Of a stretch of DNA of 64,000 bases, positions 1 to 64,000 are shown one piece after another; position 1 is the first letter of the stretch; each line of letters opens with the position of its first letter. This DNA comes from Azorinus chamasolen. Its lineage: Eukaryota; Mollusca; Bivalvia; Cardiida; Solecurtidae. The notes below the pieces were generated by a model. It was not told the DNA's origin and made no database searches. It worked only from the letters and a program-made list of their open reading frames with translations. The position numbers and the translations under genes were made by a program. Location: positions 79,793,620 through 79,857,619 of the forward strand of contig OY755244.1 in NCBI GenBank assembly GCA_963576725.1, in the 5' to 3' direction.

Positions 1-404
1 GGTTATTGATAAACATGATACGAAAGAAACACGAATAAGAGATTCTGTTTATCACATAACACTGACAGATCTAGACCAATTTGTACATACTTACATCATG
101 CTTCTGTAAATAAAAGCTGAGACAAAAAGCGTAAAATGTCATGTATCTATGTGAAAAAATTGTCATTTCTTATCACATTACATAACTACATTATCATCGA
201 TCTGCGTTTCAAAAATAGTTTAAGCGCTATGTATTAAGTTTTTTTCTGTCATTGATGTTGTGGCAGTTTTATGTAATAATGGCGCCTAAAACAAATACAG
301 TTATTAAGCTGCTTTGTTTCCTTTTTAAAAGCAGACCAATCCTCCTAGCCCATGGAACACACTGTTTAGCCCTGGTCCGACCATACGCGACATTACTCAG
401 ATTT

Positions 405-470
405 GCAAACAGATTGGATCCAGATGAGACGCCGAGTAACTCGGCCTCTCATCAGGGTCCAGCCTGTTTT
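405..470. mobile_element. TTAA-6 MITE hairpin core, partial
   Basis: Hairpin arms around GCCGAGTAACTCGGC, with flanking GATGAGAC/TCTCATC and outer CAAACAG/CTGTTT, match the core of the complete TTAA-6 element at 37905-38110. The outer parts of the element are not recognisable here. Confidence 0.65.
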
Positions 471-480
471 ACGCTTGGTT

Positions 481-913
481 GATAGTATCTCATAGCTGTG
501 ATCGAATCAGGCGTAATCAAGATTGCATCAAATCCAAATTTGACCAAACATTATTTTTTCACAACGAGAAAAGCGCTAATCGTTCTGCTGCCTCGGTGAT
601 CGAGACCAACAATCCCTAGATTTTTTGCTGTTTACATAGCGATAAAGATTTGGATTTTCAACTGCAATATTGAAGTGGTTTTAGTATTTTTCCTATGATA
701 CTTGTTCTAAAGCATTTACTACTAAACCAAACGAAATCAAAGAAACGCTAAACAATGGGTTAGTCTTTGAGAAGAGTTGCTTTAGTTAATCTAACGTGTA
801 TTTACTATCGTTACATGTGGCCCATCCCAAGGACACGGGCATTATTAGATATTTTTCACATATCCTTCCGTCGACTGCAAGATCGTTATACGTTAAAATT
901 TCAGATAACGTAA
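481..913. other. No recognisable feature
   Basis: AT-rich sequence without a coding frame or a repeat family seen elsewhere in the window. The same applies to positions 1-400. Confidence 0.5.
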
Positions 914-915
914 TA

Positions 916-1113
916 CAGCACAACCTGGCTAAAGCTAAAAGAGGTGTAATTATGGGTATGTAAGGGAAGTGGTAGCTTAATGCAGGGCATAAGTAATGCA
1001 GAAAGCTCCTAGAGGAGCTTTCTGCATTACATATGTTCTACATTAATCAACCACCTGCTATTTAAGACCCCTACGTTCAATAAATGAATGGCCGCTTAGG
1101 ACAGGTTCTGCTG
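916..1113. mobile_element. TA-3 MITE, complete
   Basis: The ends are CAGCACAACCTGGC and the related inverted ACAGGTTCTGCTG, with TA at 914-915 and 1114-1115. Inside is the module shared by the TA families (AGCTTAATGCAGG, then a hairpin around AAGCTCCTAGAGGAGCTT, then the inverted module). The ends resemble pogo/Tigger-type termini; the superfamily is inferred from ends and TA target only. Confidence 0.75.
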
Positions 1114-1299
1114 TACACATTTAGAGACATTTATCAGAAAAAAAAACAACAACAAAATTGACAGTCTATAAGAGTGCCGCTTAAACCATCATCTACCATT
1201 TCTTTGTCTTCTATCTGTTCTGTGTTGACTATTTAACCATTTACTCCCTAATCTCATATATTAGGTCCCTTGCAAACAGAGTAAAAGTAAAAAACAAAA

Positions 1300-1602
1300 G
1301 TACCTAGTTATAGTCTACTTTCAGTCCGAATGACCGCTCAGCCGACTGTACATTTACTCCCCTGGTCATTGAATCATTGGCCTACAATATTGAGCACTGC
1401 TACATGTAACATATGGCACAATCATGCAGCTGCAGTACCGGCGAGTGACCCTCACAGGTGCCCATTTTAACCCTTGGGTGGAGAGGATGTGCGGGTGGGA
1501 GACACGGAAAAGCGTCTCTGAAATTTCCGGGAGGGACCGGGATTTGAACCCCGGACCTCCGGACTGATAGTCTAGCGCGTTACCACTAGACCACCGCAAC
1601 CT
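1300..1602 (-). mobile_element. tRNA-derived SINE, copy 1
   Basis: On the minus strand the head carries a box A-like TGGTCTAGTGG and a box B GGTTCAAATCC, as RNA polymerase III promoters do. A non-tRNA body of about 230 bp then matches the copy at 42711-43005. The acceptor stem does not close, so this is a SINE rather than a working tRNA gene. The second copy keeps CTTCCAA in the anticodon-loop position, which hints at a tRNA-Gly-like ancestor (tentative). Confidence 0.8.
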
Positions 1603-1923
1603 ATAGAAGACGCCTGATCATAGTCTGCTCTTATGTCGATTTTACATAGATTTGATTCTACACTTACTAAAATACCAACACCCATTTATAAAATATTTAT
1701 GGTGTCATTATGTCTTACATGAAAAATTACGAGGTATAGCTTTAGGGTTCAAGTCAAATAGTGGGACTTTCTTTATATTTTCTCAAGGTCGCTACCAAAA
1801 TAGCGAATGGCTTGAATGCCGATGGTCTGGTAGGCCACGCCCATCACGTGTTATCCAAGTTACAGCAGATCTCAGAGAAGCAACAACGCAATTAAATAAT
1901 AAAGACGTATTGTGGTTGCTAAA

Positions 1924-2146
1924 CCCATTCCCTCATGTTGACGCCTTTTGACGCCTCTATAAAGGTCACTTTTAAGAAATCATTGTGATAAATAGAGCAT
2001 TTGCTCCATAGGAGCAAATGCTCTATTTATCGCAATGGTTTCAAAACTACATAAATCTAAACTTTATCTTTCTGTTAGTAAATGTTCCTTTTCGGTAGAT
2101 TTATTCAAAGAGGTGGGGGTCTAAAAATAGCCTATGCTGTAATGGG
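1924..2146 (-). mobile_element. TTAA-3 MITE, complete
   Basis: Ends CCCATTCCCTCAT and GTAATGGG. The right flank is TTAA; the left flank is degenerate (CTAAA). The core is a hairpin of GAGCATTTGCTCC and its complement inside AACCATTGTGATAAAT, about 220 bp in all. Confidence 0.8.
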
Positions 2147-2147
2147 T

Positions 2148-2220
2148 TAATGCTCCTACAGGCACATTAATTCTCCTATAGGAACTTTCTGCAAAACTTT
2201 ATTTTCCTGCATTAAACTAC
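2148..2220. mobile_element. TA-family MITE, degraded right half
   Basis: Begins in a hairpin centre (CTCCTATAGGA) and continues through the right arm CTTTCTGCA and CCTGCATTAAACTAC of the TA-2/TA-3 module. The left arm is absent or scrambled. Confidence 0.5.
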
Positions 2221-2307
2221 AGCCCGATTTTTTTTCCAGAATCAGACTTCAATATGAAATTCAATAAGCTATTTTCATTTTCACTAGCTCTATGAACAAA
2301 TGAATAA

Positions 2308-2580
2308 CAGTTAAACACCTCTCAACCGGACATTAAATTTAGTATGAATATCGGTCTAGGAGACAGGTTGCAGCTAAATGCAGGATGAAAGTCATGCAAA
2401 AAGCTTCTCTATGGGGCCTGCTCTGTTTTCTTATGAAATTATAATAGATCCGACTGTACTGTTTCTACTTATACCTGAAAACGCTGGTGCACATATGCCA
2501 TTACATTATTTAAAATTCAGCTAATAAATATTCACGATGCCATTATTTCTTGCATGAATATGCAACAGGGAAGGAGTAAG
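2308..2580. mobile_element. Chimeric MITE: TA-4 left half joined to TTAA-1 right part
   Basis: 2308-2417 is a TA-4 left half (CAGTTAAACACCTCTCAACC, then GCAGGATGAAAG) running into its centre. From 2418 the sequence is the distal part of an inverted TTAA-1 (CCTGCTCTGTTTTCTTATG to CAACAGGGAAGG). See findings. Confidence 0.7.
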
Positions 2581-2609
2581 CTGCATGGTATATACCCGAT
2601 ATACATATA

Positions 2610-2901
2610 CGGTTGAACTGCGATATCTCAGACTTCAAGGGACCATACAAATTACTTTGAGATAACAGAAGTTCGAGTCATTCGTTTTCTAGTCTGGACA
2701 ATTTCTCAAGTTCACAGCTTAATGCAGGTCTAAAGTAATACATTATTTAAGACATGTATTAAGCTGTCACATGTGTTTCTAGATATGCGTAGAGATACAT
2801 TTTTTAAAAATCATGTAATGTAAACTTCGAAGGACCGGACTGGTAGCTCGAGTTATCCAGACGTTCGAGTTATGCTAGCTCGATATACTGAAGTTCATTT
2901 A
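2610..2901 (+). mobile_element. TA-5 MITE, hairpin shortened
   Basis: Starts GGTTGAACTGCGATATCTC and ends with repeats of GTTCGAGTTAT and GATATACTGAAGTTCA, the TA-5 layout also seen at 43032-43322 and 54145-54464. The central hairpin is reduced to AATACATTATTTAAGACATG. Confidence 0.7.
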
Positions 2902-3169
2902 TATGGTAAAAATGTATTTTATTTGTATACAGTACACGCCTGTTATTTCTGTTCTTCTAACACTATAGTCAGCATGTGGTACATATGCTGGTTTCTAATT
3001 CCAACTATAACAAATCGTCATTTTTCATGCAAACACCTGCTCAATATTTCATTTATTGAAAAAAAATACCACCGAGACGCTCGTTTTATCTTTCATATCC
3101 TTTAAGAACATAATTGATAGTAAATTTAGATTTTAATCTGTTTATGATTATATCAAGGTTGACACTTAC

Positions 3170-3362
3170 AAGAGCTACAGATAAAAGCCTGTACCCAAAT
3201 ACTAAAATCGTCATTTCTCCATCAAACCCTATACTGTGACCACTCTTTAGAATCGTCTCTTCGAGACGATTCTAAAGGGTGGTCGCAGTATAGGGTTGGT
3301 GGGGGAAATAAAGAAGTTATTCCTGAAAATGATTTAATTTACGCATCTTATCTGGAGCTCTC
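3170..3362 (+). mobile_element. HP-1 MITE, complete
   Basis: Left end AGAGCTACAGATAAAAG, right end CTTATCTGGAGCTCT. The core is a long hairpin closing at CGTCTCTTCGAGACG with arms TAGGGTTTGGTGG/CCACCAAACCC. Other copies end CAGAGGTCCAGATAAGATG, so the termini are hAT-like (CAGRG). I could not find a convincing 8 bp target duplication. Confidence 0.7.
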
Positions 3363-3367
3363 TCTTA

Positions 3368-3560
3368 AACATGCTAACAGAAAATAAAGTCTGCTCGAAA
3401 TCCAAGATGTTACAACATTGACTTGTTTTCGATTCGTTGAGAAACTTGAGAAACTGTTGATTGGGTGTCAATCAGTTTGGATCCTGATGAGATGCCGAGT
3501 TATTCGGCGTCTCATCTGGATACAAGCTGTTTGCAAACACTAATCAGATCGGGATGAGCA
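3368..3560. mobile_element. TTAA-6-related MITE
   Basis: Core GGATCCTGATGAGATGCCGAG with its inverted arm, plus the flank AAAGTCTGCTCGAAAT shared with the copies at 40583 and 55070. The ends are diverged and the boundaries approximate. Confidence 0.6.
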
Positions 3561-3693
3561 AAGGAGGGATTAAACCGCTGGGGAAAAAACGAGACATTAT
3601 GGGAAGTGATGTTATAATATTCGTGAGTTCATGCATTTTTAAAATTTGTGAAAATACAATGACTGACCATCTAGCCATGTGCACGATCATTAA

Positions 3694-3914
3694 CCCACTA
3701 CCTCATAGGCTATTTTTAGATACAACTTCTTTGAATTAATCTACCGAAAAGGAGCATTAATTAGAGAAAAGGAAACAAATTAGAATTTTGTAGTTTGCAA
3801 CCATTGTGATAAATAAAGCATTTACTCCTATAGGAGCAAATGCTCTATTTATCACAATGGTTTCACAAAGTGACTTCTACAGAGTCGTCAAAAGTCGTCA
3901 ATATGAGGGAAGGG
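3694..3914 (+). mobile_element. TTAA-3 MITE, complete
   Basis: CCCACTACCTCATAGGC to GAGGGAAGGG, with TTAA at the left (3690-3693) and the degenerate CTAA at the right. It contains the typical ACCGAAAAGGAGCATTAA segment and the complete hairpin around CTCCTATAGGAG. Confidence 0.85.
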
Positions 3915-3929
3915 CTAAATGTCATATAA

Positions 3930-4095
3930 ACAGGAAATGCCATTGCAGAACCTAGGATCAGATCTTATGCAATTATTTCAGCAAACAGAGCAGACCCTGA
4001 TTAGATGGCTGCTACAGGGCATGTTTGATCTGAGTCTTCTGTGTTTGCAAAGGTGTTGATATAGCGTGTTTACTGAATACGAGAAGGCGTGAGTC
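3930..4095 (+). mobile_element. TTAA-1 MITE, degraded
   Basis: AGCAAACAGAGCAGACCCTG with a decayed right arm ending TCTGTGTTTGCAAAGG. The outer ends have decayed. Confidence 0.5.
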
Positions 4096-4166
4096 ATGGT
4101 GGATGTCCTAGCATATCAATCAGGTTAACTAATAAAAATAATGAAAAAAAAAGAAAACTCATTTAA

Positions 4167-4408
4167 CCCTTTCCCTGTTCTGTGTTTATTACAAATTTCA
4201 ATACCTACTGAATATTCATAGACAAAATAGATATAATGAAATATAGAAAGTGGAACATTTTAGCCATTTTAGAAAATAAAGAAACAGGTGTATCAAATTC
4301 TATTAGCAAACAGAGCAGACCCTGATCAGACGGCTCCTCGAGGAGCCGTCTGATCTGGGTCTACTCTGTTTGCAGATGCGTGAAAACACGTTTATATGAG
4401 GTAAAGGG
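4167..4408 (+). mobile_element. TTAA-2 MITE, complete
   Basis: Left end CCCTTTCCCTGTTCTGTG, right end GAGGTAAAGGG, TTAA at 4163-4166, and TTTAA after the right end. The left subterminal part (TTTCAATACCTACTGAATA, GTGGAACATTTTAGCC) differs from TTAA-1, but the core hairpin is of the TTAA-1 type, with CTCCTCGAGGAG at its centre. Confidence 0.85.
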
Positions 4409-4411
4409 TTT

Positions 4412-4600
4412 AATATTTACATAAGAAATAATGACACCCCATGTATGCATGTAGTTATAAGCTGATATCTATAATGTAAACTTTTCAAGGAAATGATTTG
4501 CTTTGATAAAAAGCTGTAGAATCATATCTATAAATTATCATGTCAAAAGCAAACAGAGCAGACCATGATCAGTCGGTATACATGTAGATCTGCATTGATA
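4412..4600 (+). mobile_element. TTAA-1 variant, left part
   Basis: Follows the preceding element directly. ACATAAGAAATAATGACA, GCTGTAGAATCATATC and GCAAACAGAGCAGACCATGA are TTAA-1 variant sequence like that at 16064. The right arm is broken. Confidence 0.5.
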
Positions 4601-4874
4601 CTAAGCAGACCGACCGGTTTAGAAAGCGTCTACTGTATATATTTTTATGAAACAGTTTCTTCATTGACGTCATTTATTATCTCGTTACAAAATGCTCTAT
4701 ATTTAGTTTGTTACGTTGTCTTAAGATAATTAAGCCATTTAACTATTGGCAGTTATTTTGTGTAATAAATATAAAGTTCATTCTTTTTATTTCATTTTTA
4801 TTTTTCATTTATATTAATATGGTTAACTGAAATAATAGGACACTAGTTTTGGCGACAGCCGTATTGTTCTTTTA

Positions 4875-5113
4875 TTACCTCATAAATATTCATGTAAGAA
4901 AAAATGATATCAGCAATATGTATTAAATGGTATTTTATAATTATATATTAACTCATGTCTGTTTGGTTATGGCAGAAACTGCAAAATCATATATATATTA
5001 TTTCGTAAGAAAATAGAGCAGACCCTGATCAGACGGGTCCTGCAGGATCCCTCTTATCTTTGTTTACCCTGTTCCAAAAGGTGTGAAAATGCGCCTCTAT
5101 CTGGTAAAGAAAT
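4875..5113 (+). mobile_element. TTAA-1 MITE
   Basis: Left part CATAAATATTCATGTAAG, core GAGCAGACCCTGATCAGACG with CCTGCAGG at the centre, right part GTGTGAAAATGCGCC. It abuts the next element at a TTAA (5114-5117). Confidence 0.7.
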
Positions 5114-5117
5114 TTAA

Positions 5118-5309
5118 TCTTTCGCTGCCAAATTTTGTCGTCTGCAAACTTTGTCGTCTGCTACAATTTTTTGCTCATTTTTGCTGCAAAAAACATTGTC
5201 ACAGTAACAAAATGTTTGTATCCTGATGCGACGCCGATTTACTCTGCGTCTCATCTGGATCCAAACTGTTGCATAGTTAAACACAGACGCGACATTGGCA
5301 GCGAAATAG
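5118..5309 (+). mobile_element. TTAA-7 MITE (TTAA-4-like ends, TTAA-6 core)
   Basis: TTAA at 5114-5117 and 5310-5313. The ends TCTTTCGCTGCCAAATTTTG and GCGACATTGGCAGCGAAA resemble TTAA-4. The hairpin (GATGCGACGCCGATTTACTC and its partner arm) is that of TTAA-6. Related copies lie at 48048, 52417, 53008 and 60325. Confidence 0.75.
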
Positions 5310-5610
5310 TTAAATAAACTTGATAAGAAATAAGCGAAACTGTGATATTATTACAATAACGAAAATCAGAAAACAAGATTGAAGAATTAGTCCGACTGTA
5401 ATGTTTTAACGTCATTGCCGAAAGCAAGTAAAACGTCATACATTGATGTTGAATTAGGTCTAATGTCTGGTTCCAATATGTTTGCAAATATAACTCAGAT
5501 GGTTGTTAACGGGTTAGGCTAAACATGACATTGTCAACATCAGAAATACCGAGCACGTGTACACATAGTGTTAATCCAACTTGGCGTCTCATCTGGGTCT
5601 AAACCGTTAA

Positions 5611-5830
5611 CCCATTACCTCATAGGCTATTTTAGATACAACCTCTTTGAATAAATCTACCGAAAAGGAGCATTAACTAGAGAAAAGGAAAAGTTTAGAA
5701 TTTTGTAGTTTGAAATAATTGTGATAAATAGAGTATTTGCTCCTATAGGAGCAAATGCTCTATTTATCACAATGATTTCACGAAGTGACTTTTACAGAGT
5801 CGTCAAAAGTCGTTAATATGAGGGAATGGG
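5611..5830 (+). mobile_element. TTAA-3 MITE, complete
   Basis: TTAA at 5607-5610, ends CCCATTACCTCATAGG and GAGGGAATGGG, degenerate TAAA at the right. GCTCCTATAGGAGC lies at the centre (5739-5752). Just upstream (5578-5606) is the right arm of a TTAA-6 core. Confidence 0.85.
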
Positions 5831-5887
5831 TAAACAAAGGAAACTTCAAATTCTCCTGTGTTAAAATCTGAGCCGATGCTCTAATAC

Positions 5888-6078
5888 AGACTAACAGATA
5901 AAGATTCGTATTTAAATACTACAATCGTTATTTCTCCACCAAACTTATGTTGTAAACACTCTTTAGAATCGTCTCGAAGAGGCGATTCTAAAGAGTGGTG
6001 GCAACATAGGGTTTGGTGGAGAAATAAAGAAGTTATTCTTGAAAATGTTTTAATTTAAGCAGCTTGCCTGGACCCCTG
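5888..6078 (+). mobile_element. HP-1 MITE, complete
   Basis: ACAGATAAAGATTCGTA, a hairpin closing at CGTCTCGAAGAGGCG, then TGAAAATGTTTTAATTTA, ending CCTGGACCCCTG (inverted: CAGGGGTCCAGG). Confidence 0.75.
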
Positions 6079-6110
6079 TCTAATAACTAACCTTGTGTAT
6101 AGTAGAACAT

Positions 6111-6165
6111 CTCTAAAGTGGCCACACAAAATGAACGTTTAAGTCTTTAAAGACAGGTTTTGCTG
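6111..6165. mobile_element. TA-family MITE fragment
   Basis: AGTAGAACATCTCTAAAGTG and TAAAGACAGGTTTTGCTGC recall TA-family ends. There is no hairpin. Confidence 0.35.
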
Positions 6166-6224
6166 CTTAATGTATATACTGTAAGTATAATGTAGGCAGA
6201 TCATATGGAAGTTTTCTTTTGAGT

Positions 6225-6430
6225 GACAGAAACCCATATAAGATGTGTAAATTAAAACACTTTCAAGAATAATTCCTTTTGTTTCCTAACCAAAACCTAT
6301 GTTGTGACCACTCTTTAGAATCGTCTCGAAGAGACGATTCTAAAAAGTGGTCACAACATAGGGTTTAATGGAGAAATGACGATTTTAATATTTACATATA
6401 ATATTTACGCATCTTTATGTATTGCTCTGA
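6225..6430 (-). mobile_element. HP-1 MITE
   Basis: Inverted copy: ATAAGATGTGTAAATTAAAA, a hairpin closing at CGTCTCGAAGAGACG, AGGGTTTAATGGAGAAATGA and GCATCTTTATGTATTGCTCT. The right end is diverged. Confidence 0.7.
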
Positions 6431-6592
6431 GTGGTCAATGTACGGAGTTTTAATTGTAATTAGAGCGTCTGAAACGGTTTTTATATCGTGCTGCAAAACT
6501 TTCAAATAAAAATACACATACAAAGGATCTTCAAAAACTGTAAATGTCTGTTCGCGAGATGCATCTATAGTAGCATTTGTCCACAGCGAAAC

Positions 6593-6735
6593 GTACTGAA
6601 TAAACATTGGAGTCTAAAAGAGCAGGTGGTTGCTTAATACAGGACGAAAGTAATACAGAAAGGGCCTAGAGTAACTCTCTGTATGGTGTTCGCCCTTCAT
6701 TAGTTTGCTACCTGTTTTAAAAACTAAGCAAATAG
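6593..6735. mobile_element. TA-3 MITE, both ends lost
   Basis: GCAGGTGGTTGCTTAATACA, a decayed hairpin, and TAGTTTGCTACCTG keep the TA-3 interior. The CAGT ends are missing. Confidence 0.55.
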
Positions 6736-7637
6736 ATATTTTGGATGTTCGCTATAGTCATGTTTTACTGTAGTTCTCAAAAGATATTAGATTGATAGTT
6801 TGTTGAATTCTTGACATTTATGCCAGGGCCTGGTGTTTACACTTCGTTCTTTTTTAAGCAACAAGTAGCAGATCCTGTCAGAATAAAAGCCAAGCGTGTG
6901 TTGCTGATACTTTCGGTGGCCGAAAATGGTGTCCATGAATATCATAATGTCTGGTACTAGTGCTAAAACAATTGCAATTATTTTCATTAAGCGGAAAACG
7001 AAGTCTTAATGCCGAAACTTTCGGATTTTGATCACACATCGAGAGTGCTAATATATGACAAGGATCCAAACTGTATCTTAATGCAGTTTCCTTTGTTCTG
7101 GTCAGGTGTGTGAATGATAAAGCTTGGCCTAGACAACAAAAATGGACAAGGTGATAGAATGAATGACTCTGGCGACACTACACATCACCGTGATACTTTA
7201 CAAGGCGGACCTGTCTTTTCACATTCGTATGTATCCCCACGAGATGGTGAAACCTGCTTATAACATTGTAATCGCGTCTTAGTTGCTACATATCAATATA
7301 CACAATTCTGGACCAATTTTTCCTCGAAGTTTCAAACGCTCTCAGTGTTGACTGAATTGATATTGATGTAGGAAATATCCAGACCAAACTTAAACCGTGT
7401 CGGATAAGGAGAAGTCCGATAAAAAATGGCACGTCTACTAATTCAAACACATATCACAAATGATAATTTGATAATTAAGGCAAAAGGATAACAATGTATC
7501 TATCAATCAAATATTTCATAGATTTTAGAGAGCACTTATAAGGATGATGAATGATACACGAACAAGGACAACAATTGAGTGTTTTATCCATGCCAGGGTT
7601 ATTAGTCACTGTAAGAGCAATTAACAAATGTTTCTGC
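6736..7637. other. No recognisable feature
   Basis: About 0.9 kb without a coding frame, hairpin or repeat family that I can identify. Confidence 0.5.
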
Positions 7638-7641
7638 TTAA

Positions 7642-7845
7642 CCCATTCCCTCATATTGACGAATTTTGACGACCCTGTAGAAGCCACTTTGTGAAACCAT
7701 TGTGATAAATAGAGCATTTGCTCTATTTATCACAATGGTTTCATTCTACAAAATTCTAAAAAAAATCCTTTTCTCTAGTTAATGCGCCTTTTCGGTAGAT
7801 TTATTCAAAGAGGTTGTATCTAAAAATAGCCTATGAGGTCATGGG
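7642..7845 (-). mobile_element. TTAA-3 MITE, hairpin tip deleted
   Basis: TTAA on both sides (7638-7641, 7846-7849). The arms read GAGCATTTGCTC directly into the opposite arm, so the central TCCTATAGGAGCAA-type loop is gone while the outer element is intact. Confidence 0.85.
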
Positions 7846-7849
7846 TTAA

Positions 7850-8034
7850 ACTCTGTCGTAACAAATGTTTCTGTATAAAGTCTGAGAATTTGCATGTGTT
7901 TCCTGATTTCATTCGAGCTTTTAAGAAACTATTGACCGAATGTCAAATAGTTTGGATCCTGATGAGACGCCGAGTTACTCGGCGTCTCATCTGGACCCAA
8001 GCTGTTTGCAAGTGATGATTATATCGCAATCGGC
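7850..8034. mobile_element. TTAA-6-related MITE
   Basis: Starts at the TTAA shared with the previous element. Core GGATCCTGATGAGACGCCGA with a perfect opposite arm, ending GCTGTTTGCAAGTG. The right end is diverged. Confidence 0.6.
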
Positions 8035-8231
8035 AGAACAATGGGATCAGACGCCGACTTTTCAAAGCGACGTCTGATCAGGGACTTCATTGTTTTTGTC
8101 TCAATCTCTCTTTCTTTATCTGTGCTTTATTCCTTTGCCATTTGCATTTATTTATCTAATTTCCTTATTTTACCAAATAATTTAACAACAGTGGTTTGCA
8201 GACGACAATTAGAAATTTTGCACCGAAAGGG
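8035..8231 (-). mobile_element. TTAA-4 MITE, left end truncated
   Basis: Core GATCAGACGCCGACTTTTC and GACGTCTGATCAGGGAC, then the typical GTCTCAATCTCTCTTTC segment, ending GCACCGAAAGGG before TTTA. Confidence 0.75.
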
Positions 8232-8297
8232 TTTAGCAGGTAGGTTAATAAACTTCGAAAATTAGACTGAATTACTTTTGCCGGGTATTAATGAATG

Positions 8298-8357
8298 TCC
8301 CCTTTTAAAGACTCCCGTGGTTAATTAATAAATGACTGCTTAAGACTTGCTCTACAG
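8298..8357. mobile_element. TA-3 MITE right end
   Basis: AATAAATGACTGCTTAAGAC followed by TTGCTCTACAGTA matches the TA-3 right terminus, slightly decayed. Confidence 0.45.
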
Positions 8358-8444
8358 TAGCTCTGTACATAATCTTCACAATTAGGACATAAAATGTACA
8401 TGTTGATTTTCAGAGAAAATACTTATTTTACAGATAAAAATGGA

Positions 8445-8570
8445 ATAGTGGATAGATTGGAAGAGTGTTGGATGGGTGGAGAGAGGGGTGGGTAAATGGA
8501 TGGATGGATGGATGGATGGATGGATAAGTGGATGGGATCAATTGGGGTGTAATGAGGGGGGGGGGGGTGA
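8445..8570. repeat. GGAT microsatellite and G-run
   Basis: Imperfect GGAT repeats (about seven clean units near 8498-8525) within purine-rich sequence ending in a G-run at about 8558-8567. Confidence 0.9.
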
Positions 8571-8814
8571 ATGACAAATGGACGAACGAACTTATATCGT
8601 TGAAGCTAGCCTCTTCTAATCTATTTAACATCATAAGGGTCCAAATGTCACCTTGATTTGTTTCCCGCAAGACGATTTCAAAAGCGGGACCAGGGTGATT
8701 CGAAGCTGTCTGTAGAGGTTATAAAAACTTCCGCCTGTAATATGAAACCAATATCCATCACAATAACACACGTCATGTCCATTGAGCAAAAGGTTGTCGG
8801 CCTGTTAGAATTCA

Positions 8815-8900
8815 CCCCTTTACTCCATGAATATCCATGAATTTTCTCTTTTATTCCATGAACATCCATGTAAAAGAAATAATGACATCAATAATATCAA
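8815..8900 (+). mobile_element. TTAA-1 left-end fragment
   Basis: CCTTTACTCCATGAATATCC and ATGTAAAAGAAATAATGACA are the TTAA-1 left end, with an internal repeat of the first 35 bp. It is cut off where TTAA-5 begins. Confidence 0.6.
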
Positions 8901-8904
8901 TGAA

Positions 8905-9117
8905 CCCTTCTCTTGCTGAATTTTAAAATACATTTCTCCCTCTTTACCCATGCCCTGTTGTATATTTACATATATCTTCACTGTGTACAAGTAGTTCGCT
9001 GTGCAATCACTGTTGTGGAGTGCACTGGTTGCACGATCAACCTGCAGGAGCTGTCTCATCTGGGTCTTCACTATTTACAGGTATGTAGGTATATTGACGT
9101 GAATAGTAAGCGAAGGG
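8905..9117 (+). mobile_element. TTAA-5 MITE lacking the left hairpin arm
   Basis: Ends CCCTTCTCTTGCTGAATT and GCGAAGGG; TTAA at 9118-9121 and degenerate TGAA at the left. The left arm of the core is missing: ATCAAC joins directly to CTGCAGGAGCTGTCTCATC at the symmetry centre. Confidence 0.8.
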
Positions 9118-9127
9118 TTAACTATTT

Positions 9128-9255
9128 TTTGTTATAATGGCACTATGGAAAAGGGGTCTTTTAAACAATTTGACAAACTTGTAGAATTACATCTATATTA
9201 TTTCATAAACAGGGTCTTCTCTGTTTGCAAAATCGCATCTACGGAGTACACGGTT
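9128..9255 (+). mobile_element. TTAA-1 MITE without hairpin
   Basis: GTAGAATTACATCTATATTA then ATAAACAGGGTCTTCTCTG. The hairpin has been deleted, and only the outer right arm and GCAAAATCGCATC follow. Confidence 0.6.
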
Positions 9256-9576
9256 AAGAAGCAATTATAAGTTTCTATGTCACTGTATATCAGTTCTGCA
9301 ACTCTGAGCTCCCTGTGTGCACTGTTAGGGAGCGGATTGTTGTTTCTGATATTTGAGCTTGTTGCGTGGGCGGCTAGGCGATACGGCCTTTAAAGTCGCA
9401 ATAGTTGTCACGTTTGTTTTGTCTTATCGATGCCGCAATATAACACTTTTCGCTGTCTCAGAACCGCGTGCCATCTGAGAATGAAATTGTCGTCTGCTGC
9501 TAGCAGAGCCACCTGCTGTCGACTGATGAAAAATGCTTGTCGAGATTTGTTTCCAGATTAGTATAGCTTTTATGTC
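9256..9576. other. No recognisable feature
   Basis: No coding frame or repeat recognised. Confidence 0.5.
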
Positions 9577-9582
9577 TTTAAA

Positions 9583-9778
9583 CCTTTCCTTCATATAAAC
9601 ACTTTTTTCACGCATTTGCAAACAGAATAGAGCCAGATCAGACGGATTCCGTACATGATAAAGATACAATTCTACAGTTTTTGTCAAAGCAAAAAAAAAT
9701 AATTACATTTTAAAACTTGAGCTAATAAATATTCATTTTGTCATTATTTTCTTACACGAATACTGAGCAGATAAAGGG
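9583..9778 (-). mobile_element. TTAA-1 MITE lacking one hairpin arm
   Basis: Left end CCTTTCCTTCATATAAAC, one arm GAGCCAGATCAGACGG, then directly TGATAAAGATACAATTC. Ends ATAAAGGG with TTAA at 9779-9782. Confidence 0.7.
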
Positions 9779-9782
9779 TTAA

Positions 9783-10580
9783 ATAACTATCATTAACCGG
9801 TTTGGATTTAGAGATTTTATTCAGAAATAAAAAAAAACCAATTTGTTCACGCGTCTAACAGCAGATGGTTATAGGACAGGATAGATTTGGACCTTATCAT
9901 GCTTTTCGCGCATTTGCCACTTCTTAGACACTAAGATTTCACGTAATATGTTCTAACGTACTTAGAATATAACCTATATTTTGAATGACCCAGCATAAAT
10001 CGTTTCCATGGTTTTAGTAAACAAACGTCGCTCGACCACAGGACTTCACGCGCCAAGTGTGGCGTCACGCGAGGTCGAAAGAAACAAAACTCTTAATGAT
10101 TAAGTGCTGCACTTAATGAGGTGCAAAGGGCAGTTTGATCAGCTTAAATGTAGGTTATATTATATACGTGCAAAAGATGATGCTTTACCGCGAATAATAA
10201 CATATATTCTAACAGGACTCTGAACATGAACGAACTGCAGGCGCTGCACTTCGATCGACTGTCCCATTTACCCCACACGCGAAATATATCAATAAAAATC
10301 TTTAAATCGCTTGATATACAGAGTCAAATGTAATTTTACATTTCTGAATCTGTAAACACGATGTCTCTGGCATAGAGGCGTGCAGATATGATGTAAAATG
10401 GTATAGTTGTTGGCTGTAGCCTTTTTGACTTGGAATTGTTGTTTTCTGTTGTAATTTGGCCGTTTACTTGTACAACATCATGGGTGAAAGTCGTGTCTAC
10501 AGAGTAAATGTAACAGCAAAAATGACGTAACCACTGACAACGCTTCCGGTGTTGACGTATTCTCCGGGAAAAGTACTTTT
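9783..10580. other. No recognisable feature
   Basis: About 0.8 kb without repeat families or a coding frame that I can support. Confidence 0.5.
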
Positions 10581-10582
10581 TA

Positions 10583-10832
10583 TCCCCCCCCCCCCCCGAT
10601 CAGATCGCGGGGTATTGTTTTTGCCCTGTCTGTCTGTCTGTTTGTTTGTCAGCATCTTTAACATTGATTATAACTTTTGAGCCAGTACAGACAGAGACTT
10701 GATATTTGGCATGCATGTGTATCTCATGAAGCTGCACATTTTTAGGAGGGACATGTCATGGTCAAGGTCATCCTTCAGGGTCAAAGTTCAAATTGATCGG
10801 GGGCATAGTGTTTCACGTACACATCTTGTTTT
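10583..10832 (+). repeat. Dispersed repeat of molluscan type
   Basis: Starts with a C-run and CCCCCGATCAGATCG and closes with GATCGGGGGCATAGTG and ACACATCTTGTT, so the ends are partly inverted. The interior has GGTCAAGGTCATCCTTCAGG and further GGTCA-like half sites. I recall similar sequence as abundant in bivalve and gastropod genomes. Its transposon class is unknown to me. Confidence 0.55.
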
Positions 10833-10835
10833 TTA

Positions 10836-11435
10836 ATAAAAAGTCGTGTTTGAATCGAAATAATAAATTCGTAGCTGTGCATTATCGCACATTAGATCAC
10901 AGTTAGGACTTGAGACGTGGAGTTATCAGACCACGAGACCTTTATAAAACGACGTTACCAATAGGAACAGCTCAGTAATGTTTAGGATTTGTTGCGAATA
11001 GCCAATTTGCACACATGATATTAAACGAGGCTTGGAAAATGTCATTAAGCGAGCCTCTGGACTGACAGAGAAATAAACACAGCACGAATTAAAGCCAAAA
11101 CTGGTGAAAGCACAAAGAGATACATATTAAGTCATAAAAGGTGAGCTAAAACTACTTGAACATGTGCAAATAGTTGGAAAAATAAAAATTAAACTTCAGA
11201 CAGACGAAAACCAAATAAATGCCAATCTTTTAAAGTACAGAATTTGTGCAAAAGTTTATATCTGTTAGTGTGTATAAAATAATTGTGTCTATAGTTCAAA
11301 AGTGATTGCCGCTGCGTTTTTCTGAAACACAATCTTAATCCCAATCCATTGGGAAACAGAGATCATAAAGTAACGCGTATTTGTCCTTGCAGCATCTGTT
11401 AGTGCCATTGTGAAATTTTAGAGTTTAGCGCAAAT
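10836..11435. other. No recognisable feature
   Basis: No coding frame or known repeat. Confidence 0.5.
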
Positions 11436-11437
11436 TA

Positions 11438-11846
11438 CAGTAGAGTCTCACTAATACGATCGCATAATTTATTAACCCATTTGCTCCCAGTGGATTCGTC
11501 CATGTTTATATATTGGATTAGTCCATTTTTTTTTATCTAAGTGGTGCCTGGCTTAAATTTTCAATTCCGTTTCGTTTTATATTGAAATTCCTATCAGGAA
11601 ACAGTGTAGACTCTAATCAGACGCCGCATTTTGCGGCGTCTGATCAGAGTCTACACTGTTTGCCTAGTTCCCATATATGGGATCGTGGGGCAAATGGGTT
11701 AATATAAGGGTCTGTAGAAACAGGTGGTTCTTTAATGCAGGGAAACAAGTAATGCAGAAACTCCAATGGAAGCTTTGATCCAGCATTAAGCTACATCTGT
11801 TTTAAATACCCAGAATTGAGTGGTCATATTAACGAGATTTTACAGT
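11438..11846. mobile_element. TA-2-like MITE interrupted by TTAA-8
   Basis: CAGTAGAGTCTCACTAATACG at the left and CATATTAACGAGATTTTAC at the right, with the TA module (AACAGGTGGTTCTTTAATGC, CATTAAGCTACATCTG) between. TTAA-8 sits in it at 11476-11698. Confidence 0.65.
11476..11698 (+). mobile_element. TTAA-8 MITE, complete
   Basis: TTAA at 11472-11475 and 11699-11702. Ends CCCATTTGCTCCCAG and GGGGCAAATGGG. The core hairpin has arms AATCAGACGCCGCA/TGCGGCGTCTGAT and outer stem GTGTAGACTCT. It is the only copy in the window. Confidence 0.8.
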
Positions 11847-11855
11847 AGAAAAATA

Positions 11856-12077
11856 CAGTAAACCCCCTCTAAACCGGAATTCTAGTAAAGAAAAAATAGA
11901 TACTTTTAGGCAGGTGGCTGCTTAATGCAGGGTGATTATGCAGTTTCTGCTATGGTCCAAACTCCCATTTTCATGTATTTTTATAACAGTTACCTTGTTC
12001 ATATGCCCTTGTAAGAACCCATCTAATTAATATTCATTACGTCATTATTTTAATGAATATTGGTGAGGTATGGGATT
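11856..12077. mobile_element. Chimeric MITE: TA-4 left half joined to TTAA-1 right part
   Basis: TA at 11854-11855, CAGTAAACCCCCTCTAAACC to CTTAATGCAGGGTGATTATG. The sequence then becomes inverted TTAA-1 (CAGTTTCTGCTATGG, CTAATTAATATTCATTACG) ending ATGGG before ATTAAG. It is an independent second case of the pairing at 2308. A G-run follows at about 12102-12118. Confidence 0.65.
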
Positions 12078-12288
12078 AAGCAGGCAACGTGTTTTGAAGC
12101 TAGGGGGGGGGGGGGGGGAGAATTAACTATTCGATCAAATTGATGAATTAAAACTCTGCTGGGAAAAGAGGTTTAAGAAATACCTGCTTATTTTTGTAAA
12201 TCTTGAGATCGCCCACACGTTTCTGTGATAAAAAAAGGCATTTAACTTCAAAATCGAAATAATTTGTAATATAATCAAATTAGATCTA

Positions 12289-12374
12289 CAGTAGAACCTG
12301 TTCTAAGCGGTCATTCATTTATTGAACATAGGAGTCTTATAAAGCAGGTGGTTGCTTAATGCAGGGCAGAATAA
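12289..12374 (+). mobile_element. TA-3 MITE left half
   Basis: TA at 12287-12288, CAGTAGAACCTGTTCTAAGC to GCAGGTGGTTGCTTAATGCA. It stops inside the core. Its probable other half is at 13566-13668. Confidence 0.65.
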
Positions 12375-12380
12375 TAGAAT

Positions 12381-12521
12381 CAAGCATGGGTTTTGTTAAA
12401 GACGGGGGTTTCTATACCCGAGGTTGGTCTGTTCCAGTCGGAAACGAGCTTTAGCGAGTTTCCGATAGGAACAGACCAACCGAGGGTATAGAACCCCCGG
12501 CTTTAACAAATCCCATGCTTG
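12381..12521. repeat. Long hairpin HP-3a
   Basis: Inverted repeat with arms of about 60 nt: CAAGCATGGGTTTTGTTAAA pairs with TTTAACAAATCCCATGCTTG, continuing through GAGGTTGGTCTGTTCC/GGAACAGACCAACCG and CGGAAAC/GTTTCCG. The loop is about 12 nt. It is unlike the MITE cores elsewhere in the window. Confidence 0.8.
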
Positions 12522-13073
12522 ATTATTTTTCTCGCTGAAATACGCCCTAAAACCAAGAAAATTAACGAATTTTGTGAAGTACTGCTTTACATTGCGTAAT
12601 ACGACTTCCATATCTAATAGCAACAGACCGCAGCATAACTTTAGGCGTGACACCAAATTCTTGCATAAAACATGCTGTTGTAGTCCCGCTAGACCATGTA
12701 TTAACAAGGCGATTCTCGTGCTCACGCGCTGTTGTTGACCGGTTTTAATTATACCTATTACGGGCCTAAGGTAAACAATGGACGCGAATGTTACAGCGTT
12801 TTGGCCTAAGCTAGGTGAACGCCGGGGTGTGAGTATTTCAAGGAGCACCGACAATGAACTGTTTTTAGTGATAGACATATTGAATGAAATTCCGTGTAAA
12901 CGGTATTTTATACAATCATGAATTGACGTCGAAAAGAAAACAGTGGCCCGGAAACAGCATAAATCGACGAAGTGTCAAAGAAGTGTATAGTTTTGCTGCC
13001 GTTGTTTTGCTTGTATTTTGAAGAATTAAATTGATGCAGGAGAGCAGAACATTGGTTTTATGCAAGAATAGCG
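12522..13073. other. Unclassified spacer between two long hairpins
   Basis: An open minus-strand frame of 160 codons spans 12396-12878, but it runs through HP-3a and shows no recognisable domain. I do not call it a gene. Confidence 0.4.
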
Positions 13074-13210
13074 TTAATACACGTTTGTTTTCGGGCAATA
13101 ACATCTGCAGTGTCCCTCGGGAATGTTCTTGCCCTCGCACTTCGGGCTCGGGCCAACAACAGTCCCTCGGGACACTGCAGATGTTATTGCCCGAAAAAAC
13201 GTGTATTAAC
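13074..13210. repeat. Long hairpin HP-3b
   Basis: GTTAATACACGTTTGTTTTC with GGGCAATAACATCTGCAGTG and GTCCCTCGGGA is mirrored by its inverted copy ending GTGTATTAAC. The arms are about 50 nt around a GC-rich middle with CTCGCACTTCGGGCTCGG. Confidence 0.8.
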
Positions 13211-13565
13211 CCTCTAATGACGTCATTTGTTATGACAACCACAAACGTTACGTTTTGGCGTAAATATAAAAGACTGAGTGACTACAAAACAACGTCTTCG
13301 GTTAATTAAATAGGCTTTTAAAGTGTTTATATGATAAATAGAATTTCATATTCGTGCTAATTACTTATATTAATTTCAATTCATAAGGTTGTTGCCTATA
13401 GAAATGTTGGTATAATTCTGTAAGAAGTCCTTCCCTTGTATTGATTTTACCCAATCGCGCGTATGAATACACTAGTCACGGGGTGTTCCAGATAAGGATT
13501 TCTAGTACGGCTATTTTTAGTAACTCAGCTTATCTAGCACGACTGAGAAGCGAGAAGTAGTGCAG

Positions 13566-13668
13566 TAGGAGCTTTCTGCATTACTTTTGACCTACATTAA
13601 GCTACCATCGGCCTTGCAGACCCACAATTATACGTCTTTTTAATTTCCGCTTAAGACATGTCTTATTG
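13566..13668 (+). mobile_element. TA-3 MITE right half
   Basis: Begins at the hairpin centre (TAGGAGCTTTCTGCATTAC) and runs to CCGCTTAAGACATGTCTTATTG, TA. It is in the same orientation as the left half at 12289-12374. Confidence 0.65.
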
Positions 13669-13865
13669 TACATGTGTCTTTTATTTCCATGCCACTTGCT
13701 TTTTTTCACCCACTGTTTAGGTATAAAATATGTCGTATACTTCAGTAATTAAACTGAAGACAACAAAAAACGTAACAATTGGGACACAATATAACAGACA
13801 GGACAAAAAATGGAACACATGGGAGCGGGGGCGTCGTCTGGGCACAAATAAGAACTTCGTCCACC

Positions 13866-14040
13866 AAGGTCGTTATCACCGTTATCATCGTCAACATCAT
13901 AATCAGCAACATCATCATCATCATCATCATCATCACCATCATAATCACCATAATAATCAACAACAACAAAAACATCATCATAATCATCATAAACAACATC
14001 AACACAAGAACAACAATACATCATTATTTATCATTATCTA
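13866..14040. repeat. CAT/AAC trinucleotide repeat
   Basis: Imperfect CAT repeats (clean block near 13910-13935) grading into CAA and ATA units. Long frames here on both strands (His-rich, Met/Ile-rich, Asp-rich) are by-products of the repeat. Confidence 0.9.
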
Positions 14041-14064
14041 CATTAAAGCACCAATGGCAGTCTA

Positions 14065-14200
14065 GATGGGGGTGATAATGTTATAATGACATATTAACGC
14101 AGACCGTTTTAGTTTTAGTCATGGCAGAAACAGTAGAAACATAGCAGTCTGATCTAGGTCTTCAACGTTTGCAAATGCATTAAAATATGTAAATAGGAAG
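14065..14200 (+). mobile_element. TTAA-1 MITE, strongly degraded
   Basis: TTATAATGACATATTAAC, CATGGCAGAAACAGTAGAA and GTTTGCAAATGCATTAAAAT remain, without a hairpin. Confidence 0.45.
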
Positions 14201-14255
14201 TAAATGTCAAGATACCAGTAAATGTATCACTATTTAACACTGTCCTTCATATTAA

Positions 14256-14481
14256 CCCTTTCCCTCATACAAACGTGTTTTTACGCATTTGCAAACAGAG
14301 TAGACCCAAATCAGCCGTCTGATCAGGGTCTACTCTGTTTGCAAATAAAATTTGATAGATCTGTTTCTTTACTTTCTAAAATGGCTACAATGTTCCACCT
14401 TCCATATTTCTTTATAACTATTTTGTTAATGAATATTCAGCAGATATTGAGATTTGGCCTAAATACAGAACAGGGAAAGGG
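14256..14481 (-). mobile_element. TTAA-2 MITE, complete
   Basis: TTAA at 14252-14255 and 14482-14485. Ends CCCTTTCCCTCATACAAACG and CAGAACAGGGAAAGGG. The hairpin tip has been shortened to CAGCCGTCTGATC. First member of a three-element chain. Confidence 0.85.
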
Positions 14482-14485
14482 TTAA

Positions 14486-14710
14486 CGCCTTTTCACGAAT
14501 TTACAAACAGAGTAGACCCAGATCAGACGGCTCATGTAGGAACCGTCTGATCAGGGTCTGTTCTGTTTGCTTTTGACATGATATAGATAATCTGATTCTA
14601 CAGTTTTTGTCAAAATAAAACATTCGCTTGTGATGTTTCCATTATAAAAAGAAATCAGCTAATAAATATCCATGATGCCATTTTTACATGAATATTGAAC
14701 AGGGAAAGGG
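14486..14710 (-). mobile_element. TTAA-1 MITE
   Basis: Directly follows the TTAA of the previous element but lacks the first 15-20 bp (starts CGCCTTTTCACG). The core is complete, with CTCATGTAGGAA at the centre. Ends AGGGAAAGGG at TTAA 14711-14714. Confidence 0.8.
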
Positions 14711-14714
14711 TTAA

Positions 14715-14953
14715 CCCTTTCGGCGCCAAATTTCTAATTGTTGTCTGCAATTCAAGTTTGTTAAATCATTCAGTAAAATAAGGAAATGATATAAATAAAT
14801 GCAAATTTCAAAGGAATGAAGCATATATATAGAAATAAAGATTGAGACAAATAGTGCAGTCCCTGATCAGACGCCGGCTTTTTCAAGGCGGCGTCTGGTC
14901 TGGAACTGCACTATTTGTCGTGGTGCATTTATGCGACATTGGCGGTGAAAGGG
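14715..14953 (+). mobile_element. TTAA-4 MITE, complete
   Basis: TTAA 14711-14714 (shared with the previous element) and 14954-14957. Ends CCCTTTCGGCGCCAAATTTC and CATTGGCGGTGAAAGGG. Core GTCCCTGATCAGACGCCGGC with opposite arm GGCGTCTGGTCTGGAAC. Reference copy for the family. Confidence 0.9.
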
Positions 14954-15071
14954 TTAAGGAGAACATCTGCATGTTGGACCATGGTTACTCCATAACATTG
15001 ACCGTTGTGTTTGTCTAGAGCCCTGATCATACTGAAAACATACCTTTGATTTGGTGCAATTTAACCATTTA

Positions 15072-15259
15072 CCAGACTTCCAGATAAGATGTGTAAATTA
15101 AAACATTTTCAGTAACTTCTTTATTACTCCATCAAACCCTATGGTGTGACCACTCATTAGAATCGTCTCTTCGAGACGATTCTAAAGAGTGGTCACAACA
15201 TAGGGTTTGGTGGGAGAAATAACGATTTTAGTAATATGAGTACGCACATTTATCTTTTG
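15072..15259 (-). mobile_element. HP-1 MITE
   Basis: CCAGATAAGATGTGTAAATT, a hairpin closing at CGTCTCTTCGAGACG, then TTTGGTGGGAGAAATAACGA and GAGTACGCACATTTATC. Confidence 0.75.
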
Positions 15260-15352
15260 CTCGAAGAGACGATTCTAAAAGAGTTGTCGCAACATAAATT
15301 TTGGTGGAGAAATGGCGACTTTAATATCTGAGTACGCACATTTATCTCTTGC
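15260..15352 (-). mobile_element. HP-1 right-half duplicate
   Basis: Starts at the hairpin centre (GAAGAGACGATTCT) and repeats the right half of the preceding HP-1, ending GCACATTTATCTCTTGCTCT. Confidence 0.75.
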
Positions 15353-15357
15353 TCTGC

Positions 15358-15586
15358 ATTTACTTCATGAATATGCATGTAAGAAGTAATGACATCATGA
15401 ATATTAATTAGATTTTTTTTATAATGGCGCATGGAAATGTTGACCATACTAGATAATGTAGAATCATATCTATATTATTTCATAAGCAAACAGAGCAGAC
15501 CCAGACCAGACGGCTCCTATAGGAGCCGTCTGATTTGGGTCTACTCTGTTTGCAAAGGCGTAGACAGGCGTTTTATGGAGTAAAGG
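15358..15586 (+). mobile_element. TTAA-1 MITE
   Basis: Left end truncated (TTTACTTCATGAATATGC), complete hairpin with GCTCCTATAGGAGC at 15513-15526, right end GGCGTTTTATGGAGTAAAGG and TTAA at 15587-15590. Confidence 0.85.
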
Positions 15587-15632
15587 TTAACTGAAGTAAA
15601 AAGTAAATAGAATGAAGTAAAAAGAAGGTAAA

Positions 15633-15712
15633 GTGTCAAACAGCTTGGAACTTGGTGCGATACCGGGTTACCTGTCAGTGTCTCATCTGGATCCAAACTG
15701 TTTGTACATGCA
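15633..15712. mobile_element. TTAA-6 core, decayed
   Basis: GTGTCAAACAGCTTGGA, GGTGCGATACCGGGTTACC, then CTCATCTGGATCCAAACTG. Confidence 0.55.
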
Positions 15713-15757
15713 ATTCAGCATGATAGTCGTTAACCGTTAAACCGCGGAAACCGAGTT

Positions 15758-15965
15758 CAGTAGAACCCCCCCCCTAATGCGACCACTTAATGAATAAACA
15801 TGGGTGTCTTTATAAGCAGGTGGTTGCTTAATGCAGTACAAAAGTAATGCAGAAAACTCCTCTAGGAGCTTTCTGCATTACTTTTGTCCTGCATTAAGCT
15901 ACCACCTGCATCTAGCACCCAAAATTATACCTCTTTTAGGTGGTCGCATTAGCGAGACTTAAGAT
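15758..15965. mobile_element. TA-2 MITE
   Basis: CAGTAGAACCCCCCCCCTAA to GGTGGTCGCATTAGCGAGAC with the full module and a hairpin around ACTCCTCTAGGAGC. The left flanking TA is mutated. A TTAA-type core scrap follows at 15967-16013. Confidence 0.75.
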
Positions 15966-16063
15966 ATTTGCAAACAGTGTAAACCCAGATGAAAGGGTTT
16001 GCTCTGTGCGTTATAAAGATTATTTTCTACAATGTTAAATGTTTATACACTTTTTGGGCTTAA

Positions 16064-16305
16064 CCCTTACCTGTTTCAATATTCATTTTATAAATAATGA
16101 CATCATGATTTTTTATTGGCTGAATAGTTACTATTGGAGTTTTCAAGGGTATAATTTGCTATGACAAAAAAACTGTAAAATTAGATTTATATCACGCCAA
16201 AAGCAAACAGCGCAGACTCTGATCAGACGGCGCCTATAGGAGCCGTATGATCTGACTCTTCTCTGTTTGAAAATGTGTGAAAATGCTTTTATATAAAATA
16301 AAGAG
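16064..16305 (+). mobile_element. TTAA-1 MITE, variant
   Basis: TTAA at 16060-16063 and 16306-16309. It differs from other copies in the left half (TTTTCAAGGGTATAATTTGC). Hairpin centre GCGCCTATAGGAGC. The right TTAA also starts the next element. Confidence 0.8.
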
Positions 16306-16309
16306 TTAA

Positions 16310-16508
16310 CCCTTCTCTTGCTGAATTTTAAAATACATTTCTTCTTCTTTACGCATGTCCTGTTGTATAATTACATATATCTCCACTGTGTACAAGTATG
16401 CTGTGGAGTGCACTGGTTGCACAATCAACTTGTAAATAGCAGGAGCTGTCTCATCTGGGTCTTCACTATTTACATGTCGGTATATTGACGTGAATAGCAA
16501 GCGAAGGG
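16310..16508 (+). mobile_element. TTAA-5 MITE lacking the left hairpin arm
   Basis: Starts at the shared TTAA and ends GCGAAGGG, TTAA 16509-16512. TTGTAAATAG joins directly to CAGGAGCTGTCTCATC, so the left arm is gone up to the symmetry centre, as in the copy at 8905. Confidence 0.85.
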
Positions 16509-16531
16509 TTAATTAAAATTCAGAGACGGGG

Positions 16532-16730
16532 GAGCTACAGATAAAGATGCGTACTCAAATACTAAAATCGTCATTTCTCCTCCAAACCCTATACTGTGAC
16601 CACTCTTTAGAATCATCTCTTCGAGACGATTCTAAAGAGCGGTCACAGCATAGCGTTTGGTGTAGAAATATAGGACATACTTATTATGCTTGAAAAATGA
16701 TTAAATTTACACGTCTTATCTGGAGTTCTG
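16532..16730 (+). mobile_element. HP-1 MITE, complete
   Basis: GAGCTACAGATAAAGATGCG, a hairpin closing at CATCTCTTCGAGACG, ending CGTCTTATCTGGAGTTCTG. Confidence 0.75.
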
Positions 16731-16979
16731 GGCCAGTTTTAATTATTCAGCAGGTTAAGGGGTCATGGTCAATTGCTCTACTATTTCGGTCGACGAGCAT
16801 AGTTTCACACATTTAGTGTCGCCCAGGAACTCGGCAATGGGTAAATATTAATATTTTGAATGACGTCACTGTCTAGCTTAGTGAGGAAAAAGAACAAACG
16901 CGTAGCAGAACTGGGTAAGTGGCTTATTACGACACACACGACGATGACATTTCTGAGAAAAACTTTCGACCAATCATTA

Positions 16980-17230
16980 AACACTTCAACTCATGAATGA
17001 TCGTGTAATGAATAATGCCTGCATGACTACTTATAAGCTTTAATCTTACAATAATGTCATGAATAAGAGATGTTTTGATCATGGCGGCAACGGCAGAATG
17101 AGATTTCTTTATTGTTTCAACAAGTAAACAGAGCATATCCTGATCAGACAGCTGGTACATGATCTGCCTGATCTAGGTCTGCTCTGTTGGAAAATGCGCG
17201 AAAAATGCATATCTGCGAGGTAAAGCGTTC
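16980..17230 (+). mobile_element. TTAA-1 MITE, degraded
   Basis: TCATGAATGATCGTGTAATG, GTAAACAGAGCATATCCTGA with right arm TCTAGGTCTGCTCTG, and TGCGAGGTAAAGCGTT. The hairpin tip is altered to GCTGGTACATGATCTG. Confidence 0.6.
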
Positions 17231-17519
17231 ACAGCAGCACGATACGCTCGAGTTTGAAGTGACCTACTGGTTGAGAAAGAGCAAAACTCCAAAACGGTCA
17301 GATATGAATGGAATTCCATTACAAATATTTATGTTTGTCTCTGACGCTTGTGATGACGTATTGGCAGCAGTGGCGGGTAGTTGCATCCGGCGAATTAACA
17401 AATCGCCCGTTTGAATAGTGATAATTTGTGTTTGTCTAATGCTTTAGTCTTAATGGCCTTTGTTTGCCCATCACCGATATTCCAAACCAATACAATGTGT
17501 GGTTAACCACCACTCCGCT

Positions 17520-17705
17520 ATCTATACGACCTCACTCACTTTTGCAAACAGCTTGGATCCAGATGAGACGCCGAGTAACTCGGCATCTCATCAGGATCCA
17601 AGCTGTTTGACACTCGGTCAATAGTTTCTCAAAAGCTTAATAAAACCGGAAGTCGCCAAAATTACAACCGATTAAATTGATGCAGACATTTATTTTTATC
17701 ACAGG
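17520..17705 (+). mobile_element. TTAA-6 MITE
   Basis: Perfect core CAGCTTGGATCCAGATGAGA to the opposite arm, then GACACTCGGTCAATAGTTTC, the flank also found at 36990, 40030 and 47690. The left end is unclear. Positions 17231-17519 hold nothing I recognise. Confidence 0.7.
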
Positions 17706-17848
17706 TTAAAGATTAATGTGGGCAGTGCCATTTTTCAACAAGTGGATTATCAAATTATCCAATACAAATCAAGGCCGTTCGTTAAAGAGTCCCAAGTTTT
17801 ATGCCCATTCATAAAATAAATCAAACTTGCCTCTGCATATCAGATTAA

Positions 17849-18092
17849 CCCTTTCCCTGTTGTATATTCGTGTAAGAAATAATGATGTCATGAATATTAA
17901 TAAGATTATTTTTTTTTATAATGGCATATGAACACAGGACATTTTGCCTCAGGCATAAGCTGTGGAATCAGATCTATATTACACCATAAGCAAATAGAGC
18001 AGACCCTGATCAGACGGCTCCTATAAGAGCCGTCTGATCTGGATCTACTCTGTTTGCAGATGCGTCAAAATGCGCTTACATAAGAGAAAGGG
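17849..18092 (+). mobile_element. TTAA-1 MITE, complete
   Basis: TTAA at 17845-17848 and 18093-18096. Ends CCCTTTCCCTGTTGTATATT and CATAAGAGAAAGGG. Hairpin centre CTCCTATAAGAG. Closely related to the copy at 44105-44351. Confidence 0.9.
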
Positions 18093-18499
18093 TTAAAAGC
18101 TTAACATATTAAATTAATCATAACTACTTGACTATGGGTCAATAATTGCAGTACTAAACTTGAATTAAATTATATGAATGAAAGTTAATGCAGGGCGGAT
18201 TTCTGTTTGTTTTTAGTATACCAAAGATCATTTCACAAAGAGACATGCGCGGTCTGGTTTGTGTTAATCTTAATCCGTTTCAGTTTAGTCCAGTTTTCGT
18301 TGACCACATTGCTTGACTGAAGTAGTCCTTATTTTGATAAAATCGGGCCTTACATCCGATGTCGTCATAAGACCACGCCAAGATTAATATCTTTGTTTTC
18401 TATCTGTCTGCCCCCCCCACCCCCCATCTGTCTAACAGTCTCTCTGTCAGCCTGTTTCCCTTGTCTCTCTCAACCCATTCTCAACTCAACCTATTTCTA

Positions 18500-19070
<571 letters not shown>

Positions 19071-19215
19071 TTATCTGTCTATGTGTGTATTTAAGTGATG
19101 TGCGTGTTCGTGGCAATGTATGCGTCGGTTACATAGATAACAACACGCATGACAAGAATGAAGACAAACACTTCAGCTTTTACCTACCATATAACACTGA
19201 AGCTAATCCAATGTA

Positions 19216-19430
19216 CAGTAAAAACCCTCTAATGCGACCACTTAATGAATAAACACGGATGTCTTTATAAGCAGGTGGTTGCTTAATGCAGGACAAACGT
19301 AATGAAGAAAGCTTCTCTAGGAGCTTTCTGCATTACTTTTGTCCTGCATTAAGCTACCACCTGCATCTAGCACCCAGAATTATACCTCTTTTAGGTAGTC
19401 GCATTAGTGGGGTTCTACTGTACATTTCTT
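19216..19430. mobile_element. TA-2 MITE, complete
   Basis: TA at 19214-19215 and 19431-19432. CAGTAAAAACCCTCTAATGC to GGGGTTCTACTG; hairpin around GCTTCTCTAGGAGC. Confidence 0.9.
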
Positions 19431-19524
19431 ATTACAGATCGTTTGCTTACTGTCTCTCTTGTATAGCACAGGGTGGAAAAACATATTTATGACGCCATGG
19501 AGACAATGTAAATTTATAATAATA

Positions 19525-19708
19525 CAGTAAACCCCTCTAAACCGGACGTTCAATTTAAGATAAATATCGCTCTTTGGGACAAGTGGCAGCTTAATGCAGG
19601 GTGGAAGCTCCTGAAAAGAAAGCTCCTTTAAGAGCTTGTGACTTTTAGCCTGCACTAAGCAGCCACCTGCCTAAAAGCATCTAAATCATTCTCTATTAGA
19701 ACTTTACT
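19525..19708. mobile_element. TA-4 MITE
   Basis: TA at 19523-19524, CAGTAAACCCCTCTAAACCG, GGTGGAAGCTCC in the core, CCTGCACTAAGCAGCCACC, and a decayed right end ACTTTACTA. Confidence 0.75.
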
Positions 19709-19800
19709 ATACATGTTTAACAATATGACATATTGCCGAGTTTTTTTCCGGAACCAACAAATCTTTTTTTTAAGAAATCGTAAACTACATGTAGTATTAA

Positions 19801-19940
19801 CCCTTTACCCCATGAATATTCATTTAGGAAATAAAGGCATAATGAATATTAATTAGATATACTAGCACATGGCCACAGGAGTATTTGGCCATGTCAGAAT
19901 CTACAGAAGATTCATAGCACACATAGTAGACCCTGATCAA
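19801..19940 (+). mobile_element. TTAA-1 left half
   Basis: TTAA at 19797-19800, CCCTTTACCCCATGAATATT to ACATAGTAGACCCTGATCA. The element stops in the left hairpin arm. Nothing recognised from 19941 to 20230. Confidence 0.7.
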
Positions 19941-20234
19941 CAGACACTGTTACCAATTATCAGTTTAAGAACACATATTGCACTTGATAACAACTGAAGG
20001 TGATTTAAACCAAAAGCAATATTTAAGAATTTGTAACAGACTTAAGAATTTTATCAAATTCATTTTGGTTTGAATTAGATGTTCAATGCTTAAACCGTCA
20101 TTTTCTTTTTAAAAATATAACAGAATGTCTCTAAGGTTTCAGTTTAGATAAAATTATTTCATATATCTCCTCTATATGTAAGTGTAATACCCATAATCAG
20201 TTAAGCCTGGTACATGTACTAAGTCATTACTTAG

Positions 20235-20455
20235 CCCATTACCTCATAGGCTATTTTAGATACAACCTCTTTGAATAAATCTACCGGAAAGGAACATTAA
20301 CTAGAGAAAAGGAAAATTTTAGAATTTTGTAGTTTGAAACCATTGTGATAAATAGAGCATTTGCTCCTATAGGAGCAAAATACTCTATTTATCACAATGG
20401 TTTCACAAAATGACATTTACAGAGTCGTCAAAAGTCGTCAATATGAGGGAATGGG
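20235..20455 (+). mobile_element. TTAA-3 MITE, complete
   Basis: Left flank TTAG, right TTAA (20456-20459). CCCATTACCTCATAGGC to GAGGGAATGGG, with hairpin centre GCTCCTATAGGAGC. Confidence 0.88.
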
Positions 20456-20769
20456 TTAAGAATGTTCGTGAAACTGGGGCCTGGATCCAAGCTTGCGAAT
20501 GCCAGTCAAGTTGCACTGTGACGGGATAAGGGACATTTTACCCGGCCTAATACAAACAACCGTTGTAGTGGTGTTGTTAGCATTATAACATTAATTTAGT
20601 TGTTTTATTAGCGTATTGAAATTAAATAATGCCCTTCACATAAATGCCTTCTGAATGAATAGCGACGATAGCAATACGTACACTTGTTTTACATAGTCCA
20701 TTGAGGTTGTTGCTGTCCTCGCCGCCCAGGTTCGAGAAACCAACCATTGGGACTCTAGATAGCAAACCA
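20456..20769. other. No recognisable feature
   Basis: Only a scrap of a TTAA-6 arm (CCTGGATCCAAGCTTGCGAA near 20480). Confidence 0.4.
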
Positions 20770-20773
20770 TTAA

Positions 20774-20866
20774 CCCATTCCCACATATTGACGCATTTTG
20801 ACGCCTCTGTAAAAGTCACTTTTTTGAAACCATTGTGATGAATAGAGCATTTGCTCAATAGGAGCT
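20774..20866 (-). mobile_element. TTAA-3 half ending at the hairpin centre
   Basis: TTAA at 20770-20773, CCCATTCCCACATATTGACG to GAGCATTTGCTCAATAGGAGC. The other half is missing. Confidence 0.8.
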
Positions 20867-21111
20867 CCATAGAACAAAAATATAAATAATGATGAAATCG
20901 GTTTATTTTTGTATCACAGGGTCATTTTTCGATATAAGCTTTATAATAATGATTGAGCATAACAAATACCAAGTTTTATGATATTATTGAAAATATACGT
21001 TCATTGTTGGAATTTCCTCTGTAAAGTTTAGAATGCGTCAAAGCCAATGCCATGTAGACAGCAATAAAGTCATGTTCTACCTGCATTAAATCTCTACCCA
21101 GTGTTCATTAA

Positions 21112-21339
21112 CCCTATTCCTGTTTAATATCCATGTAAGAAATAATGACATCATGAATATTCATCGCTGGTTTTTTTTAATAATGACATTATTATGTACA
21201 CAGGGATTTTTGGTAGTGGTAGAAACTGTTGGGTCGGATCTATTACAATTTCATAAGCAAACAGAGCAGACCCTGATCAGACGGGAGCCGTCTGATCTGG
21301 GTCTTCTCTGTTTGCAAATGCGTTAAAAGGCGTTTATAC
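21112..21339 (+). mobile_element. TTAA-1 MITE
   Basis: TTAA at 21108-21111, CCCTATTCCTGTTTAATATC, core with its tip deleted (CAGACGG joined to GAGCCGTCTG), then CAAATGCGTTAAAAGGCG. The right terminus is lost. 21340-21604 shows nothing further. Confidence 0.75.
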
Positions 21340-21607
21340 CATATTCACCTCTGCTACACATTCAACGTCTACCAAGATCCGCGGCGAAATATTGTACTAA
21401 GTCTTGAATTCTAAATATCTGAAATATGAATTTGGTTCTATTATGAATTTGGTTCTATTATGAAAGTAACTAGCATCTTAAAAAACAGAATATCCGTAAA
21501 ATATGCAAAAACATTAAAGAACTATGTATATAGTTTACGATTGTTTTTGTGGAAATATTTCAAGCCTACGATCAGAGCAGAAACTATAATTAAACAAAAT
21601 GTAGATT

Positions 21608-21660
21608 AAGTAGTTTTATTCAAAGAACTTGGGTCTAAAAATAACCTATGAGGGAGTGGG
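21608..21660 (-). mobile_element. TTAA-3 terminal fragment
   Basis: TTTTATTCAAAGAACTTGGG to GAGGGAGTGGG before TTAA 21661-21664. Confidence 0.6.
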
Positions 21661-21664
21661 TTAA

Positions 21665-22208
21665 TATTCGAAACATGTTTTTGCTTCTTTACAACATATA
21701 TGATTTTACATAATTCTGTCATTTGATTAAAAACAAAAAGTAAGCGTTTTCGCAATATTTGTAAGGTTACAGTTCATGAAGGCTAACACGGTTTACCTAC
21801 ATGTATATATCTGTATACGGATTTGTTATTACTTAGACAAAAACTTTGGACCATAAATGAGTTTAATTTTAAAGAGCACAGAAGAAAAGGTTGTTGTCAT
21901 AATTGTAGCAGTCGAATTTGTGTTTTGCAGAGGGCAATTAATTATTGTGCAAAGAATTATGTTTATGATCGATAATGTTACTGATTCTTGGATGGCAAAA
22001 CTTACGCCTACTAACTGTTCGTGTATCTGGTTAAAGTCACGTCTATACGCCTGTATAACTTGATACAATGTATTCATGAGGTCATAATTTCTAACATGGA
22101 TATTCATGAAGTTAAGGGTTAAATAAATCTGGGAAGCATTTCTTATATTTCTCAGCACATCCCATTTTGTTAAAGCTCATTAGAACCGCCCTCCCCCCGA
22201 TTAATCAA
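21665..22208. other. Largely unrecognised sequence
   Basis: The only item is a TTAA-1-like terminal scrap at about 22085-22119 (GGATATTCATGAAGTTAAGG). The short frames here show no domain. Confidence 0.4.
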
Positions 22209-22212
22209 TTAA

Positions 22213-22432
22213 CACTTTCCCTCCTAGTGACGCATTTTGGCGTCTCTGTAAAAGTCACAATTTGAAACCATTGTGATAAATAGAGCATTTGATTCACAGG
22301 AGCAAATGCTCTATTTATCACAATGGTTTCAAAACTACACAATTCTGAAATTCTCCTTTTCTATAGTTAATGCTCCTTTCGGTATATTAATAGAAAGAGG
22401 TTCGGTCTAAAAATAGTCCAAGAGGGAATGAG
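22213..22432 (-). mobile_element. TTAA-3 MITE, complete
   Basis: TTAA at 22209-22212 and 22433-22436. Ends CACTTTCCCTCCTAGTGACG and AGAGGGAATGA. The hairpin tip is GATTCACAGGAGC. Confidence 0.85.
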
Positions 22433-22490
22433 TTAAAATGAGTACCAACAAGAGAGGGGTTGACTACGATAATTGGAGATTTGGATAGAC

Positions 22491-22620
22491 CAGGGTTCGA
22501 GGTTATAAAACGTCTGAGTCTAAGTCTGAGTTCATTCCCAAGTATCTGATTGGTCGGCTTTGAGCAAGCTCAACCCCTGCCCAGTTAAATGCTTGAGACT
22601 GATCTCAGACTCAAGCAGAA
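22491..22620. repeat. HP-2 hairpin element, partial
   Basis: GAGGTTATAAAACGTCTGAG, CTGATTGGTCGGCTTTGAGC and GACTGATCTCAGACTCAAG match the longer hairpin at 46166-46340. A short related scrap lies near 36735-36775. Confidence 0.6.
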
Positions 22621-22699
22621 TGTCTTATTACCTTTAGGCCTGTACTCCTCTTATGTACAGTTTTATACACTGACCTTCTCATTTGGCATTGTCTGTGTA

Positions 22700-23081
22700 A
22701 TATGATTTGACTGTGATATGTTGTTATATGATACATGTATGACAGTAATGTGTTGTTATATGATATGACGGTTCTATGTTGTTATATGATATGACAGTTA
22801 TATGTTGTTATGTGATATGACAGTTATATGCTGTTATGTGATATTACAGTTCTATGTTGTTATATGATATGACAGTCCTATGTTGTTATATGATATGGAA
22901 GTTTTAGGTTGCTATATGATATGACAGTTCTATGTTGTTATATGATATGACAGTCCTATGTTGTTATATGATATGCTAGTTCTATGCTGTTATATTACAT
23001 GACTACTCTGTGTTGTTATTTGATATGACAGATAAATGTTGTTATATGAAATGACAGTTATATGCTGTTATACGCTATGGC
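22700..23081. repeat. 26 bp minisatellite
   Basis: About 14-15 imperfect copies of a unit reading CTATGTTGTTATATGATATG plus ACAGTT. It stops where half of a TTAA-3 element begins at its hairpin centre. Confidence 0.92.
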
Positions 23082-23170
23082 CCCTATGGAGCAAATGCTC
23101 TATTTATCACAATGGTATCAAAACGTGACTTTTACAGAGGCGTCAAAATGCCTCAATATGAGGGAATGGG
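23082..23170 (+). mobile_element. TTAA-3 right half
   Basis: Begins at CCCCTATGGAGCAAATGCTC and runs to GAGGGAATGGG, TTAA 23171-23174. The TTAA continues into a TA-family right part (AAGCTACCACCTGTC to GGAGTTTTACTGTA, about 23171-23231), so this TTAA-3 had inserted into the TTAA of a TA-element module. Confidence 0.75.
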
Positions 23171-23394
23171 TTAAGCTACCACCTGTCTTTGAGACCCAGA
23201 ATGAAACCACTTCTTTGGAGTTTTACTGTATATGTCCCCACGCATATGCCCCCACGCATGAAAAGTAAATACTAGTTAAAACTGATCCCTTCATGCTAAT
23301 TCACATTGACCACATTTGACCACCAAATGATATCAAGTCCACTTCCTGTTCAACTCCTCTCTATTACCGTTATAATTTCCCTGATATAGCCAAT

Positions 23395-23560
23395 ATATGT
23401 GAATGAGTGAATGAATTAAATGAATGAACTTTATTTAACGAATGTAACTCAGTTAGTCATAATGACTAATCTATCTTGAGGCCCACAAATAAAAATATTT
23501 CATACAAAATACAACACAGTAAGTTAAACGATAATTAACTTGTTAACACATTCAAACCTA
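23395..23560 (-). mobile_element. Possible LINE/SINE 3' end
   Basis: On the minus strand the sequence reaches AATAAAGTTCATTCATT, followed by imperfect TTCATTCA/TTCACTCA units, the look of a retroposon 3' end with polyadenylation signal and short tandem tail. The upstream limit is not visible. Confidence 0.4.
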
Positions 23561-23690
23561 ATTTTCTAGGCACTCTTAGGATGGTTTTACTGATTACAAA
23601 CAAATGTCTATGTTCGTAACAAAAGATGGACATAATTTGAACAGAGGTTTAATTCTGTCATTAACTTTGCAAACACGCTACAGTAAAACC

Positions 23691-23884
23691 TCTCTTTAAT
23701 GGCCACTAAATTACATCAAGTATTTTGTGTTAAAGGCAGGTGACTGCTTAAAGCAATGTGAAAGTAAAACAGAACGCTCCTATAGGAGCGTTCTGTTTTA
23801 CTTTCACATTGCTTTAAGCAGTCACCTGCTCTAAATACCACCTAATTAACGCAATTTAGTGGCCGTTATAGAGAGGTTTCACTG
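23691..23884. mobile_element. TA-1 MITE, complete
   Basis: TA at 23689-23690 and 23885-23886. CAGTAAAACCTCTCTTTAAT to GAGAGGTTTCACTG. Perfect hairpin from GGTGACTGCTTAAAGCA through GCTCCTATAGGAGC (23776-23789) to its inverse. Confidence 0.92.
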
Positions 23885-24013
23885 TAGATATAAATGAGAC
23901 GCCAAGGCACTCGGTGTCTCGCTGTATTTCAAACAGACACTCTAATAATGTTTTATAGTTTTGTTTGAACGAATGTTCGTCCATTGCATTTTAAAGAAAT
24001 AAACACAAGGCAT

Positions 24014-24128
24014 CAGAGGCCCAGATAAGATACAAAAATTCAAACATTTCAAGAACATTTCAAGAACATTTCAATAATAGATTCTTTATGTTGTGGTCAC
24101 AGCAAAGAGTTTGGTGAAGAAATAGCGA
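24014..24128 (-). mobile_element. HP-1 MITE without hairpin
   Basis: CAGAGGCCCAGATAAGATAC, a triplicated ACATTTCAAGA segment, then GTTGTGGTCACAGC and TTTGGTGAAGAAATAGCGA. A decayed TTAA-6 core at 23889-23935 lies upstream and another at 24150-24205 downstream. Confidence 0.65.
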
Positions 24129-24417
24129 TGTTGTTTTATGAAAATGAAGTTTCAAATGAAATATCGAGTTACTCGACGTCTCATCTGGATCCAAACTATT
24201 TGCAAAGTAAACCACCATTTCGCCTGAAGCATGGTAAATATCAAAATACTTACGGGTGCAGACCTTCGTTCATTGTTAAAGCAATTGATGTAGAACCTGA
24301 TCACGTGGTTGTTGGTCAATCTATACTGATTTCAATGACTGAATGTTTGTTTTGTTTTGTTGCTGTTTTTTCATTATTGTTGTTCGTTTTTGTTGTTGTT
24401 TTATGTTGTTGTTGCTC

Positions 24418-24478
24418 AACCGACTCATATTTACTGGTTGGTACATACCTTTACCAACCAGTAATTATCAGTCGGTTA
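24418..24478. repeat. Short hairpin
   Basis: AACCGACT and ATTTACTGGTTGGTA pair with TACCAACCAGTAATTAT and AGTCGGTT; the loop is about 8 nt. Not related to the MITE cores. Confidence 0.7.
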
Positions 24479-24499
24479 AACACGAGACACAGACCTCCT

Positions 24500-25255
24500 T
24501 TTGTCACAATTCTCCATCTTTCATTCGCCCCCTTGTCGCAATTCTACATTTTCCCCTCATTTTCTCCTCCATTCTCTCGTTATAGTGTAATAATTATACT
24601 ATTTCCCCAGCCATCTTGTTGCATTTCTCCCTCGTTCCTTCAACTTCTTGGTGCCTTTTCCCATCGTTTCCATTGTTCTCTTGTTCCATTTTGTTCCATC
24701 ATTTCTCGCCCTGTTGTCACACACCCTCACCTTTCCTTCGTCCCCATTTTGCTGGTCACCTTCTTTCCTCACCTTCTTGTTGTATCAATGTATCCCTTCG
24801 CCTTCGGTTTGTCCCCATCCCCTGCCGCTTTCCTCAGCCTCTTATTGTATACCTCATATTTCCCTTCGTCCTCTTTTCACTCTCCTTCCTCTTTCTTCCT
24901 CCTCTTGTTGTATATATTTCATCTTTCCCTCGTCCTCTCCCCCCCCCTCTCGTCCTTTTGTTCTCTGTACTATTATTGTATTTTTGTCTCTTTCTGGCCT
25001 ATAGTATATCATTATATTTCCCTTTGTACTATTTCTGTAATTCTTTATCTTTTCGCCGCCCTTTTGCTGTATTTCTCTTCTGTATTTTCACTTCTTGTTG
25101 CATTTTCCATATTTTTTCTCCTTCCCATAACCGATCCCTATCTATTTATTTTCTCTATCTCATTACCATTCTATTTGCGCTTTCTCTGATTTTGCCATCT
25201 ATACTGTACTTTCGCTTTCCATTCCCGATACTCCCTTATTCCCGATTCTCCCTAT
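24500..25255. repeat. Degenerate pyrimidine-rich repeat tract
   Basis: About 750 bp of mostly C and T on the plus strand with irregularly recurring CTTGTTGCATTTCTCC, CTTGTTGTATA and CCCTCGTCC-type words. The open frames of up to 353 codons here are low complexity. A shorter related tract with strand reversed is at 31207-31450. Confidence 0.7.
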
Positions 25256-25870
25256 AAATCGACTTTCCGCTGTGATATTTTTCAGCGGCTAGCTGTCCAT
25301 TTTCATTCTTGTTCTTGTTGTTACAGCCTGGGGTTATCTCTGTATAATACTTTATAGTAGAGCACTTGGCTGCAGCATAAATAAGGGAGTCAGATCTCTG
25401 CTTCTATCCTTTATTCTCTACATGTACATCCTTAGATCTCTCTATCTCTATATCTCCGAATCTGAGCTGAAATATAACATACCCAGAGTTACCACTAAAG
25501 CATGTCAATAACCTAAACCATAGCACATTATCATATAAGTAAAAGGTTATATGACTATTAAACAACCTTACATTATTATAAGGTGTCAAGCAATTACAAA
25601 CAGTGCTATTGACAGAATTATTGGTAATAAATTACTACGGATATAAAATACATAATATGGAATTGTCTTACTCATGTGACTTGACATTCTCAGTTAACAA
25701 TTATACACCAATGCATTGAATACTATATCTTACCAGGTTGTGGACCTGCCCAGTATCCTCTGCCAGACCCAAACTCCCCCCTCTCTCTCTCTCTGTCCTA
25801 TGGCGTGCAAATGAACAATTGTTAGCTGTAATAGAAGAACCATGCACCAAATAAAACCATGCAAAGTATT
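25256..25870. other. No clear feature; possible LTR end nearby
   Basis: Contains a CT dinucleotide run near 25780-25795. The downstream limit of the LTR could lie near 25826 or 25873. Confidence 0.35.
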
Positions 25871-25874
25871 ACTG

Positions 25875-26345
25875 TAATAGGTTAATTTCCGTCCGTTTTC
25901 TGTCTAAAGTGTAATGTCATGCCGAACGCGTACTGAAAGGTCGAACCGACACGAGACCGAAATGAAACGACATTAAAACACCAACGGCATTAGCACATTC
26001 GCAAATAAAGTAATTTGAAATACATTGCCAACTTACCCTTCAGGGTCTACCACAACAGTGAACGTTGAATAAAGCTACTATAAATGTATATGTTTCTTCG
26101 TCGAAACCAGACTGCAGAGTGACCACAGTGACAACCAAAACTGCCGCGAAAATACGGAACAATCCGAATGATCTCCACAAACATCCAATCAACGACCAGA
26201 CTATCAACGTCACATGACCAAATCCACAATATTGCTAAATATACACCAGACACACCAGTTCAACAAGTTATAAATAAAACACAGCTGTCAATCTAAAATT
26301 ACAATGTCACGAAAGGTCAGAATGACAAATTAGCTGTCTGCTACA
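25875..26345 (-). mobile_element. Ty3/gypsy 3' LTR (distal end uncertain)
   Basis: On the minus strand the LTR starts TGTAGCAGACAGC immediately after a polypurine tract. This is 460 bp beyond the pol stop, the position expected for a 3' LTR. A TGTAG start would fit a CTATTACA-like end near 25873 or 25826. No second LTR was found in the window, so the length cannot be checked. Confidence 0.5.
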
Positions 26346-26359
26346 TTCTCCTCCTAGCC
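26346..26359 (-). promoter_or_regulatory. Polypurine tract of the gypsy element
   Basis: Minus strand GGCTAGGAGGAGAA directly before TGTAG. Polypurine tracts prime plus-strand synthesis in LTR retrotransposons and fix the start of the 3' LTR. Confidence 0.7.
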
Positions 26360-26805
26360 AACAAAATGATGTCCCATCATTCCCCATGCTATATTACACC
26401 AGTGTCATTAACTGTTTTAAACAGTCATAACTACATTCTATGCAATCAACTCAAATTGCTTGCATTAAACTCTATCAAATAGCTGTTTTTCCAGAAAAAA
26501 CAACTATCACAAAAATATAATTGCTCATTTCTGCCACCTCTGACAAAACAATTGTGACCTCACAATACAAAGCAATATAAGTTAAAATTGACACAACTAT
26601 GACCTAAATCAGCTATCTAGATCATTGATAACTTATTAAAAACAATGATTTAAAAACAACACATCAAATCATTCCATGACTGCTTTCCAAATTTTATTAG
26701 CAACATTTACATCAACCCTGTTTAACACACCTGAAAGCAATAAAACATCAAGAGCCTCACTCCTTGTATCCGTCATTGCCTGCATAGCAGAACAATGGTA
26801 ATCGT

Positions 26806-28505
26806 CTAAGTAAGACGGTGGCTTTCGAGGTCTTGTTGATCTTCTTGGGGTGATTTCGGAGATGGTCTTATCTCTTCATGTTCAACATGATCTGCAGAGG
26901 TAAGTACATTATCAGTATCAAGTGATGGAGGTCTAGGAATAACTATTTCCTGAGGATCCTCTACAATCAAGTTATCTTCTGATACTATATCATCAGTTGA
27001 TACAGTTAATTCTGTTATGTTGTCTGTGGGACGACTTTCACTTGAATCAACATGATCAACTATAACTTGATCATCACTAACTGGCATCTCTACTATATCA
27101 TCTGAATTGTAGGCGTCCCTACTAGAATGTGTCACAATGACATATTCACTATCAGATTCACTGTCGGTGACGTCACCTTTCTGATTTGACTCAAGTAATT
27201 GTTTACTTGAAGCCTCTATACATATATTATCTAAATTCCTTTTCCTTGGTCTAGGAATAGGCCTAGTACTATCTTTCTTATCCTCTGTGTCCTTATGAAT
27301 TTCCCCCTTATTCAAAAGTAGTAGATGGTTGCGATGTAAAGTTCGCGCTTTGCCTTCTGTATCTATCAATTTAAAAACAGGAATATCTGGAATTGGTTGA
27401 TCCGCAACTGTATATGTATTTTCTTCAAACTTATCTTGGATCTTATGCTTTCCTTCATGAATAAGTTTCTTAACCAAGACTGTATCACCTACTGAAATAT
27501 TGTCTGCCTTTGCTTTCCTATCATAATACTTTTTCTGCTTTTCCTGAGACTTCTCTGTTTGTTCCTTAACTGCTGAAGTTGCAAATTGTAATCTATCCCT
27601 AAGTTGTTGCACATATTCATCGTAGGAAATTGTATTATTATTATCATCATCAACTCTTTCAAAAAGTGTATCAACTGGCAAAGAAGCCTTCCTACCAAAC
27701 ATCAATTCAAATGGAGAATATTTGGTAGTCTCATGCTTTGTGCTATTATAAGCATAAACTAAAGGTCCTATATATTTTTTCCAGTCAGGTTTTTTTCTGA
27801 GGATCCAAAGTTCCAAGCATATCCAATAAAGTTCTGTTGAATCTCTCACAGGTTCCATTGCCACTCGGATGAAATGGTGTAGTTCTAGATTTTTCAATGT
27901 TAAAAATTTCACACAACTCTTTAATCAACTGTGATTCAAAATTTCTTCCCTGATCCGAATGAAGACGTTGTGGAATTCCATAATGTAAAATAAAATGCTC
28001 ATACAAAGCTTCAGCTGTGGTTTTTGCCGTTTGATTCTTTGTTGGAATTGCCAAAGCCAATTTGGTAAAATGGTCTGTGACTACCAGAATATTTCCAACT
28101 CCTCTACTTGGCTCAAGAGTCAAATAGTCCATACAAACTAATTCCAAGGGTTGTGTTGTAACAATATTAACTAAAGGTGGTCTTGAATTACTCTTGTCTT
28201 TCCTTCTTATACATCTATCACATTTCTTGACCCAAGATTCACAATCAGAAGCCATTCCAGGCCAAAAAAACCTTTCCCTGGGTAAAGATAAAGTCCTGTC
28301 TCTACCTGGATGTCCAATATCAGTATGCAATCCCCTCAAAACCTGTCCCCTGTATGTTTCCGGAAGAACTAACTGTTGCAATGGTTCACCATTCTCATTA
28401 ATGATTCTGTATAAAACTCCTCTTATAATTTTAAACTTTTGAAAATTATTCTTCATGATATGATCCTCCTTAATGTATATTTGCGTTTGCATATGACCCT
28501 CAAGT
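26806..28505 (-). pseudogene. pol: Ty3/gypsy pol remnant: integrase and C-terminal tail
   Basis: Integrase inserts retrotransposon cDNA into host DNA. The first reading frame (27785-28492) has the zinc-binding HHCC module (His56, His61, Cys91, Cys94 from its first Met) and a DDE core with Asp122, Asp180 and Glu216, the last two 35 residues apart as the family requires. Seven T at 27790-27796 (A on the coding strand) shift the frame, and the protein continues in a second frame to 26806. This part has an integrase region with motif YAYNSTKHETT, a basic stretch ending KYYDRKAK, a GPY/F-like segment ending TLHRNHLLLL, then about 150 acidic residues ending at the stop. Gag, protease, reverse transcriptase and RNase H are absent upstream. 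It is a truncated, probably inactive copy; the one-base shift could also be an assembly error in a homopolymer. Confidence 0.9.
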
Positions 28506-31016
28506 ATTTAGTAGTGAACTGTCTTTTCATTAGTTAATACCTAGACTAGCATACAACCTTACTTTAATGCCTCTACACCATGGCCAAACTAGATTTAAAA
28601 TCCATATATACAATGTACAGTCTGCTGTCGTGATGAAAATCCTGGTGTCATTCTTACGACTTAGTAGTTATTTCAAATCACTGTATTTTATGATAATTAG
28701 CTGCTCCAACTTCGCAAGCTGTAATAAAAGCAAACGGTCCATATTAACCTAACCACACCAAAACGGAAGACATTCTGTTATACAGACATTTTCTATAAAC
28801 TTCTCAGAGTTCAGTGAAAACCCCATATAATACAGAAAGTCATAATTTACGCAGATATTTAGCATGGAATACTGTCGAAAGTTCTGTTCTTAAAATAGAT
28901 GTTACTGGGAAATTCCCATAATAATCAAAGTACTGATGTAGTGATGTACTGATGATATTTCAAAGCGAAAATTGTATTAAATTAGGATTTAAAGAATTTA
29001 GACAAACGAAATTTTTATGGCAGTGAAGATGTAACTATTTTTTTTAACAATAATTGCTGATAATATAACTAAAAGTAATAAACTTCAACAGTATGAAATA
29101 TGAGTATAATGTAGTAAGAAACAATATGTAGACGAAATAATAAACAACCGGATCAGTATTAAAATATAGTTTTATAAATTTATTTTTCTGAATGTAGTAA
29201 AATATAAATGTTTATTACAAATGTAAACAGATCCATGAATTTAAGACATATATGTTAGACATATTTATGTTTGAAAACAGAATTGACCCTAAGCAGAATG
29301 AAGTCTGATCTTGGTCAGCTTTGATAACCGAATCTTTTTCTGGGGTTTGAATTTCAAATCCATTGCTCTTGTGTGAAAAGCACCTCTATGGATATTCATG
29401 ATGTTATATTTTTTCACAAGAAAAGATTGCGGATACTCCGTAAATATTTATTTAGAATTTTGCTACCAGTATATTATTCAATGACGTATTTTTTATCTGA
29501 ACTTTGGCAGGAAAACATTGCATTGTAAAACGAACTGTAGATTCTAGATAGTCACTCATTCAAAGTCTCTAAACCACATAGCAAGGAGAGGACATTACTT
29601 ATGACTAAGATGTTGTTCAAAAACTGGACGTACCCCTTTGTTTTAACGCAAAGTTGTAAAAGACGGGTTTTTTTGTTTGTTTTTTTTTTTTTTGTGGGGG
29701 GAGGCCGAAACAGAAAGTACTTATCCAACCTTGTACTAGAAATAGAATGTCTTGTTTGCACAACGTGAAGGGCACTCTACAAATTGAAAGCTCGCCACTG
29801 CGCCGTTCTGAAAATTACCACAATGAAGTGACTACTAAATCATATACTGAATTGAGAATAGTTAGTTCTAACAGATTATCAAATTTTCTTATTAAGTTGC
29901 TACAGATGAGTATCATGACAAATCCAGCATTCTAAAAATAGAAAATATCTCCCAAATAGTCGCATTCTGGTTTATGGACTCTTGTAGATGAATGAATGAA
30001 CTTAGTTGTAAACAATATATCCATACGCTCGGAAAGATATCAGTTGTCTTTACCACTGTACTTGTCATACTTTCAATCCCCTTTTACTGTCTCATCTCTC
30101 TCCGGATTCATATTCTACCAATTTTTCATTTTAGCGGAATAGTTCATTCACAAATGAGTAAAAGGCATGAATTCGACTCTGACTAAGATAGTTTCAAATT
30201 CAAAGAGTTTGAAACCATCAAAACAGACGTACACGACGAAGATAATCGAGGTCTCCGAAATATGTTGGCATATTTAAGCAGTTGTTTCACAATTCTCCGG
30301 TTTCATCAAACTGGGTACTGTATAAATATAAATCATAATTTCAAATAACAACAACAATAATAACATCTTCATCGTCTTCATCCAAAGATCAATGATAACA
30401 CGTCATCATAGGTATTCGCTTCATCATTTAAGATTTGAATAAATGAGGTATAAATAAAATCTCTTTAATGATAGTATAAAAACCATTAACATATAAATAT
30501 AATAAATTCTCACAAATAAATAATGTTACATGTATAACTATTGAAATACCACAATTGGTGCCACACTTTATATCAGTTCCAAACAAACTATCGTACTTAT
30601 AACCTCATGGTAATAATTGGAGAGCATTATTACCAGTTTGACGAAACCACTATTCAACTTTCAAACTTTTATTATCATTTTGCTATCCATTTAATACCAC
30701 ATTTGGTTATAAAGTCCACTTTGACGAACAGGTAGTTTGACGAAACCACCACAATCAACATGCAACACAATAGGAAATAAAGAAGAAAGGTTGTTTAATA
30801 AATTAAAGTAGTGGCATTATTATTATTATTAATTACTATCCCCGAGCGTAGCACCGAGGCTCTGGTTGTTGGCTCTCTGTGATATAAAGCTACTTACTGA
30901 AGGCTATAGCTACGGCGCTCTATCACCTGGGGCTTTGGATCGTGGAAGTAGGTTGAGGTTGCTAACTTTATATTGTTTTAAAAATAGATTTAGTTAATGA
31001 TGTCACTAATGATGAT
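28506..31016. other. MITE-poor stretch without gene
   Basis: About 2.5 kb of AT-rich sequence. Only a decayed TTAA-1 core near 29270-29330, a T-run near 29672-29690 and short ATT repeats near 30820 are visible. No 5' LTR of the gypsy element and no exon were found. Confidence 0.5.
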
Positions 31017-31100
31017 GCATCTGTTCCTATGGAACAAATGCTCTATTTATCACAATTGTATCAATAGAAGAATAAAGGCGTCAGTAGGAGAGAATCGGTT
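31017..31100 (+). mobile_element. TTAA-3 right half, decayed
   Basis: Starts in the left arm a few bases before the centre (GCATCTGTTCCTATGGAAC) and runs through AATGCTCTATTTATCAC to GAGAATCGGTTAG. Confidence 0.65.
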
Positions 31101-31206
31101 AGTTAAAGTGTATATACATCGATGTTGTATTGAAGAGAACGTCTTTGAATTGAAGAACTTATTATTAGACTAAATGCTTGTAGTAATTCAAATTTTGGCC
31201 TTACCA

Positions 31207-31450
31207 TTTGCTTAGAATTTTGATGACCAATCGCTGAGATGGAGAGCTATAACCCGGGGACAGGGAAAGAGTGAGTAAAACAAAAAGATGGCGGGAGAAT
31301 GTTGGAGAGATGCGACAAGGGGACGTGAGTATAGGGGAAGCAGAAGGAAAACGAGGGAAAGTTGGAGAGATGCGACTAGAGGGCGGAGAAAAAGAGGATG
31401 GGACAAAAAGAGGACGACGGATAGATGGAAAGATACAACAAGAGGGTATG
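31207..31450. repeat. Degenerate purine-rich repeat tract
   Basis: G/A-rich on the plus strand with TTGGAGAGATGCGAC twice, about 60 bp apart. The inverse (GTCGCATCTCTCCAA) resembles words of the tract at 24500-25255. Confidence 0.65.
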
Positions 31451-31600
31451 CGAAGAGATGTTTTAATCATTTTCTTCATATTCCGCCAGTCCCAATTTCG
31501 GTAACATTTCACATTTTGTTTTCAATCTTTTGACGAACTTCAATGAAGTTGTTCTCCCATTCAAAATGCCACCAATGTACATCGGGAAAAGATTTCTTAA

Positions 31601-31841
31601 CCCTTTACTCCATGAATATTCATGCAAGAAATAATGACATCATGAATATTACTTAGAATAATTGTTATAATAGCACATGGACACGGGGAATTTTGGCAAC
31701 TTCAGGAACTGTAGAATCATATCTATATCATAACATAAGCAAACGTAGCAGTCCCTGATCAGACGGTTCCTACAGGAGCCGTCTGATTTGTGTCTACCTT
31801 GTTTGCAAATGGGTAGAAATACGTATTTATGGAGTGAAGGG
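31601..31841 (+). mobile_element. TTAA-1 MITE, complete
   Basis: TTAA at 31597-31600. CCCTTTACTCCATGAATATT to TTATGGAGTGAAGGG; core with CTCCTACAGGAG-like centre. The right flank TAAA joins the next copy. Confidence 0.88.
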
Positions 31842-31845
31842 TAAA

Positions 31846-32094
31846 GCATTTACCATATGAAAACACATGTAAGACATAATGACATCACAGATATCTGTTA
31901 AAATGTTTTAATGTTTAATAATAGTTTTGATAATGGCATATGAAAACATAATGTTAAACCATGACAGAAACTGTGAAACCACAACTAGCAAACATAGCAG
32001 ACCCTTATTAGATGGCCCCTATAGGAATTAACCGCGTGGTCTGTGTCTACTCTGTTTGCAAAGGCGTAGAAAGGCGTATTTATGGAATAAAAGG
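31846..32094 (+). mobile_element. TTAA-1 MITE, adjacent copy
   Basis: Begins at the TAAA of the previous element (ACCATATGAAAACACATGTA) and ends GGCGTATTTATGGAATAAAA, TTAA at 32095-32098. Tandem, same orientation, but clearly diverged, so two insertions rather than a recent duplication. Confidence 0.75.
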
Positions 32095-32194
32095 TTAAGC
32101 CTTCTTGATGTTTGAAATCATATCGACATTGTCAGGTGTATTACATCGGAATCTAAACTGTTTGGAAATAGTACAAAACTACAATATGACTTAA

Positions 32195-32388
32195 CCATTT
32201 CCTTCATGGTTCCTAGAGGAGCTGTCTGATCAGGGTCTGCTCTGTTTGCTAATAGAATTTGATAAATATGTTTCTTTGCTTTCTAAAATGCCTGCAATGT
32301 TCCAAGTTCCATATTTCTTTATAAGTATTTTGTTAATGAATATTCAGTAGGTATTGAAATTTGGAATAAACACAGAACAGGGAAAGGG
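32195..32388 (-). mobile_element. TTAA-2 MITE lacking the left hairpin arm
   Basis: TTAA at 32191-32194 and 32389-32392. CCATTTCCTTCATG joins directly to GTTCCTAGAGGAGCTGTC, so the left arm and its flank are deleted up to the centre. Confidence 0.8.
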
Positions 32389-32447
32389 TTAAACCCTTTT
32401 CTTCATACTACCGCATTTCCTTTGTATACCTTAGCAACTGGGTCTGA

Positions 32448-32611
32448 ACAACAGATTAGCATACGTACTCAAGTATTCTCTACAAAACCCTATGTTGTGA
32501 CTACTCTCGAAGAGACGATTCTAAAGAGCAGTCACAACATAGGTTTTGGCGGAGAAATAAAGAAGTTATTCTTGAAAATGTTTTAATTTACGCATCTTAT
32601 CTGGACCTCTG
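32448..32611 (+). mobile_element. HP-1 MITE lacking part of the left arm
   Basis: ACAGATTAGCATACGTACTC, then GTGACTACTC joins directly to TCGAAGAGACGATTCTAAAG. Ends TTATCTGGACCTCTG. A TTAA-2 left-end scrap precedes it (32393-32445). Confidence 0.75.
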
Positions 32612-32624
32612 AGGGTATATCCAG

Positions 32625-32812
32625 ATAAGACAGCTCCTGTTGGAGCCGTTTGTTTGCTTATATGTCACAGATCTGATTTTCTGATACCGTTTGCCATGGT
32701 AATATATATTTGATTTTTTATATTTTACAACAAGAATTAAATAATTATGTTTTACAACAAGAGTTAAATTTATTGAGATTCATAAATTATCATAATTAGG
32801 TGGGGTTAATGG
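32625..32812 (-). mobile_element. TTAA-1 MITE, degraded
   Basis: Core remnant ACAGCTCCTGTTGGAGCCGT, then TTTGCTTATATGTCACAGAT and an AT-rich decayed right part. Confidence 0.5.
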
Positions 32813-32850
32813 TTAAATACGAAACAGAAACATTTTTTTATTTTCCAGTA

Positions 32851-33052
32851 CAGTAGAACCTGTCTTAAGCGGCCATCAACAAGAGGTCTAATTATGGGTA
32901 TTTAGGGCAGGTTGTAGCTTAATGCAGGTCAAAAGAAATTCAGAAAGCTCCTATAGCTTTCTGCACTACTTTTGCCCTGCATTAAGCAACCGCATTATTT
33001 TTAAGATTTCTACACTCAACCAGTTTAAAGTGGCTTAAGACTGGTTCTACTG
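32851..33052. mobile_element. TA-3 MITE, complete
   Basis: TA at 32849-32850 and 33053-33054. CAGTAGAACCTGTCTTAAGC to GACTGGTTCTACTG. The core is shortened on the right of the centre (AAGCTCCTATAGCTTTC). Confidence 0.88.
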
Positions 33053-33056
33053 TATA

Positions 33057-33402
33057 GTGATTAGGACCTATTGTCTGTAATAGGTACAGTGGAATGTACG
33101 GATGACAACTGTCTGCGAAAGTTCACGCAGCGAAAATGATTACTTCCCCTTGCAATTTACATTTACCATCTAGTAAGGGATGTTAACGCTGTATCGATTA
33201 TATCGACGATGTTCGATTTATCGCCGTGTTCGGCGATTGTGTAATACATGATTTTAATTGCGATCGGGGAATGTTTAACTCGGAATTGGTAATGCTATAT
33301 TAAGAATAAACGGAGATACGTAGATAAAATAAAATAAGTAATTTAGTAGTAGGTTGATGGGAAAAACACATCTACCAAGGCAGTGCTATTTATATATGGC
33401 AA
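33057..33402. other. No recognisable feature
   Basis: No repeat or coding frame recognised. CGAT-rich words near 33190-33260. Confidence 0.45.
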
Positions 33403-33406
33403 TTAA

Positions 33407-33746
33407 ACATTTCCCTGTTCTGTGTTTATTCCAAATTCCAATACCTACTAAATAGTCGTGAACAAAAATGTTATAATAAAATATGGAAGATGGAACATTG
33501 TAGCCATTTTAGAAAGCAATGAAACGAAACTTATCATATTCCATTAGTAAACAGAGCGGACCCAGATCAGATCTAATAGCACAATGGACACAGAAAATTT
33601 TGGCCGTGGTAGAAACTGTAGAATCATATCTATATTCTATCATAAGCAAACAGAACAGACCCTGATCAGACGGCTCCTATAGGAGCCGTCTGATCTGGGT
33701 CTTCTCTGTTTGCAAAGGCGTAAACTGCGTATTTATGGAGGAAAGG
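33407..33746 (+). mobile_element. Chimeric MITE: TTAA-2 left half joined to TTAA-1
   Basis: 33407-33560 is TTAA-2 from its left end into the left arm (GCGGACCCAGATCAGAT). From there the sequence is TTAA-1 from AGCACAATGGACACAG through a complete hairpin (CTCCTATAGGAG) to TTTATGGAGGAAAGG. Confidence 0.7.
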
Positions 33747-33842
33747 ATTATTTTAGTAAACTTACACGAATAATTATAATATAACCTATGATTACCGCCT
33801 ACATACAGCATGATTTATTTCTCCCTTGTCAATTTGCCAATT

Positions 33843-33900
33843 CATTGAATGATTCTAAAGAGGTTGGTGGAGAAGGACGATTTTAGCATTTGAGATACGC
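33843..33900. mobile_element. HP-1 fragment
   Basis: GATTCTAAAGAGGTTGGTGG, GAGAAGGACGATTTTAGC and GAGATACGCC; only part of the right half survives. Confidence 0.5.
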
Positions 33901-34042
33901 CGCTCTACGTGTATGTACGGCCCTGTAGCCTTACGGGAAGGAAGAAGTTATATTTCAGACTATATTGATACCGCCATCTTCATCTCAAATGCTGGCGCCA
34001 CGAACTAATATTAGAAACTAATAGCAAAGGGAAAACTAAATA

Positions 34043-34359
34043 CAGCAAAATCTCTCTAAAGCGACCATGAAAAGAGATATAAATATCTTAAAAGTGGTAG
34101 CTGAACGCAGGATGCATATTACGCAAACCACGTGTTTATACTCTGACCAATATCTACAAGATCACAGCTTAATGCAGGTCTATAGTAATGCTGAAAGCTC
34201 CTTTCGACCTGCATTAAGCTGTCACATGTGTTTCTAGATATATGTAGCGATACATTTTTAGAACAATTCTATAATTATAAATTTTGGAAGCTCCGAACTT
34301 TGAGTTCGAGCTAACCCGAAATTCGAGTTATCGGAGTTCGCGATATCGAAGTTCAATTG
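34043..34359 (+). mobile_element. TA-family left end joined to TA-5
   Basis: 34043-34135 starts CAGCAAAATCTCTCTAAAGC like the element at 34673. From about 34136 it is TA-5 (AAGATCACAGCTTAATGCAG to CGCGATATCGAAGTTCAATTG, TA 34360-34361) without TA-5's own left end. Confidence 0.6.
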
Positions 34360-34672
34360 TATGCATATTCACTAGGCGGCTCTACTCCAGGAAAATCAAC
34401 CATCAAGAACTCATTATTATTTCAGAGTAATACCTGTAAACAAAACAATGCATATGAAAACATTACAGACAATGATTTGTATTAGCGGACACAAATTGCG
34501 ACAATGACGATGACATTTTTATAGAAATATACATATATAAATATATATCATTAATTTTGACATGCAATTTTACGTACCTTAATTATTTTTCAATGGTATC
34601 TAAAGAGTTATGTTGCGGTTGGTGTTTTTAGCCGACGGGAAAATCCGTCTACATCTACGTAATAACGAAATA

Positions 34673-34866
34673 CATTAAAATCTCTCAAAAGCGACCACCT
34701 TACAGGGACATACATCTGTTGCTTAAAGCCATGTGGTAGCTAAATGCAGGGACGAAAGTTATGCCGAAAGCTCCTTTAGGAGCTTTCTGCATTACTTTCA
34801 TCCTGCATTTAGCAACAACCTGCTCTTATAGACCCCATGTTCATTCAGTATGTTGTCGCTATAGGC
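34673..34866. mobile_element. TA-family MITE, right end lost
   Basis: CATTAAAATCTCTCAAAAGC, then the TA module with a perfect hairpin (CGAAAGCTCCTTTAGGAGC and inverse), ending GTTGTCGCTATAG. Confidence 0.65.
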
Positions 34867-35451
34867 AGTTGTTATTGTTCATGCCTTCCCACGCCCAGTG
34901 AAGTCACGCTGAGCGTTTTAACTAATTAGCGACAATGCACGGTAACAAATCTTGCCCTGAGCTCCCAGGCTGTCTGTCTTATGAATCAAGCATACGAAAC
35001 CAAGATTAATGAATGACATAGGTACATTGAGCCGTTGACACGTCTATTTTTACTCATGTTCTTTTCTCGAGCCGAAAATAAGTCACACGTGATACGAATC
35101 TACAAATCTTAACTTCGACAAAAAGAAAGCGAATCCACGTTTTTTATTCCTTTATAGCATCTTACGTGGAATACGCTACTATTAGACACGTTTCAAATCT
35201 ACTATTTACGAGATATTTGTACGAGAAACAGAAAATTATACGTAAATTCGGCAACAACGCGTGAGCATTTTGACACGCAATTAAAATAAAATGTTAATTA
35301 ATGGCCTTGCAGATACACCGTACCTAGTAGTAACTATGACGTCACTAACGCATATCTTTATCCCCTATAACGTATAACATACGTTAGTTAGCCGCCACAC
35401 TAAGGCTACATACCAATGATACTAGCCAATCAGCTAAGCGATAGTAACATA
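34867..35451. other. No recognisable feature
   Basis: No coding frame, hairpin or repeat family recognised. Confidence 0.45.
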
Positions 35452-35455
35452 TTAA

Positions 35456-35655
35456 CCCTTTCCTTCATACAAACGTGTTTTCCCGTATTTACAAACAGGG
35501 TACACCCAAATCAGGGTCTGCTCTGTTTGTTAATAGAATTTGATAGACTCTAATGTGGCCACAATGTTCCACCTTCCACATTTCATTATAAATATTGTGT
35601 CTATGAATATTCAGTAGGTATTGCAAGTTGTACTAAATATAGAACAGGGAAAGTT
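35456..35655 (-). mobile_element. TTAA-2 MITE without hairpin
   Basis: TTAA at 35452-35455. CCCTTTCCTTCATACAAACG; the core is reduced to ACCCAAATCAGGGTCTGCTC. Ends TAGAACAGGGAAAGTT, TTAA. Confidence 0.8.
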
Positions 35656-35756
35656 TTAACGTTTTGCAATATTTAACCCTTATCCTGCAAGAATTGTTGG
35701 CTGAAACTCTGACATGCTGAACTTTTCGCTTACCCCCGATCCCTTAACGTATTTAA

Positions 35757-35977
35757 CCCATTCCCGCATAAGCTATTTTTAGATCCAACCTCTTTGAATA
35801 AATGTACCGAAACGGAGCATTAACTAGAGAAAAGGAAACTTTTAGAATTTTGTAGTTCTGAAACCATTAGGATAAATAGAGCATTTGCTCCTTAGAAGCA
35901 AATGCTCTATTTATCACAATGGTTTCAAAAAGTGACTTTTACAGAAGCGTAGAAAGGCGTATTTATGGAGGAAAGGG
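35757..35977 (+). mobile_element. TTAA-3b MITE (TTAA-1-like right end)
   Basis: TTAA at 35753-35756 and 35978-35981. The left half and hairpin are TTAA-3. The last 30 bp (GCGTAGAAAGGCGTATTTAT to GGAAAGGG) match the end of TTAA-1 instead of GTCGTCAATATGAGGG. Confidence 0.85.
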
Positions 35978-36003
35978 TTAAGGAGTGATTATCGGAGTGA
36001 CAT

Positions 36004-36060
36004 ACAGTTTGGATCCTGAGTAACTGAGCTTCTCATCTGGATCCATTATGTTTGCAAATG
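36004..36060. mobile_element. TTAA-6 core, part of one arm deleted
   Basis: CAGTTTGGATCCTGAGTAAC joins the opposite arm CTTCTCATCTGGATCC. Confidence 0.55.
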
Positions 36061-36311
36061 AGATCAAGATCATGTGGCCAGATGAAGGGTAATATATACA
36101 CTTCGTGCGGATACTTATTTATTTTTTGGGGAAAAAATTTAAAGTGAAAACAAAAGTTACCAGTAGACACCATTTTTATCATTTTTGTAGGAAACTATAT
36201 TTTCTTTTCTCGAAAGTTTTAAAGTATACTGATATGAAACAAAGACGCATGTTTTTATTCCTATTTACTTTCTTGTCTATTCTGTTACATTGATAAAACG
36301 AAATGCAAGTA

Positions 36312-36517
36312 CAGTAAAAAACCTCTCTATAACGACCACTAAATTGCGTTAATTAGTTGGTATTTTGGGCAGGTGGTTGCTTAAAGCAAGGTGAAAGAAA
36401 AACAGAACGGTCCTGTAGGAGCGTTCTGTTTTACTTTCACTTTGCTTTAAGCATCCACCTTCCTTTAACACAAAATACTTGATGTAATTTAGTGGTCGTT
36501 ATGGAGAGGTTTTACTG
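36312..36517. mobile_element. TA-1 MITE, complete
   Basis: TA at 36310-36311 and 36518-36519. CAGTAAAAAACCTCTCTATA to GGAGAGGTTTTACTG; hairpin centre GGTCCTGTAGGAGC. Confidence 0.9.
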
Positions 36518-36591
36518 TATAATTTTATCATAGATATCTGTATTTTAAATTCCTTGCATATATTGACTACGGTAGATTAGAATGGTTTGTA

Positions 36592-36650
36592 AAGTGGCTC
36601 TTTTAGGAGCCCTCTGATCTGAGAATAAATACACTGTTTGTAAATGACAG
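36592..36650. mobile_element. TTAA-1 core fragment
   Basis: GTGGCTCTTTTAGGAGCCCT and GATCTGAGAATAAATACACT. Another right-arm scrap (GGTTCTACTCTGTTTAC) is at 36695. Confidence 0.4.
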
Positions 36651-36925
36651 TACATGTGTGTCCCGCATTCAAAGGGGTCCTTGCCTGGCCTGGTTCTACT
36701 CTGTTTACAAAAGAGTAAATATTCTTCTCTTTAAAGCAATCAGATTCTTGAGAATGAGCTCAGACTCTTCCTCAGAAGTTAAGTAAACTTGGACCCAGAT
36801 TTTCAAGAATATTTTATTCAAAAGAGAAAAAGATTGGACAACAGGCATAGCCTATATAAATCCTATAGAAGACATTTGTGTACTCTGCTATTGTATAGCC
36901 CTTGTAGCGCTATTCCCGTCATGAC

Positions 36926-37040
36926 TCGTATCAGCAAACGGCTTGACTCGGTGTCTCATCAGGATCCAAGCTGTTTGACACTCGATCAATAGTTTCTCAA
37001 ACGTTTGATCAAATCGGAAATAGTCAATATTGGATCAGTT
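36926..37040 (+). mobile_element. TTAA-6 MITE, left arm shortened
   Basis: GCAAACGGCTTGACTCGGTG joins the right arm CTCATCAGGATCCAAGCTG, then GACACTCGATCAATAGTTTC. Confidence 0.65.
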
Positions 37041-37044
37041 TTAA

Positions 37045-37287
37045 CCATTCGCTTGCTATTCACGTCAGTATACCTACCTGTAAATTGTGAAGACCCAGAT
37101 GAGACAGCTCCTGCGGGAGCTGTTTCGTCAGGGTCTGCACTATTTACAAGTTGATTGTGCAACCAGTGCACTCCGCAGCCTTTCATTGCACATCGAAATA
37201 CTTGTACACAGTGAATATATATGTAGTTATACAACAGGGCATGGGTATAGAAGGAGAAATGTATTTTAAAATTCAGCAAGAGAAGGG
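37045..37287 (-). mobile_element. TTAA-5 MITE, complete
   Basis: TTAA at 37041-37044 and 37288-37291. Ends CCATTCGCTTGCTATTCACG and CAGCAAGAGAAGGG. The core has both arms (GACCCAGATGAGACAGCTCC, centre CTCCTGCGGGAG). Confidence 0.9.
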
Positions 37288-37423
37288 TTAATATGAGAAG
37301 ACATTACTTTAGAGTTTTATATTCTAAAACATTTATGTTTTATTCAAAATGTGTTAACTGTAAAATAAAAATAAGCAGAGCATATAACTGGGTTTTCTGT
37401 TTTACATTTAATTAAGGTATCAA

Positions 37424-37557
37424 CCTTTTCTAAGCCAATGTCGCAAAAATGCACCACGACAAATAGTTCAGATTTATTTATTTTCTTTTCTTATTTTACC
37501 AAATTATTTAACAAAATTGGACTGCAGACGACAATTAGAAATTTGGCGCCGAAAAGG
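37424..37557 (-). mobile_element. TTAA-4 MITE without hairpin
   Basis: GCCAATGTCGCAAAAATGC and GACAAATAGTTCAG join AATTATTTAACAAAATTGG and GGCGCCGAAAAGG. TTAA at 37558-37561. The core is gone. Confidence 0.75.
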
Positions 37558-37597
37558 TTAATTTGCGAAACAAATGGGTCATTTTCATTGTCAAATA

Positions 37598-37882
37598 CAG
37601 TTGAACTGTCGGATAACTCGCAGTAAATTTTATGTCCGGTCCGTCAACCATGTTCATTAAGACATCACTACGCATATCTAGAAACACATATGGCAGCTTA
37701 ATGCAGGTAGAAAAATTTAGAAAGCTCCTACAGGAGCTTTGATCATTATTTTCGACCTACATTAAACTGTGAGATGTAAACTTGAGAAATTGCCCATATT
37801 AGAAATTGGATGACACAAACGTCTGTTATCTAGATTCAATTTGTATGGTCCCTTGAAGTTCGAGATATCCAAGTTCAACCAC
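37598..37882 (-). mobile_element. TA-5 MITE
   Basis: TA at 37596-37597, CAGTTGAACTGTCGGATAAC; hairpin AAAGCTCCTACAGGAGCTTT; ends TTCGAGATATCCAAGTTCAA. Confidence 0.75.
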
Positions 37883-37904
37883 ACACTGCTCTATGACGGT
37901 TTAA

Positions 37905-38110
37905 CCTTTAGCCTGCTATGGGCGGATGAGTGAATACCTATGCAAACAGTTTGGATCCAGATGAGACGCCGAGTAACTCGGCGTCTCATCAGGATCCAAA
38001 CTGTTTGACACCCTGATTGCATTTTGGAAGAAAAATTGATTACAACTTGAAATTTGAAACTGTAATAGGTGAAAAATTATGTAAAAATAATTTGCTCAGC
38101 AGGCTAAAGG
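37905..38110 (+). mobile_element. TTAA-6 MITE, complete reference copy
   Basis: TTAA at 37901-37904 and 38111-38114. Inverted ends CCTTTAGCCTGCT and AGCAGGCTAAAGG. Perfect hairpin AACAGTTTGGATCCAGATGA, centre GCCGAGTAACTCGGC, with A in CCAGATGAG on one arm against T in CCTGATGAG on the other. Confidence 0.92.
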
Positions 38111-38367
38111 TTAAGCTTCACATCTCGGTAAGATTAACCAATAACTCTCACAATCTTTTACATGGGGCATAGACAGGCAACGTAGACCTAGATTAAAAGG
38201 GGCCATGAATGACCCCTTTGGTCTGAGTCTGTATTTGTAGGACAAAGGTTTCTACTAGCTTATCCTGCTTCTGTACAAACACCCCTCGAATGAAAAATCG
38301 ATGGGTCCCAACTTATAATTTAGACGAATTCACCTCATAAGTATGACATATATAGTATAGGGGTTAA

Positions 38368-38555
38368 CCTTTTCCTTATATGAACGCCTTTCACGCATTT
38401 GCATATAGAGTAGACTCAGATCAGACGACTCCTTTAAAAGCCGTCTGATCAGGATCTATTGCGTGCCTTAGACATGATATAGATCTGATTCTCCGGTTTT
38501 TGTCAAAGCCAAATATTACCTTGAAAAATTAACAATAAAACATTGAGCTAATAAT
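38368..38555 (-). mobile_element. TTAA-1 MITE, distal end lost
   Basis: TTAA at 38364-38367, CCTTTTCCTTATATGAACGC; core centre CTCCTTTAAAAG; runs to AACATTGAGCTAATAA, where HP-1 begins. Confidence 0.75.
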
Positions 38556-38960
38556 AGAGCAACAGGTAAAAGGACATACAGTAAAACCTCTCTATAACGG
38601 CCTATACATCACATAGAGTAGTTTGTGTTAAAGGCAGGTGGCTGCTTAAAGCAAGGTGAAAGTTAAACAGAACGCTCCTATAGGAGCGTTCTGTTTTACT
38701 TTCACCTTGCTTGAAGCAGCCACCTGTCCTAATATGCCAACTAATTAACACAATTTAGTGGCCGTTATAGAGAGGTTTTACTGTACTCAAATACATGTAC
38801 TAAAATCATAATTTATCTACCAATTCCTATGTTGTGACCACTCTTTAGAATCATCTCTTCGAGGTGATTCTAAAGAGTGGTCACAGCATAGGGTTTAGTG
38901 GAGAAATAAAGGAGGTATTCTTGAAAATGTTTTAATTTACACATTTTACCTGGGCCCCTG
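38556..38960 (+). mobile_element. HP-1 MITE interrupted by TA-1
   Basis: The left end GAGCAACAGGTAAAAGGACA stops at TA 38577-38578 and resumes after the TA-1 at 38784 with TACTCAAATAC. It ends TTACCTGGGCCCCTG. Joined, the two parts match other HP-1 left ends. Confidence 0.8.
38579..38783. mobile_element. TA-1 MITE nested in HP-1
   Basis: TA at 38577-38578 and 38784-38785. CAGTAAAACCTCTCTATAAC to GAGAGGTTTTACTG, with GCTCCTATAGGAGC at the centre. Confidence 0.92.
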
Positions 38961-38968
38961 TGTAACAA

Positions 38969-39150
38969 ATAAAAACAATAGCATCATGAATATAGGCTAG
39001 GTTTACTTATATAATGACATATGAACATTGGAATGCTTGGCTATGATAGAACTACGTGTATGCCTATGTTATTCCATAAGAGCAGATCCCTATCAGATCT
39101 GATCTGGGTCTACCTTGTTTGCCATGGCATCAAAATGCTTCTCTATCAGG
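38969..39150 (+). mobile_element. TTAA-1 MITE, ends lost
   Basis: TAGCATCATGAATATAGGC, GGCTATGATAGAACTACG and AGAGCAGATCCCTATCAG joined to TCTGATCTGGGTCTACC (hairpin tip deleted). Confidence 0.65.
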
Positions 39151-39155
39151 TCTGT

Positions 39156-39915
39156 TTTCGTGTATTGAAATCACCGAGAACCGAATCCGATACGTATGGT
39201 ACCGGCGGCGGACACACTACCACAACCGAACAGAATATAAAGTCCAACATCTACAGCACATGTGCATGGTAGTGTTATGTGTTGAATTGGTCCAAATATA
39301 TCAGAGTCAAATGCTCGCAAGAAGTATTTTGAATTTGCTAAAAATAGAAAAAATACACCAAGAACGTAACATCATCCCCAAAACAGAACACTTTTTATTG
39401 TTTTATTGGCAGATCGGACAAAATGATTGTTTTAGTAAATGAAAGGAGCGCCTAGTTTATTGCCATGTTTATATGTCTATTCTGACTTAATGTGTTTGTT
39501 TTGATATTCATGTTTCCTGCGCTTCAGTCCCAGTTTCGAAGCATGAATGAACCATTGCTGTCAGCCATAAAAGGCAATTTCGGGAAAAATGCCACTGAAA
39601 ACGTGGAATATTCTGTTACAAAATCGAACAATGTTCGGAAAACATCGCGTTTGCCAAATAAGGAAATTGTCGGGAGTTGATAATCGTCGCGCTTATCGGT
39701 TAATCTTAAGCAGTGCGTCTATGAAACATGTATTCAGAGAGAGAGTGTAAGAGTTCGGGTATTTTCGGCATTCAATAATCTATTCTACGATCAGTATTCG
39801 GGCTAACTATCATACCATATAAGGAAATTTCCGTATGAAATCCGATATCCAACGACACGCTAATGCCACAATACGCATTCATAGAATACAAGTGGCACAT
39901 TGATCATATCATCTG
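39156..39915. other. No recognisable feature
   Basis: Short open frames with no domain, and no MITE. One of the longer MITE-free stretches of the right half. Confidence 0.45.
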
Positions 39916-39919
39916 ACGT

Positions 39920-40130
39920 TTAACACCACTCGTGCTAAGCATGTCTTGCATGGCATTTGCAAACAGATTGGATCCAGATGAGACGCCGAGTAACTCGGCG
40001 TCTCATCAGGATCCAAGCTATTTTACACTCGGTGTGTAGCTTCTCAAAGATTTCAACGAATCGGAAGACTGCGAAACAATCAGCAAATCAGAGACTGAAC
40101 AGACATTTGTTTTCAGCATGCCAATGGTTA
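39920..40130 (+). mobile_element. TTAA-6-related MITE
   Basis: Perfect core AACAGATTGGATCCAGATGA to ATCAGGATCCAAGCT, then ACACTCGGTGTGTAGCTTCT and a right part like 17640-17705. The ends are not clear. Confidence 0.65.
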
Positions 40131-40256
40131 CTCTGTGAAATCGATAGGCAACAGTTACAACGTCCCGATGGGACGATTGGGATGTATCTCACACGAACAG
40201 ACTGAGGATAGCGATACCGCTAGTGTTGCAAGATGAAGTTAATGAAACGGCCTTAA

Positions 40257-40504
40257 CCCTGTCCCTGTTCTATAAAAATATGCTGTTCAAATTTCAACAC
40301 TTACTGCATGTTCGTAGACAAAATAGTTGTAATGAAATATGGAAAGTGGAACATTGTAGCCATTTTAGAAACTAAAGAAACGGATCTATAAAATTCCATT
40401 AGCAAACAGAGCAGACCCTGATCAGACGGCTCCTATAGGAGCCGTCTGATCTGGGTCTTCTCTGTTTGCAAATGTGTGAAAAGGAGTTTATATGAAGGAA
40501 AGGG
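40257..40504 (+). mobile_element. TTAA-2 MITE, complete
   Basis: TTAA at 40253-40256 and 40505-40508. CCCTGTCCCTGTTCTATAAA to GAAGGAAAGGG; both arms complete, centre GCTCCTATAGGAGC at 40429-40442. Confidence 0.92.
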
Positions 40505-40582
40505 TTAAACTATGTAGACATAATAAGATCAGTTTTAATCTTACAAGCATATCTGCATTTCCTTTCTGTGATTCATTTATAA

Positions 40583-40765
40583 CCCTTATCACGCTGTGAC
40601 AAAAATAAGTCTGCTAAAAAATTGGATCTTGGGTAATAGTGACTACTTCCGAATCGATCAAATCGATTCCGAATGTCAAATAGATTGGATCCTGATCAGA
40701 CGCCGAGTTACCCGGCATCTCATCTGGATGTAGGCTGTTTGCAAATGCGAGTGAGGATGGGGATA
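40583..40765 (+). mobile_element. TTAA-6-related MITE
   Basis: CCCTTATCACGCTGTGAC, AATAAGTCTGCTAAAAAATT, core GGATCCTGATCAGACGCCGA with opposite arm CATCTCATCTGGATG. Confidence 0.65.
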
Positions 40766-40877
40766 TCCAATTAAAAAGGTTTAGGGTAGAAATTAAGAGT
40801 AATCGGTTTAATCTAGTATGAATATGAGCGAAGCGTCGCGATTACTCTGAATATGCCATAGTGCCAAATAACATTTA

Positions 40878-41105
40878 TACCTGATGAATATGTACGTTAC
40901 AAATAATTATATTATGAATATTTAATAGCTGAATTTGTATAATGACATTCTTTTGAAAATAGTCATATTAGCATTGACAGAAACCGTGGAATCAAATTTA
41001 ATTATTTCTTTAGTAGAGAGCTGACGCAGATCAGACGGCTCATACAGTAATTGCAGGATCTGGGGTCTTCTCTGTTTGCAATGGTGTTACAATAAGGGCG
41101 TACAC
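40878..41105 (+). mobile_element. TTAA-1 MITE, degraded
   Basis: CCTGATGAATATGTACGTTA, GACAGAAACCGTGGAATC and GGGTCTTCTCTGTTTGC. The left arm has decayed. 41142-41240 may be a further TTAA-type end (TTAACCCGCCGTGAG). Confidence 0.55.
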
Positions 41106-41283
41106 CGGTATGCTTTTAAGTTGCCAGGAATTTTCGTAACACTTAACCCGCCGTGAGAAAAGAACAACAAATGTTTTTCTCAAATTTGGATCTGAGGCCA
41201 ATTCGACGACACTCGATTCGGTCAGTCGTGTCGCAGAGTAGCCGGTGTGGGTTTAACTCACAAAACATAAACACAAACCTTAA

Positions 41284-41503
41284 CCATTCTCTCATAATGA
41301 TGTCTTTTGGCGCCTCTGTAAAAAAATCTTTCTGAAACCATTGTGATAAATAGAGCATTTGCTTATGTGTAGCAAATGGTCTATTTAGCACAATGGTTTA
41401 AAAACTATACAATTCTAAAAGTTTCCTTTTCTCTTGTAAATGCTCTTTTTCGGTAGATTTATTCAAAGAGGTGGAATCTAAATATAGCCCACGAGGGAAT
41501 GGG
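41284..41503 (-). mobile_element. TTAA-3 MITE, complete
   Basis: TTAA at 41280-41283 and 41504-41507. CCATTCTCTCATAATGATG to CGAGGGAATGGG; hairpin tip GCTTATGTGTAGC. Confidence 0.88.
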
Positions 41504-41535
41504 TTAAAACGTGAGGCCAAAACTTGAATCAGCAA

Positions 41536-41705
41536 CCCTTCATCTCATGAATATTAATATAAGAAATGATAACATCGTGAATATACATTAGCCGGATTTT
41601 TAATCACGCCTACACATAGGAATATTTGACGACCATGGCAGAAAGTTCAAACTATAGAAGTAAATCTGTATAACTCCAGGAACAAATAGAAAAGGCCCGG
41701 ATCAG
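41536..41705 (+). mobile_element. TTAA-1 left half
   Basis: CCCTTCATCTCATGAATATT to AAAGGCCCGGATCAGA, where it is cut off by the 285 bp tandem repeat. Confidence 0.65.
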
Positions 41706-42683
41706 AAAAAGAGAGTCTGTTCATGGGAGTTATTTAACCCTTTCCTCCATAGGCTATTTTTAGATCCGACCTCTGTGAACGAATCTACCGAAAAGGAGCA
41801 TTTACTAGAGAAAAGGAAAAGTTTAGAATTGTGTAGTTTTGAAACCATTGTGATAAATAGAGCATTTGCTCCTATAGGAGCAAATGCTCTATTTATCACA
41901 ATGGTTTCAATAGGTGATTTTTACAGAGGCGTAGAAAGGCGTATTTATGGAGGAAAGGGTTAAAGTGCAACATTACCCACGCCCCCTAGTACCGACTAAA
42001 GCGGTATTCAATTATCATAAGTAGGACATTGAACTTTATTATTCCAAAGCGCCAGAAAATATACCAACACTGAGAAGGGAGTACGGGGCTACTTTTTACG
42101 GCCGCAACACAATCACTTAACATCTGTTGTTGTGAACTACATAAATTCTGAAAGTATGATATCCTTCGAAAGCAAAAGCAGCAATGCGAAAAGGGAAAAT
42201 TGCAGACCTGATTTCATTGAGTCTGTTTATTAGCAGTTACTTAAAATGTAACACAACTAAAGACCCCACACACTAGCACGGACTTAAGCGGTTTTCAATT
42301 TTCATAACTAAAAGCACTGAGACTGATTAAGCCTAAGAACATGAAAATATAACAATACTGAGAATGAAGTACGGGGCGACTTTTTATGACCACCACACAA
42401 GCACTTAGCACTTGCTGTTGTGAAGTACATATATTCTGAAAGTAGGAGATCCTTCGAAAGCAAAAGCAGAAATGTGAAATCGAAACTTGCATACTCGGTT
42501 TAATTGAGTCTGTTCATGGACAGCTATTAAAAGTCCAACACTACTCACGCCATCTAGCACCGGCTTAAGCGGTATTCAATTTTCATACCAAAGGCATTTA
42601 AATTTATGAGCCCGAAGGGCCAGAAAATATAACAACACTGGGAATGAAGTATGTGGCAATTTTGTACGGCCGCCACACAAGCA
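41706..42683 (+). repeat. Tandem repeat, unit about 280-286 bp
   Basis: A short end piece (41706-41737), then units at about 41960-42240, 42241-42526 and a truncated one at 42527-42683. Shared words include GAGTCTGTTCATGG, CTTAAGCGGT, GAGTACGGGG, CTTCGAAAGCAAAAGCAG. Units differ by roughly a tenth of positions by eye. No similarity to known satellites is claimed. Confidence 0.85.
41738..41959 (+). mobile_element. TTAA-3b MITE inserted in the tandem repeat
   Basis: TTAA at 41734-41737 and 41960-41963. Removing the element and one TTAA gives GTTATTTAAAGTGCAAC, which matches the unoccupied unit junction at 42236-42252 (GTTACTTAAAATGTAAC). The right end is TTAA-1-like. Confidence 0.93.
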
Positions 42684-42710
42684 AATTCCTTGAACGTATT
42701 TTATGAATAT

Positions 42711-43005
42711 GTGCGACGGTCTGGTGGTAATGCGCTTGACTTCCAATCCGGAGGTCCGGGGTTCAAATCCCGGTCCCTCCAGGAAATTTCGGAGATGCTT
42801 TTCGGTGTCTCCAGCCCGCACCTCCTCTCCACTAAGGGGTTAAAATGGGTACTTGTGAGGGTTACTAGCCGGTACTGCGGCTGCATGATTGTGCCATAAT
42901 TATGTGAGCAGTGTTCAATATTGTAGGCGAACGACTCCGTGACCAGGGGAGTAAATGCACAGTCGACTGAGCGGTCATTCAAACTGAAAGTAGACTATAA
43001 CGAGT
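42711..43005 (+). mobile_element. tRNA-derived SINE, copy 2
   Basis: Head GGTCTGGTGGTAATGCGC (box A-like), CTTCCAA, and box B GGTTCAAATCC. The body through TCCACTAAGGGGTTAAAATG and CATGATTGTGCCATAA to GAAAGTAGACTATAAC matches copy 1. Confidence 0.85.
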
Positions 43006-43031
43006 TAATTTTCATTTTATGAATAAACATA

Positions 43032-43322
43032 CAGTTTGACTTCGATATCTCGAACATCAAGGGACCATACAGATTACTTCGAGATAATAGAGTTTCGAGA
43101 TATCCGATTTTCAAGCTGAACAATTAATCAAGTTCACAGCTTAATGCAGGTTTAAAGTAATGCTGAAAGCTCCTGCATTAAGCTATCGCATGTGTTTCTA
43201 GATATGCGTAGTGATACAGTTTTAGAACAATTCAGAACTGTAAATTTTGGAAGGACCGAACATTTACTTCGAGTTATCCCGAAGTTCGAGTTATCTGAGT
43301 TCGAGATATCGAAGTTCAACTG
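43032..43322 (+). mobile_element. TA-5 MITE lacking the right hairpin arm
   Basis: TA at 43030-43031 and 43323-43324. CAGTTTGACTTCGATATCTC to GATATCGAAGTTCAACTG. The core reads GCTGAAAGCTCC directly into TGCATTAAGC. Confidence 0.88.
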
Positions 43323-43357
43323 TACTTACTAACAAATAAATGTATTTACAAGCATTC

Positions 43358-43490
43358 AAATGCAGAATGATAGTAATTCAGATAACTCCTGTGGGTGCTT
43401 CTGTATAACTTTAATCCTGCATTAAGCTACTACATGCCTTTAAGATCCAAAATAAGACCTGTTTTAGTGGTCGCTTTGGGGGGGGGGGGT
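43358..43490. mobile_element. TA-family MITE, ends lost
   Basis: AATGCAGAATGATAGTAATT, hairpin AACTCCTGTGGGTGCTT, CCTGCATTAAGCTACTACAT, ending in a G-run. Confidence 0.55.
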
Positions 43491-43623
43491 GCTATACTAC
43501 GCATGTAATATACCAGGGGTACAAATAAGATGTGTTAACAATTCGCATGCTATAAAAATTATGTCAGCTAAAAATAATCCCTGTAATATTTCTTTTAAAA
43601 AACAACCTATCCAGTTGGCTTAA

Positions 43624-44003
43624 CCCTTTACTCAATAAATACGCAAAGTCTACGCCTTTGCAAATTTGCAATTGCTATCGTTTCTGTCAAGGCCAAAATA
43701 AATATTCTCGTGTTCATGTGTCATAATAACAATTAATTTAGTTCATAGTCATGAAATACAGTAAACCCCCGCTAATGCGACCACCACCAAAATGGGGCAT
43801 AATTCTGGGTGGCAGAGGCAGGTGGTAGCTTAATGCAGGACAAAAGTTATGCAGAAAGCTCCTATAGGAGCTTTCTGCATAACTTTCGTCCTGCATTAAG
43901 CCACCACCTGCTTCTAAATGGAGAAATGTTTATTCATTAAGTGGTCGTATTAGAGGGGTTCTGCTATAACTATCTGTTACATAAAGATGCATGGAGTAAA
44001 GGG
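43624..44003 (-). mobile_element. TTAA-1 MITE without hairpin, interrupted by TA-2
   Basis: TTAA at 43620-43623. CCCTTTACTCAATAAATACG; the hairpin is lost (CCTTTGCAAATTTGCAATTG). It is broken at TA 43757-43758 and resumes after the TA-2, ending TGCATGGAGTAAAGGG. Confidence 0.75.
43759..43965. mobile_element. TA-2 MITE nested in TTAA-1
   Basis: CAGTAAACCCCCGCTAATGC to GAGGGGTTCTGC; centre GCTCCTATAGGAGC at 43858-43871; perfect arms. Confidence 0.88.
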
Positions 44004-44011
44004 CTAATATT

Positions 44012-44100
44012 TTGAGAAGCTAGTGTCCTAGTGTCGAACAGTTTGGATCCTGATGAACCGCCGAGTTACTCGAGCCAAGATGTGCTTAGCATAAGAAGAG
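44012..44100. mobile_element. TTAA-6 core, right arm lost
   Basis: GTGTCGAACAGTTTGGATCC and GATGAACCGCCGAGTTACTC, after which the opposite arm is missing. Confidence 0.55.
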
Positions 44101-44104
44101 TTAA

Positions 44105-44351
44105 CCCTTTCCCTGATAAATATTCATAAAATTATAAGAAATAAATTACTTCATGGACATTAATAAGATTATTTTTATAATGGCATATGAACACAGGACA
44201 TTTTGCCTCAGACAGAAGCTATAGCATTAGATCTTTATTACACCATAAGCAAACAGAGCAGACCCTGATCAGACGGCTCATATAGGAGCCGTCTGATATG
44301 GGTATACTCTGTTTGCAGATGCGTCGAAATGCGCTTACATTAGGGAAAGGG
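44105..44351 (+). mobile_element. TTAA-1 MITE, complete
   Basis: TTAA at 44101-44104 and 44352-44355. CCCTTTCCCTGATAAATATT to ATTAGGGAAAGGG. Same subgroup as 17849-18092. Confidence 0.9.
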
Positions 44352-44422
44352 TTAATAAACAGCCGCTTTATTTCTCCACAAAGTCCAATTTACCAGCATC
44401 AGACTTAGTGGGGGAAAGGACG

Positions 44423-44476
44423 GAGTAAGTCTATCTAAGTAAGTAAGTAAGTAAGTAAGTGAGTAAGTGAGTAAGT
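44423..44476. repeat. AAGT microsatellite
   Basis: About ten AAGT/GAGT units. Confidence 0.9.
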
Positions 44477-44507
44477 GTTATCTAGAACACTGTATATGCA
44501 GAAGAGC

Positions 44508-44682
44508 ATGTAGTGAGCGACCATTCATTTATTAAACATATGGGTGCATACATACTGCAGGGAAGATGCAATGCAGAAAGCTCTTATTGGAGCTTTCTGC
44601 ATTACTTTTGACCTACATTAAACTACAACCTACCTTCCAGACCACTAATAACACTTTTTATGGTCGCTTAAAACAAGACCAA
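44508..44682. mobile_element. TA-3 MITE, ends lost
   Basis: GAGCGACCATTCATTTATT, CTGCAGGGAAGATGCAATGC, hairpin AAAGCTCTTATTGGAGCTTT, TTTATGGTCGCTTAAAAC. Confidence 0.65.
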
Positions 44683-44736
44683 TGGCCAATGCAACTATAA
44701 TGATAAACGTTGATTTAAGCCTTCTGTTTAATTTGA

Positions 44737-45142
44737 CCCCTTTACTTCATGAATAATCGTTTAAGAAATACTGATCATTATGAATATTAATTAGCTGTTT
44801 TTTTAATGATATATAATGCAAGAAGTTATGACCAATTGGCCATGACAGAAACTGTAGAATTAGGTTTACTTAATCATTTCATACTCTGCTAAAATAACCC
44901 ATTCCCTCATATTGACGGCTTTTGCCGCCTCTGCAAAAGTCACTTGTTGAAACCATTGTGATAAATAGAGCATTTGCTCATATAGGAGCAAATGCTCTAT
45001 TTATCATGATTGTTTCAAATTACAAAATTCTAAAATTTTCCTTTTCTCTAGTTAATGCTCCTTTTCGGTACATTTATTCAAAGAGACTGGATCTAAAGAT
45101 AGCATGTGAGGGAATGGGATAAGGTAGCGATGGAGTAAAGGG
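44737..45142 (+). mobile_element. TTAA-1 MITE interrupted by TTAA-3
   Basis: CCCCTTTACTTCATGAATAA to CATTTCATACTCTGC, then TTAA-3, then AGCGATGGAGTAAAGGG with TTAA 45143-45146. The hairpin is missing. Confidence 0.65.
44898..45118 (-). mobile_element. TTAA-3 MITE nested in TTAA-1
   Basis: CCCATTCCCTCATATTGACG to GAGGGAATGGG, flanked by AATAA and ATAA (decayed TTAA). Centre GCTCATATAGGAGC. Confidence 0.82.
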
Positions 45143-45146
45143 TTAA

Positions 45147-45538
45147 GGATATAATTTCAAAAGCCTAATTAATCGTAAAATGTGTCCACTATCAGGAAAC
45201 AAACATAAACAATATCTCATCAAGCGATAATACAATGTAGGGCAGGATCAGTATTTTAATTTTTTTGACAGGCCTGACAATAACTGATCAGATCATGTCA
45301 ATGACGATTGTGCACATATTCTGTACTTTAGGCGCTCCCCAGAAGCATAATTCATTGGTTTATCTCTTCTCTAACAAGAACAAAAGCATTTATTGCATAA
45401 CTGTAATAGGTCTCAACAGCGTATCGCTGGCTTCAGCACGTAGTCTGCTCTCGAATTCTTCACCGTCTGCTTTTCATATATCGTCTGCTGTCATTACATC
45501 GTCGGATTTTTATACATATTCTGTTTTCTTTTTATATA
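45147..45538. other. Unclassified; scattered CGTCTGCT words
   Basis: TCGTCTGCTT or close variants recur near 45465-45495, and after the TA-4 near 45760 and 45820. This may be a decayed short repeat. No coding frame supported. Confidence 0.35.
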
Positions 45539-45540
45539 TA

Positions 45541-45727
45541 CAGTAAACCCCCTCTAAACCGGACGTTAAATTTACAATAAATATCGGTATTGGAGACAGG
45601 TGGCAGCTTAGTGCAGGATGAAAGCAATGCGCTTTCTGCATGGCTTTCACCCTGCGTTAAGCAGCCACCTGCATAAAAATAACTAAATTAGTGTCTACTG
45701 GAATTCCGGTTTAAAGAAGTTTCACTG
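45541..45727. mobile_element. TA-4 MITE, complete
   Basis: TA at 45539-45540 and 45728-45729. CAGTAAACCCCCTCTAAACC to AAAGAAGTTTCACTG. The core is shortened (GAAAGCAATGCGCTTTC). Confidence 0.9.
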
Positions 45728-45969
45728 TATCATCTGGTTTTCTTTATACTTCATATATTTATATCGTCTGCTTTCATAGCATTTGCGCTTTTAAAAGTAA
45801 TTTGCTTTTTGTATACCGTCTGCTTTCGAATTTGAATTTTTAAATTTGATCTTTCGATCAATATAACATTGTGATTTAGATAATTATACTGTGTAATTTC
45901 GATTTATATACGAGATAATGTTATATAGAAATAATTACTGCTCAAATTATGATCTGGTGAAATATGTCC

Positions 45970-46144
45970 AGAGGTCCAGATAGAATGTGCAAATTTAAGC
46001 ATTTTCAAGAATAACTCCTTTATTTCTCCATCAAAGCTCCTATAGGGGCGTTCTGTTTTACTTTCACCTTGCTTTAAGCAGCCACTTGCCCTAAATACCA
46101 ACTAATTAACACAATTTAGTGGTCGTTATAGAGAGGTTTTACTG
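45970..46144. mobile_element. Chimeric MITE: HP-1 left part joined to TA-1 right half
   Basis: CAGAGGTCCAGATAGAATG to TTTATTTCTCCATCAAA is HP-1. From GCTCCTATAGGGGC onward it is TA-1 through GAGAGGTTTTACTG, TA 46145-46146. The join lies at the TA-1 hairpin centre. Confidence 0.8.
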
Positions 46145-46165
46145 TACTCGGTTCCTCATCTGGGT

Positions 46166-46340
46166 CCATGCTTATAAAGCTTTTTAGTTGAGTCTAGGTT
46201 CGTTCTCAAGCTTTTGATTGGTCAGATTTGAGTTTTCAAGCTTTTGATTGGTCAGATTTGAGCCAAAGGCTCAAATATGACCAATCAATAAATTGAGAAC
46301 GAAATCAGACTCAACTAAAAGTTTTATAAGCATGGACCCA
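46166..46340. repeat. HP-2 hairpin element
   Basis: GGGTCCATGCTTATAAA at the left is mirrored by GCATGGACCC at the right. Inside are a duplicated CAAGCTTTTGATTGGTCAGA and the inverse CAAATATGACCAATCAATAA. ATTGG/CCAAT motifs sit in both arms. TTAA-6-like core pieces lie on both outer sides. Confidence 0.75.
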
Positions 46341-46395
46341 GGACCAAAACTGTTTGACACCCTTATTGCGTATTTGACATGTAAAAGTGAACTAA

Positions 46396-46592
46396 GCCTT
46401 TCAGTGCGGGGAACCAGCCACTAATATCCTTTGCAAACAATGTATACCCAGACGAGATTATTCCTAAAGGTCTCTTCAGCCTGCACTGTTTACTATGTTA
46501 TATTTTTTTTTACAATATCCATGTATGTTCATGGTAAGGTTAATCTGTTTGAGTTTTGGAATAGTCCATTTGAAAATTCAGCGTTGAAAGGG
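46396..46592 (-). mobile_element. TTAA-9 MITE
   Basis: TTAA at 46593-46596, right end TTCAGCGTTGAAAGGG. The core (TATACCCAGACGAGATTATT with GGTCTCTTCAGCCTGCAC) is diverged. Matches the inverse of 60723-60927 over the distal 50 bp. Confidence 0.65.
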
Positions 46593-46656
46593 TTAAAAAA
46601 ATATCGAAGGAAATTCGCCCAGCAAGGTAAGGGTTGATGTCCATCCTTTATTTTAA

Positions 46657-46785
46657 CGCTTTTCTCCATGAATATTCATGTAAGAAATAATGACATCATG
46701 AATATTAATTAGTTTAATTGTTAATATAACTCATGGACACATGTATGTTTGTAAATGCGTGACTAATCGTTAATATGAAGTAATA
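46657..46785 (+). mobile_element. TTAA-1 MITE without hairpin
   Basis: TTAA at 46653-46656, CTCCATGAATATTCATGTAA, CATGGACACATGTATG joined to TTTGTAAATGCGTGAC. A separate decayed TTAA-1 core is at 46805-46875. Confidence 0.65.
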
Positions 46786-46913
46786 ATTCTAATTAAACTG
46801 ACTCAGTAGTAAACGACGTAGATCAAACGGCTCCTTCATGATCTGTTTGATCTTGGTCTGCACTCTCTGCCTTTGTCTGTTGGAATGCTTAGGATGATTA
46901 GGTTATACATCTA

Positions 46914-47118
46914 CAGTAAACCCCCGCCAATGCGACCACCTGAAATAAGTATAATTATGGGTGCTAGATGCAGGTGGTAGCTTAATGCAGGACAAAAGTA
47001 ATGCAGAAAGCTCCTCTAGGAGCTTTCTGCATTACTTTTGCCCTGCATTAAGCAACCATCTGCTTATGCAGACACCCATGTATGTTCATTAAGTGATCGC
47101 ACTAGAGGGGTTATACTG
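46914..47118. mobile_element. TA-2 MITE, complete
   Basis: TA at 46912-46913 and 47119-47120. CAGTAAACCCCCGCCAATGC to GAGGGGTTATACTG; hairpin centre GCTCCTCTAGGAGC. Confidence 0.92.
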
Positions 47119-47183
47119 TATTATTAAACCATGCATATAATACACGTAATGGGTTACCTCAAATTTCATTCACAAAATTACTA

Positions 47184-47370
47184 CAGTAAGCACTCCCTGT
47201 TAAGGCCACCTAAAACAATTCTTATTCTTGGAGAGGGTTAAGACATGTGAGAGCTTAATGCAGGGCGACAGGAGCTTTCTGCATTACTTACGACATACAT
47301 TAAATAAAAACAAGCTGTTAAAGACTTCCATATTTATTTATTAAATGGTCGCTATAGAGATGTTCTTCCG
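47184..47370. mobile_element. TA-3-like MITE lacking the left hairpin arm
   Basis: TA at 47182-47183 and 47371-47372. CAGTAAGCACTCCCTGTTAA to AGAGATGTTCTTCCG. GCAGGGCGA joins CAGGAGCTTTCTGC at the centre. A short TTCATGG repeat follows at 47475-47498. Confidence 0.75.
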
Positions 47371-47559
47371 TATATTCTCTAACCACATAATGATCAACGA
47401 TGACATTTACCGAAGTCAAAGACTGAACATTTTCTCTGTGTTTTGTGGCCTTTTTCTAAACCCTTAGTCAAATGGTTCATGGTTCATGGTTCATGGTCCA
47501 CGACACGTGCGATGTACTTGTTAATCTCTTGGGAATTAATCATCTTTAAGAATCTGTTA

Positions 47560-47775
47560 GTATGTGCATATTTTAATCTTTATCCAGCTATTCGCGACCT
47601 GGCTCGCATTTGCAAACAGCTTGGATCCAGATGAGACGTCGAGTAACTCGGCGTCTCATCAGGATCCAAGCTGTTTGACACTCGGTCAATGGTTTCTCAA
47701 AAGTTTGATGAAATTTGTAATAGTCAAAACTGCACCAGATCTAAATTTGAACAGAAATTTATTTAAACAGAACTA
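47560..47775 (+). mobile_element. TTAA-6 MITE
   Basis: Perfect core CAGCTTGGATCCAGATGAGA to the opposite arm, then GACACTCGGTCAATGGTTTC. The outer ends are approximate. Confidence 0.68.
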
Positions 47776-47777
47776 CA

Positions 47778-48030
47778 TGTACAGCTAAAGGTGCGTATTT
47801 AAATACTAAAATCGTCATTTCACCACCAAACCCTTTACTATGAACACTCTTTAGAATCGTCTCTTTCGGGTGATTCTAAAGAGTGGGAACATTATAGGAG
47901 CAAATGCTCAATTTATCACAATGGTTTCAAACTACAAATTTCTAAAATTTTACTTTTCTCTAGCAAATGATCCTTTTGGGTAGATTCATTCAAAGAAGTT
48001 GGGTCTAAAAATAGCCTATGGAGGAAAGGG
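47778..48030 (+). mobile_element. Chimeric MITE: HP-1 joined to TTAA-3 right half
   Basis: 47778-47892 is HP-1 including its hairpin (CGTCTCTTTCGGGTG). At GGAACAT it joins TATAGGAGCAAATGCTC, the centre of TTAA-3, which runs to GAGGAAAGGG, TTAA 48031-48034. Confidence 0.8.
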
Positions 48031-48047
48031 TTAAATATGCGCTCACA

Positions 48048-48195
48048 TACACAAACAGCGAGGCCGAGTTACTCGGTGTCTAATCAGGATCAAAACTGTT
48101 TGTCATTCTGGTAGTGCTTTTCTAACAAAATTGGTGGGAATTAAAACAGACGACAAGATTTGCAGACGTCATAATTTAGCAGTGAATTGTAATGC
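48048..48195 (+). mobile_element. TTAA-6/7 MITE, partial
   Basis: GAGGCCGAGTTACTCGGTGT with TAATCAGGATCAAAACTG, then CAGACGACAAGATTTGC and TTAGCAGTGAATTG. Confidence 0.55.
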
Positions 48196-48895
48196 AAACC
48201 AAGATTTGCCTGTCTGCACCAGTGTCTGCTGCCAGCGGTTATATCTTACATAAAGCTGGAACCGCATTACAGCGGCTCTGCGGTGACGAGAAATGCAGTT
48301 TAATTGTTAGTATTTTATGTAAACAAACTTAAGACAGGTGACTATTGCCTATACGGAAGGTATATTTTACATTTAAACTGTAAACCCGATGATCTAAGAA
48401 TGAGAAATCGCACTCAAAACAAAATAATAACAGGTAGTTGTCATCGAACTGTCTTACCAGTTATTTACAATGCATCATACCCTCACCATCAAGTTATGCA
48501 TTGGCAGCCTCCATAAAAATAGTTTTATAACAATTGTCTGAGTCATGAGAAGTTCACTGTTACGAATCGGTACAGAATATATACATATCTTTGCAAGGAC
48601 GAAAGCTGAAACCGTAACACATGGTGTAAACAGTCTTTACTCAGACTTTGAAGGGGGTGTACACTATTGTTATCCACTGACTTGAGTCGCTTCAGTGTGG
48701 TGCATACTATCCGAACGTAGTAAATACCATGAGTCGACAGATTTTTCGGCATTCTGTTGAAATGATGCATATCGGGAAGTTCGCTCGTGGTTGATGTTTT
48801 GTTAACCAAATTACTCTTAGTATCCAAGCACTCCTGTCTGTCCTCCTCTATCTGTTGGTAAAGCTGAATTATTCAATTTGCCACCAATTTGGTGA
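48196..48895. other. No recognisable feature
   Basis: About 0.7 kb. A minus-strand frame of 94 codons and a plus frame of 70 codons show no domain. Confidence 0.45.
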
Positions 48896-48897
48896 TT

Positions 48898-48990
48898 TGA
48901 AATTAGGTTGAAAGCGTAGCAAATAGTGCAGACCCTGATCAAACGGCTCCCTTAGGGAGCCGTTTGATCTGGGTCTACACTATTTGCCTA
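48898..48990. mobile_element. Isolated MITE hairpin core
   Basis: GCAAATAGTGCAGACCCTGA, centre CTCCCTTAGGGAG, and opposite arm with TGATCTGGGTCTACACT. The same fixed T/A asymmetry as the TTAA families, but outer ends of no family I recognise. Confidence 0.65.
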
Positions 48991-49229
48991 AGTTCATCTT
49001 TTCGAATACTTAGGGTAGTTAGGGTATGCTCTTTATTAACCTTTTCGATAACCTAGTACGAGTCAGCTGTTTAATTAACAGATTATACACTATTTGTTTT
49101 ATTTACCTTTGATTTGTCGGAAGTCTTGGTGTACACCGCTTTGAATCGGAATAAGTGGAAGAATTAGTTGACATCTGATCTGGGATAAAATTGTTCCTAA
49201 ATATGATTTATATCCTTTTACAAAAGCTT

Positions 49230-49430
49230 TGATCCTTTTCGTGCTAAGAGTGGTCTGTCAAGCAATTGCAAACCGCAAGGACCCAGATGAGACACCGAAT
49301 AACTCGAGGTATCATCAGGATACAAGCTGTGTGGAACCAGGTCAATAGTTTTGTAAAAGCTTGAATGAATCGGAGGAAGATAGACTTTGTTCCAGATCAC
49401 AGTTTGGGCGGTCATGTTTATTTGCAGCTC
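49230..49430 (+). mobile_element. TTAA-6 MITE, decayed
   Basis: GCAAGGACCCAGATGAGACA, core tip partly lost, CATCAGGATACAAGCTG, and GTCAATAGTTTTGTAAAAGC. Confidence 0.6.
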
Positions 49431-49442
49431 GATAATGTTTAA

Positions 49443-49675
49443 CCCTTTCCCTCGTGTATACGCATTTTCACGCATTTGCAAACAGAGTAGACCCAGATCA
49501 GACGGCTCCTATAGGGGCCGTCTGATCAGGGTCTGCTCTGTTTTCTTTTAACATGATATAGATCTGATTCTAAGTTTTTGTCAAAACAAACACTTCGCTT
49601 GAAAAGTTTACAGTATAAAAATTGGACAAATAAATATTCATGCTGTCATTATTTTTTTACATGAATAATGAAAGG
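49443..49675 (-). mobile_element. TTAA-1 MITE, complete
   Basis: CCCTTTCCCTCGTGTATACG to ATGAATAATGAAAGG between TTTAA flanks. Both arms complete, centre CTCCTATAGGGG. Confidence 0.85.
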
Positions 49676-49679
49676 TTTA

Positions 49680-50345
49680 ACACAGAAGAGAACAATTTGT
49701 TGTGGTTTAACTAGGGAGGTCGAACACGCAAGCGTACTGTCCTCGCGTGGAAAGTTATTATACTTACCATTCTTCTGTCAGTGCAATCATTCATAATGTA
49801 CAGCGGAAATGACGTTCCTTCATTCACAAACTGTCAATCAAGGTGTAGGTGGCGGGTGGGGGGCTTATGAGTAGAATACCATCTGGCTAATGTATCAGTT
49901 TTAATGTTTTGACCACAAACTGTCGGTGCAATCGCGGTGACGAAGAGCTTCTCCGAGCTCGCTCTTGTCTCAATCGACTAGCTCTGTAAAAACACATGAG
50001 TACGCACATATATATGATTGGTGTTACTTATCTTTTTTTTTCTTTTAGCATCTCGCTGGTTATCAAGTGCAAATTTATTATAACCCCCCACTATCACCCT
50101 TTCGGAAACTAACACCTGTGATCCATGCAGGTGCTATGTGAGCAACAATGCCAATTGGAAAATAATTAATATTGTTGCAAAATTTATATATTTGTAATCA
50201 TGCATTGTAAAGCCTAACACATGTTATGAATGTACTACAAGGCTGGTGCTACGTGCAAACTGGCACAAGAATATAAACATGGTTTTGGAAACGGTATACC
50301 AAGTTTCAGCGCGTCTACACTATTTTAGAAATCGTAGATATATTT
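49680..50345. other. No recognisable feature
   Basis: No repeat family or coding frame supported. Short T-run near 50033-50044. Confidence 0.45.
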
Positions 50346-50349
50346 TTAG

Positions 50350-50590
50350 CCCTTCACTCCATGAATATTCATATGATAAATGACGACATCATGAATAATA
50401 AATAATTAGATTAATTTTCATTATAACACATGAAAACGGGAATTTTCGGTGATGGCAGAAACTTTAGAATAGTATACATTATTTCATAAACAAACAGAGC
50501 AGACTCTGATCAGACGGGTCCTACAGGGGCCGTTTGATCTGGGTCTACTCGGTTTGCAAAGGCATATGAAGGGGTATTTTTGGAATAAAA
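50350..50590 (+). mobile_element. TTAA-1 MITE
   Basis: CCCTTCACTCCATGAATATT to GGTATTTTTGGAATAAAA between TTTAG and TTTTAA. Centre CCTACAGGGGCC. Confidence 0.82.
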
Positions 50591-50809
50591 TTTTAAAATG
50601 TTCTAACTTCATTTTTGTGAAAATGTGTGATATATGCATGTATATCACTGGGATCGTCTAGTCTTACTGTATTCAATATCCAATGTCATTTTTTACCCCT
50701 GATCTCAGATCTGGTTTCTCAGTACTAAATCGTTGCCGACTACTTGTTACAACTATACTACTCTAGCTGATGGATGCAATAGATATAATTATATTACTAT
50801 ACTCCTTAA

Positions 50810-50981
50810 CTCTCCATCGCCAATGTCGCCGAACTGTAACACGACAAACAGTATAGTCCCATACCAGATGTCGCCTTTTTCAAGGCAGCGTCTGATCAGG
50901 AACATCACCATCTGTCTCAACTTCTTGTTTTTTCTTTGAATGTTGAATTTATTTGTCTAAATTCTTTTTTACGGAAACGTT
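50810..50981 (-). mobile_element. TTAA-4 MITE
   Basis: TTAA at 50806-50809 and 50982-50985. CTCTCCATCGCCAATGTCGC; core CAGATGTCGCCTTTTTC with GGCAGCGTCTGATCAGG. The distal part is truncated (ends TTTACGGAAACG). Confidence 0.8.
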
Positions 50982-50985
50982 TTAA

Positions 50986-51228
50986 CTAATCCATCGCCAA
51001 TGTTGCCCAAATGAACCATGTCAAACAGCGTAGTCCCAGATAAGACGCGTTGTTCAGGGCGGCGTCAAATCAGGGGCGCAACTGTTTGTCTCAAACTCTA
51101 TACTAGTTCTATGTCTGTGGGTTTATTCCATTGAAAGTTGCATTTATTTATCTGAAATATTCTTTTTACCGAAACATTTTGACAAAATCGGGTTGTAGAC
51201 GACTATTATAAATGTGCTACCGAATAAG
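50986..51228 (-). mobile_element. TTAA-4 MITE, adjacent copy
   Basis: Shares TTAA 50982-50985 with the previous copy and TTAA 51229-51232 with the next element. CTAATCCATCGCCAATGTTG to GTGCTACCGAATAAG. Confidence 0.82.
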
Positions 51229-51232
51229 TTAA

Positions 51233-51324
51233 CCCATTCTCTCATATTTACGCCTTTTGAAACCCCTGTAAAAGTTACTTTTTGAAACCATTGTGATAAA
51301 TGAGCATTTGTTCCCATGGAGCCG
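51233..51324 (-). mobile_element. TTAA-3 half ending at the hairpin centre
   Basis: CCCATTCTCTCATATTTACG to GAGCATTTGTTCCCATGGAG. It stops at the symmetry centre. Confidence 0.8.
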
Positions 51325-51364
51325 CCGTTCCAACTAATCAAATCTAGCATATATATCACCACTA

Positions 51365-51563
51365 CAGCAGAACCTGTCTAAGCAGCCATCAAAAAGAGGT
51401 CTAATTATGGGTCTGTAAGGCAGGTGGTAGCTTAATGCAGGTTAAAAGTAGCGCAGAGATCTCGTATAGGAGCTTTCTGTGTTACTTTTGCCATTTTTAA
51501 ACAATCACATGCCTTTTAAGACTCCTTCAATAAACGAATGGCCGCTTAGAATAGGTTATACAG
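51365..51563. mobile_element. TA-3 MITE
   Basis: TA at 51363-51364, CAGCAGAACCTGTCTAAGCA to AATAGGTTATACAG. The hairpin is slightly decayed around CTCGTATAGGAGC. Confidence 0.82.
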
Positions 51564-51649
51564 TAAAACATTTAAAAATACATTTGTCAGTGAAACAGTG
51601 AAATTTCGCTTATCCGAACACTAAAGCAAGTACCTTTAGTGTGTTTTAA

Positions 51650-51887
51650 CCCTTTCGGCGCCAAATTTCTAATTGTCGTCTGCAATCCAATTTTGCTAAA
51701 TTATTCGGTAAAATAAGGAAATAAGTTAAATAAATGCATATTTCAAAGGAATAAAGCACATCTAAAGAAATAGAGTTTGAGACAAAAAGTGAAGTCCCTG
51801 ATCAGACGCCGCCTTGAAAAGGCGGCGTCTGATCTAGGACTGCACTATTTGTCGTGGTGCATTTTTGCAACATTGGCGGTGAGAGGG
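51650..51887 (+). mobile_element. TTAA-4 MITE, complete
   Basis: TTAA at 51646-51649, TTAG at the right. CCCTTTCGGCGCCAAATTTC to GGCGGTGAGAGGG. Core GACGCCGCCTTGAAAAGGCG intact. Confidence 0.9.
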
Positions 51888-51892
51888 TTAGG

Positions 51893-52215
51893 GCAGGTGG
51901 CAGCTTCACACTTTACCTGTTGAATATTCATGAAAGAAATATTTCCATCATTAATACTAATTAGAGTTTTTTATAATTGTCCATGAATACAGAACCTTTT
52001 TGGCCCAGGTAGAAGCTGTACAACCAGATATATATTATACCATAAGCAAATAGAGCAGACTCTGATCAGACGGTTCCTATATGAGCCGTCTGACCTTGGT
52101 CTTCTCTGTTTGCAAATGCGTGAACAATCGCTTATATGGTTAATACAGGATGAAGGTCGTCCAGAAATCTCATCTGGCAAATTTCTAAATGATTTTCACC
52201 CTAAATTAAACAGAA
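51893..52215. mobile_element. TA-4 fragment split by TTAA-1
   Basis: GGCAGGTGGCAGCTT at the left and TTAATACAGGATGAAGGTCG at the right rejoin to the TA-4 module CAGCTTAATGCAGGATGAAA when the TTAA-1 is removed. The rest of TA-4 is decayed. Confidence 0.65.
51912..52136 (+). mobile_element. TTAA-1 MITE nested in a TA-4 module
   Basis: ACCTGTTGAATATTCATGAA to CAATCGCTTATATGG, TTAA at the right; both arms present with centre TTCCTATATGAG. Confidence 0.78.
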
Positions 52216-52416
52216 AATTGTCTACATATATAGTTCTTAATTCTTATTTACTGTACTTTGGATCAGCGAAGTTTTACTTTACATAAAATCAGTAATCACT
52301 AATTAGATAGGGCAATGATCAAACAAAAAATAAATGTTTCACAGACATTTGAAACTTTGATGTTGACATTCTACAAAACACCCCAATGGCACTTTGGGTG
52401 TTATAAGAATACCTCT

Positions 52417-52820
52417 TTAATATTGTCGTCTGCAAAATTTGTCGTCTGTAATAATTTTCGCTTATTTACTCCCCCACCCCTTCTCGTTTTCTTTCGAAAA
52501 CATTACCACAGTAACAAACAGGTACGATCCTGATGAGACGTCGAGTTACTCGGCGTCTCGGCTTGACCCAAACTGTTTATACAGGTACAGTAAAACCGCT
52601 CTATAACGGCCACTTAATTACATCAAGTATTTTGTGTTAAAGGCAGTAGGCTGCTTAAAGCAAGGTGAAAGTAAAACAGAATGCTCCTATAGGAGCATTC
52701 TGTTTTACTTTCACCTTGCTTTAAGCTGCCACCTGCCTTAAATATCAACTAATGAACACAATTTAGTGGCCGTTATAGAGAGGTTCTACTGTATTCACAT
52801 ATACGACATTAGCAACGATG
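52417..52820 (+). mobile_element. TTAA-7 MITE interrupted by TA-1
   Basis: ATTGTCGTCTGCAAAATTTG, core GATCCTGATGAGACGTCGAG, CCCAAACTGTTTATACAGG, then TA-1, then TACGACATTAGCAACGATGG, which is the TTAA-7 right end. Confidence 0.72.
52588..52792. mobile_element. TA-1 MITE nested in TTAA-7
   Basis: TA at 52586-52587 and 52793-52794. CAGTAAAACCGCTCTATAAC to GAGAGGTTCTACTG; hairpin with CTCCTATAGGAG. Confidence 0.92.
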
Positions 52821-53007
52821 GAGAACAAGCGCCACACTATTTGAGAGTCACTTGTCCACCATGTCAGATTTACCGAAAAATATTAACACTACTAATTAAT
52901 TATTTATCTTACATGTAAGCAACAAGTAAGTTAGTTTTACACAATTAAATAAATTGAATATAGGAAGCACATATGTTTAATGATGCACAGATGAAACTGG
53001 AAAAGAA

Positions 53008-53202
53008 CCATCGAATTTGCAAACTTCGTCGTCTGCTACGATTTGAATGTTTATTTTTCTTTGTGTTTGTTTAACAGTCACATTTAAAACAGTTTGAATA
53101 CAATCATATGAGACGCCGAGTTACTCAGCCTTTTGTCAGGATCCAAACTGTTTTTATACATGTATATAATTACAATTGCGACATTGGCAGAGAGAGTGTA
53201 CA
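53008..53202 (+). mobile_element. TTAA-7 MITE, hairpin decayed
   Basis: CATCGAATTTGCAAACTTCG, ATATGAGACGCCGAGTTACT, CAGGATCCAAACTG, GCGACATTGGCAGAGAG. Confidence 0.6.
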
Positions 53203-53660
53203 TTTCAGGCGCGGATTTAGAGAGGCAGAGCCGGCGTACGCCCCCCCCCCCCCCCATCCCTAAATTGCCCCAATGTTTTTGAGTAATTAAATTAGATCTA
53301 GATCTAATAAAATACCAAAGACACTAGTGATGTCATCCAACTTCTGAAATCTACGCTCCCTCCCCCAACGAACTGAAATTCTGGATCCGCACCTGTATTG
53401 AATAAAAAAAATACCAGCCATTATCTGTCGACATAGTATCCGTCGAAGACAATTCAGTTAGAAAGAATGAAAAACAAAACTGTAAATTAAGTTCATAGAA
53501 TTCGAGTCTTGGGTCAACGGAGGTCTGCAAGATAATCTCAGTTTTGAAGATGTGAGGAATATTCATGCAAAACCCGGTATTAACATTAATTAACGTAATT
53601 CTTGTGGTTAAACCAAATATATACAATGTATTCTTGTCACATATTTGCGGAACAAATTGA
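53203..53660. other. No gene; C-run
   Basis: A run of about 15 C at 53241-53255, otherwise unclassified. Confidence 0.45.
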
Positions 53661-53667
53661 CTATATA

Positions 53668-53848
53668 CAGTAAACCCCCTCTAATGCGACCAGCAAAAAG
53701 GGGCATAATTCACAGTGGCAAAGGCAGGTGGTAGCTTAATGCAGGACGAAAGCTTTCTGTATAACTTTCTTCCTGCATTAAGCAACCACCTGCTTATAAA
53801 TACAGCCATGTTTATGCATTAAGTGGTCGCATTAGAGGGGTTTTACTG
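53668..53848. mobile_element. TA-2 MITE, hairpin shortened
   Basis: TA at 53666-53667 and 53849-53850. CAGTAAACCCCCTCTAATGC to GAGGGGTTTTACTG. GCAGGACGAAAGCTTTCTG lacks the centre. Confidence 0.9.
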
Positions 53849-54055
53849 TAATAAGAATCCATTCTACTTAAAACTTCTTTGTGCTAAATAGCACGGTTAA
53901 CGTTATTTGTATCAATAGAATTAGAAAAATGTGTTGGTTCGGAAAACAACGGAAACGCGTGTGCTATTCGCCGTATCTGTCGTAAATATCAAGTATGTAT
54001 AATTGTATACCGGATTTACTCAATTCAATGTAGGTCAACTATTAACCCTTTCCCT

Positions 54056-54595
54056 CATATAACTTTGCAAACAGAGTAGACCCTGGTCAGACGGCTCCTA
54101 TAGTAGCCGTCTGACCAGGCTCTGCTTTGTTTGCTTTTGATATACAGTTGAACTTCAATATCTCGAATTTCAAGGCACTATATGAATTAGTTCGAGATAA
54201 CGGAAGTTCGAGATATCCGATTTGTAATCTGGACAATTTCTCTAGTTAACAGCTTAATACAGGTCTACAGTAATGCTGAAAGCTCTTGTAGGAGCTTTCA
54301 TCATTACTGTAGACCTGTATTAAGCTGTGAAATGTGTTTCTAGATATGCGTAGTGATACATTTTAGAACAATTCTGTATTGTAAGATTTTGGAACGACCG
54401 AACTTTAAATTCGAGTTATCCCGAAGTTCGAGTTATCCGAGTTCGCGATATCGAAGTTCAACTGTAATATAGATTTAATTTTACAGTATCTATCATGATA
54501 AAAACTTATTCTGTGAATAGTGCCATTATGAAAATTCAATGCAATAGTCTTTGTGACGTCATTATTTCTTACATGAATATTCATGAATTAAAGGG
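54056..54595 (-). mobile_element. TTAA-1 MITE interrupted by TA-5
   Basis: TTAA at 54052-54055 and 54596-54599. The hairpin is complete (CTCCTATAGTAG). The element is split at TA 54143-54144 and resumes at 54465, ending CATGAATTAAAGGG. Confidence 0.88.
54145..54464 (+). mobile_element. TA-5 MITE nested in TTAA-1, complete
   Basis: TA at 54143-54144 and 54465-54466. CAGTTGAACTTCAATATCTC to ATCGAAGTTCAACTG. Hairpin arms CTACAGTAATGCTGAAAGCT around TTGTAGGAGC. Confidence 0.93.
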
Positions 54596-54701
54596 TTAAC
54601 TTGATATAAGCTCATATTCATTGGACTGCGAAAGCATCCCATTTTTTCATAAACTATCAACAAATAGTAATAAAGCCATCATTTCTTATGTAAAGTCTTA
54701 A

Positions 54702-54954
54702 CCGTTTCACCGCCAATGTCGCTAAAAGATGCACCACGACAAATAGTGTAGTTCCAGCTGTAATATAGATTTAATTCTACAGTTTTTCAAGGCGGCGTCT
54801 GATCAGGGACTCCACTTTTTGTCTCAATCTCTAGTTCTAGATCTGTGATTTATTCCTTTGAATTCTGTATTTATTTATTCCATCTCCTTATTTTAACGAA
54901 TGATTTAACAAACTTGGATTGCAGACGACAATTAGAAATTTGGCTACGAAAGGG
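54702..54954 (-). mobile_element. TTAA-4 MITE with one hairpin arm replaced
   Basis: TTAA at 54698-54701 and 54955-54958. CGTTTCACCGCCAATGTCGC to GGCTACGAAAGGG. The expected arm after GTTCCAG is replaced by a 26 bp stretch (54758-54783) matching 54462-54487; the other arm, AAGGCGGCGTCTGATCAGGG, is intact. Confidence 0.85.
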
Positions 54955-55069
54955 TTAAATAAAGACGCAAAAGATAACCGGAAGTAAACTTTGTCTGTGA
55001 TCACGTTGCACGAGCACCCCGAATGTCACACCTGTGAAACATCGTGCGTAATTCCACAAATTAACGTTT

Positions 55070-55245
55070 ACCCAGCTATAAAAAAATAATGTCTGCTCAA
55101 ATTTGGAGTTTGCTGCAATTTCGGTAATCGATCACGTTTCCGAATCGATCGCGTTTTTAAGTAAATATTGACCGAGTGCCAAACAGCTTGGATCCAGATG
55201 AGATGCCGAGTTACTCGGCATCTCATCTGGACCCAAGATGTTTGC
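55070..55245 (+). mobile_element. TTAA-6-related MITE
   Basis: AATGTCTGCTCAAATTTGG, ATTGACCGAGTGCCAAACAG, core GGATCCAGATGAGATGCCGA and a perfect opposite arm ending CCCAAGATGTTTGC. 55246-55650 shows nothing recognised. Confidence 0.65.
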
Positions 55246-55653
55246 TGCTGGCAGTTGTGTCGCAGATAGCTGGGGAAGGGGTAATAGAGATTCCACTAAA
55301 ATAATTATGCCAGCAGACCTTGCATTGCCTAGCCCGTCAATGAATTCATAAAACCTTGAGGTTTTTGGCACAGCGTAGTTTTAATGTGATGTTAATACTA
55401 TTAAAGTTGGTATACCCACCACGTCTGGCGTTCAGCAATGATTTCCAGGTCTGGAGTGTTTAGACGGCTGTAAAATTCATCGAAATCAAATCAAAGTACT
55501 ATAGCAGATTGTGCTGCAGGTTTGTTTTGGCTATTAAATCAGAAAATAAGGAAGCATTTCAATTTGGTTCGATGTTTTGAAAGAGCTGGTCGTGTAAACC
55601 GATTTCAATGGCAATCTTCACATTTAAAACAAAGTGGGTATAAAAAATGTTCA

Positions 55654-56051
55654 CAGTAAACTCCTCTAAACTGGATTTTAGTACATAAGATTTTAGATTT
55701 TTCGGCTGCTTAATTCCGGGTGAATGTCAGGCAAACTTGTCATTTTGGAGGTCTCTGTATGACTTTCATCCTGGATTAAGCAGTCACCTGTCTTACAGAT
55801 GGACATTAATATTACAGTAAAAACTCTCTATATCGGCCACTAAATTGTGTTAATTAGTTGGTATTTTGGGCAGGTGGCTGCTTAAAGCAAGTTGAAAGAA
55901 AAACAGAACGCTCCTACAGGAGCGTTCTGTTTTACTTTCACCTTACTTTAAGCAGCCACCTGCCTTTAACACAAAATATTTGATGTAATTAAGTGGTCGT
56001 TATAGAGAGGTTTTACTGTAATTTTAGAATCCGGTTAAGAGAATGCTTACT
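55654..56051. mobile_element. TA-4 MITE interrupted by TA-1
   Basis: CAGTAAACTCCTCTAAACTG, decayed core, GGATTAAGCAGTCACCTG; after the TA-1 it resumes with TTTTAGAATCCGGTTAAGAG and TGCTTACTA. Confidence 0.72.
55815..56018. mobile_element. TA-1 MITE nested in TA-4
   Basis: TA at 55813-55814 and 56019-56020. CAGTAAAAACTCTCTATATC to GAGAGGTTTTACTG; centre GCTCCTACAGGAGC. Confidence 0.92.
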
Positions 56052-56074
56052 ATATAAGAACTTCACTAACCTGA

Positions 56075-56266
56075 TAGAGCTACAGATAAAGGTGCGTACT
56101 CAAATACTAAATCGTCATTTCTCCACCAAACCCTTTGTCGTGACCACTCTTTAGAATCATCTCGAAGAGACGATTCTAAAAGAGTGATCACAACATAGGG
56201 TTTGGTGGAGAAATAAAGGAGTTATTCTTGAAAATGTTTTAATTTACGCATCTTATCTGGAGCTCT
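56075..56266 (+). mobile_element. HP-1 MITE, complete
   Basis: AGAGCTACAGATAAAGGTGC to CATCTTATCTGGAGCTCT, with hairpin closing at CATCTCGAAGAGACG. Confidence 0.82.
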
Positions 56267-56290
56267 TATCATCTGTGAAGAACCTGTATA

Positions 56291-56655
56291 TAGGTTGAAC
56301 CTGCCCTAGGCGGCCATATATTTATTGAGCATAAGAATCCTAAAAAGCAGATGGTTGCTTAATGCAGGGCAAAGGTAATACAGAAAGCTCACATATACAG
56401 TAAAACCCCGCTAATGCGACCACCTAAAATAGGTGTAATTCTGGGTGCTAGATGCAGGTGGTAGCTTAATGCAGGGCAAAAGTAATGCTTTCTGCATTAC
56501 TTTTGCCCTACATTAATGAAATACCTGCTTATAAAGACACCCATGTGTATTCATTAAGTGGTGACATTAGAGGGGTTCTACTGTATAGGAGCTACCGCCT
56601 GCCTTACAGACCCATGATAAGACCTTTTTATAATGACCGCTTAAGACAAGGTCTA
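56291..56655. mobile_element. TA-3 MITE interrupted at its hairpin centre by TA-2
   Basis: GGTTGAACCTGCCCTAGGCG to GTAATACAGAAAGCTCACA; it resumes after TA-2 with TAGGAGCTACCGCCTGC and ends GCTTAAGACAAGGTCTACT, truncated against TTAA-1. Confidence 0.8.
56398..56583. mobile_element. TA-2 MITE nested in TA-3
   Basis: TA at 56396-56397 and 56584-56585. CAGTAAAACCCCGCTAATGC to GAGGGGTTCTACTG. The insertion point is the TA of the CTCCTATAGGAG-type centre. Confidence 0.92.
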
Positions 56656-57030
56656 CTTCATGAATATTCGTATAAAACATAATGCATGTAACATTAATTA
56701 GCTTGATATTCAGAAAGGTTTTGCTCTGATAAAACTACAATCAGATCTGAGTCAACTATGTTTGCAAAGGCGCTGAAAAGAATACATACATGTATATGGC
56801 TTAACTCATTCTCTCCTAGGCTATATTGAGAACCAAATTGAACCCTCTTTGAATAATTCTACCAAAAGGGAGCATTAATTATAGAAAAGGAGAGTTTTAG
56901 AATTGTGTAGTCTTGAAACCATTGTGATAAATAGAGCATTTGCTCATATGGAGCAAATGCTCTATTTATCACAATGGTTTCAAAATGTGAATTTTATAGA
57001 TGCGTCACTAGGAGGTAATGTGTTAAAGGG
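56656..57030 (+). mobile_element. TTAA-1 MITE, degraded, interrupted by TTAA-3
   Basis: TTCATGAATATTCGTATAAA, ATCAGATCTGAGTCAACTAT and GTTTGCAAAGGCGCTG, then TTAA-3, then AGGGTTAA as the probable right end. Confidence 0.55.
56805..57022 (+). mobile_element. TTAA-3 MITE, complete
   Basis: TTAA at 56801-56804 and 57023-57026. CTCATTCTCTCCTAGGC to CACTAGGAGGTAATGTG; centre GCTCATATGGAGC. Confidence 0.87.
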
Positions 57031-57900
57031 TTAAAATATTGTTGATAGTTGTGTTTTTCATCAATACATGTTGATTTGTGAATGGAGGTGATACTGTCAT
57101 TAAATGATGTTACATTTTTGACACGTATGGCATTATCTACTATCGTACGTATTTAGAGCAGCTAATTTTGGAACGACACAAGTACCAAAAGTTACTACAG
57201 GGTCGCCTACTTGTGATGGAGTTGTAAAGCTGAACCTTCCACGAGCTCCTTTCGCATAATATCATTTTATCGGTATTTGCATCCGATCTGGTTAAGAATC
57301 AACCGCCAGTATATCAGTATTTATCAGGATCTGGATTGATCTAAATTATTGAAAACGCTTCGCAAAAAGCTGAGACGTTGTCAATCACAAAAACGCAGTT
57401 GTCATTTTTCTGAAACAAATCGCTGTTGCAGTCATCGAAATGGAACAGGAGGATAAAATAATTACATACTTAAGTGGCACTTCTTAAGATATCGTCTATT
57501 GTGGTCAAGTGTCGACAGTAGCTCATCTTTTTATACAACGGTCTTCAAGTATACATATTGTGTACATACATTTATGACGAAGTCGATATTACAATACGCA
57601 ACGGGAGCGAAGTAGCTCGAGTCAAACTGAGGTCAAATCACAGACGAAAAGACCCGAATTGCGACAGCTAATTTTACGATTACACCCGAAGCATTTTCAT
57701 TACGGGGGATACATTCCGTCAGACCGAAGTTGTTGACGACGTACTTCGTGTTATCCGAAAAATGCCGAACTTGTCTTCGTAACGTCATACCACGCCACGG
57801 AATGTGAAATCAACATAAAAATATTTTGACTAATCCCTGCTCATTGATAAACATATATAAACAACTGTTATAGTAGTTTATGCTTCTTTTGATGTTAAAT
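57031..57900. other. No recognisable feature
   Basis: About 0.87 kb, somewhat richer in CG dinucleotides than the surroundings, without repeat or coding frame. An ATTG microsatellite follows at 57903-57941. Confidence 0.45.
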
Positions 57901-58077
57901 GCATTGATTGATTGATTGGTTTATTGATTAATTGATTGATTTCCACGAAGCGGTTGATCTGGGTCTTCACTGTGTACGCATGTTTGATTGCCGATTTTCT
58001 CACGGCGTCAGACATGCATGTGTTTACATTTTAAAATTACGAGGTATGTTCATTGTTTTCTATAAAATACACAGGGC

Positions 58078-58152
58078 GTGCAAAATAGTTTGGGTCCTGA
58101 TGTGACGCCGACTTGCTCAGCATCTCATCTGGATCTGAACAATTTTGCAATG
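58078..58152. mobile_element. TTAA-6 core, decayed
   Basis: CAAAATAGTTTGGGTCCTGA, GTGACGCCGACTTGCTCAGC, CATCTCATCTGGATCTGAAC. Confidence 0.6.
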
Positions 58153-58186
58153 GCAATAACCAATTCGCACAGTGCGTTCTAAGTTA

Positions 58187-58747
58187 AATCCTTTACTCCA
58201 TGAATATTGATTAGATGTAGATGGCCAACTTTAAACAAATTCGATACATTAATGGCATCTACCAATAATAAGACATTATTAAGACTTTCTTTTTTTTGAA
58301 GTACATTTACTTTGCTTCAAAATGTAGACAATAATTCAAGATAAGCATTTTGTATACAGATAAAGTAGGAACGATTTGTTTTGCACAAGTACTTGTTCGA
58401 ATGATGATTTAGATAAATATTATTTACAGGAATAATTGTAAATTATGTTACAGTGCTCATAAATTATGTATATGACTTCTCTGTAAATATGTTCATGTTA
58501 TCATTATTGCCTTATACAGGCTAGAAACATTGTAAAATGTTTAATGCCAATAAAGGTTATGTTATGTTATGATTAGATGATTTTTTTACAATAGCGTATG
58601 AATACATATCTGTTTAGCCATAGTAGAAACTGTAGAAACAAATCTATATAATTCCTTAAGCAAATAGGGCAGACCATGTATGTGTCATCTGATCTGTGTC
58701 TATTCTGTTTGCAAAGGTGTTTGAGGGCGTATCTATAGAGTAAATGA
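58187..58747 (+). mobile_element. TTAA-1 MITE interrupted by a LINE-like 3' end
   Basis: CCTTTACTCCATGAATATTG up to GATTAGATG (58209-58217); it resumes with the same nine bases at 58571-58579, then TTTTTTTACAATAGCG to CTATAGAGTAAATG. The hairpin is decayed. Confidence 0.75.
58218..58570 (+). mobile_element. Truncated non-LTR retrotransposon 3' end
   Basis: 353 bp between direct repeats GATTAGATG, ending AATAAAGGTTATGTTATG, that is an AATAAA signal and a short GTTAT tandem tail. This is the layout of a 5'-truncated LINE or a SINE inserted by target-primed reverse transcription. No coding part is left, so the clade is unknown. Confidence 0.75.
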
Positions 58748-58760
58748 TTATTTCTTTATA

Positions 58761-58951
58761 CAGTAAACCCCTCTAATGCGACCACCAAAAAACAGGTAAA
58801 ATTGAGAGTGGTACAGGCATGTGGTAGCTTCATGCAGAACGAAAGTAATGCTGAGCTTTCTGCATTACTTTCGTCCTGCATTAAGCAACCACCTGCTTAT
58901 AAAGACATCCGTGTTTGTTCATTAAGTGGTCGTATTAGAGGGGTTCTGCTG
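58761..58951. mobile_element. TA-2 MITE, complete
   Basis: TA at 58759-58760 and 58952-58953. CAGTAAACCCCTCTAATGCG to GAGGGGTTCTGCTG. One arm shortened (TAATGCTGAGCTTTCTGC). Confidence 0.9.
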
Positions 58952-58974
58952 TATAATATAAATGAATGCCAGGT

Positions 58975-59167
58975 CAGGGCTACAAATAAGGATTCGTACC
59001 CAAGTACTAAAATCGTCCTTTCTCCACCAAACCCTATACTGTGACCACTCTTTAGAATAATCTCTTTGAGGTGATTCTAAAGAGCGGTCACTTTATAGGG
59101 TTTGGTGGTGAAATAAAGGAGCTATTCTTAAAAATGTATGAATTTACGCATCTTATCTCGAGCTCTG
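58975..59167 (+). mobile_element. HP-1 MITE, complete
   Basis: CAGGGCTACAAATAAGGATT to GCATCTTATCTCGAGCTCTG. The clearest copy for CAGRG-type inverted ends. Hairpin closing at AATCTCTTTGAGGTG. Confidence 0.82.
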
Positions 59168-59305
59168 TGTCTATATTGTAAAACTTATATGTATGGCCTC
59201 CGCACGGATTAAGATTTATGATTTATGATTTTAAAACGAATCTTTAGTCATGAAAAGTTTAGATATTTTAGACAGATGGGTGCTTAATGCCACCACCTGT
59301 CTTAA

Positions 59306-59407
59306 CTCTTTACTCCATGAATATTCATGTAAGAAATAATGACATCATTAATATTAATTAGATTTGTATTATAATAATCATATTATAAGCAAACAGAGCA
59401 GACCCTT
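59306..59407 (+). mobile_element. TTAA-1 left half
   Basis: TTAA at 59302-59305, CTCTTTACTCCATGAATATT to AACAGAGCAGACCC; the hairpin and right half are missing. A small TA-family scrap (GACAGATGGGTGCTTAATGC) precedes it. Confidence 0.7.
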
Positions 59408-59475
59408 CAGAAGCTCAATGAAACGAATAATGTTTTGTCTTGGCAACCAAATTGCAAAGCAATAGATAAATGTGT

Positions 59476-59618
59476 GTTCTTACATGAGTGTTCATTACAA
59501 ATTGTTTTCATGTAACTCGTTTACTATAATGAATATTACACTCGCTAAAGCTCTTGTCATATTATTATAGTAAACTCGTTTCATAAAAACAATTTGTAAT
59601 GGACACTCATGTAAGAAC
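59476..59618. repeat. Long hairpin HP-4
   Basis: GTTCTTACATGAGTGTTCAT and TACAAATTGTTTTCATG pair with the inverse ending GGACACTCATGTAAGAAC. The inner pair is ACTCGTTTACTATAATGAAT / ATTATAGTAAACTCG-type. Arms about 60 nt, single copy in the window. Confidence 0.82.
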
Positions 59619-59621
59619 CTC

Positions 59622-59725
59622 TATGTAGGAGTGTTCTGCATTACCTTTGACCTGCATTAACTATCACCTGTCTTACAGAGACCCATAGTAGGACATTTTA
59701 TGGCCGCTTAAAACAGGTTCTATTG
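59622..59725. mobile_element. TA-3 right half
   Basis: Starts at the hairpin centre (CTATGTAGGAGTGTTCTGC) and ends AACAGGTTCTATTG, TA 59726-59727. Confidence 0.7.
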
Positions 59726-59735
59726 TATTCTTTAA

Positions 59736-59955
59736 CCGTTTGCTCCATAAATACGCCTTTCTACGCCTCTGTAAAGTTACTTCTTGAAACCATTGTGATA
59801 AATAGAGCATTTGCTCCTAAGGACCAAATGCTCTATTTACCACAATGGTTTCAATACTACACAATTTTAAACTTTGTCTTTTCTCTAGTTAATGCTCCTT
59901 TTCGGTAGATTTATTCAAAGAGGTTGGGTCTAAAAATAACATATGGAGGAATGGG
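59736..59955 (-). mobile_element. TTAA-3b MITE (TTAA-1-like left end)
   Basis: TTAA at 59732-59735 and 59956-59959. The left end CCGTTTGCTCCATAAATACG and CCTTTCTACGCCTC is TTAA-1-like; the hairpin and the rest are TTAA-3. 59960-60320 has nothing recognised. Confidence 0.85.
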
Positions 59956-60324
59956 TTAATGTTTTAGCACGCTCATGTGTTTCGTGAATCTAATTTATTA
60001 CGTAATTTTGCAAATTCAAAACCCACTGTCTACCTTTACTTTTACTTTATAATTCTAAAAATAATCACATACCTGGAGAAGTCGGTATCAGGAAAAAAAA
60101 CTAGTTTAAAAATATATAGTGAGCCTTGGATTCTTAATTTTATTTTCCGCCCACTGAGTAAGCCGAAAACATAATAAAAACGCAGACAGCGCCCAGATAG
60201 AGAAACTGTGTCCCCCAGAAGTGATACGGTTTCCTAGTTGCCAACTGCGCGGGGCATCCCTAATTAACAGCTAATTACCACAGCTCGTGTCTGTGAAATT
60301 GATTTGTTAAATTCTTCCTTTTAC

Positions 60325-60550
60325 CTCTTTCACTGCCAATATAGAGCTAGTGATTGTCTTTGCACACAATTTGGATCCAGATGAGACGCCGAGTAGCTCG
60401 TCTTCTCATCAGGAGCCACACTCTTTGATGTTGTGCTTATGATTCTTAAAACGTGGAAGAAAATGAAACAAAAAATAAGAAAATTGTAGCAGACGACAAA
60501 TTTTGCAACGACAAAATTTTGCAGATGACAATACCTGGCCGTGAACGAGA
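60325..60550 (-). mobile_element. TTAA-7 MITE
   Basis: CTCTTTCACTGCCAATA; core GGATCCAGATGAGACGCCGA; GTAGCAGACGACAAATTTTG and CTGGCCGTGAACGAGA with TTAA 60551-60554. Confidence 0.75.
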
Positions 60551-60722
60551 TTAAGGCACGCTTATTCTTACGCCTACCGAACGTGTCTTCTATTTTTTTT
60601 TTTTAATATTTTGAGTTTTTTGCTAATAATTTGACGCAATAGTTATCACAACACATATAATATTTGTGTCAATTGATAGATGGAATAAAGAAGAATACGG
60701 TTACGATGGAGTGGTTCTCTAA

Positions 60723-60927
60723 CCCTTACAACGCTGAATTTTCAAATGGACTATTCCAAAATGCAAACAGGTCAAGCTTACGTTGAATATTTAAGGATTT
60801 TTCTAAAGAAAAGTGTATCATAACGAACAGTGCAGACCCTGATGAGTGGGCTCCTCTAGGAGTCCTCTCATCTGGGTCTACACTATTTGCAAAGGACATG
60901 AGTGACTCGTGTCCAGCACTGTAAGAG
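60723..60927 (+). mobile_element. TTAA-9 MITE, complete
   Basis: CCCTTACAACGCTGAATTTT to CAGCACTGTAAGAG, TTAA 60928-60931 and CTAA at the left. Core GCAGACCCTGATGAGTGGGC, centre CTCCTCTAGGAG, opposite arm with CTCATCTGGGTCTACAC. Confidence 0.82.
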
Positions 60928-61129
60928 TTAAGTCCAAATGGGAGCCCGAGTGTGCCAAGGTGTACGTGAGACGTGGCACGTGGCATTACCTAATACATGT
61001 TTTGAATTTGACTGGATTGTTTAAGCATTCAGATAAGAAAAAATAGTCTCGTCGAGGTCTACATCTTTTTTTAGGAGTGTGTTTAAAATTCAATTCGACC
61101 TTGGGTGAATTTGCTAAGTATTTGCAGTT

Positions 61130-61305
61130 GTTACTTCTCTTAACCGGACTTTTAAATTATACGTATAGTATAAGTACCGCTCTTTGTGATAGGTGGCAGC
61201 TTAAGGAAGAGTGAAAATCTCATAGAAGGCTCCCAAAAGGAGCTTTCTGCATGACTGTCAGTATGCATTAAGCAGTCACTGGCATTAAAAGATCTGAATT
61301 TGTAT
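61130..61305. mobile_element. TA-4 MITE, ends decayed
   Basis: CTTCTCTTAACCGGACTTTT, GGTGGCAGCTTAAGGAAGAG, hairpin GGCTCCCAAAAGGAGC, TGCATTAAGCAGTCACTGGC. Confidence 0.65.
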
Positions 61306-61310
61306 ATTAA

Positions 61311-61546
61311 CCCTTCGCTTGCTATTCACGTCAATATACCCTACCTGTAAATAGTGAAGACCCAGATGAGACAGCTCCTGCAGGAGCTGTCTCATCAGGG
61401 TCTGCACTATTTACAAGTTGATTGTGCAACCAGTGCACTCCACAGCAGTGATTGCACAGCGAAATACTTGTACACAGTGAAGATATACATGTATGTAATT
61501 ATACAACAGGGCATGGGTAAAGAAGGAGAAATCAGCAAGAGAAGGG
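61311..61546 (-). mobile_element. TTAA-5 MITE, complete
   Basis: TTAA at 61307-61310 and 61547-61550. CCCTTCGCTTGCTATTCACG to GCAAGAGAAGGG. Perfect hairpin with centre GCTCCTGCAGGAGC. Confidence 0.93.
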
Positions 61547-61623
61547 TTAAATGTTCAGTTTAGTGTAGTGTCGTGAAACGTCGGTGGTTGCTTTATTGCC
61601 GACAGAAATAATGAAAATATTAA

Positions 61624-61883
61624 CCCCTAACTCCATAAATACTCCTTTCTACACATTTGCAGACAGTGTAGACCCAGATCGGACGGCTCCTGTAGGATCG
61701 GACGGCTCCTGTAGGAGCTGTCGGACCAGGGTCTGCTGTGTTTGCTTATGATATACTATAGATATAATTCTAAAGTTTCTGCAATGGCCAAAAGGCATGT
61801 GTTTATAATGCCATTATTATAATTCAACTCATTAATATTCATGATATCATTATTTCTTACATGAATATTCATGGAGTAAAGCG
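61624..61883 (-). mobile_element. TTAA-1 MITE with duplicated hairpin arm
   Basis: TTAA at 61620-61623 and 61884-61887. CCCTAACTCCATAAATACTC to CATGGAGTAAAGCG. GATCGGACGGCTCCTGTAG occurs twice in a row (61677-61695, 61696-61714) before the opposite arm. Confidence 0.88.
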
Positions 61884-61975
61884 TTAATGACAAAAGTAAT
61901 ATTTTTGGGAGCTTTCTGTATTACTTTTGTCCCACTTTAAGCTACTACCTCCGTAAATACCAGGAATTATAATTC
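61884..61975. mobile_element. TA-family MITE, right part
   Basis: TTAATGACAAAAGTAATATT, GGGAGCTTTCTGTATTAC, TTTAAGCTACTACCTCC. Its TTAA is the right flank of the preceding TTAA-1, which seems to have inserted in the TA module. Confidence 0.6.
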
Positions 61976-61981
61976 ATTTAA

Positions 61982-62184
61982 CCCATTACCTTATAGGCTA
62001 TTTTTAGATCTTTGAATACCAAAAAGGAGCATTAACTGGAAAAAAAAAATAGAATTTTGCAGTTTGAAACCATTGTGATAAATAGAACATTTGCTCCTAC
62101 AGGAGCAAATGCTCTATTTATCACAATGGTTTCCCAAAGTGACATTTACAGAGTCGTCAAAAGTCGTCAATATGCGGGAAATGG
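61982..62184 (+). mobile_element. TTAA-3 MITE
   Basis: TTAA at 61978-61981. CCCATTACCTTATAGGC to ATGCGGGAAATGG, then TTAC. Hairpin complete, centre GCTCCTACAGGAGC. A short internal deletion lies in the left part. Confidence 0.85.
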
Positions 62185-62389
62185 TTACTGATAGCTTAAG
62201 ACATATTATAATACTGTACACCGGTAGTTTCTGTCGACGAGAATTACTAAGGAATGTCACCATTCCCTGTAGAATATGTAAGAAACAATGACTTCATCCA
62301 TATTTAGAAGCTGAATTTCCCTTTGTCCAATCTATAAGGTCGCTTTAGACAAGTTGTATTGTATATGTATGGCCCTTTCCGTGAGAATT

Positions 62390-62727
62390 AGCTCCTCCTT
62401 GCGTTTTACCTGCATTAAGCTACCGCCTTCCTAACAGACCCATAATTAGACCTCGTTTTGATGGATGCTAAACCCTTCTCTGGCTGAATTTTAAAATACA
62501 TGTCTCCTTCTTTACCCATGCCCTGTTGTACAATTATATATATCTTCACTGTGTTATTTCGCTGTGCAATCACTGCTGTGGAGTGCACTGGTTGCACAAT
62601 CAACTTGTAAATAGTGCAGACCCTGATGAGACAGCTCCTGCAGGAGCTGTCTCATCTGGGTCTTCACTATTTACAGGTAGGTATATTGACGTGAATAGCA
62701 AGCGAAGGGTTAAGACAGGTTTTACTG
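62390..62727. mobile_element. TA-3 right half interrupted by TTAA-5
   Basis: CTGCATTAAGCTACCGCC to TTTTGATGGATGC, then TTAA-5, then TTAAGACAGGTTTTACTG, TA 62728-62729. Together they give the TA-3 right end GCTTAAGACAGGTT. Confidence 0.78.
62473..62709 (+). mobile_element. TTAA-5 MITE nested in TA-3
   Basis: CCCTTCTCTGGCTGAATTTT to GCAAGCGAAGGG, TTAA 62710-62713, TAAA at the left. Both arms perfect, with CCTGATGAG on one arm and CTCATCTGG on the other. Confidence 0.92.
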
Positions 62728-62909
62728 TACACCAGTGCCAGAAGCTCGACAACTATACGCTGTCTAGCATGTAAACAAAGACATGATATGGATTTTCGTA
62801 AGTTCAAATAAGTTTGGACCCTGATCGAACACAATAGTATTCTGCTACTTACAAAACAGTGGGATAAGAATAACCTTGTACTTCATATACTTCCGCCGTA
62901 TACCGCATT

Positions 62910-62985
62910 TTTACACAGAGCATGTCAATATTAGACAGTTCCTATGGGAGCTGTCTGATCAGAGACAACTCTGCTGATATGTTGC
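62910..62985. mobile_element. Isolated MITE hairpin core
   Basis: ATTAGACAGTTCCTATGGGA and GCTGTCTGATCAGAGAC. The outer ends are not recognisable. Confidence 0.45.
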
Positions 62986-63048
62986 AGATTTAATTCTCTA
63001 CTAAAATGGCAAAATGTATCTGATTTTTCATTCTAATACACAGACTAA

Positions 63049-63291
63049 CCCTTTCCTTCATATAAACGCCTTTTCACGCATTTGCAAACAGAGCAGACCC
63101 AGATCAGACGGCTCCTATAGGAGCCGTCTGATCAGGGTCTGCTCTATTTGCTAGTTGAATTCTATAGACCTGTTTTCTTTACTTTCTTGAATGGCTACAC
63201 TGTTCCACATTCTATATTTCATTCTAACTATTTTGACCATGAATATTCAGTAGGTAATGAAATCTGTAATAAACATAGAACAGGGAAATGG
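63049..63291 (-). mobile_element. TTAA-2 MITE, complete
   Basis: CTAA and TTAA flanks. CCCTTTCCTTCATATAAACG to AGAACAGGGAAATGG. Both arms perfect around CTCCTATAGGAG. Confidence 0.9.
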
Positions 63292-63295
63292 TTAA

Positions 63296-63765
63296 ATCAA
63301 TCACTATTTATCATGGGCGGAGTCGTGCATGAATATTCAACAGGTAAATAGTTAAACATTGACCGACTCATTTGTCACCCGTTATACTTTCGATGGTTTA
63401 ATCACCGTTTTTATTACAATACATGGGAAGAACTGAGTAAACGTATCGATGTGTTTACAGAAAGGCTTAAGATGACGATGCAGCGTTTACTGCCGATTTA
63501 AACTTCCCTTTTAGTGGCTTGGTTCATACCCGAAATATGTCAGGTATTTGATTCACAAAACTCATGAATAATCGAATCCATAAACAACCGTTACTTTTAA
63601 GGTTACTTGTTTAAAAATGACGAAGCCCTATTTCTATTCGATACATGCGTTTAAACCAAATATTATTTTGACAAGCACAGCGCATGACAACCAGCTCTAA
63701 GATCAGGAGCCAAACTGTGTATCATTTATATTGTGTATGTTGTGTACAACTGGTATGTTTTACAA
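63296..63765. other. Mostly unclassified
   Basis: A TTAA-1-like terminal scrap (GCATGAATATTCAACAGG) at about 63325-63355; nothing else recognised. Confidence 0.45.
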
Positions 63766-63768
63766 CAA

Positions 63769-63966
63769 CAGTAAAACCTCTCAATAACGGCCAGTAAATT
63801 ACATCAAGTATTTTGTGTTAAAGGCAGGTGGCTGCTTAAAGCAATGTGAAAGTAAAGCAGAACGCTCCTATAGGAGCGTTCTGTTTTACTTTCACTTTGC
63901 TTTAAGCAGCCACCTGCCCTAGACTAATTAATACAATTTAGTGGCCGTTATAGAGAGGTTTTACTG
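63769..63966. mobile_element. TA-1 MITE, complete
   Basis: CAGTAAAACCTCTCAATAAC to GAGAGGTTTTACTG. The flanking TAs have mutated to AA. Perfect hairpin with GCTCCTATAGGAGC. Confidence 0.9.
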
Positions 63967-64000
63967 AACGTACCAGCAGTCATGCGAAGACTGTAACAGT

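Follow-up and report, generated by a model that had tools for sequence, protein, structure and literature searches.

Hairpin elements in the window

The window, by which we mean the whole 64,000-nt stretch of DNA analysed here, contains a series of hairpin elements that bear the 14-mer GCTCCTATAGGAGC at their centre, and 12 exact copies of this sequence are present. In family B it lies at the dyad (5739..5752) of an element at 5607..5834 on the + strand (earlier named TTAA-3), whose TTAA-type ends were placed by end search and family alignment, at 20363..20376 inside a copy spanning 20231-20459, and at 41868-41881 in an element at 41734..41963 (+ strand) with TTAA at both ends. Family A carries it at the dyad of a copy whose outer ends are not reliably placed (15513..15526; earlier TTAA-1), in a further copy (33673..33686), at the dyad (40429..40442) of an element at 40253..40508 on the + strand (earlier TTAA-2), both ends of which are TTAA by end search, and at 63111-63124 in an element at 63045..63295 on the - strand. 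Family C, all on the + strand, is represented by an end-to-end palindrome with TA-flanked ends at 23679..23886 (earlier TA-1; tip at the dyad, 23776..23789) and by elements at 38577..38785 (tip 38674-38687), 52586..52793 (tip 52683-52696) and 63767..63968 (tip 63864-63877). A family D element on the - strand at 43757..43968 (earlier TA-2), its TA-flanked ends placed by end search, has the exact tip at its dyad (43858..43871). Family E bears the variant GCTCCTGCAGGAGC at 61374..61387, with a second copy at 62634-62647, and a family G hairpin with its dyad at 37974, one of 8 window copies, combines A/E-type arms with another tip, GCCGAGTAACTCGGC.

The original prediction placed the 14-mer at the symmetry centres of five hairpins (those with tips starting at 5739, 15513, 23776, 40429 and 43858), and all five are confirmed. 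Its further claim, that these copies belong to families with differing arms, stands for four families rather than five and for three unrelated arm classes only: the copies at 15513 and 40429 both belong to family A, so that the named copies represent families A, B (5739), C (23776) and D (43858), and the arms of C and D are related (22/32 bases), leaving A/E, B and C/D as the unrelated classes.

Where both ends could be placed, elements measure ~250 bp (A), 229 bp (B) and 208 bp (C and D), with a range of 200-256 bp. The consensus ends of A and B are the inverted repeats TTAACCC.../...GGGTTAA and those of C and D are TACAGTARAACC.../...ACTGTA, the end motifs being TTAACCCTTTCCC versus CAGTARAACC in the TA-type families. 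TTAA is intact at both ends in 4/13 A and 5/12 B copies, the others having one end decayed or unplaced, and TA is found at both ends in 5/6 C and 6/8 D copies. Judged from these ends (TTAA; TA with CAGTARAACC...), two transposase types may be at work, as had been proposed; by this criterion A and B would be piggyBac-type and C and D Tc1/mariner-pogo-type. No transposase was detected in the ten window ORFs scanned, the sole Pfam domain being a Gypsy integrase, and neither tRNA genes nor Rfam families at gathering score were found within the window. The core families are short, non-coding (across the same ten ORFs) and present in very high copy number, with terminal inverted repeats and TTAA or TA ends, all of which they have in common with MITEs; what sets them apart is one 14-bp centre common to families with differing ends and unrelated arms. 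Arm-intact places in the genome number 71,323 for A, 69,205 for B and 52,312 for D (~193,000 together).

Abundance and extent of the shared tip

With up to two mismatches allowed, the window holds 46 copies of the 14-mer against 0.09 expected from 100 shuffles, and across the 1.72 Gb host genome the exact sequence occurs 178,273 times against 0 for its reversed control, which together rule out a chance origin of the shared tip. The invariant portion is GCTCCT-NN-AGGAGC, the two middle bases varying in a mix that depends on the family. The expectation that the 14-mer is the family consensus holds for its 12 outer bases, which are consensus in families A, B, C, D and E, but not for the whole sequence, since the exact form is the most frequent single centre in B and C and is not the commonest in D. 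A difference in consensus centre between the TA and the TTAA families had been named beforehand as the result that would count against a shared centre. It was not found in A, B or D (first 80, 91 and 66 places read), nor in C, where 7/11 hairpins in a 264-kb sample have the exact tip. Centres in A, B and D were listed from the first 3 Mb of contig C1, with perfect inner arms demanded, and the lists are thus biased toward younger copies.

The base adjoining the 14-mer is G in A, T in B, C in C and A in D, so the common unit has a sharp 14-bp boundary. A viral or phage origin was also considered and rejected, as in the 50 IMG/VR stretches with the 14-mer symmetry hardly extends beyond it (the best arm score being 6) and scans with tip-plus-arm patterns returned zero matches.

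Combinations of tips and arms

In 264 kb, 195 hairpin centres were examined, and the core tip occupies those of 47/68 A/E, 30/32 B, 16/19 C and 16/22 D hairpins (in 16 of the 30 B hairpins the tip is one base shorter), and of 0/54 other hairpins. Among the arms, A aligns with E and C with D, each at ~30% difference, whereas the TTAA-ended classes A/E and B and the TA-ended class C/D do not align convincingly with one another, although three cross-class scores have nominally low p values (0.004, 0.022 and 0.024). Plain descent from a single ancestral hairpin, in which the tip was retained while arms and ends changed past recognition, could account for the motif TCTG at arm positions 3-6 in A, C and D and for ungapped matches of 15/32 between A and C and 14/32 between B and C (nominal p ~0.02). 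We nevertheless regard it as very improbable, because the remaining cross-class scores are unremarkable, the families have two kinds of end, and a neutral tip should not persist if its loss from copies is as rapid as that of the arms.

The converse pattern, in which one type of arm has several tips, appears where the arms are of A/E/G type: of 125 such hairpins, 78 have the core tip, 24 have CCGAGTNACTCGG, 4 a CCGCCTT-like tip and 13 some other tip, and 6 have lost it. These arms bear at least three alternative tips, joined at the same boundary or within about one base of it. The presence of one tip in non-aligning arms, together with several tips on A/E/G arms, indicates that tips and arms have had separate histories. 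Two centre alleles are common to A and D, in keeping with exchange: TAGA is found at 24/80 A and 35/66 D places, and TATA at 22/80 and 15/66. Tip alleles have not flowed freely, however, as TAGA is found at just 1/91 B places. Tips have also been lost or duplicated in place, an example lying at 61677-61716.

Candidate origins of the shared tip

The explanation that we tentatively prefer is that the 14-bp tip GCTCCT-NN-AGGAGC, central to at least four MITE families that between them have two end types and three sorts of unrelated arm, is a module that may well have been exchanged among source elements, the route of exchange probably being recombination at the hairpin tip. The inverted repeat of an element would extrude as a hairpin during replication; its tip would then open, and repair would draw on a second element, whose self-complementary tip serves as donor. 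Such a repair would swap the tip only, leaving the family's arms and ends as before, and the converted source element would then be amplified by its own transposase. Of the two possibilities raised in the original prediction, a recombining module or a selected tip, it is the module that the reticulate anatomy of tips and arms favours; selection is not visible on individual copies, although at the level of source elements it may still act.

No exchange event was directly seen. Of the 142 tips of the window and loci L081-L100, 108 are flanked on both sides by arms of the same or a related class (in 2 cases a mix of A and E), while a single arm can be recognised at 26 and none at 8; junctions of two unrelated arm classes, a candidate exchange intermediate that we rejected, number 0/142, which speaks against free exchange. 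Tips with one arm would be expected if new families were seeded by old ones, a broken, one-armed copy folding on the 5-bp stem of its tip and priming the copying of its flank, so that new arms and ends form round an old tip. Some of the 26 do break within 3 bases of the tip (32209, 46036), the sharp 14-bp boundary agrees with such a birth, and family C is, as it predicts, palindromic throughout its length, including the ends (I2-I5). However, A and B are palindromic close to the tip only, many one-armed tips are merely decayed copies, and the differing tips on homologous A/E/G arms are left unexplained, all of which make this an improbable origin.

Selection is the chief competing account: a host or trans-acting factor, or the processing of hairpin RNA, might require GCTCCTNNAGGAGC at the apex, with unrelated source elements converging on the tip or retaining it. 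The constancy of the outer 12 bases from A to E, despite the ~30% arm difference within A-E and C-D, fits this proposal, under which elements with both end kinds would rely on one common factor. Between related founders, moreover, identity is 13/14 in the tip versus 45/64 in the arms (Fisher p 0.07), and a better-kept tip is also what selection would yield. Against it, the core tip is found in 0/38 G, F and H hairpins, although these are numerous and bear other tips, and copies keep the tip no better than the arms. Within families B, C, D and E the mismatch rate of the tip stem is close to that of the arms, and in A it is higher. The tip thus decays at about the pace of the arms, if not more quickly, which indicates no constraint on single copies; purifying selection at copy level was not seen. 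These rates were not taken from the family A alignment, in which windows overlapped and rows are consequently duplicated (14316/14536 and 32021/31772); loci L051-L080 were chosen for the exact 14-mer, and the overlapping L072/L073 and L076/L077 give the same tips twice. Fold stability is likewise unexceptional, as 82/420 palindromes of equal composition are equally or more stable, and choice of the tip for stability alone is not supported. A selected tip is accordingly possible but doubtful. Rather unlikely, too, is the proposal that the tip itself is a minimal selfish unit, spreading across transposase superfamilies by tip-to-tip conversion; if this were true, ~178,000 exact tips without ends or genes of their own would be riding on the mobility of elements.

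The classing and dating of MITE families now presuppose a single history for each. If tips move between families, even across end kinds, then a MITE's centre cannot serve to mark its family, and hairpin apices are a measurable site of recombination; the ~193,000 arm-intact hairpins that three families contribute to this genome would allow exchange rate and donor direction to be estimated directly. Were the tip selected instead, it would point to an unknown factor needed by elements of both end kinds.

The exact 14-mer had no match in the literature searched, its inner 12-mer alone occurring in four papers titled on other subjects. Among the titles covered by further searches none concerned a shared MITE centre, which does not prove absence in print. 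In the portions available, 'hairpin' has 0 occurrences in PMC10294476 and 'palindrom' 0 in PMC8905726. Foldback-like or palindromic transposons such as Galileo resemble the core families in their long inverted repeats, and the part of the article consulted explains the dynamic structure of Galileo by ectopic recombination, template switching and the repair of gaps (PMC4168063). Galileo differs, as far as that part describes it, in varying in its terminal repeats and in having a 15-bp palindrome that is a target-site motif rather than a shared internal tip (PMC4168063). Bacterial REPs similarly have one short tag common to many palindrome families, and are described in the consulted part of their source as palindromes of 20-40 bp, one end of which carries the tag as an unpaired GTAG or CGTC motif (PMC3733652). 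Measured against that partial description, the elements here, whose host is probably an animal, are 200-256 bp long with terminal inverted repeats, and the motif they share is a paired apex.

A common hairpin tip in families with different ends

The 14-mer GCTCCTATAGGAGC is an exact match at all five dyads named in the original prediction, and two of the families to which those elements had been assigned, TTAA-1 and TTAA-2, are not separate, both being family A. The window (GC 34-40% per 4 kb) holds 12 exact copies, and 46 copies with at most two mismatches, versus 0.09 expected (100 shuffles). The host genome (137 contigs, 1,723,440,353 bp) contains 178,273 exact copies of the 14-mer and none of its reversed control; simple arithmetic gives a uniform expectation of ~6. 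The observation of a common hairpin tip is both confirmed and enlarged.

An inverted-repeat scan that assumed no sequence found 71 dyad centres in the window. Sampling contigs C1-C10 of the same genome at fixed positions, in twenty stretches of 10 kb each, added another 124; low-complexity hairpins were removed from this sample before counting. Families were defined by aligning window copies and searching for element ends, and by anatomy the elements are filed as MITEs. Family A (~250 bp) has ends TTAACCCTTTCCC...GGGAAAGGGTTAA and hairpin arms of ~30 nt, and is asymmetric beyond the hairpin; B (~229 bp) has ends TTAACCC(A/T)TT... and arms AAATGCTCTATTTATCACAATGG; E combines A-like arms with the centre CTCCTGCAGGAG; and C and D (~208 bp) have TA-flanked ends resembling CAGTARAACCYCTCTATAACG, C being palindromic across almost its entire length (arms 97-111 nt, 83-87% complementary). 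One D-type hairpin (dyad near 54288) lies within a third kind of TA shell at 54143-54466, with ends TACAGTTGAACTTCAATATCTCGAA...TTCGAAGTTCAACTGTA.

Scoring the tip as present with zero to two mismatches or when one base shorter (16 B copies), we found it at the centre of 47/68 A/E, 30/32 B, 16/19 C and 16/22 D hairpins, and of 0/21 G, 0/11 F, 0/6 H and 0/16 other hairpins, the last including some B or D hairpins without the tip (195 hairpins, 264 kb). G has A/E-type arms and the tip GCCGAGTNACTCGGC; F and H differ from the core families in both arms and tips. The core-less H hairpin GTCAGATTTGAGCCNNNGGCTCAAATCTGAC lies at window position 46265 and at L083:4111, L087:8175, L091:5509, L091:6183 and L100:7271 in the sampled stretches. 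The one-base-shorter tip, carried by 16/32 B hairpins (e.g. GCTCCTATGGAGC; window 35893 and 59819, L094:4073), apparently marks a separate subfamily. Tips flanked by two unknown arms numbered 0/76 at 30 loci chosen for the exact 14-mer and 8/142 in the unselected 264 kb.

Genome-wide, intact inner arms enclose some 14-nt centre at 71,323 (A), 69,205 (B) and 52,312 (D) places. Among the places listed, the centre is the exact 14-mer in 17/80 (A), 48/91 (B) and 7/66 (D), and lies within two mismatches of it in 59/80, 86/91 and 57/66, respectively; the invariant portion is GCTCCT-NN-AGGAGC. The commonest centres among these places are TAGA (24/80), TATA (22/80) and TACA (18/80) in A, TATA in B (70/91; 48 exact and 22 others), and TAGA (35/66) and TATA (15/66) in D; in C, read from the 264-kb sample, 8/11 are TATA.

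Independence of tip and arm

The arms of A and E align, as do those of C and D, and we obtained no convincing alignment between A/E, B and C/D, the exceptions among cross-class scores being A-B (local p 0.004) and A-C and B-C (ungapped p ~0.02). Because the base adjoining the 14-mer differs among A (G), B (T), C (C) and D (A), the shared unit stops at the 14-mer's edge.

Conversely, 125 hairpins share GATSAGAC...GTCTSATC arms (one mismatch tolerated per arm), and their tips comprise 78 core tips, 24 CCGAGTNACTCGG, 4 CCGCCTT-like and 13 others, of which two resemble CCACATNATGTGG and some are out of register; in the remaining 6 the tip is very short or lost. The sequence switches at a shared arm-tip boundary, give or take about one base. 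A single tip on several arms, together with several tips on a single arm, is what one would expect of a module and not of one line of descent.

Exchange versus selection

The original prediction had left a choice between a recombining core module and a selected hairpin tip. Mismatch rates in the ten stem bases and in the arms (A 0.147/0.104, B 0.021/0.029, C 0.027/0.031, D 0.116/0.125, E 0.056/0.045) indicate, when compared within families, that the tip is not protected in inserted copies. Among related founders, half-tip positions were kept in 13/14 cases versus 45/64 for arm positions, a difference that is not decisive (Fisher p=0.07). As a DNA hairpin the 14-mer is not exceptional, 82/420 palindromes of equal composition being as stable or more so. 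We therefore favour exchange between source elements, and the module over selection, and infer a mechanism in which a hairpin tip would be opened and then repaired from the tip of another element.

Signs of tip instability are hairpins whose tip is lost and a perfect 19-bp tandem duplication (61677-61716) that has repeated part of an A-type arm along with half of its tip. Counting against free exchange, junctions of unrelated arm classes were found at 0/142 tips in the 264 kb, with only 2 A/E mixes, and the TAGA centre occurs in just 1/91 of the B places listed. In the mixed sets compared, tip allele and arm sites showed at most a weak association.

Traces in other assemblies and neighbouring features

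Translated, the A arm and tip read (N)xxDPDQTAPIGAV(W)SGSTLF. A query made from a single window copy, in which TGA was translated as W (cut-off E up to 10), matched 30 predicted proteins from other ENA assemblies (P0122-P0151; best E 2.6e-7, weakest 0.63), in which the translated string is embedded in differing flanks. APIGAV spans the tip in 26/30, a fraction biased upward because the query contains the same words. These matches suggest that the A hairpin and its tip are also present in other assemblies, in other surroundings; the predicted proteins themselves are probably annotation artefacts. An E-type translation matched one protein.

The window also contains a Gypsy-type retrotransposon integrase remnant (26809-28507, - strand; ORF 27788-28507 with Integrase_H2C2 and rve domains), a 550-bp GTCT tetranucleotide array (18513-19062) and an AT-rich tandem array with periods of 26 and 78 bp (22696-23079).
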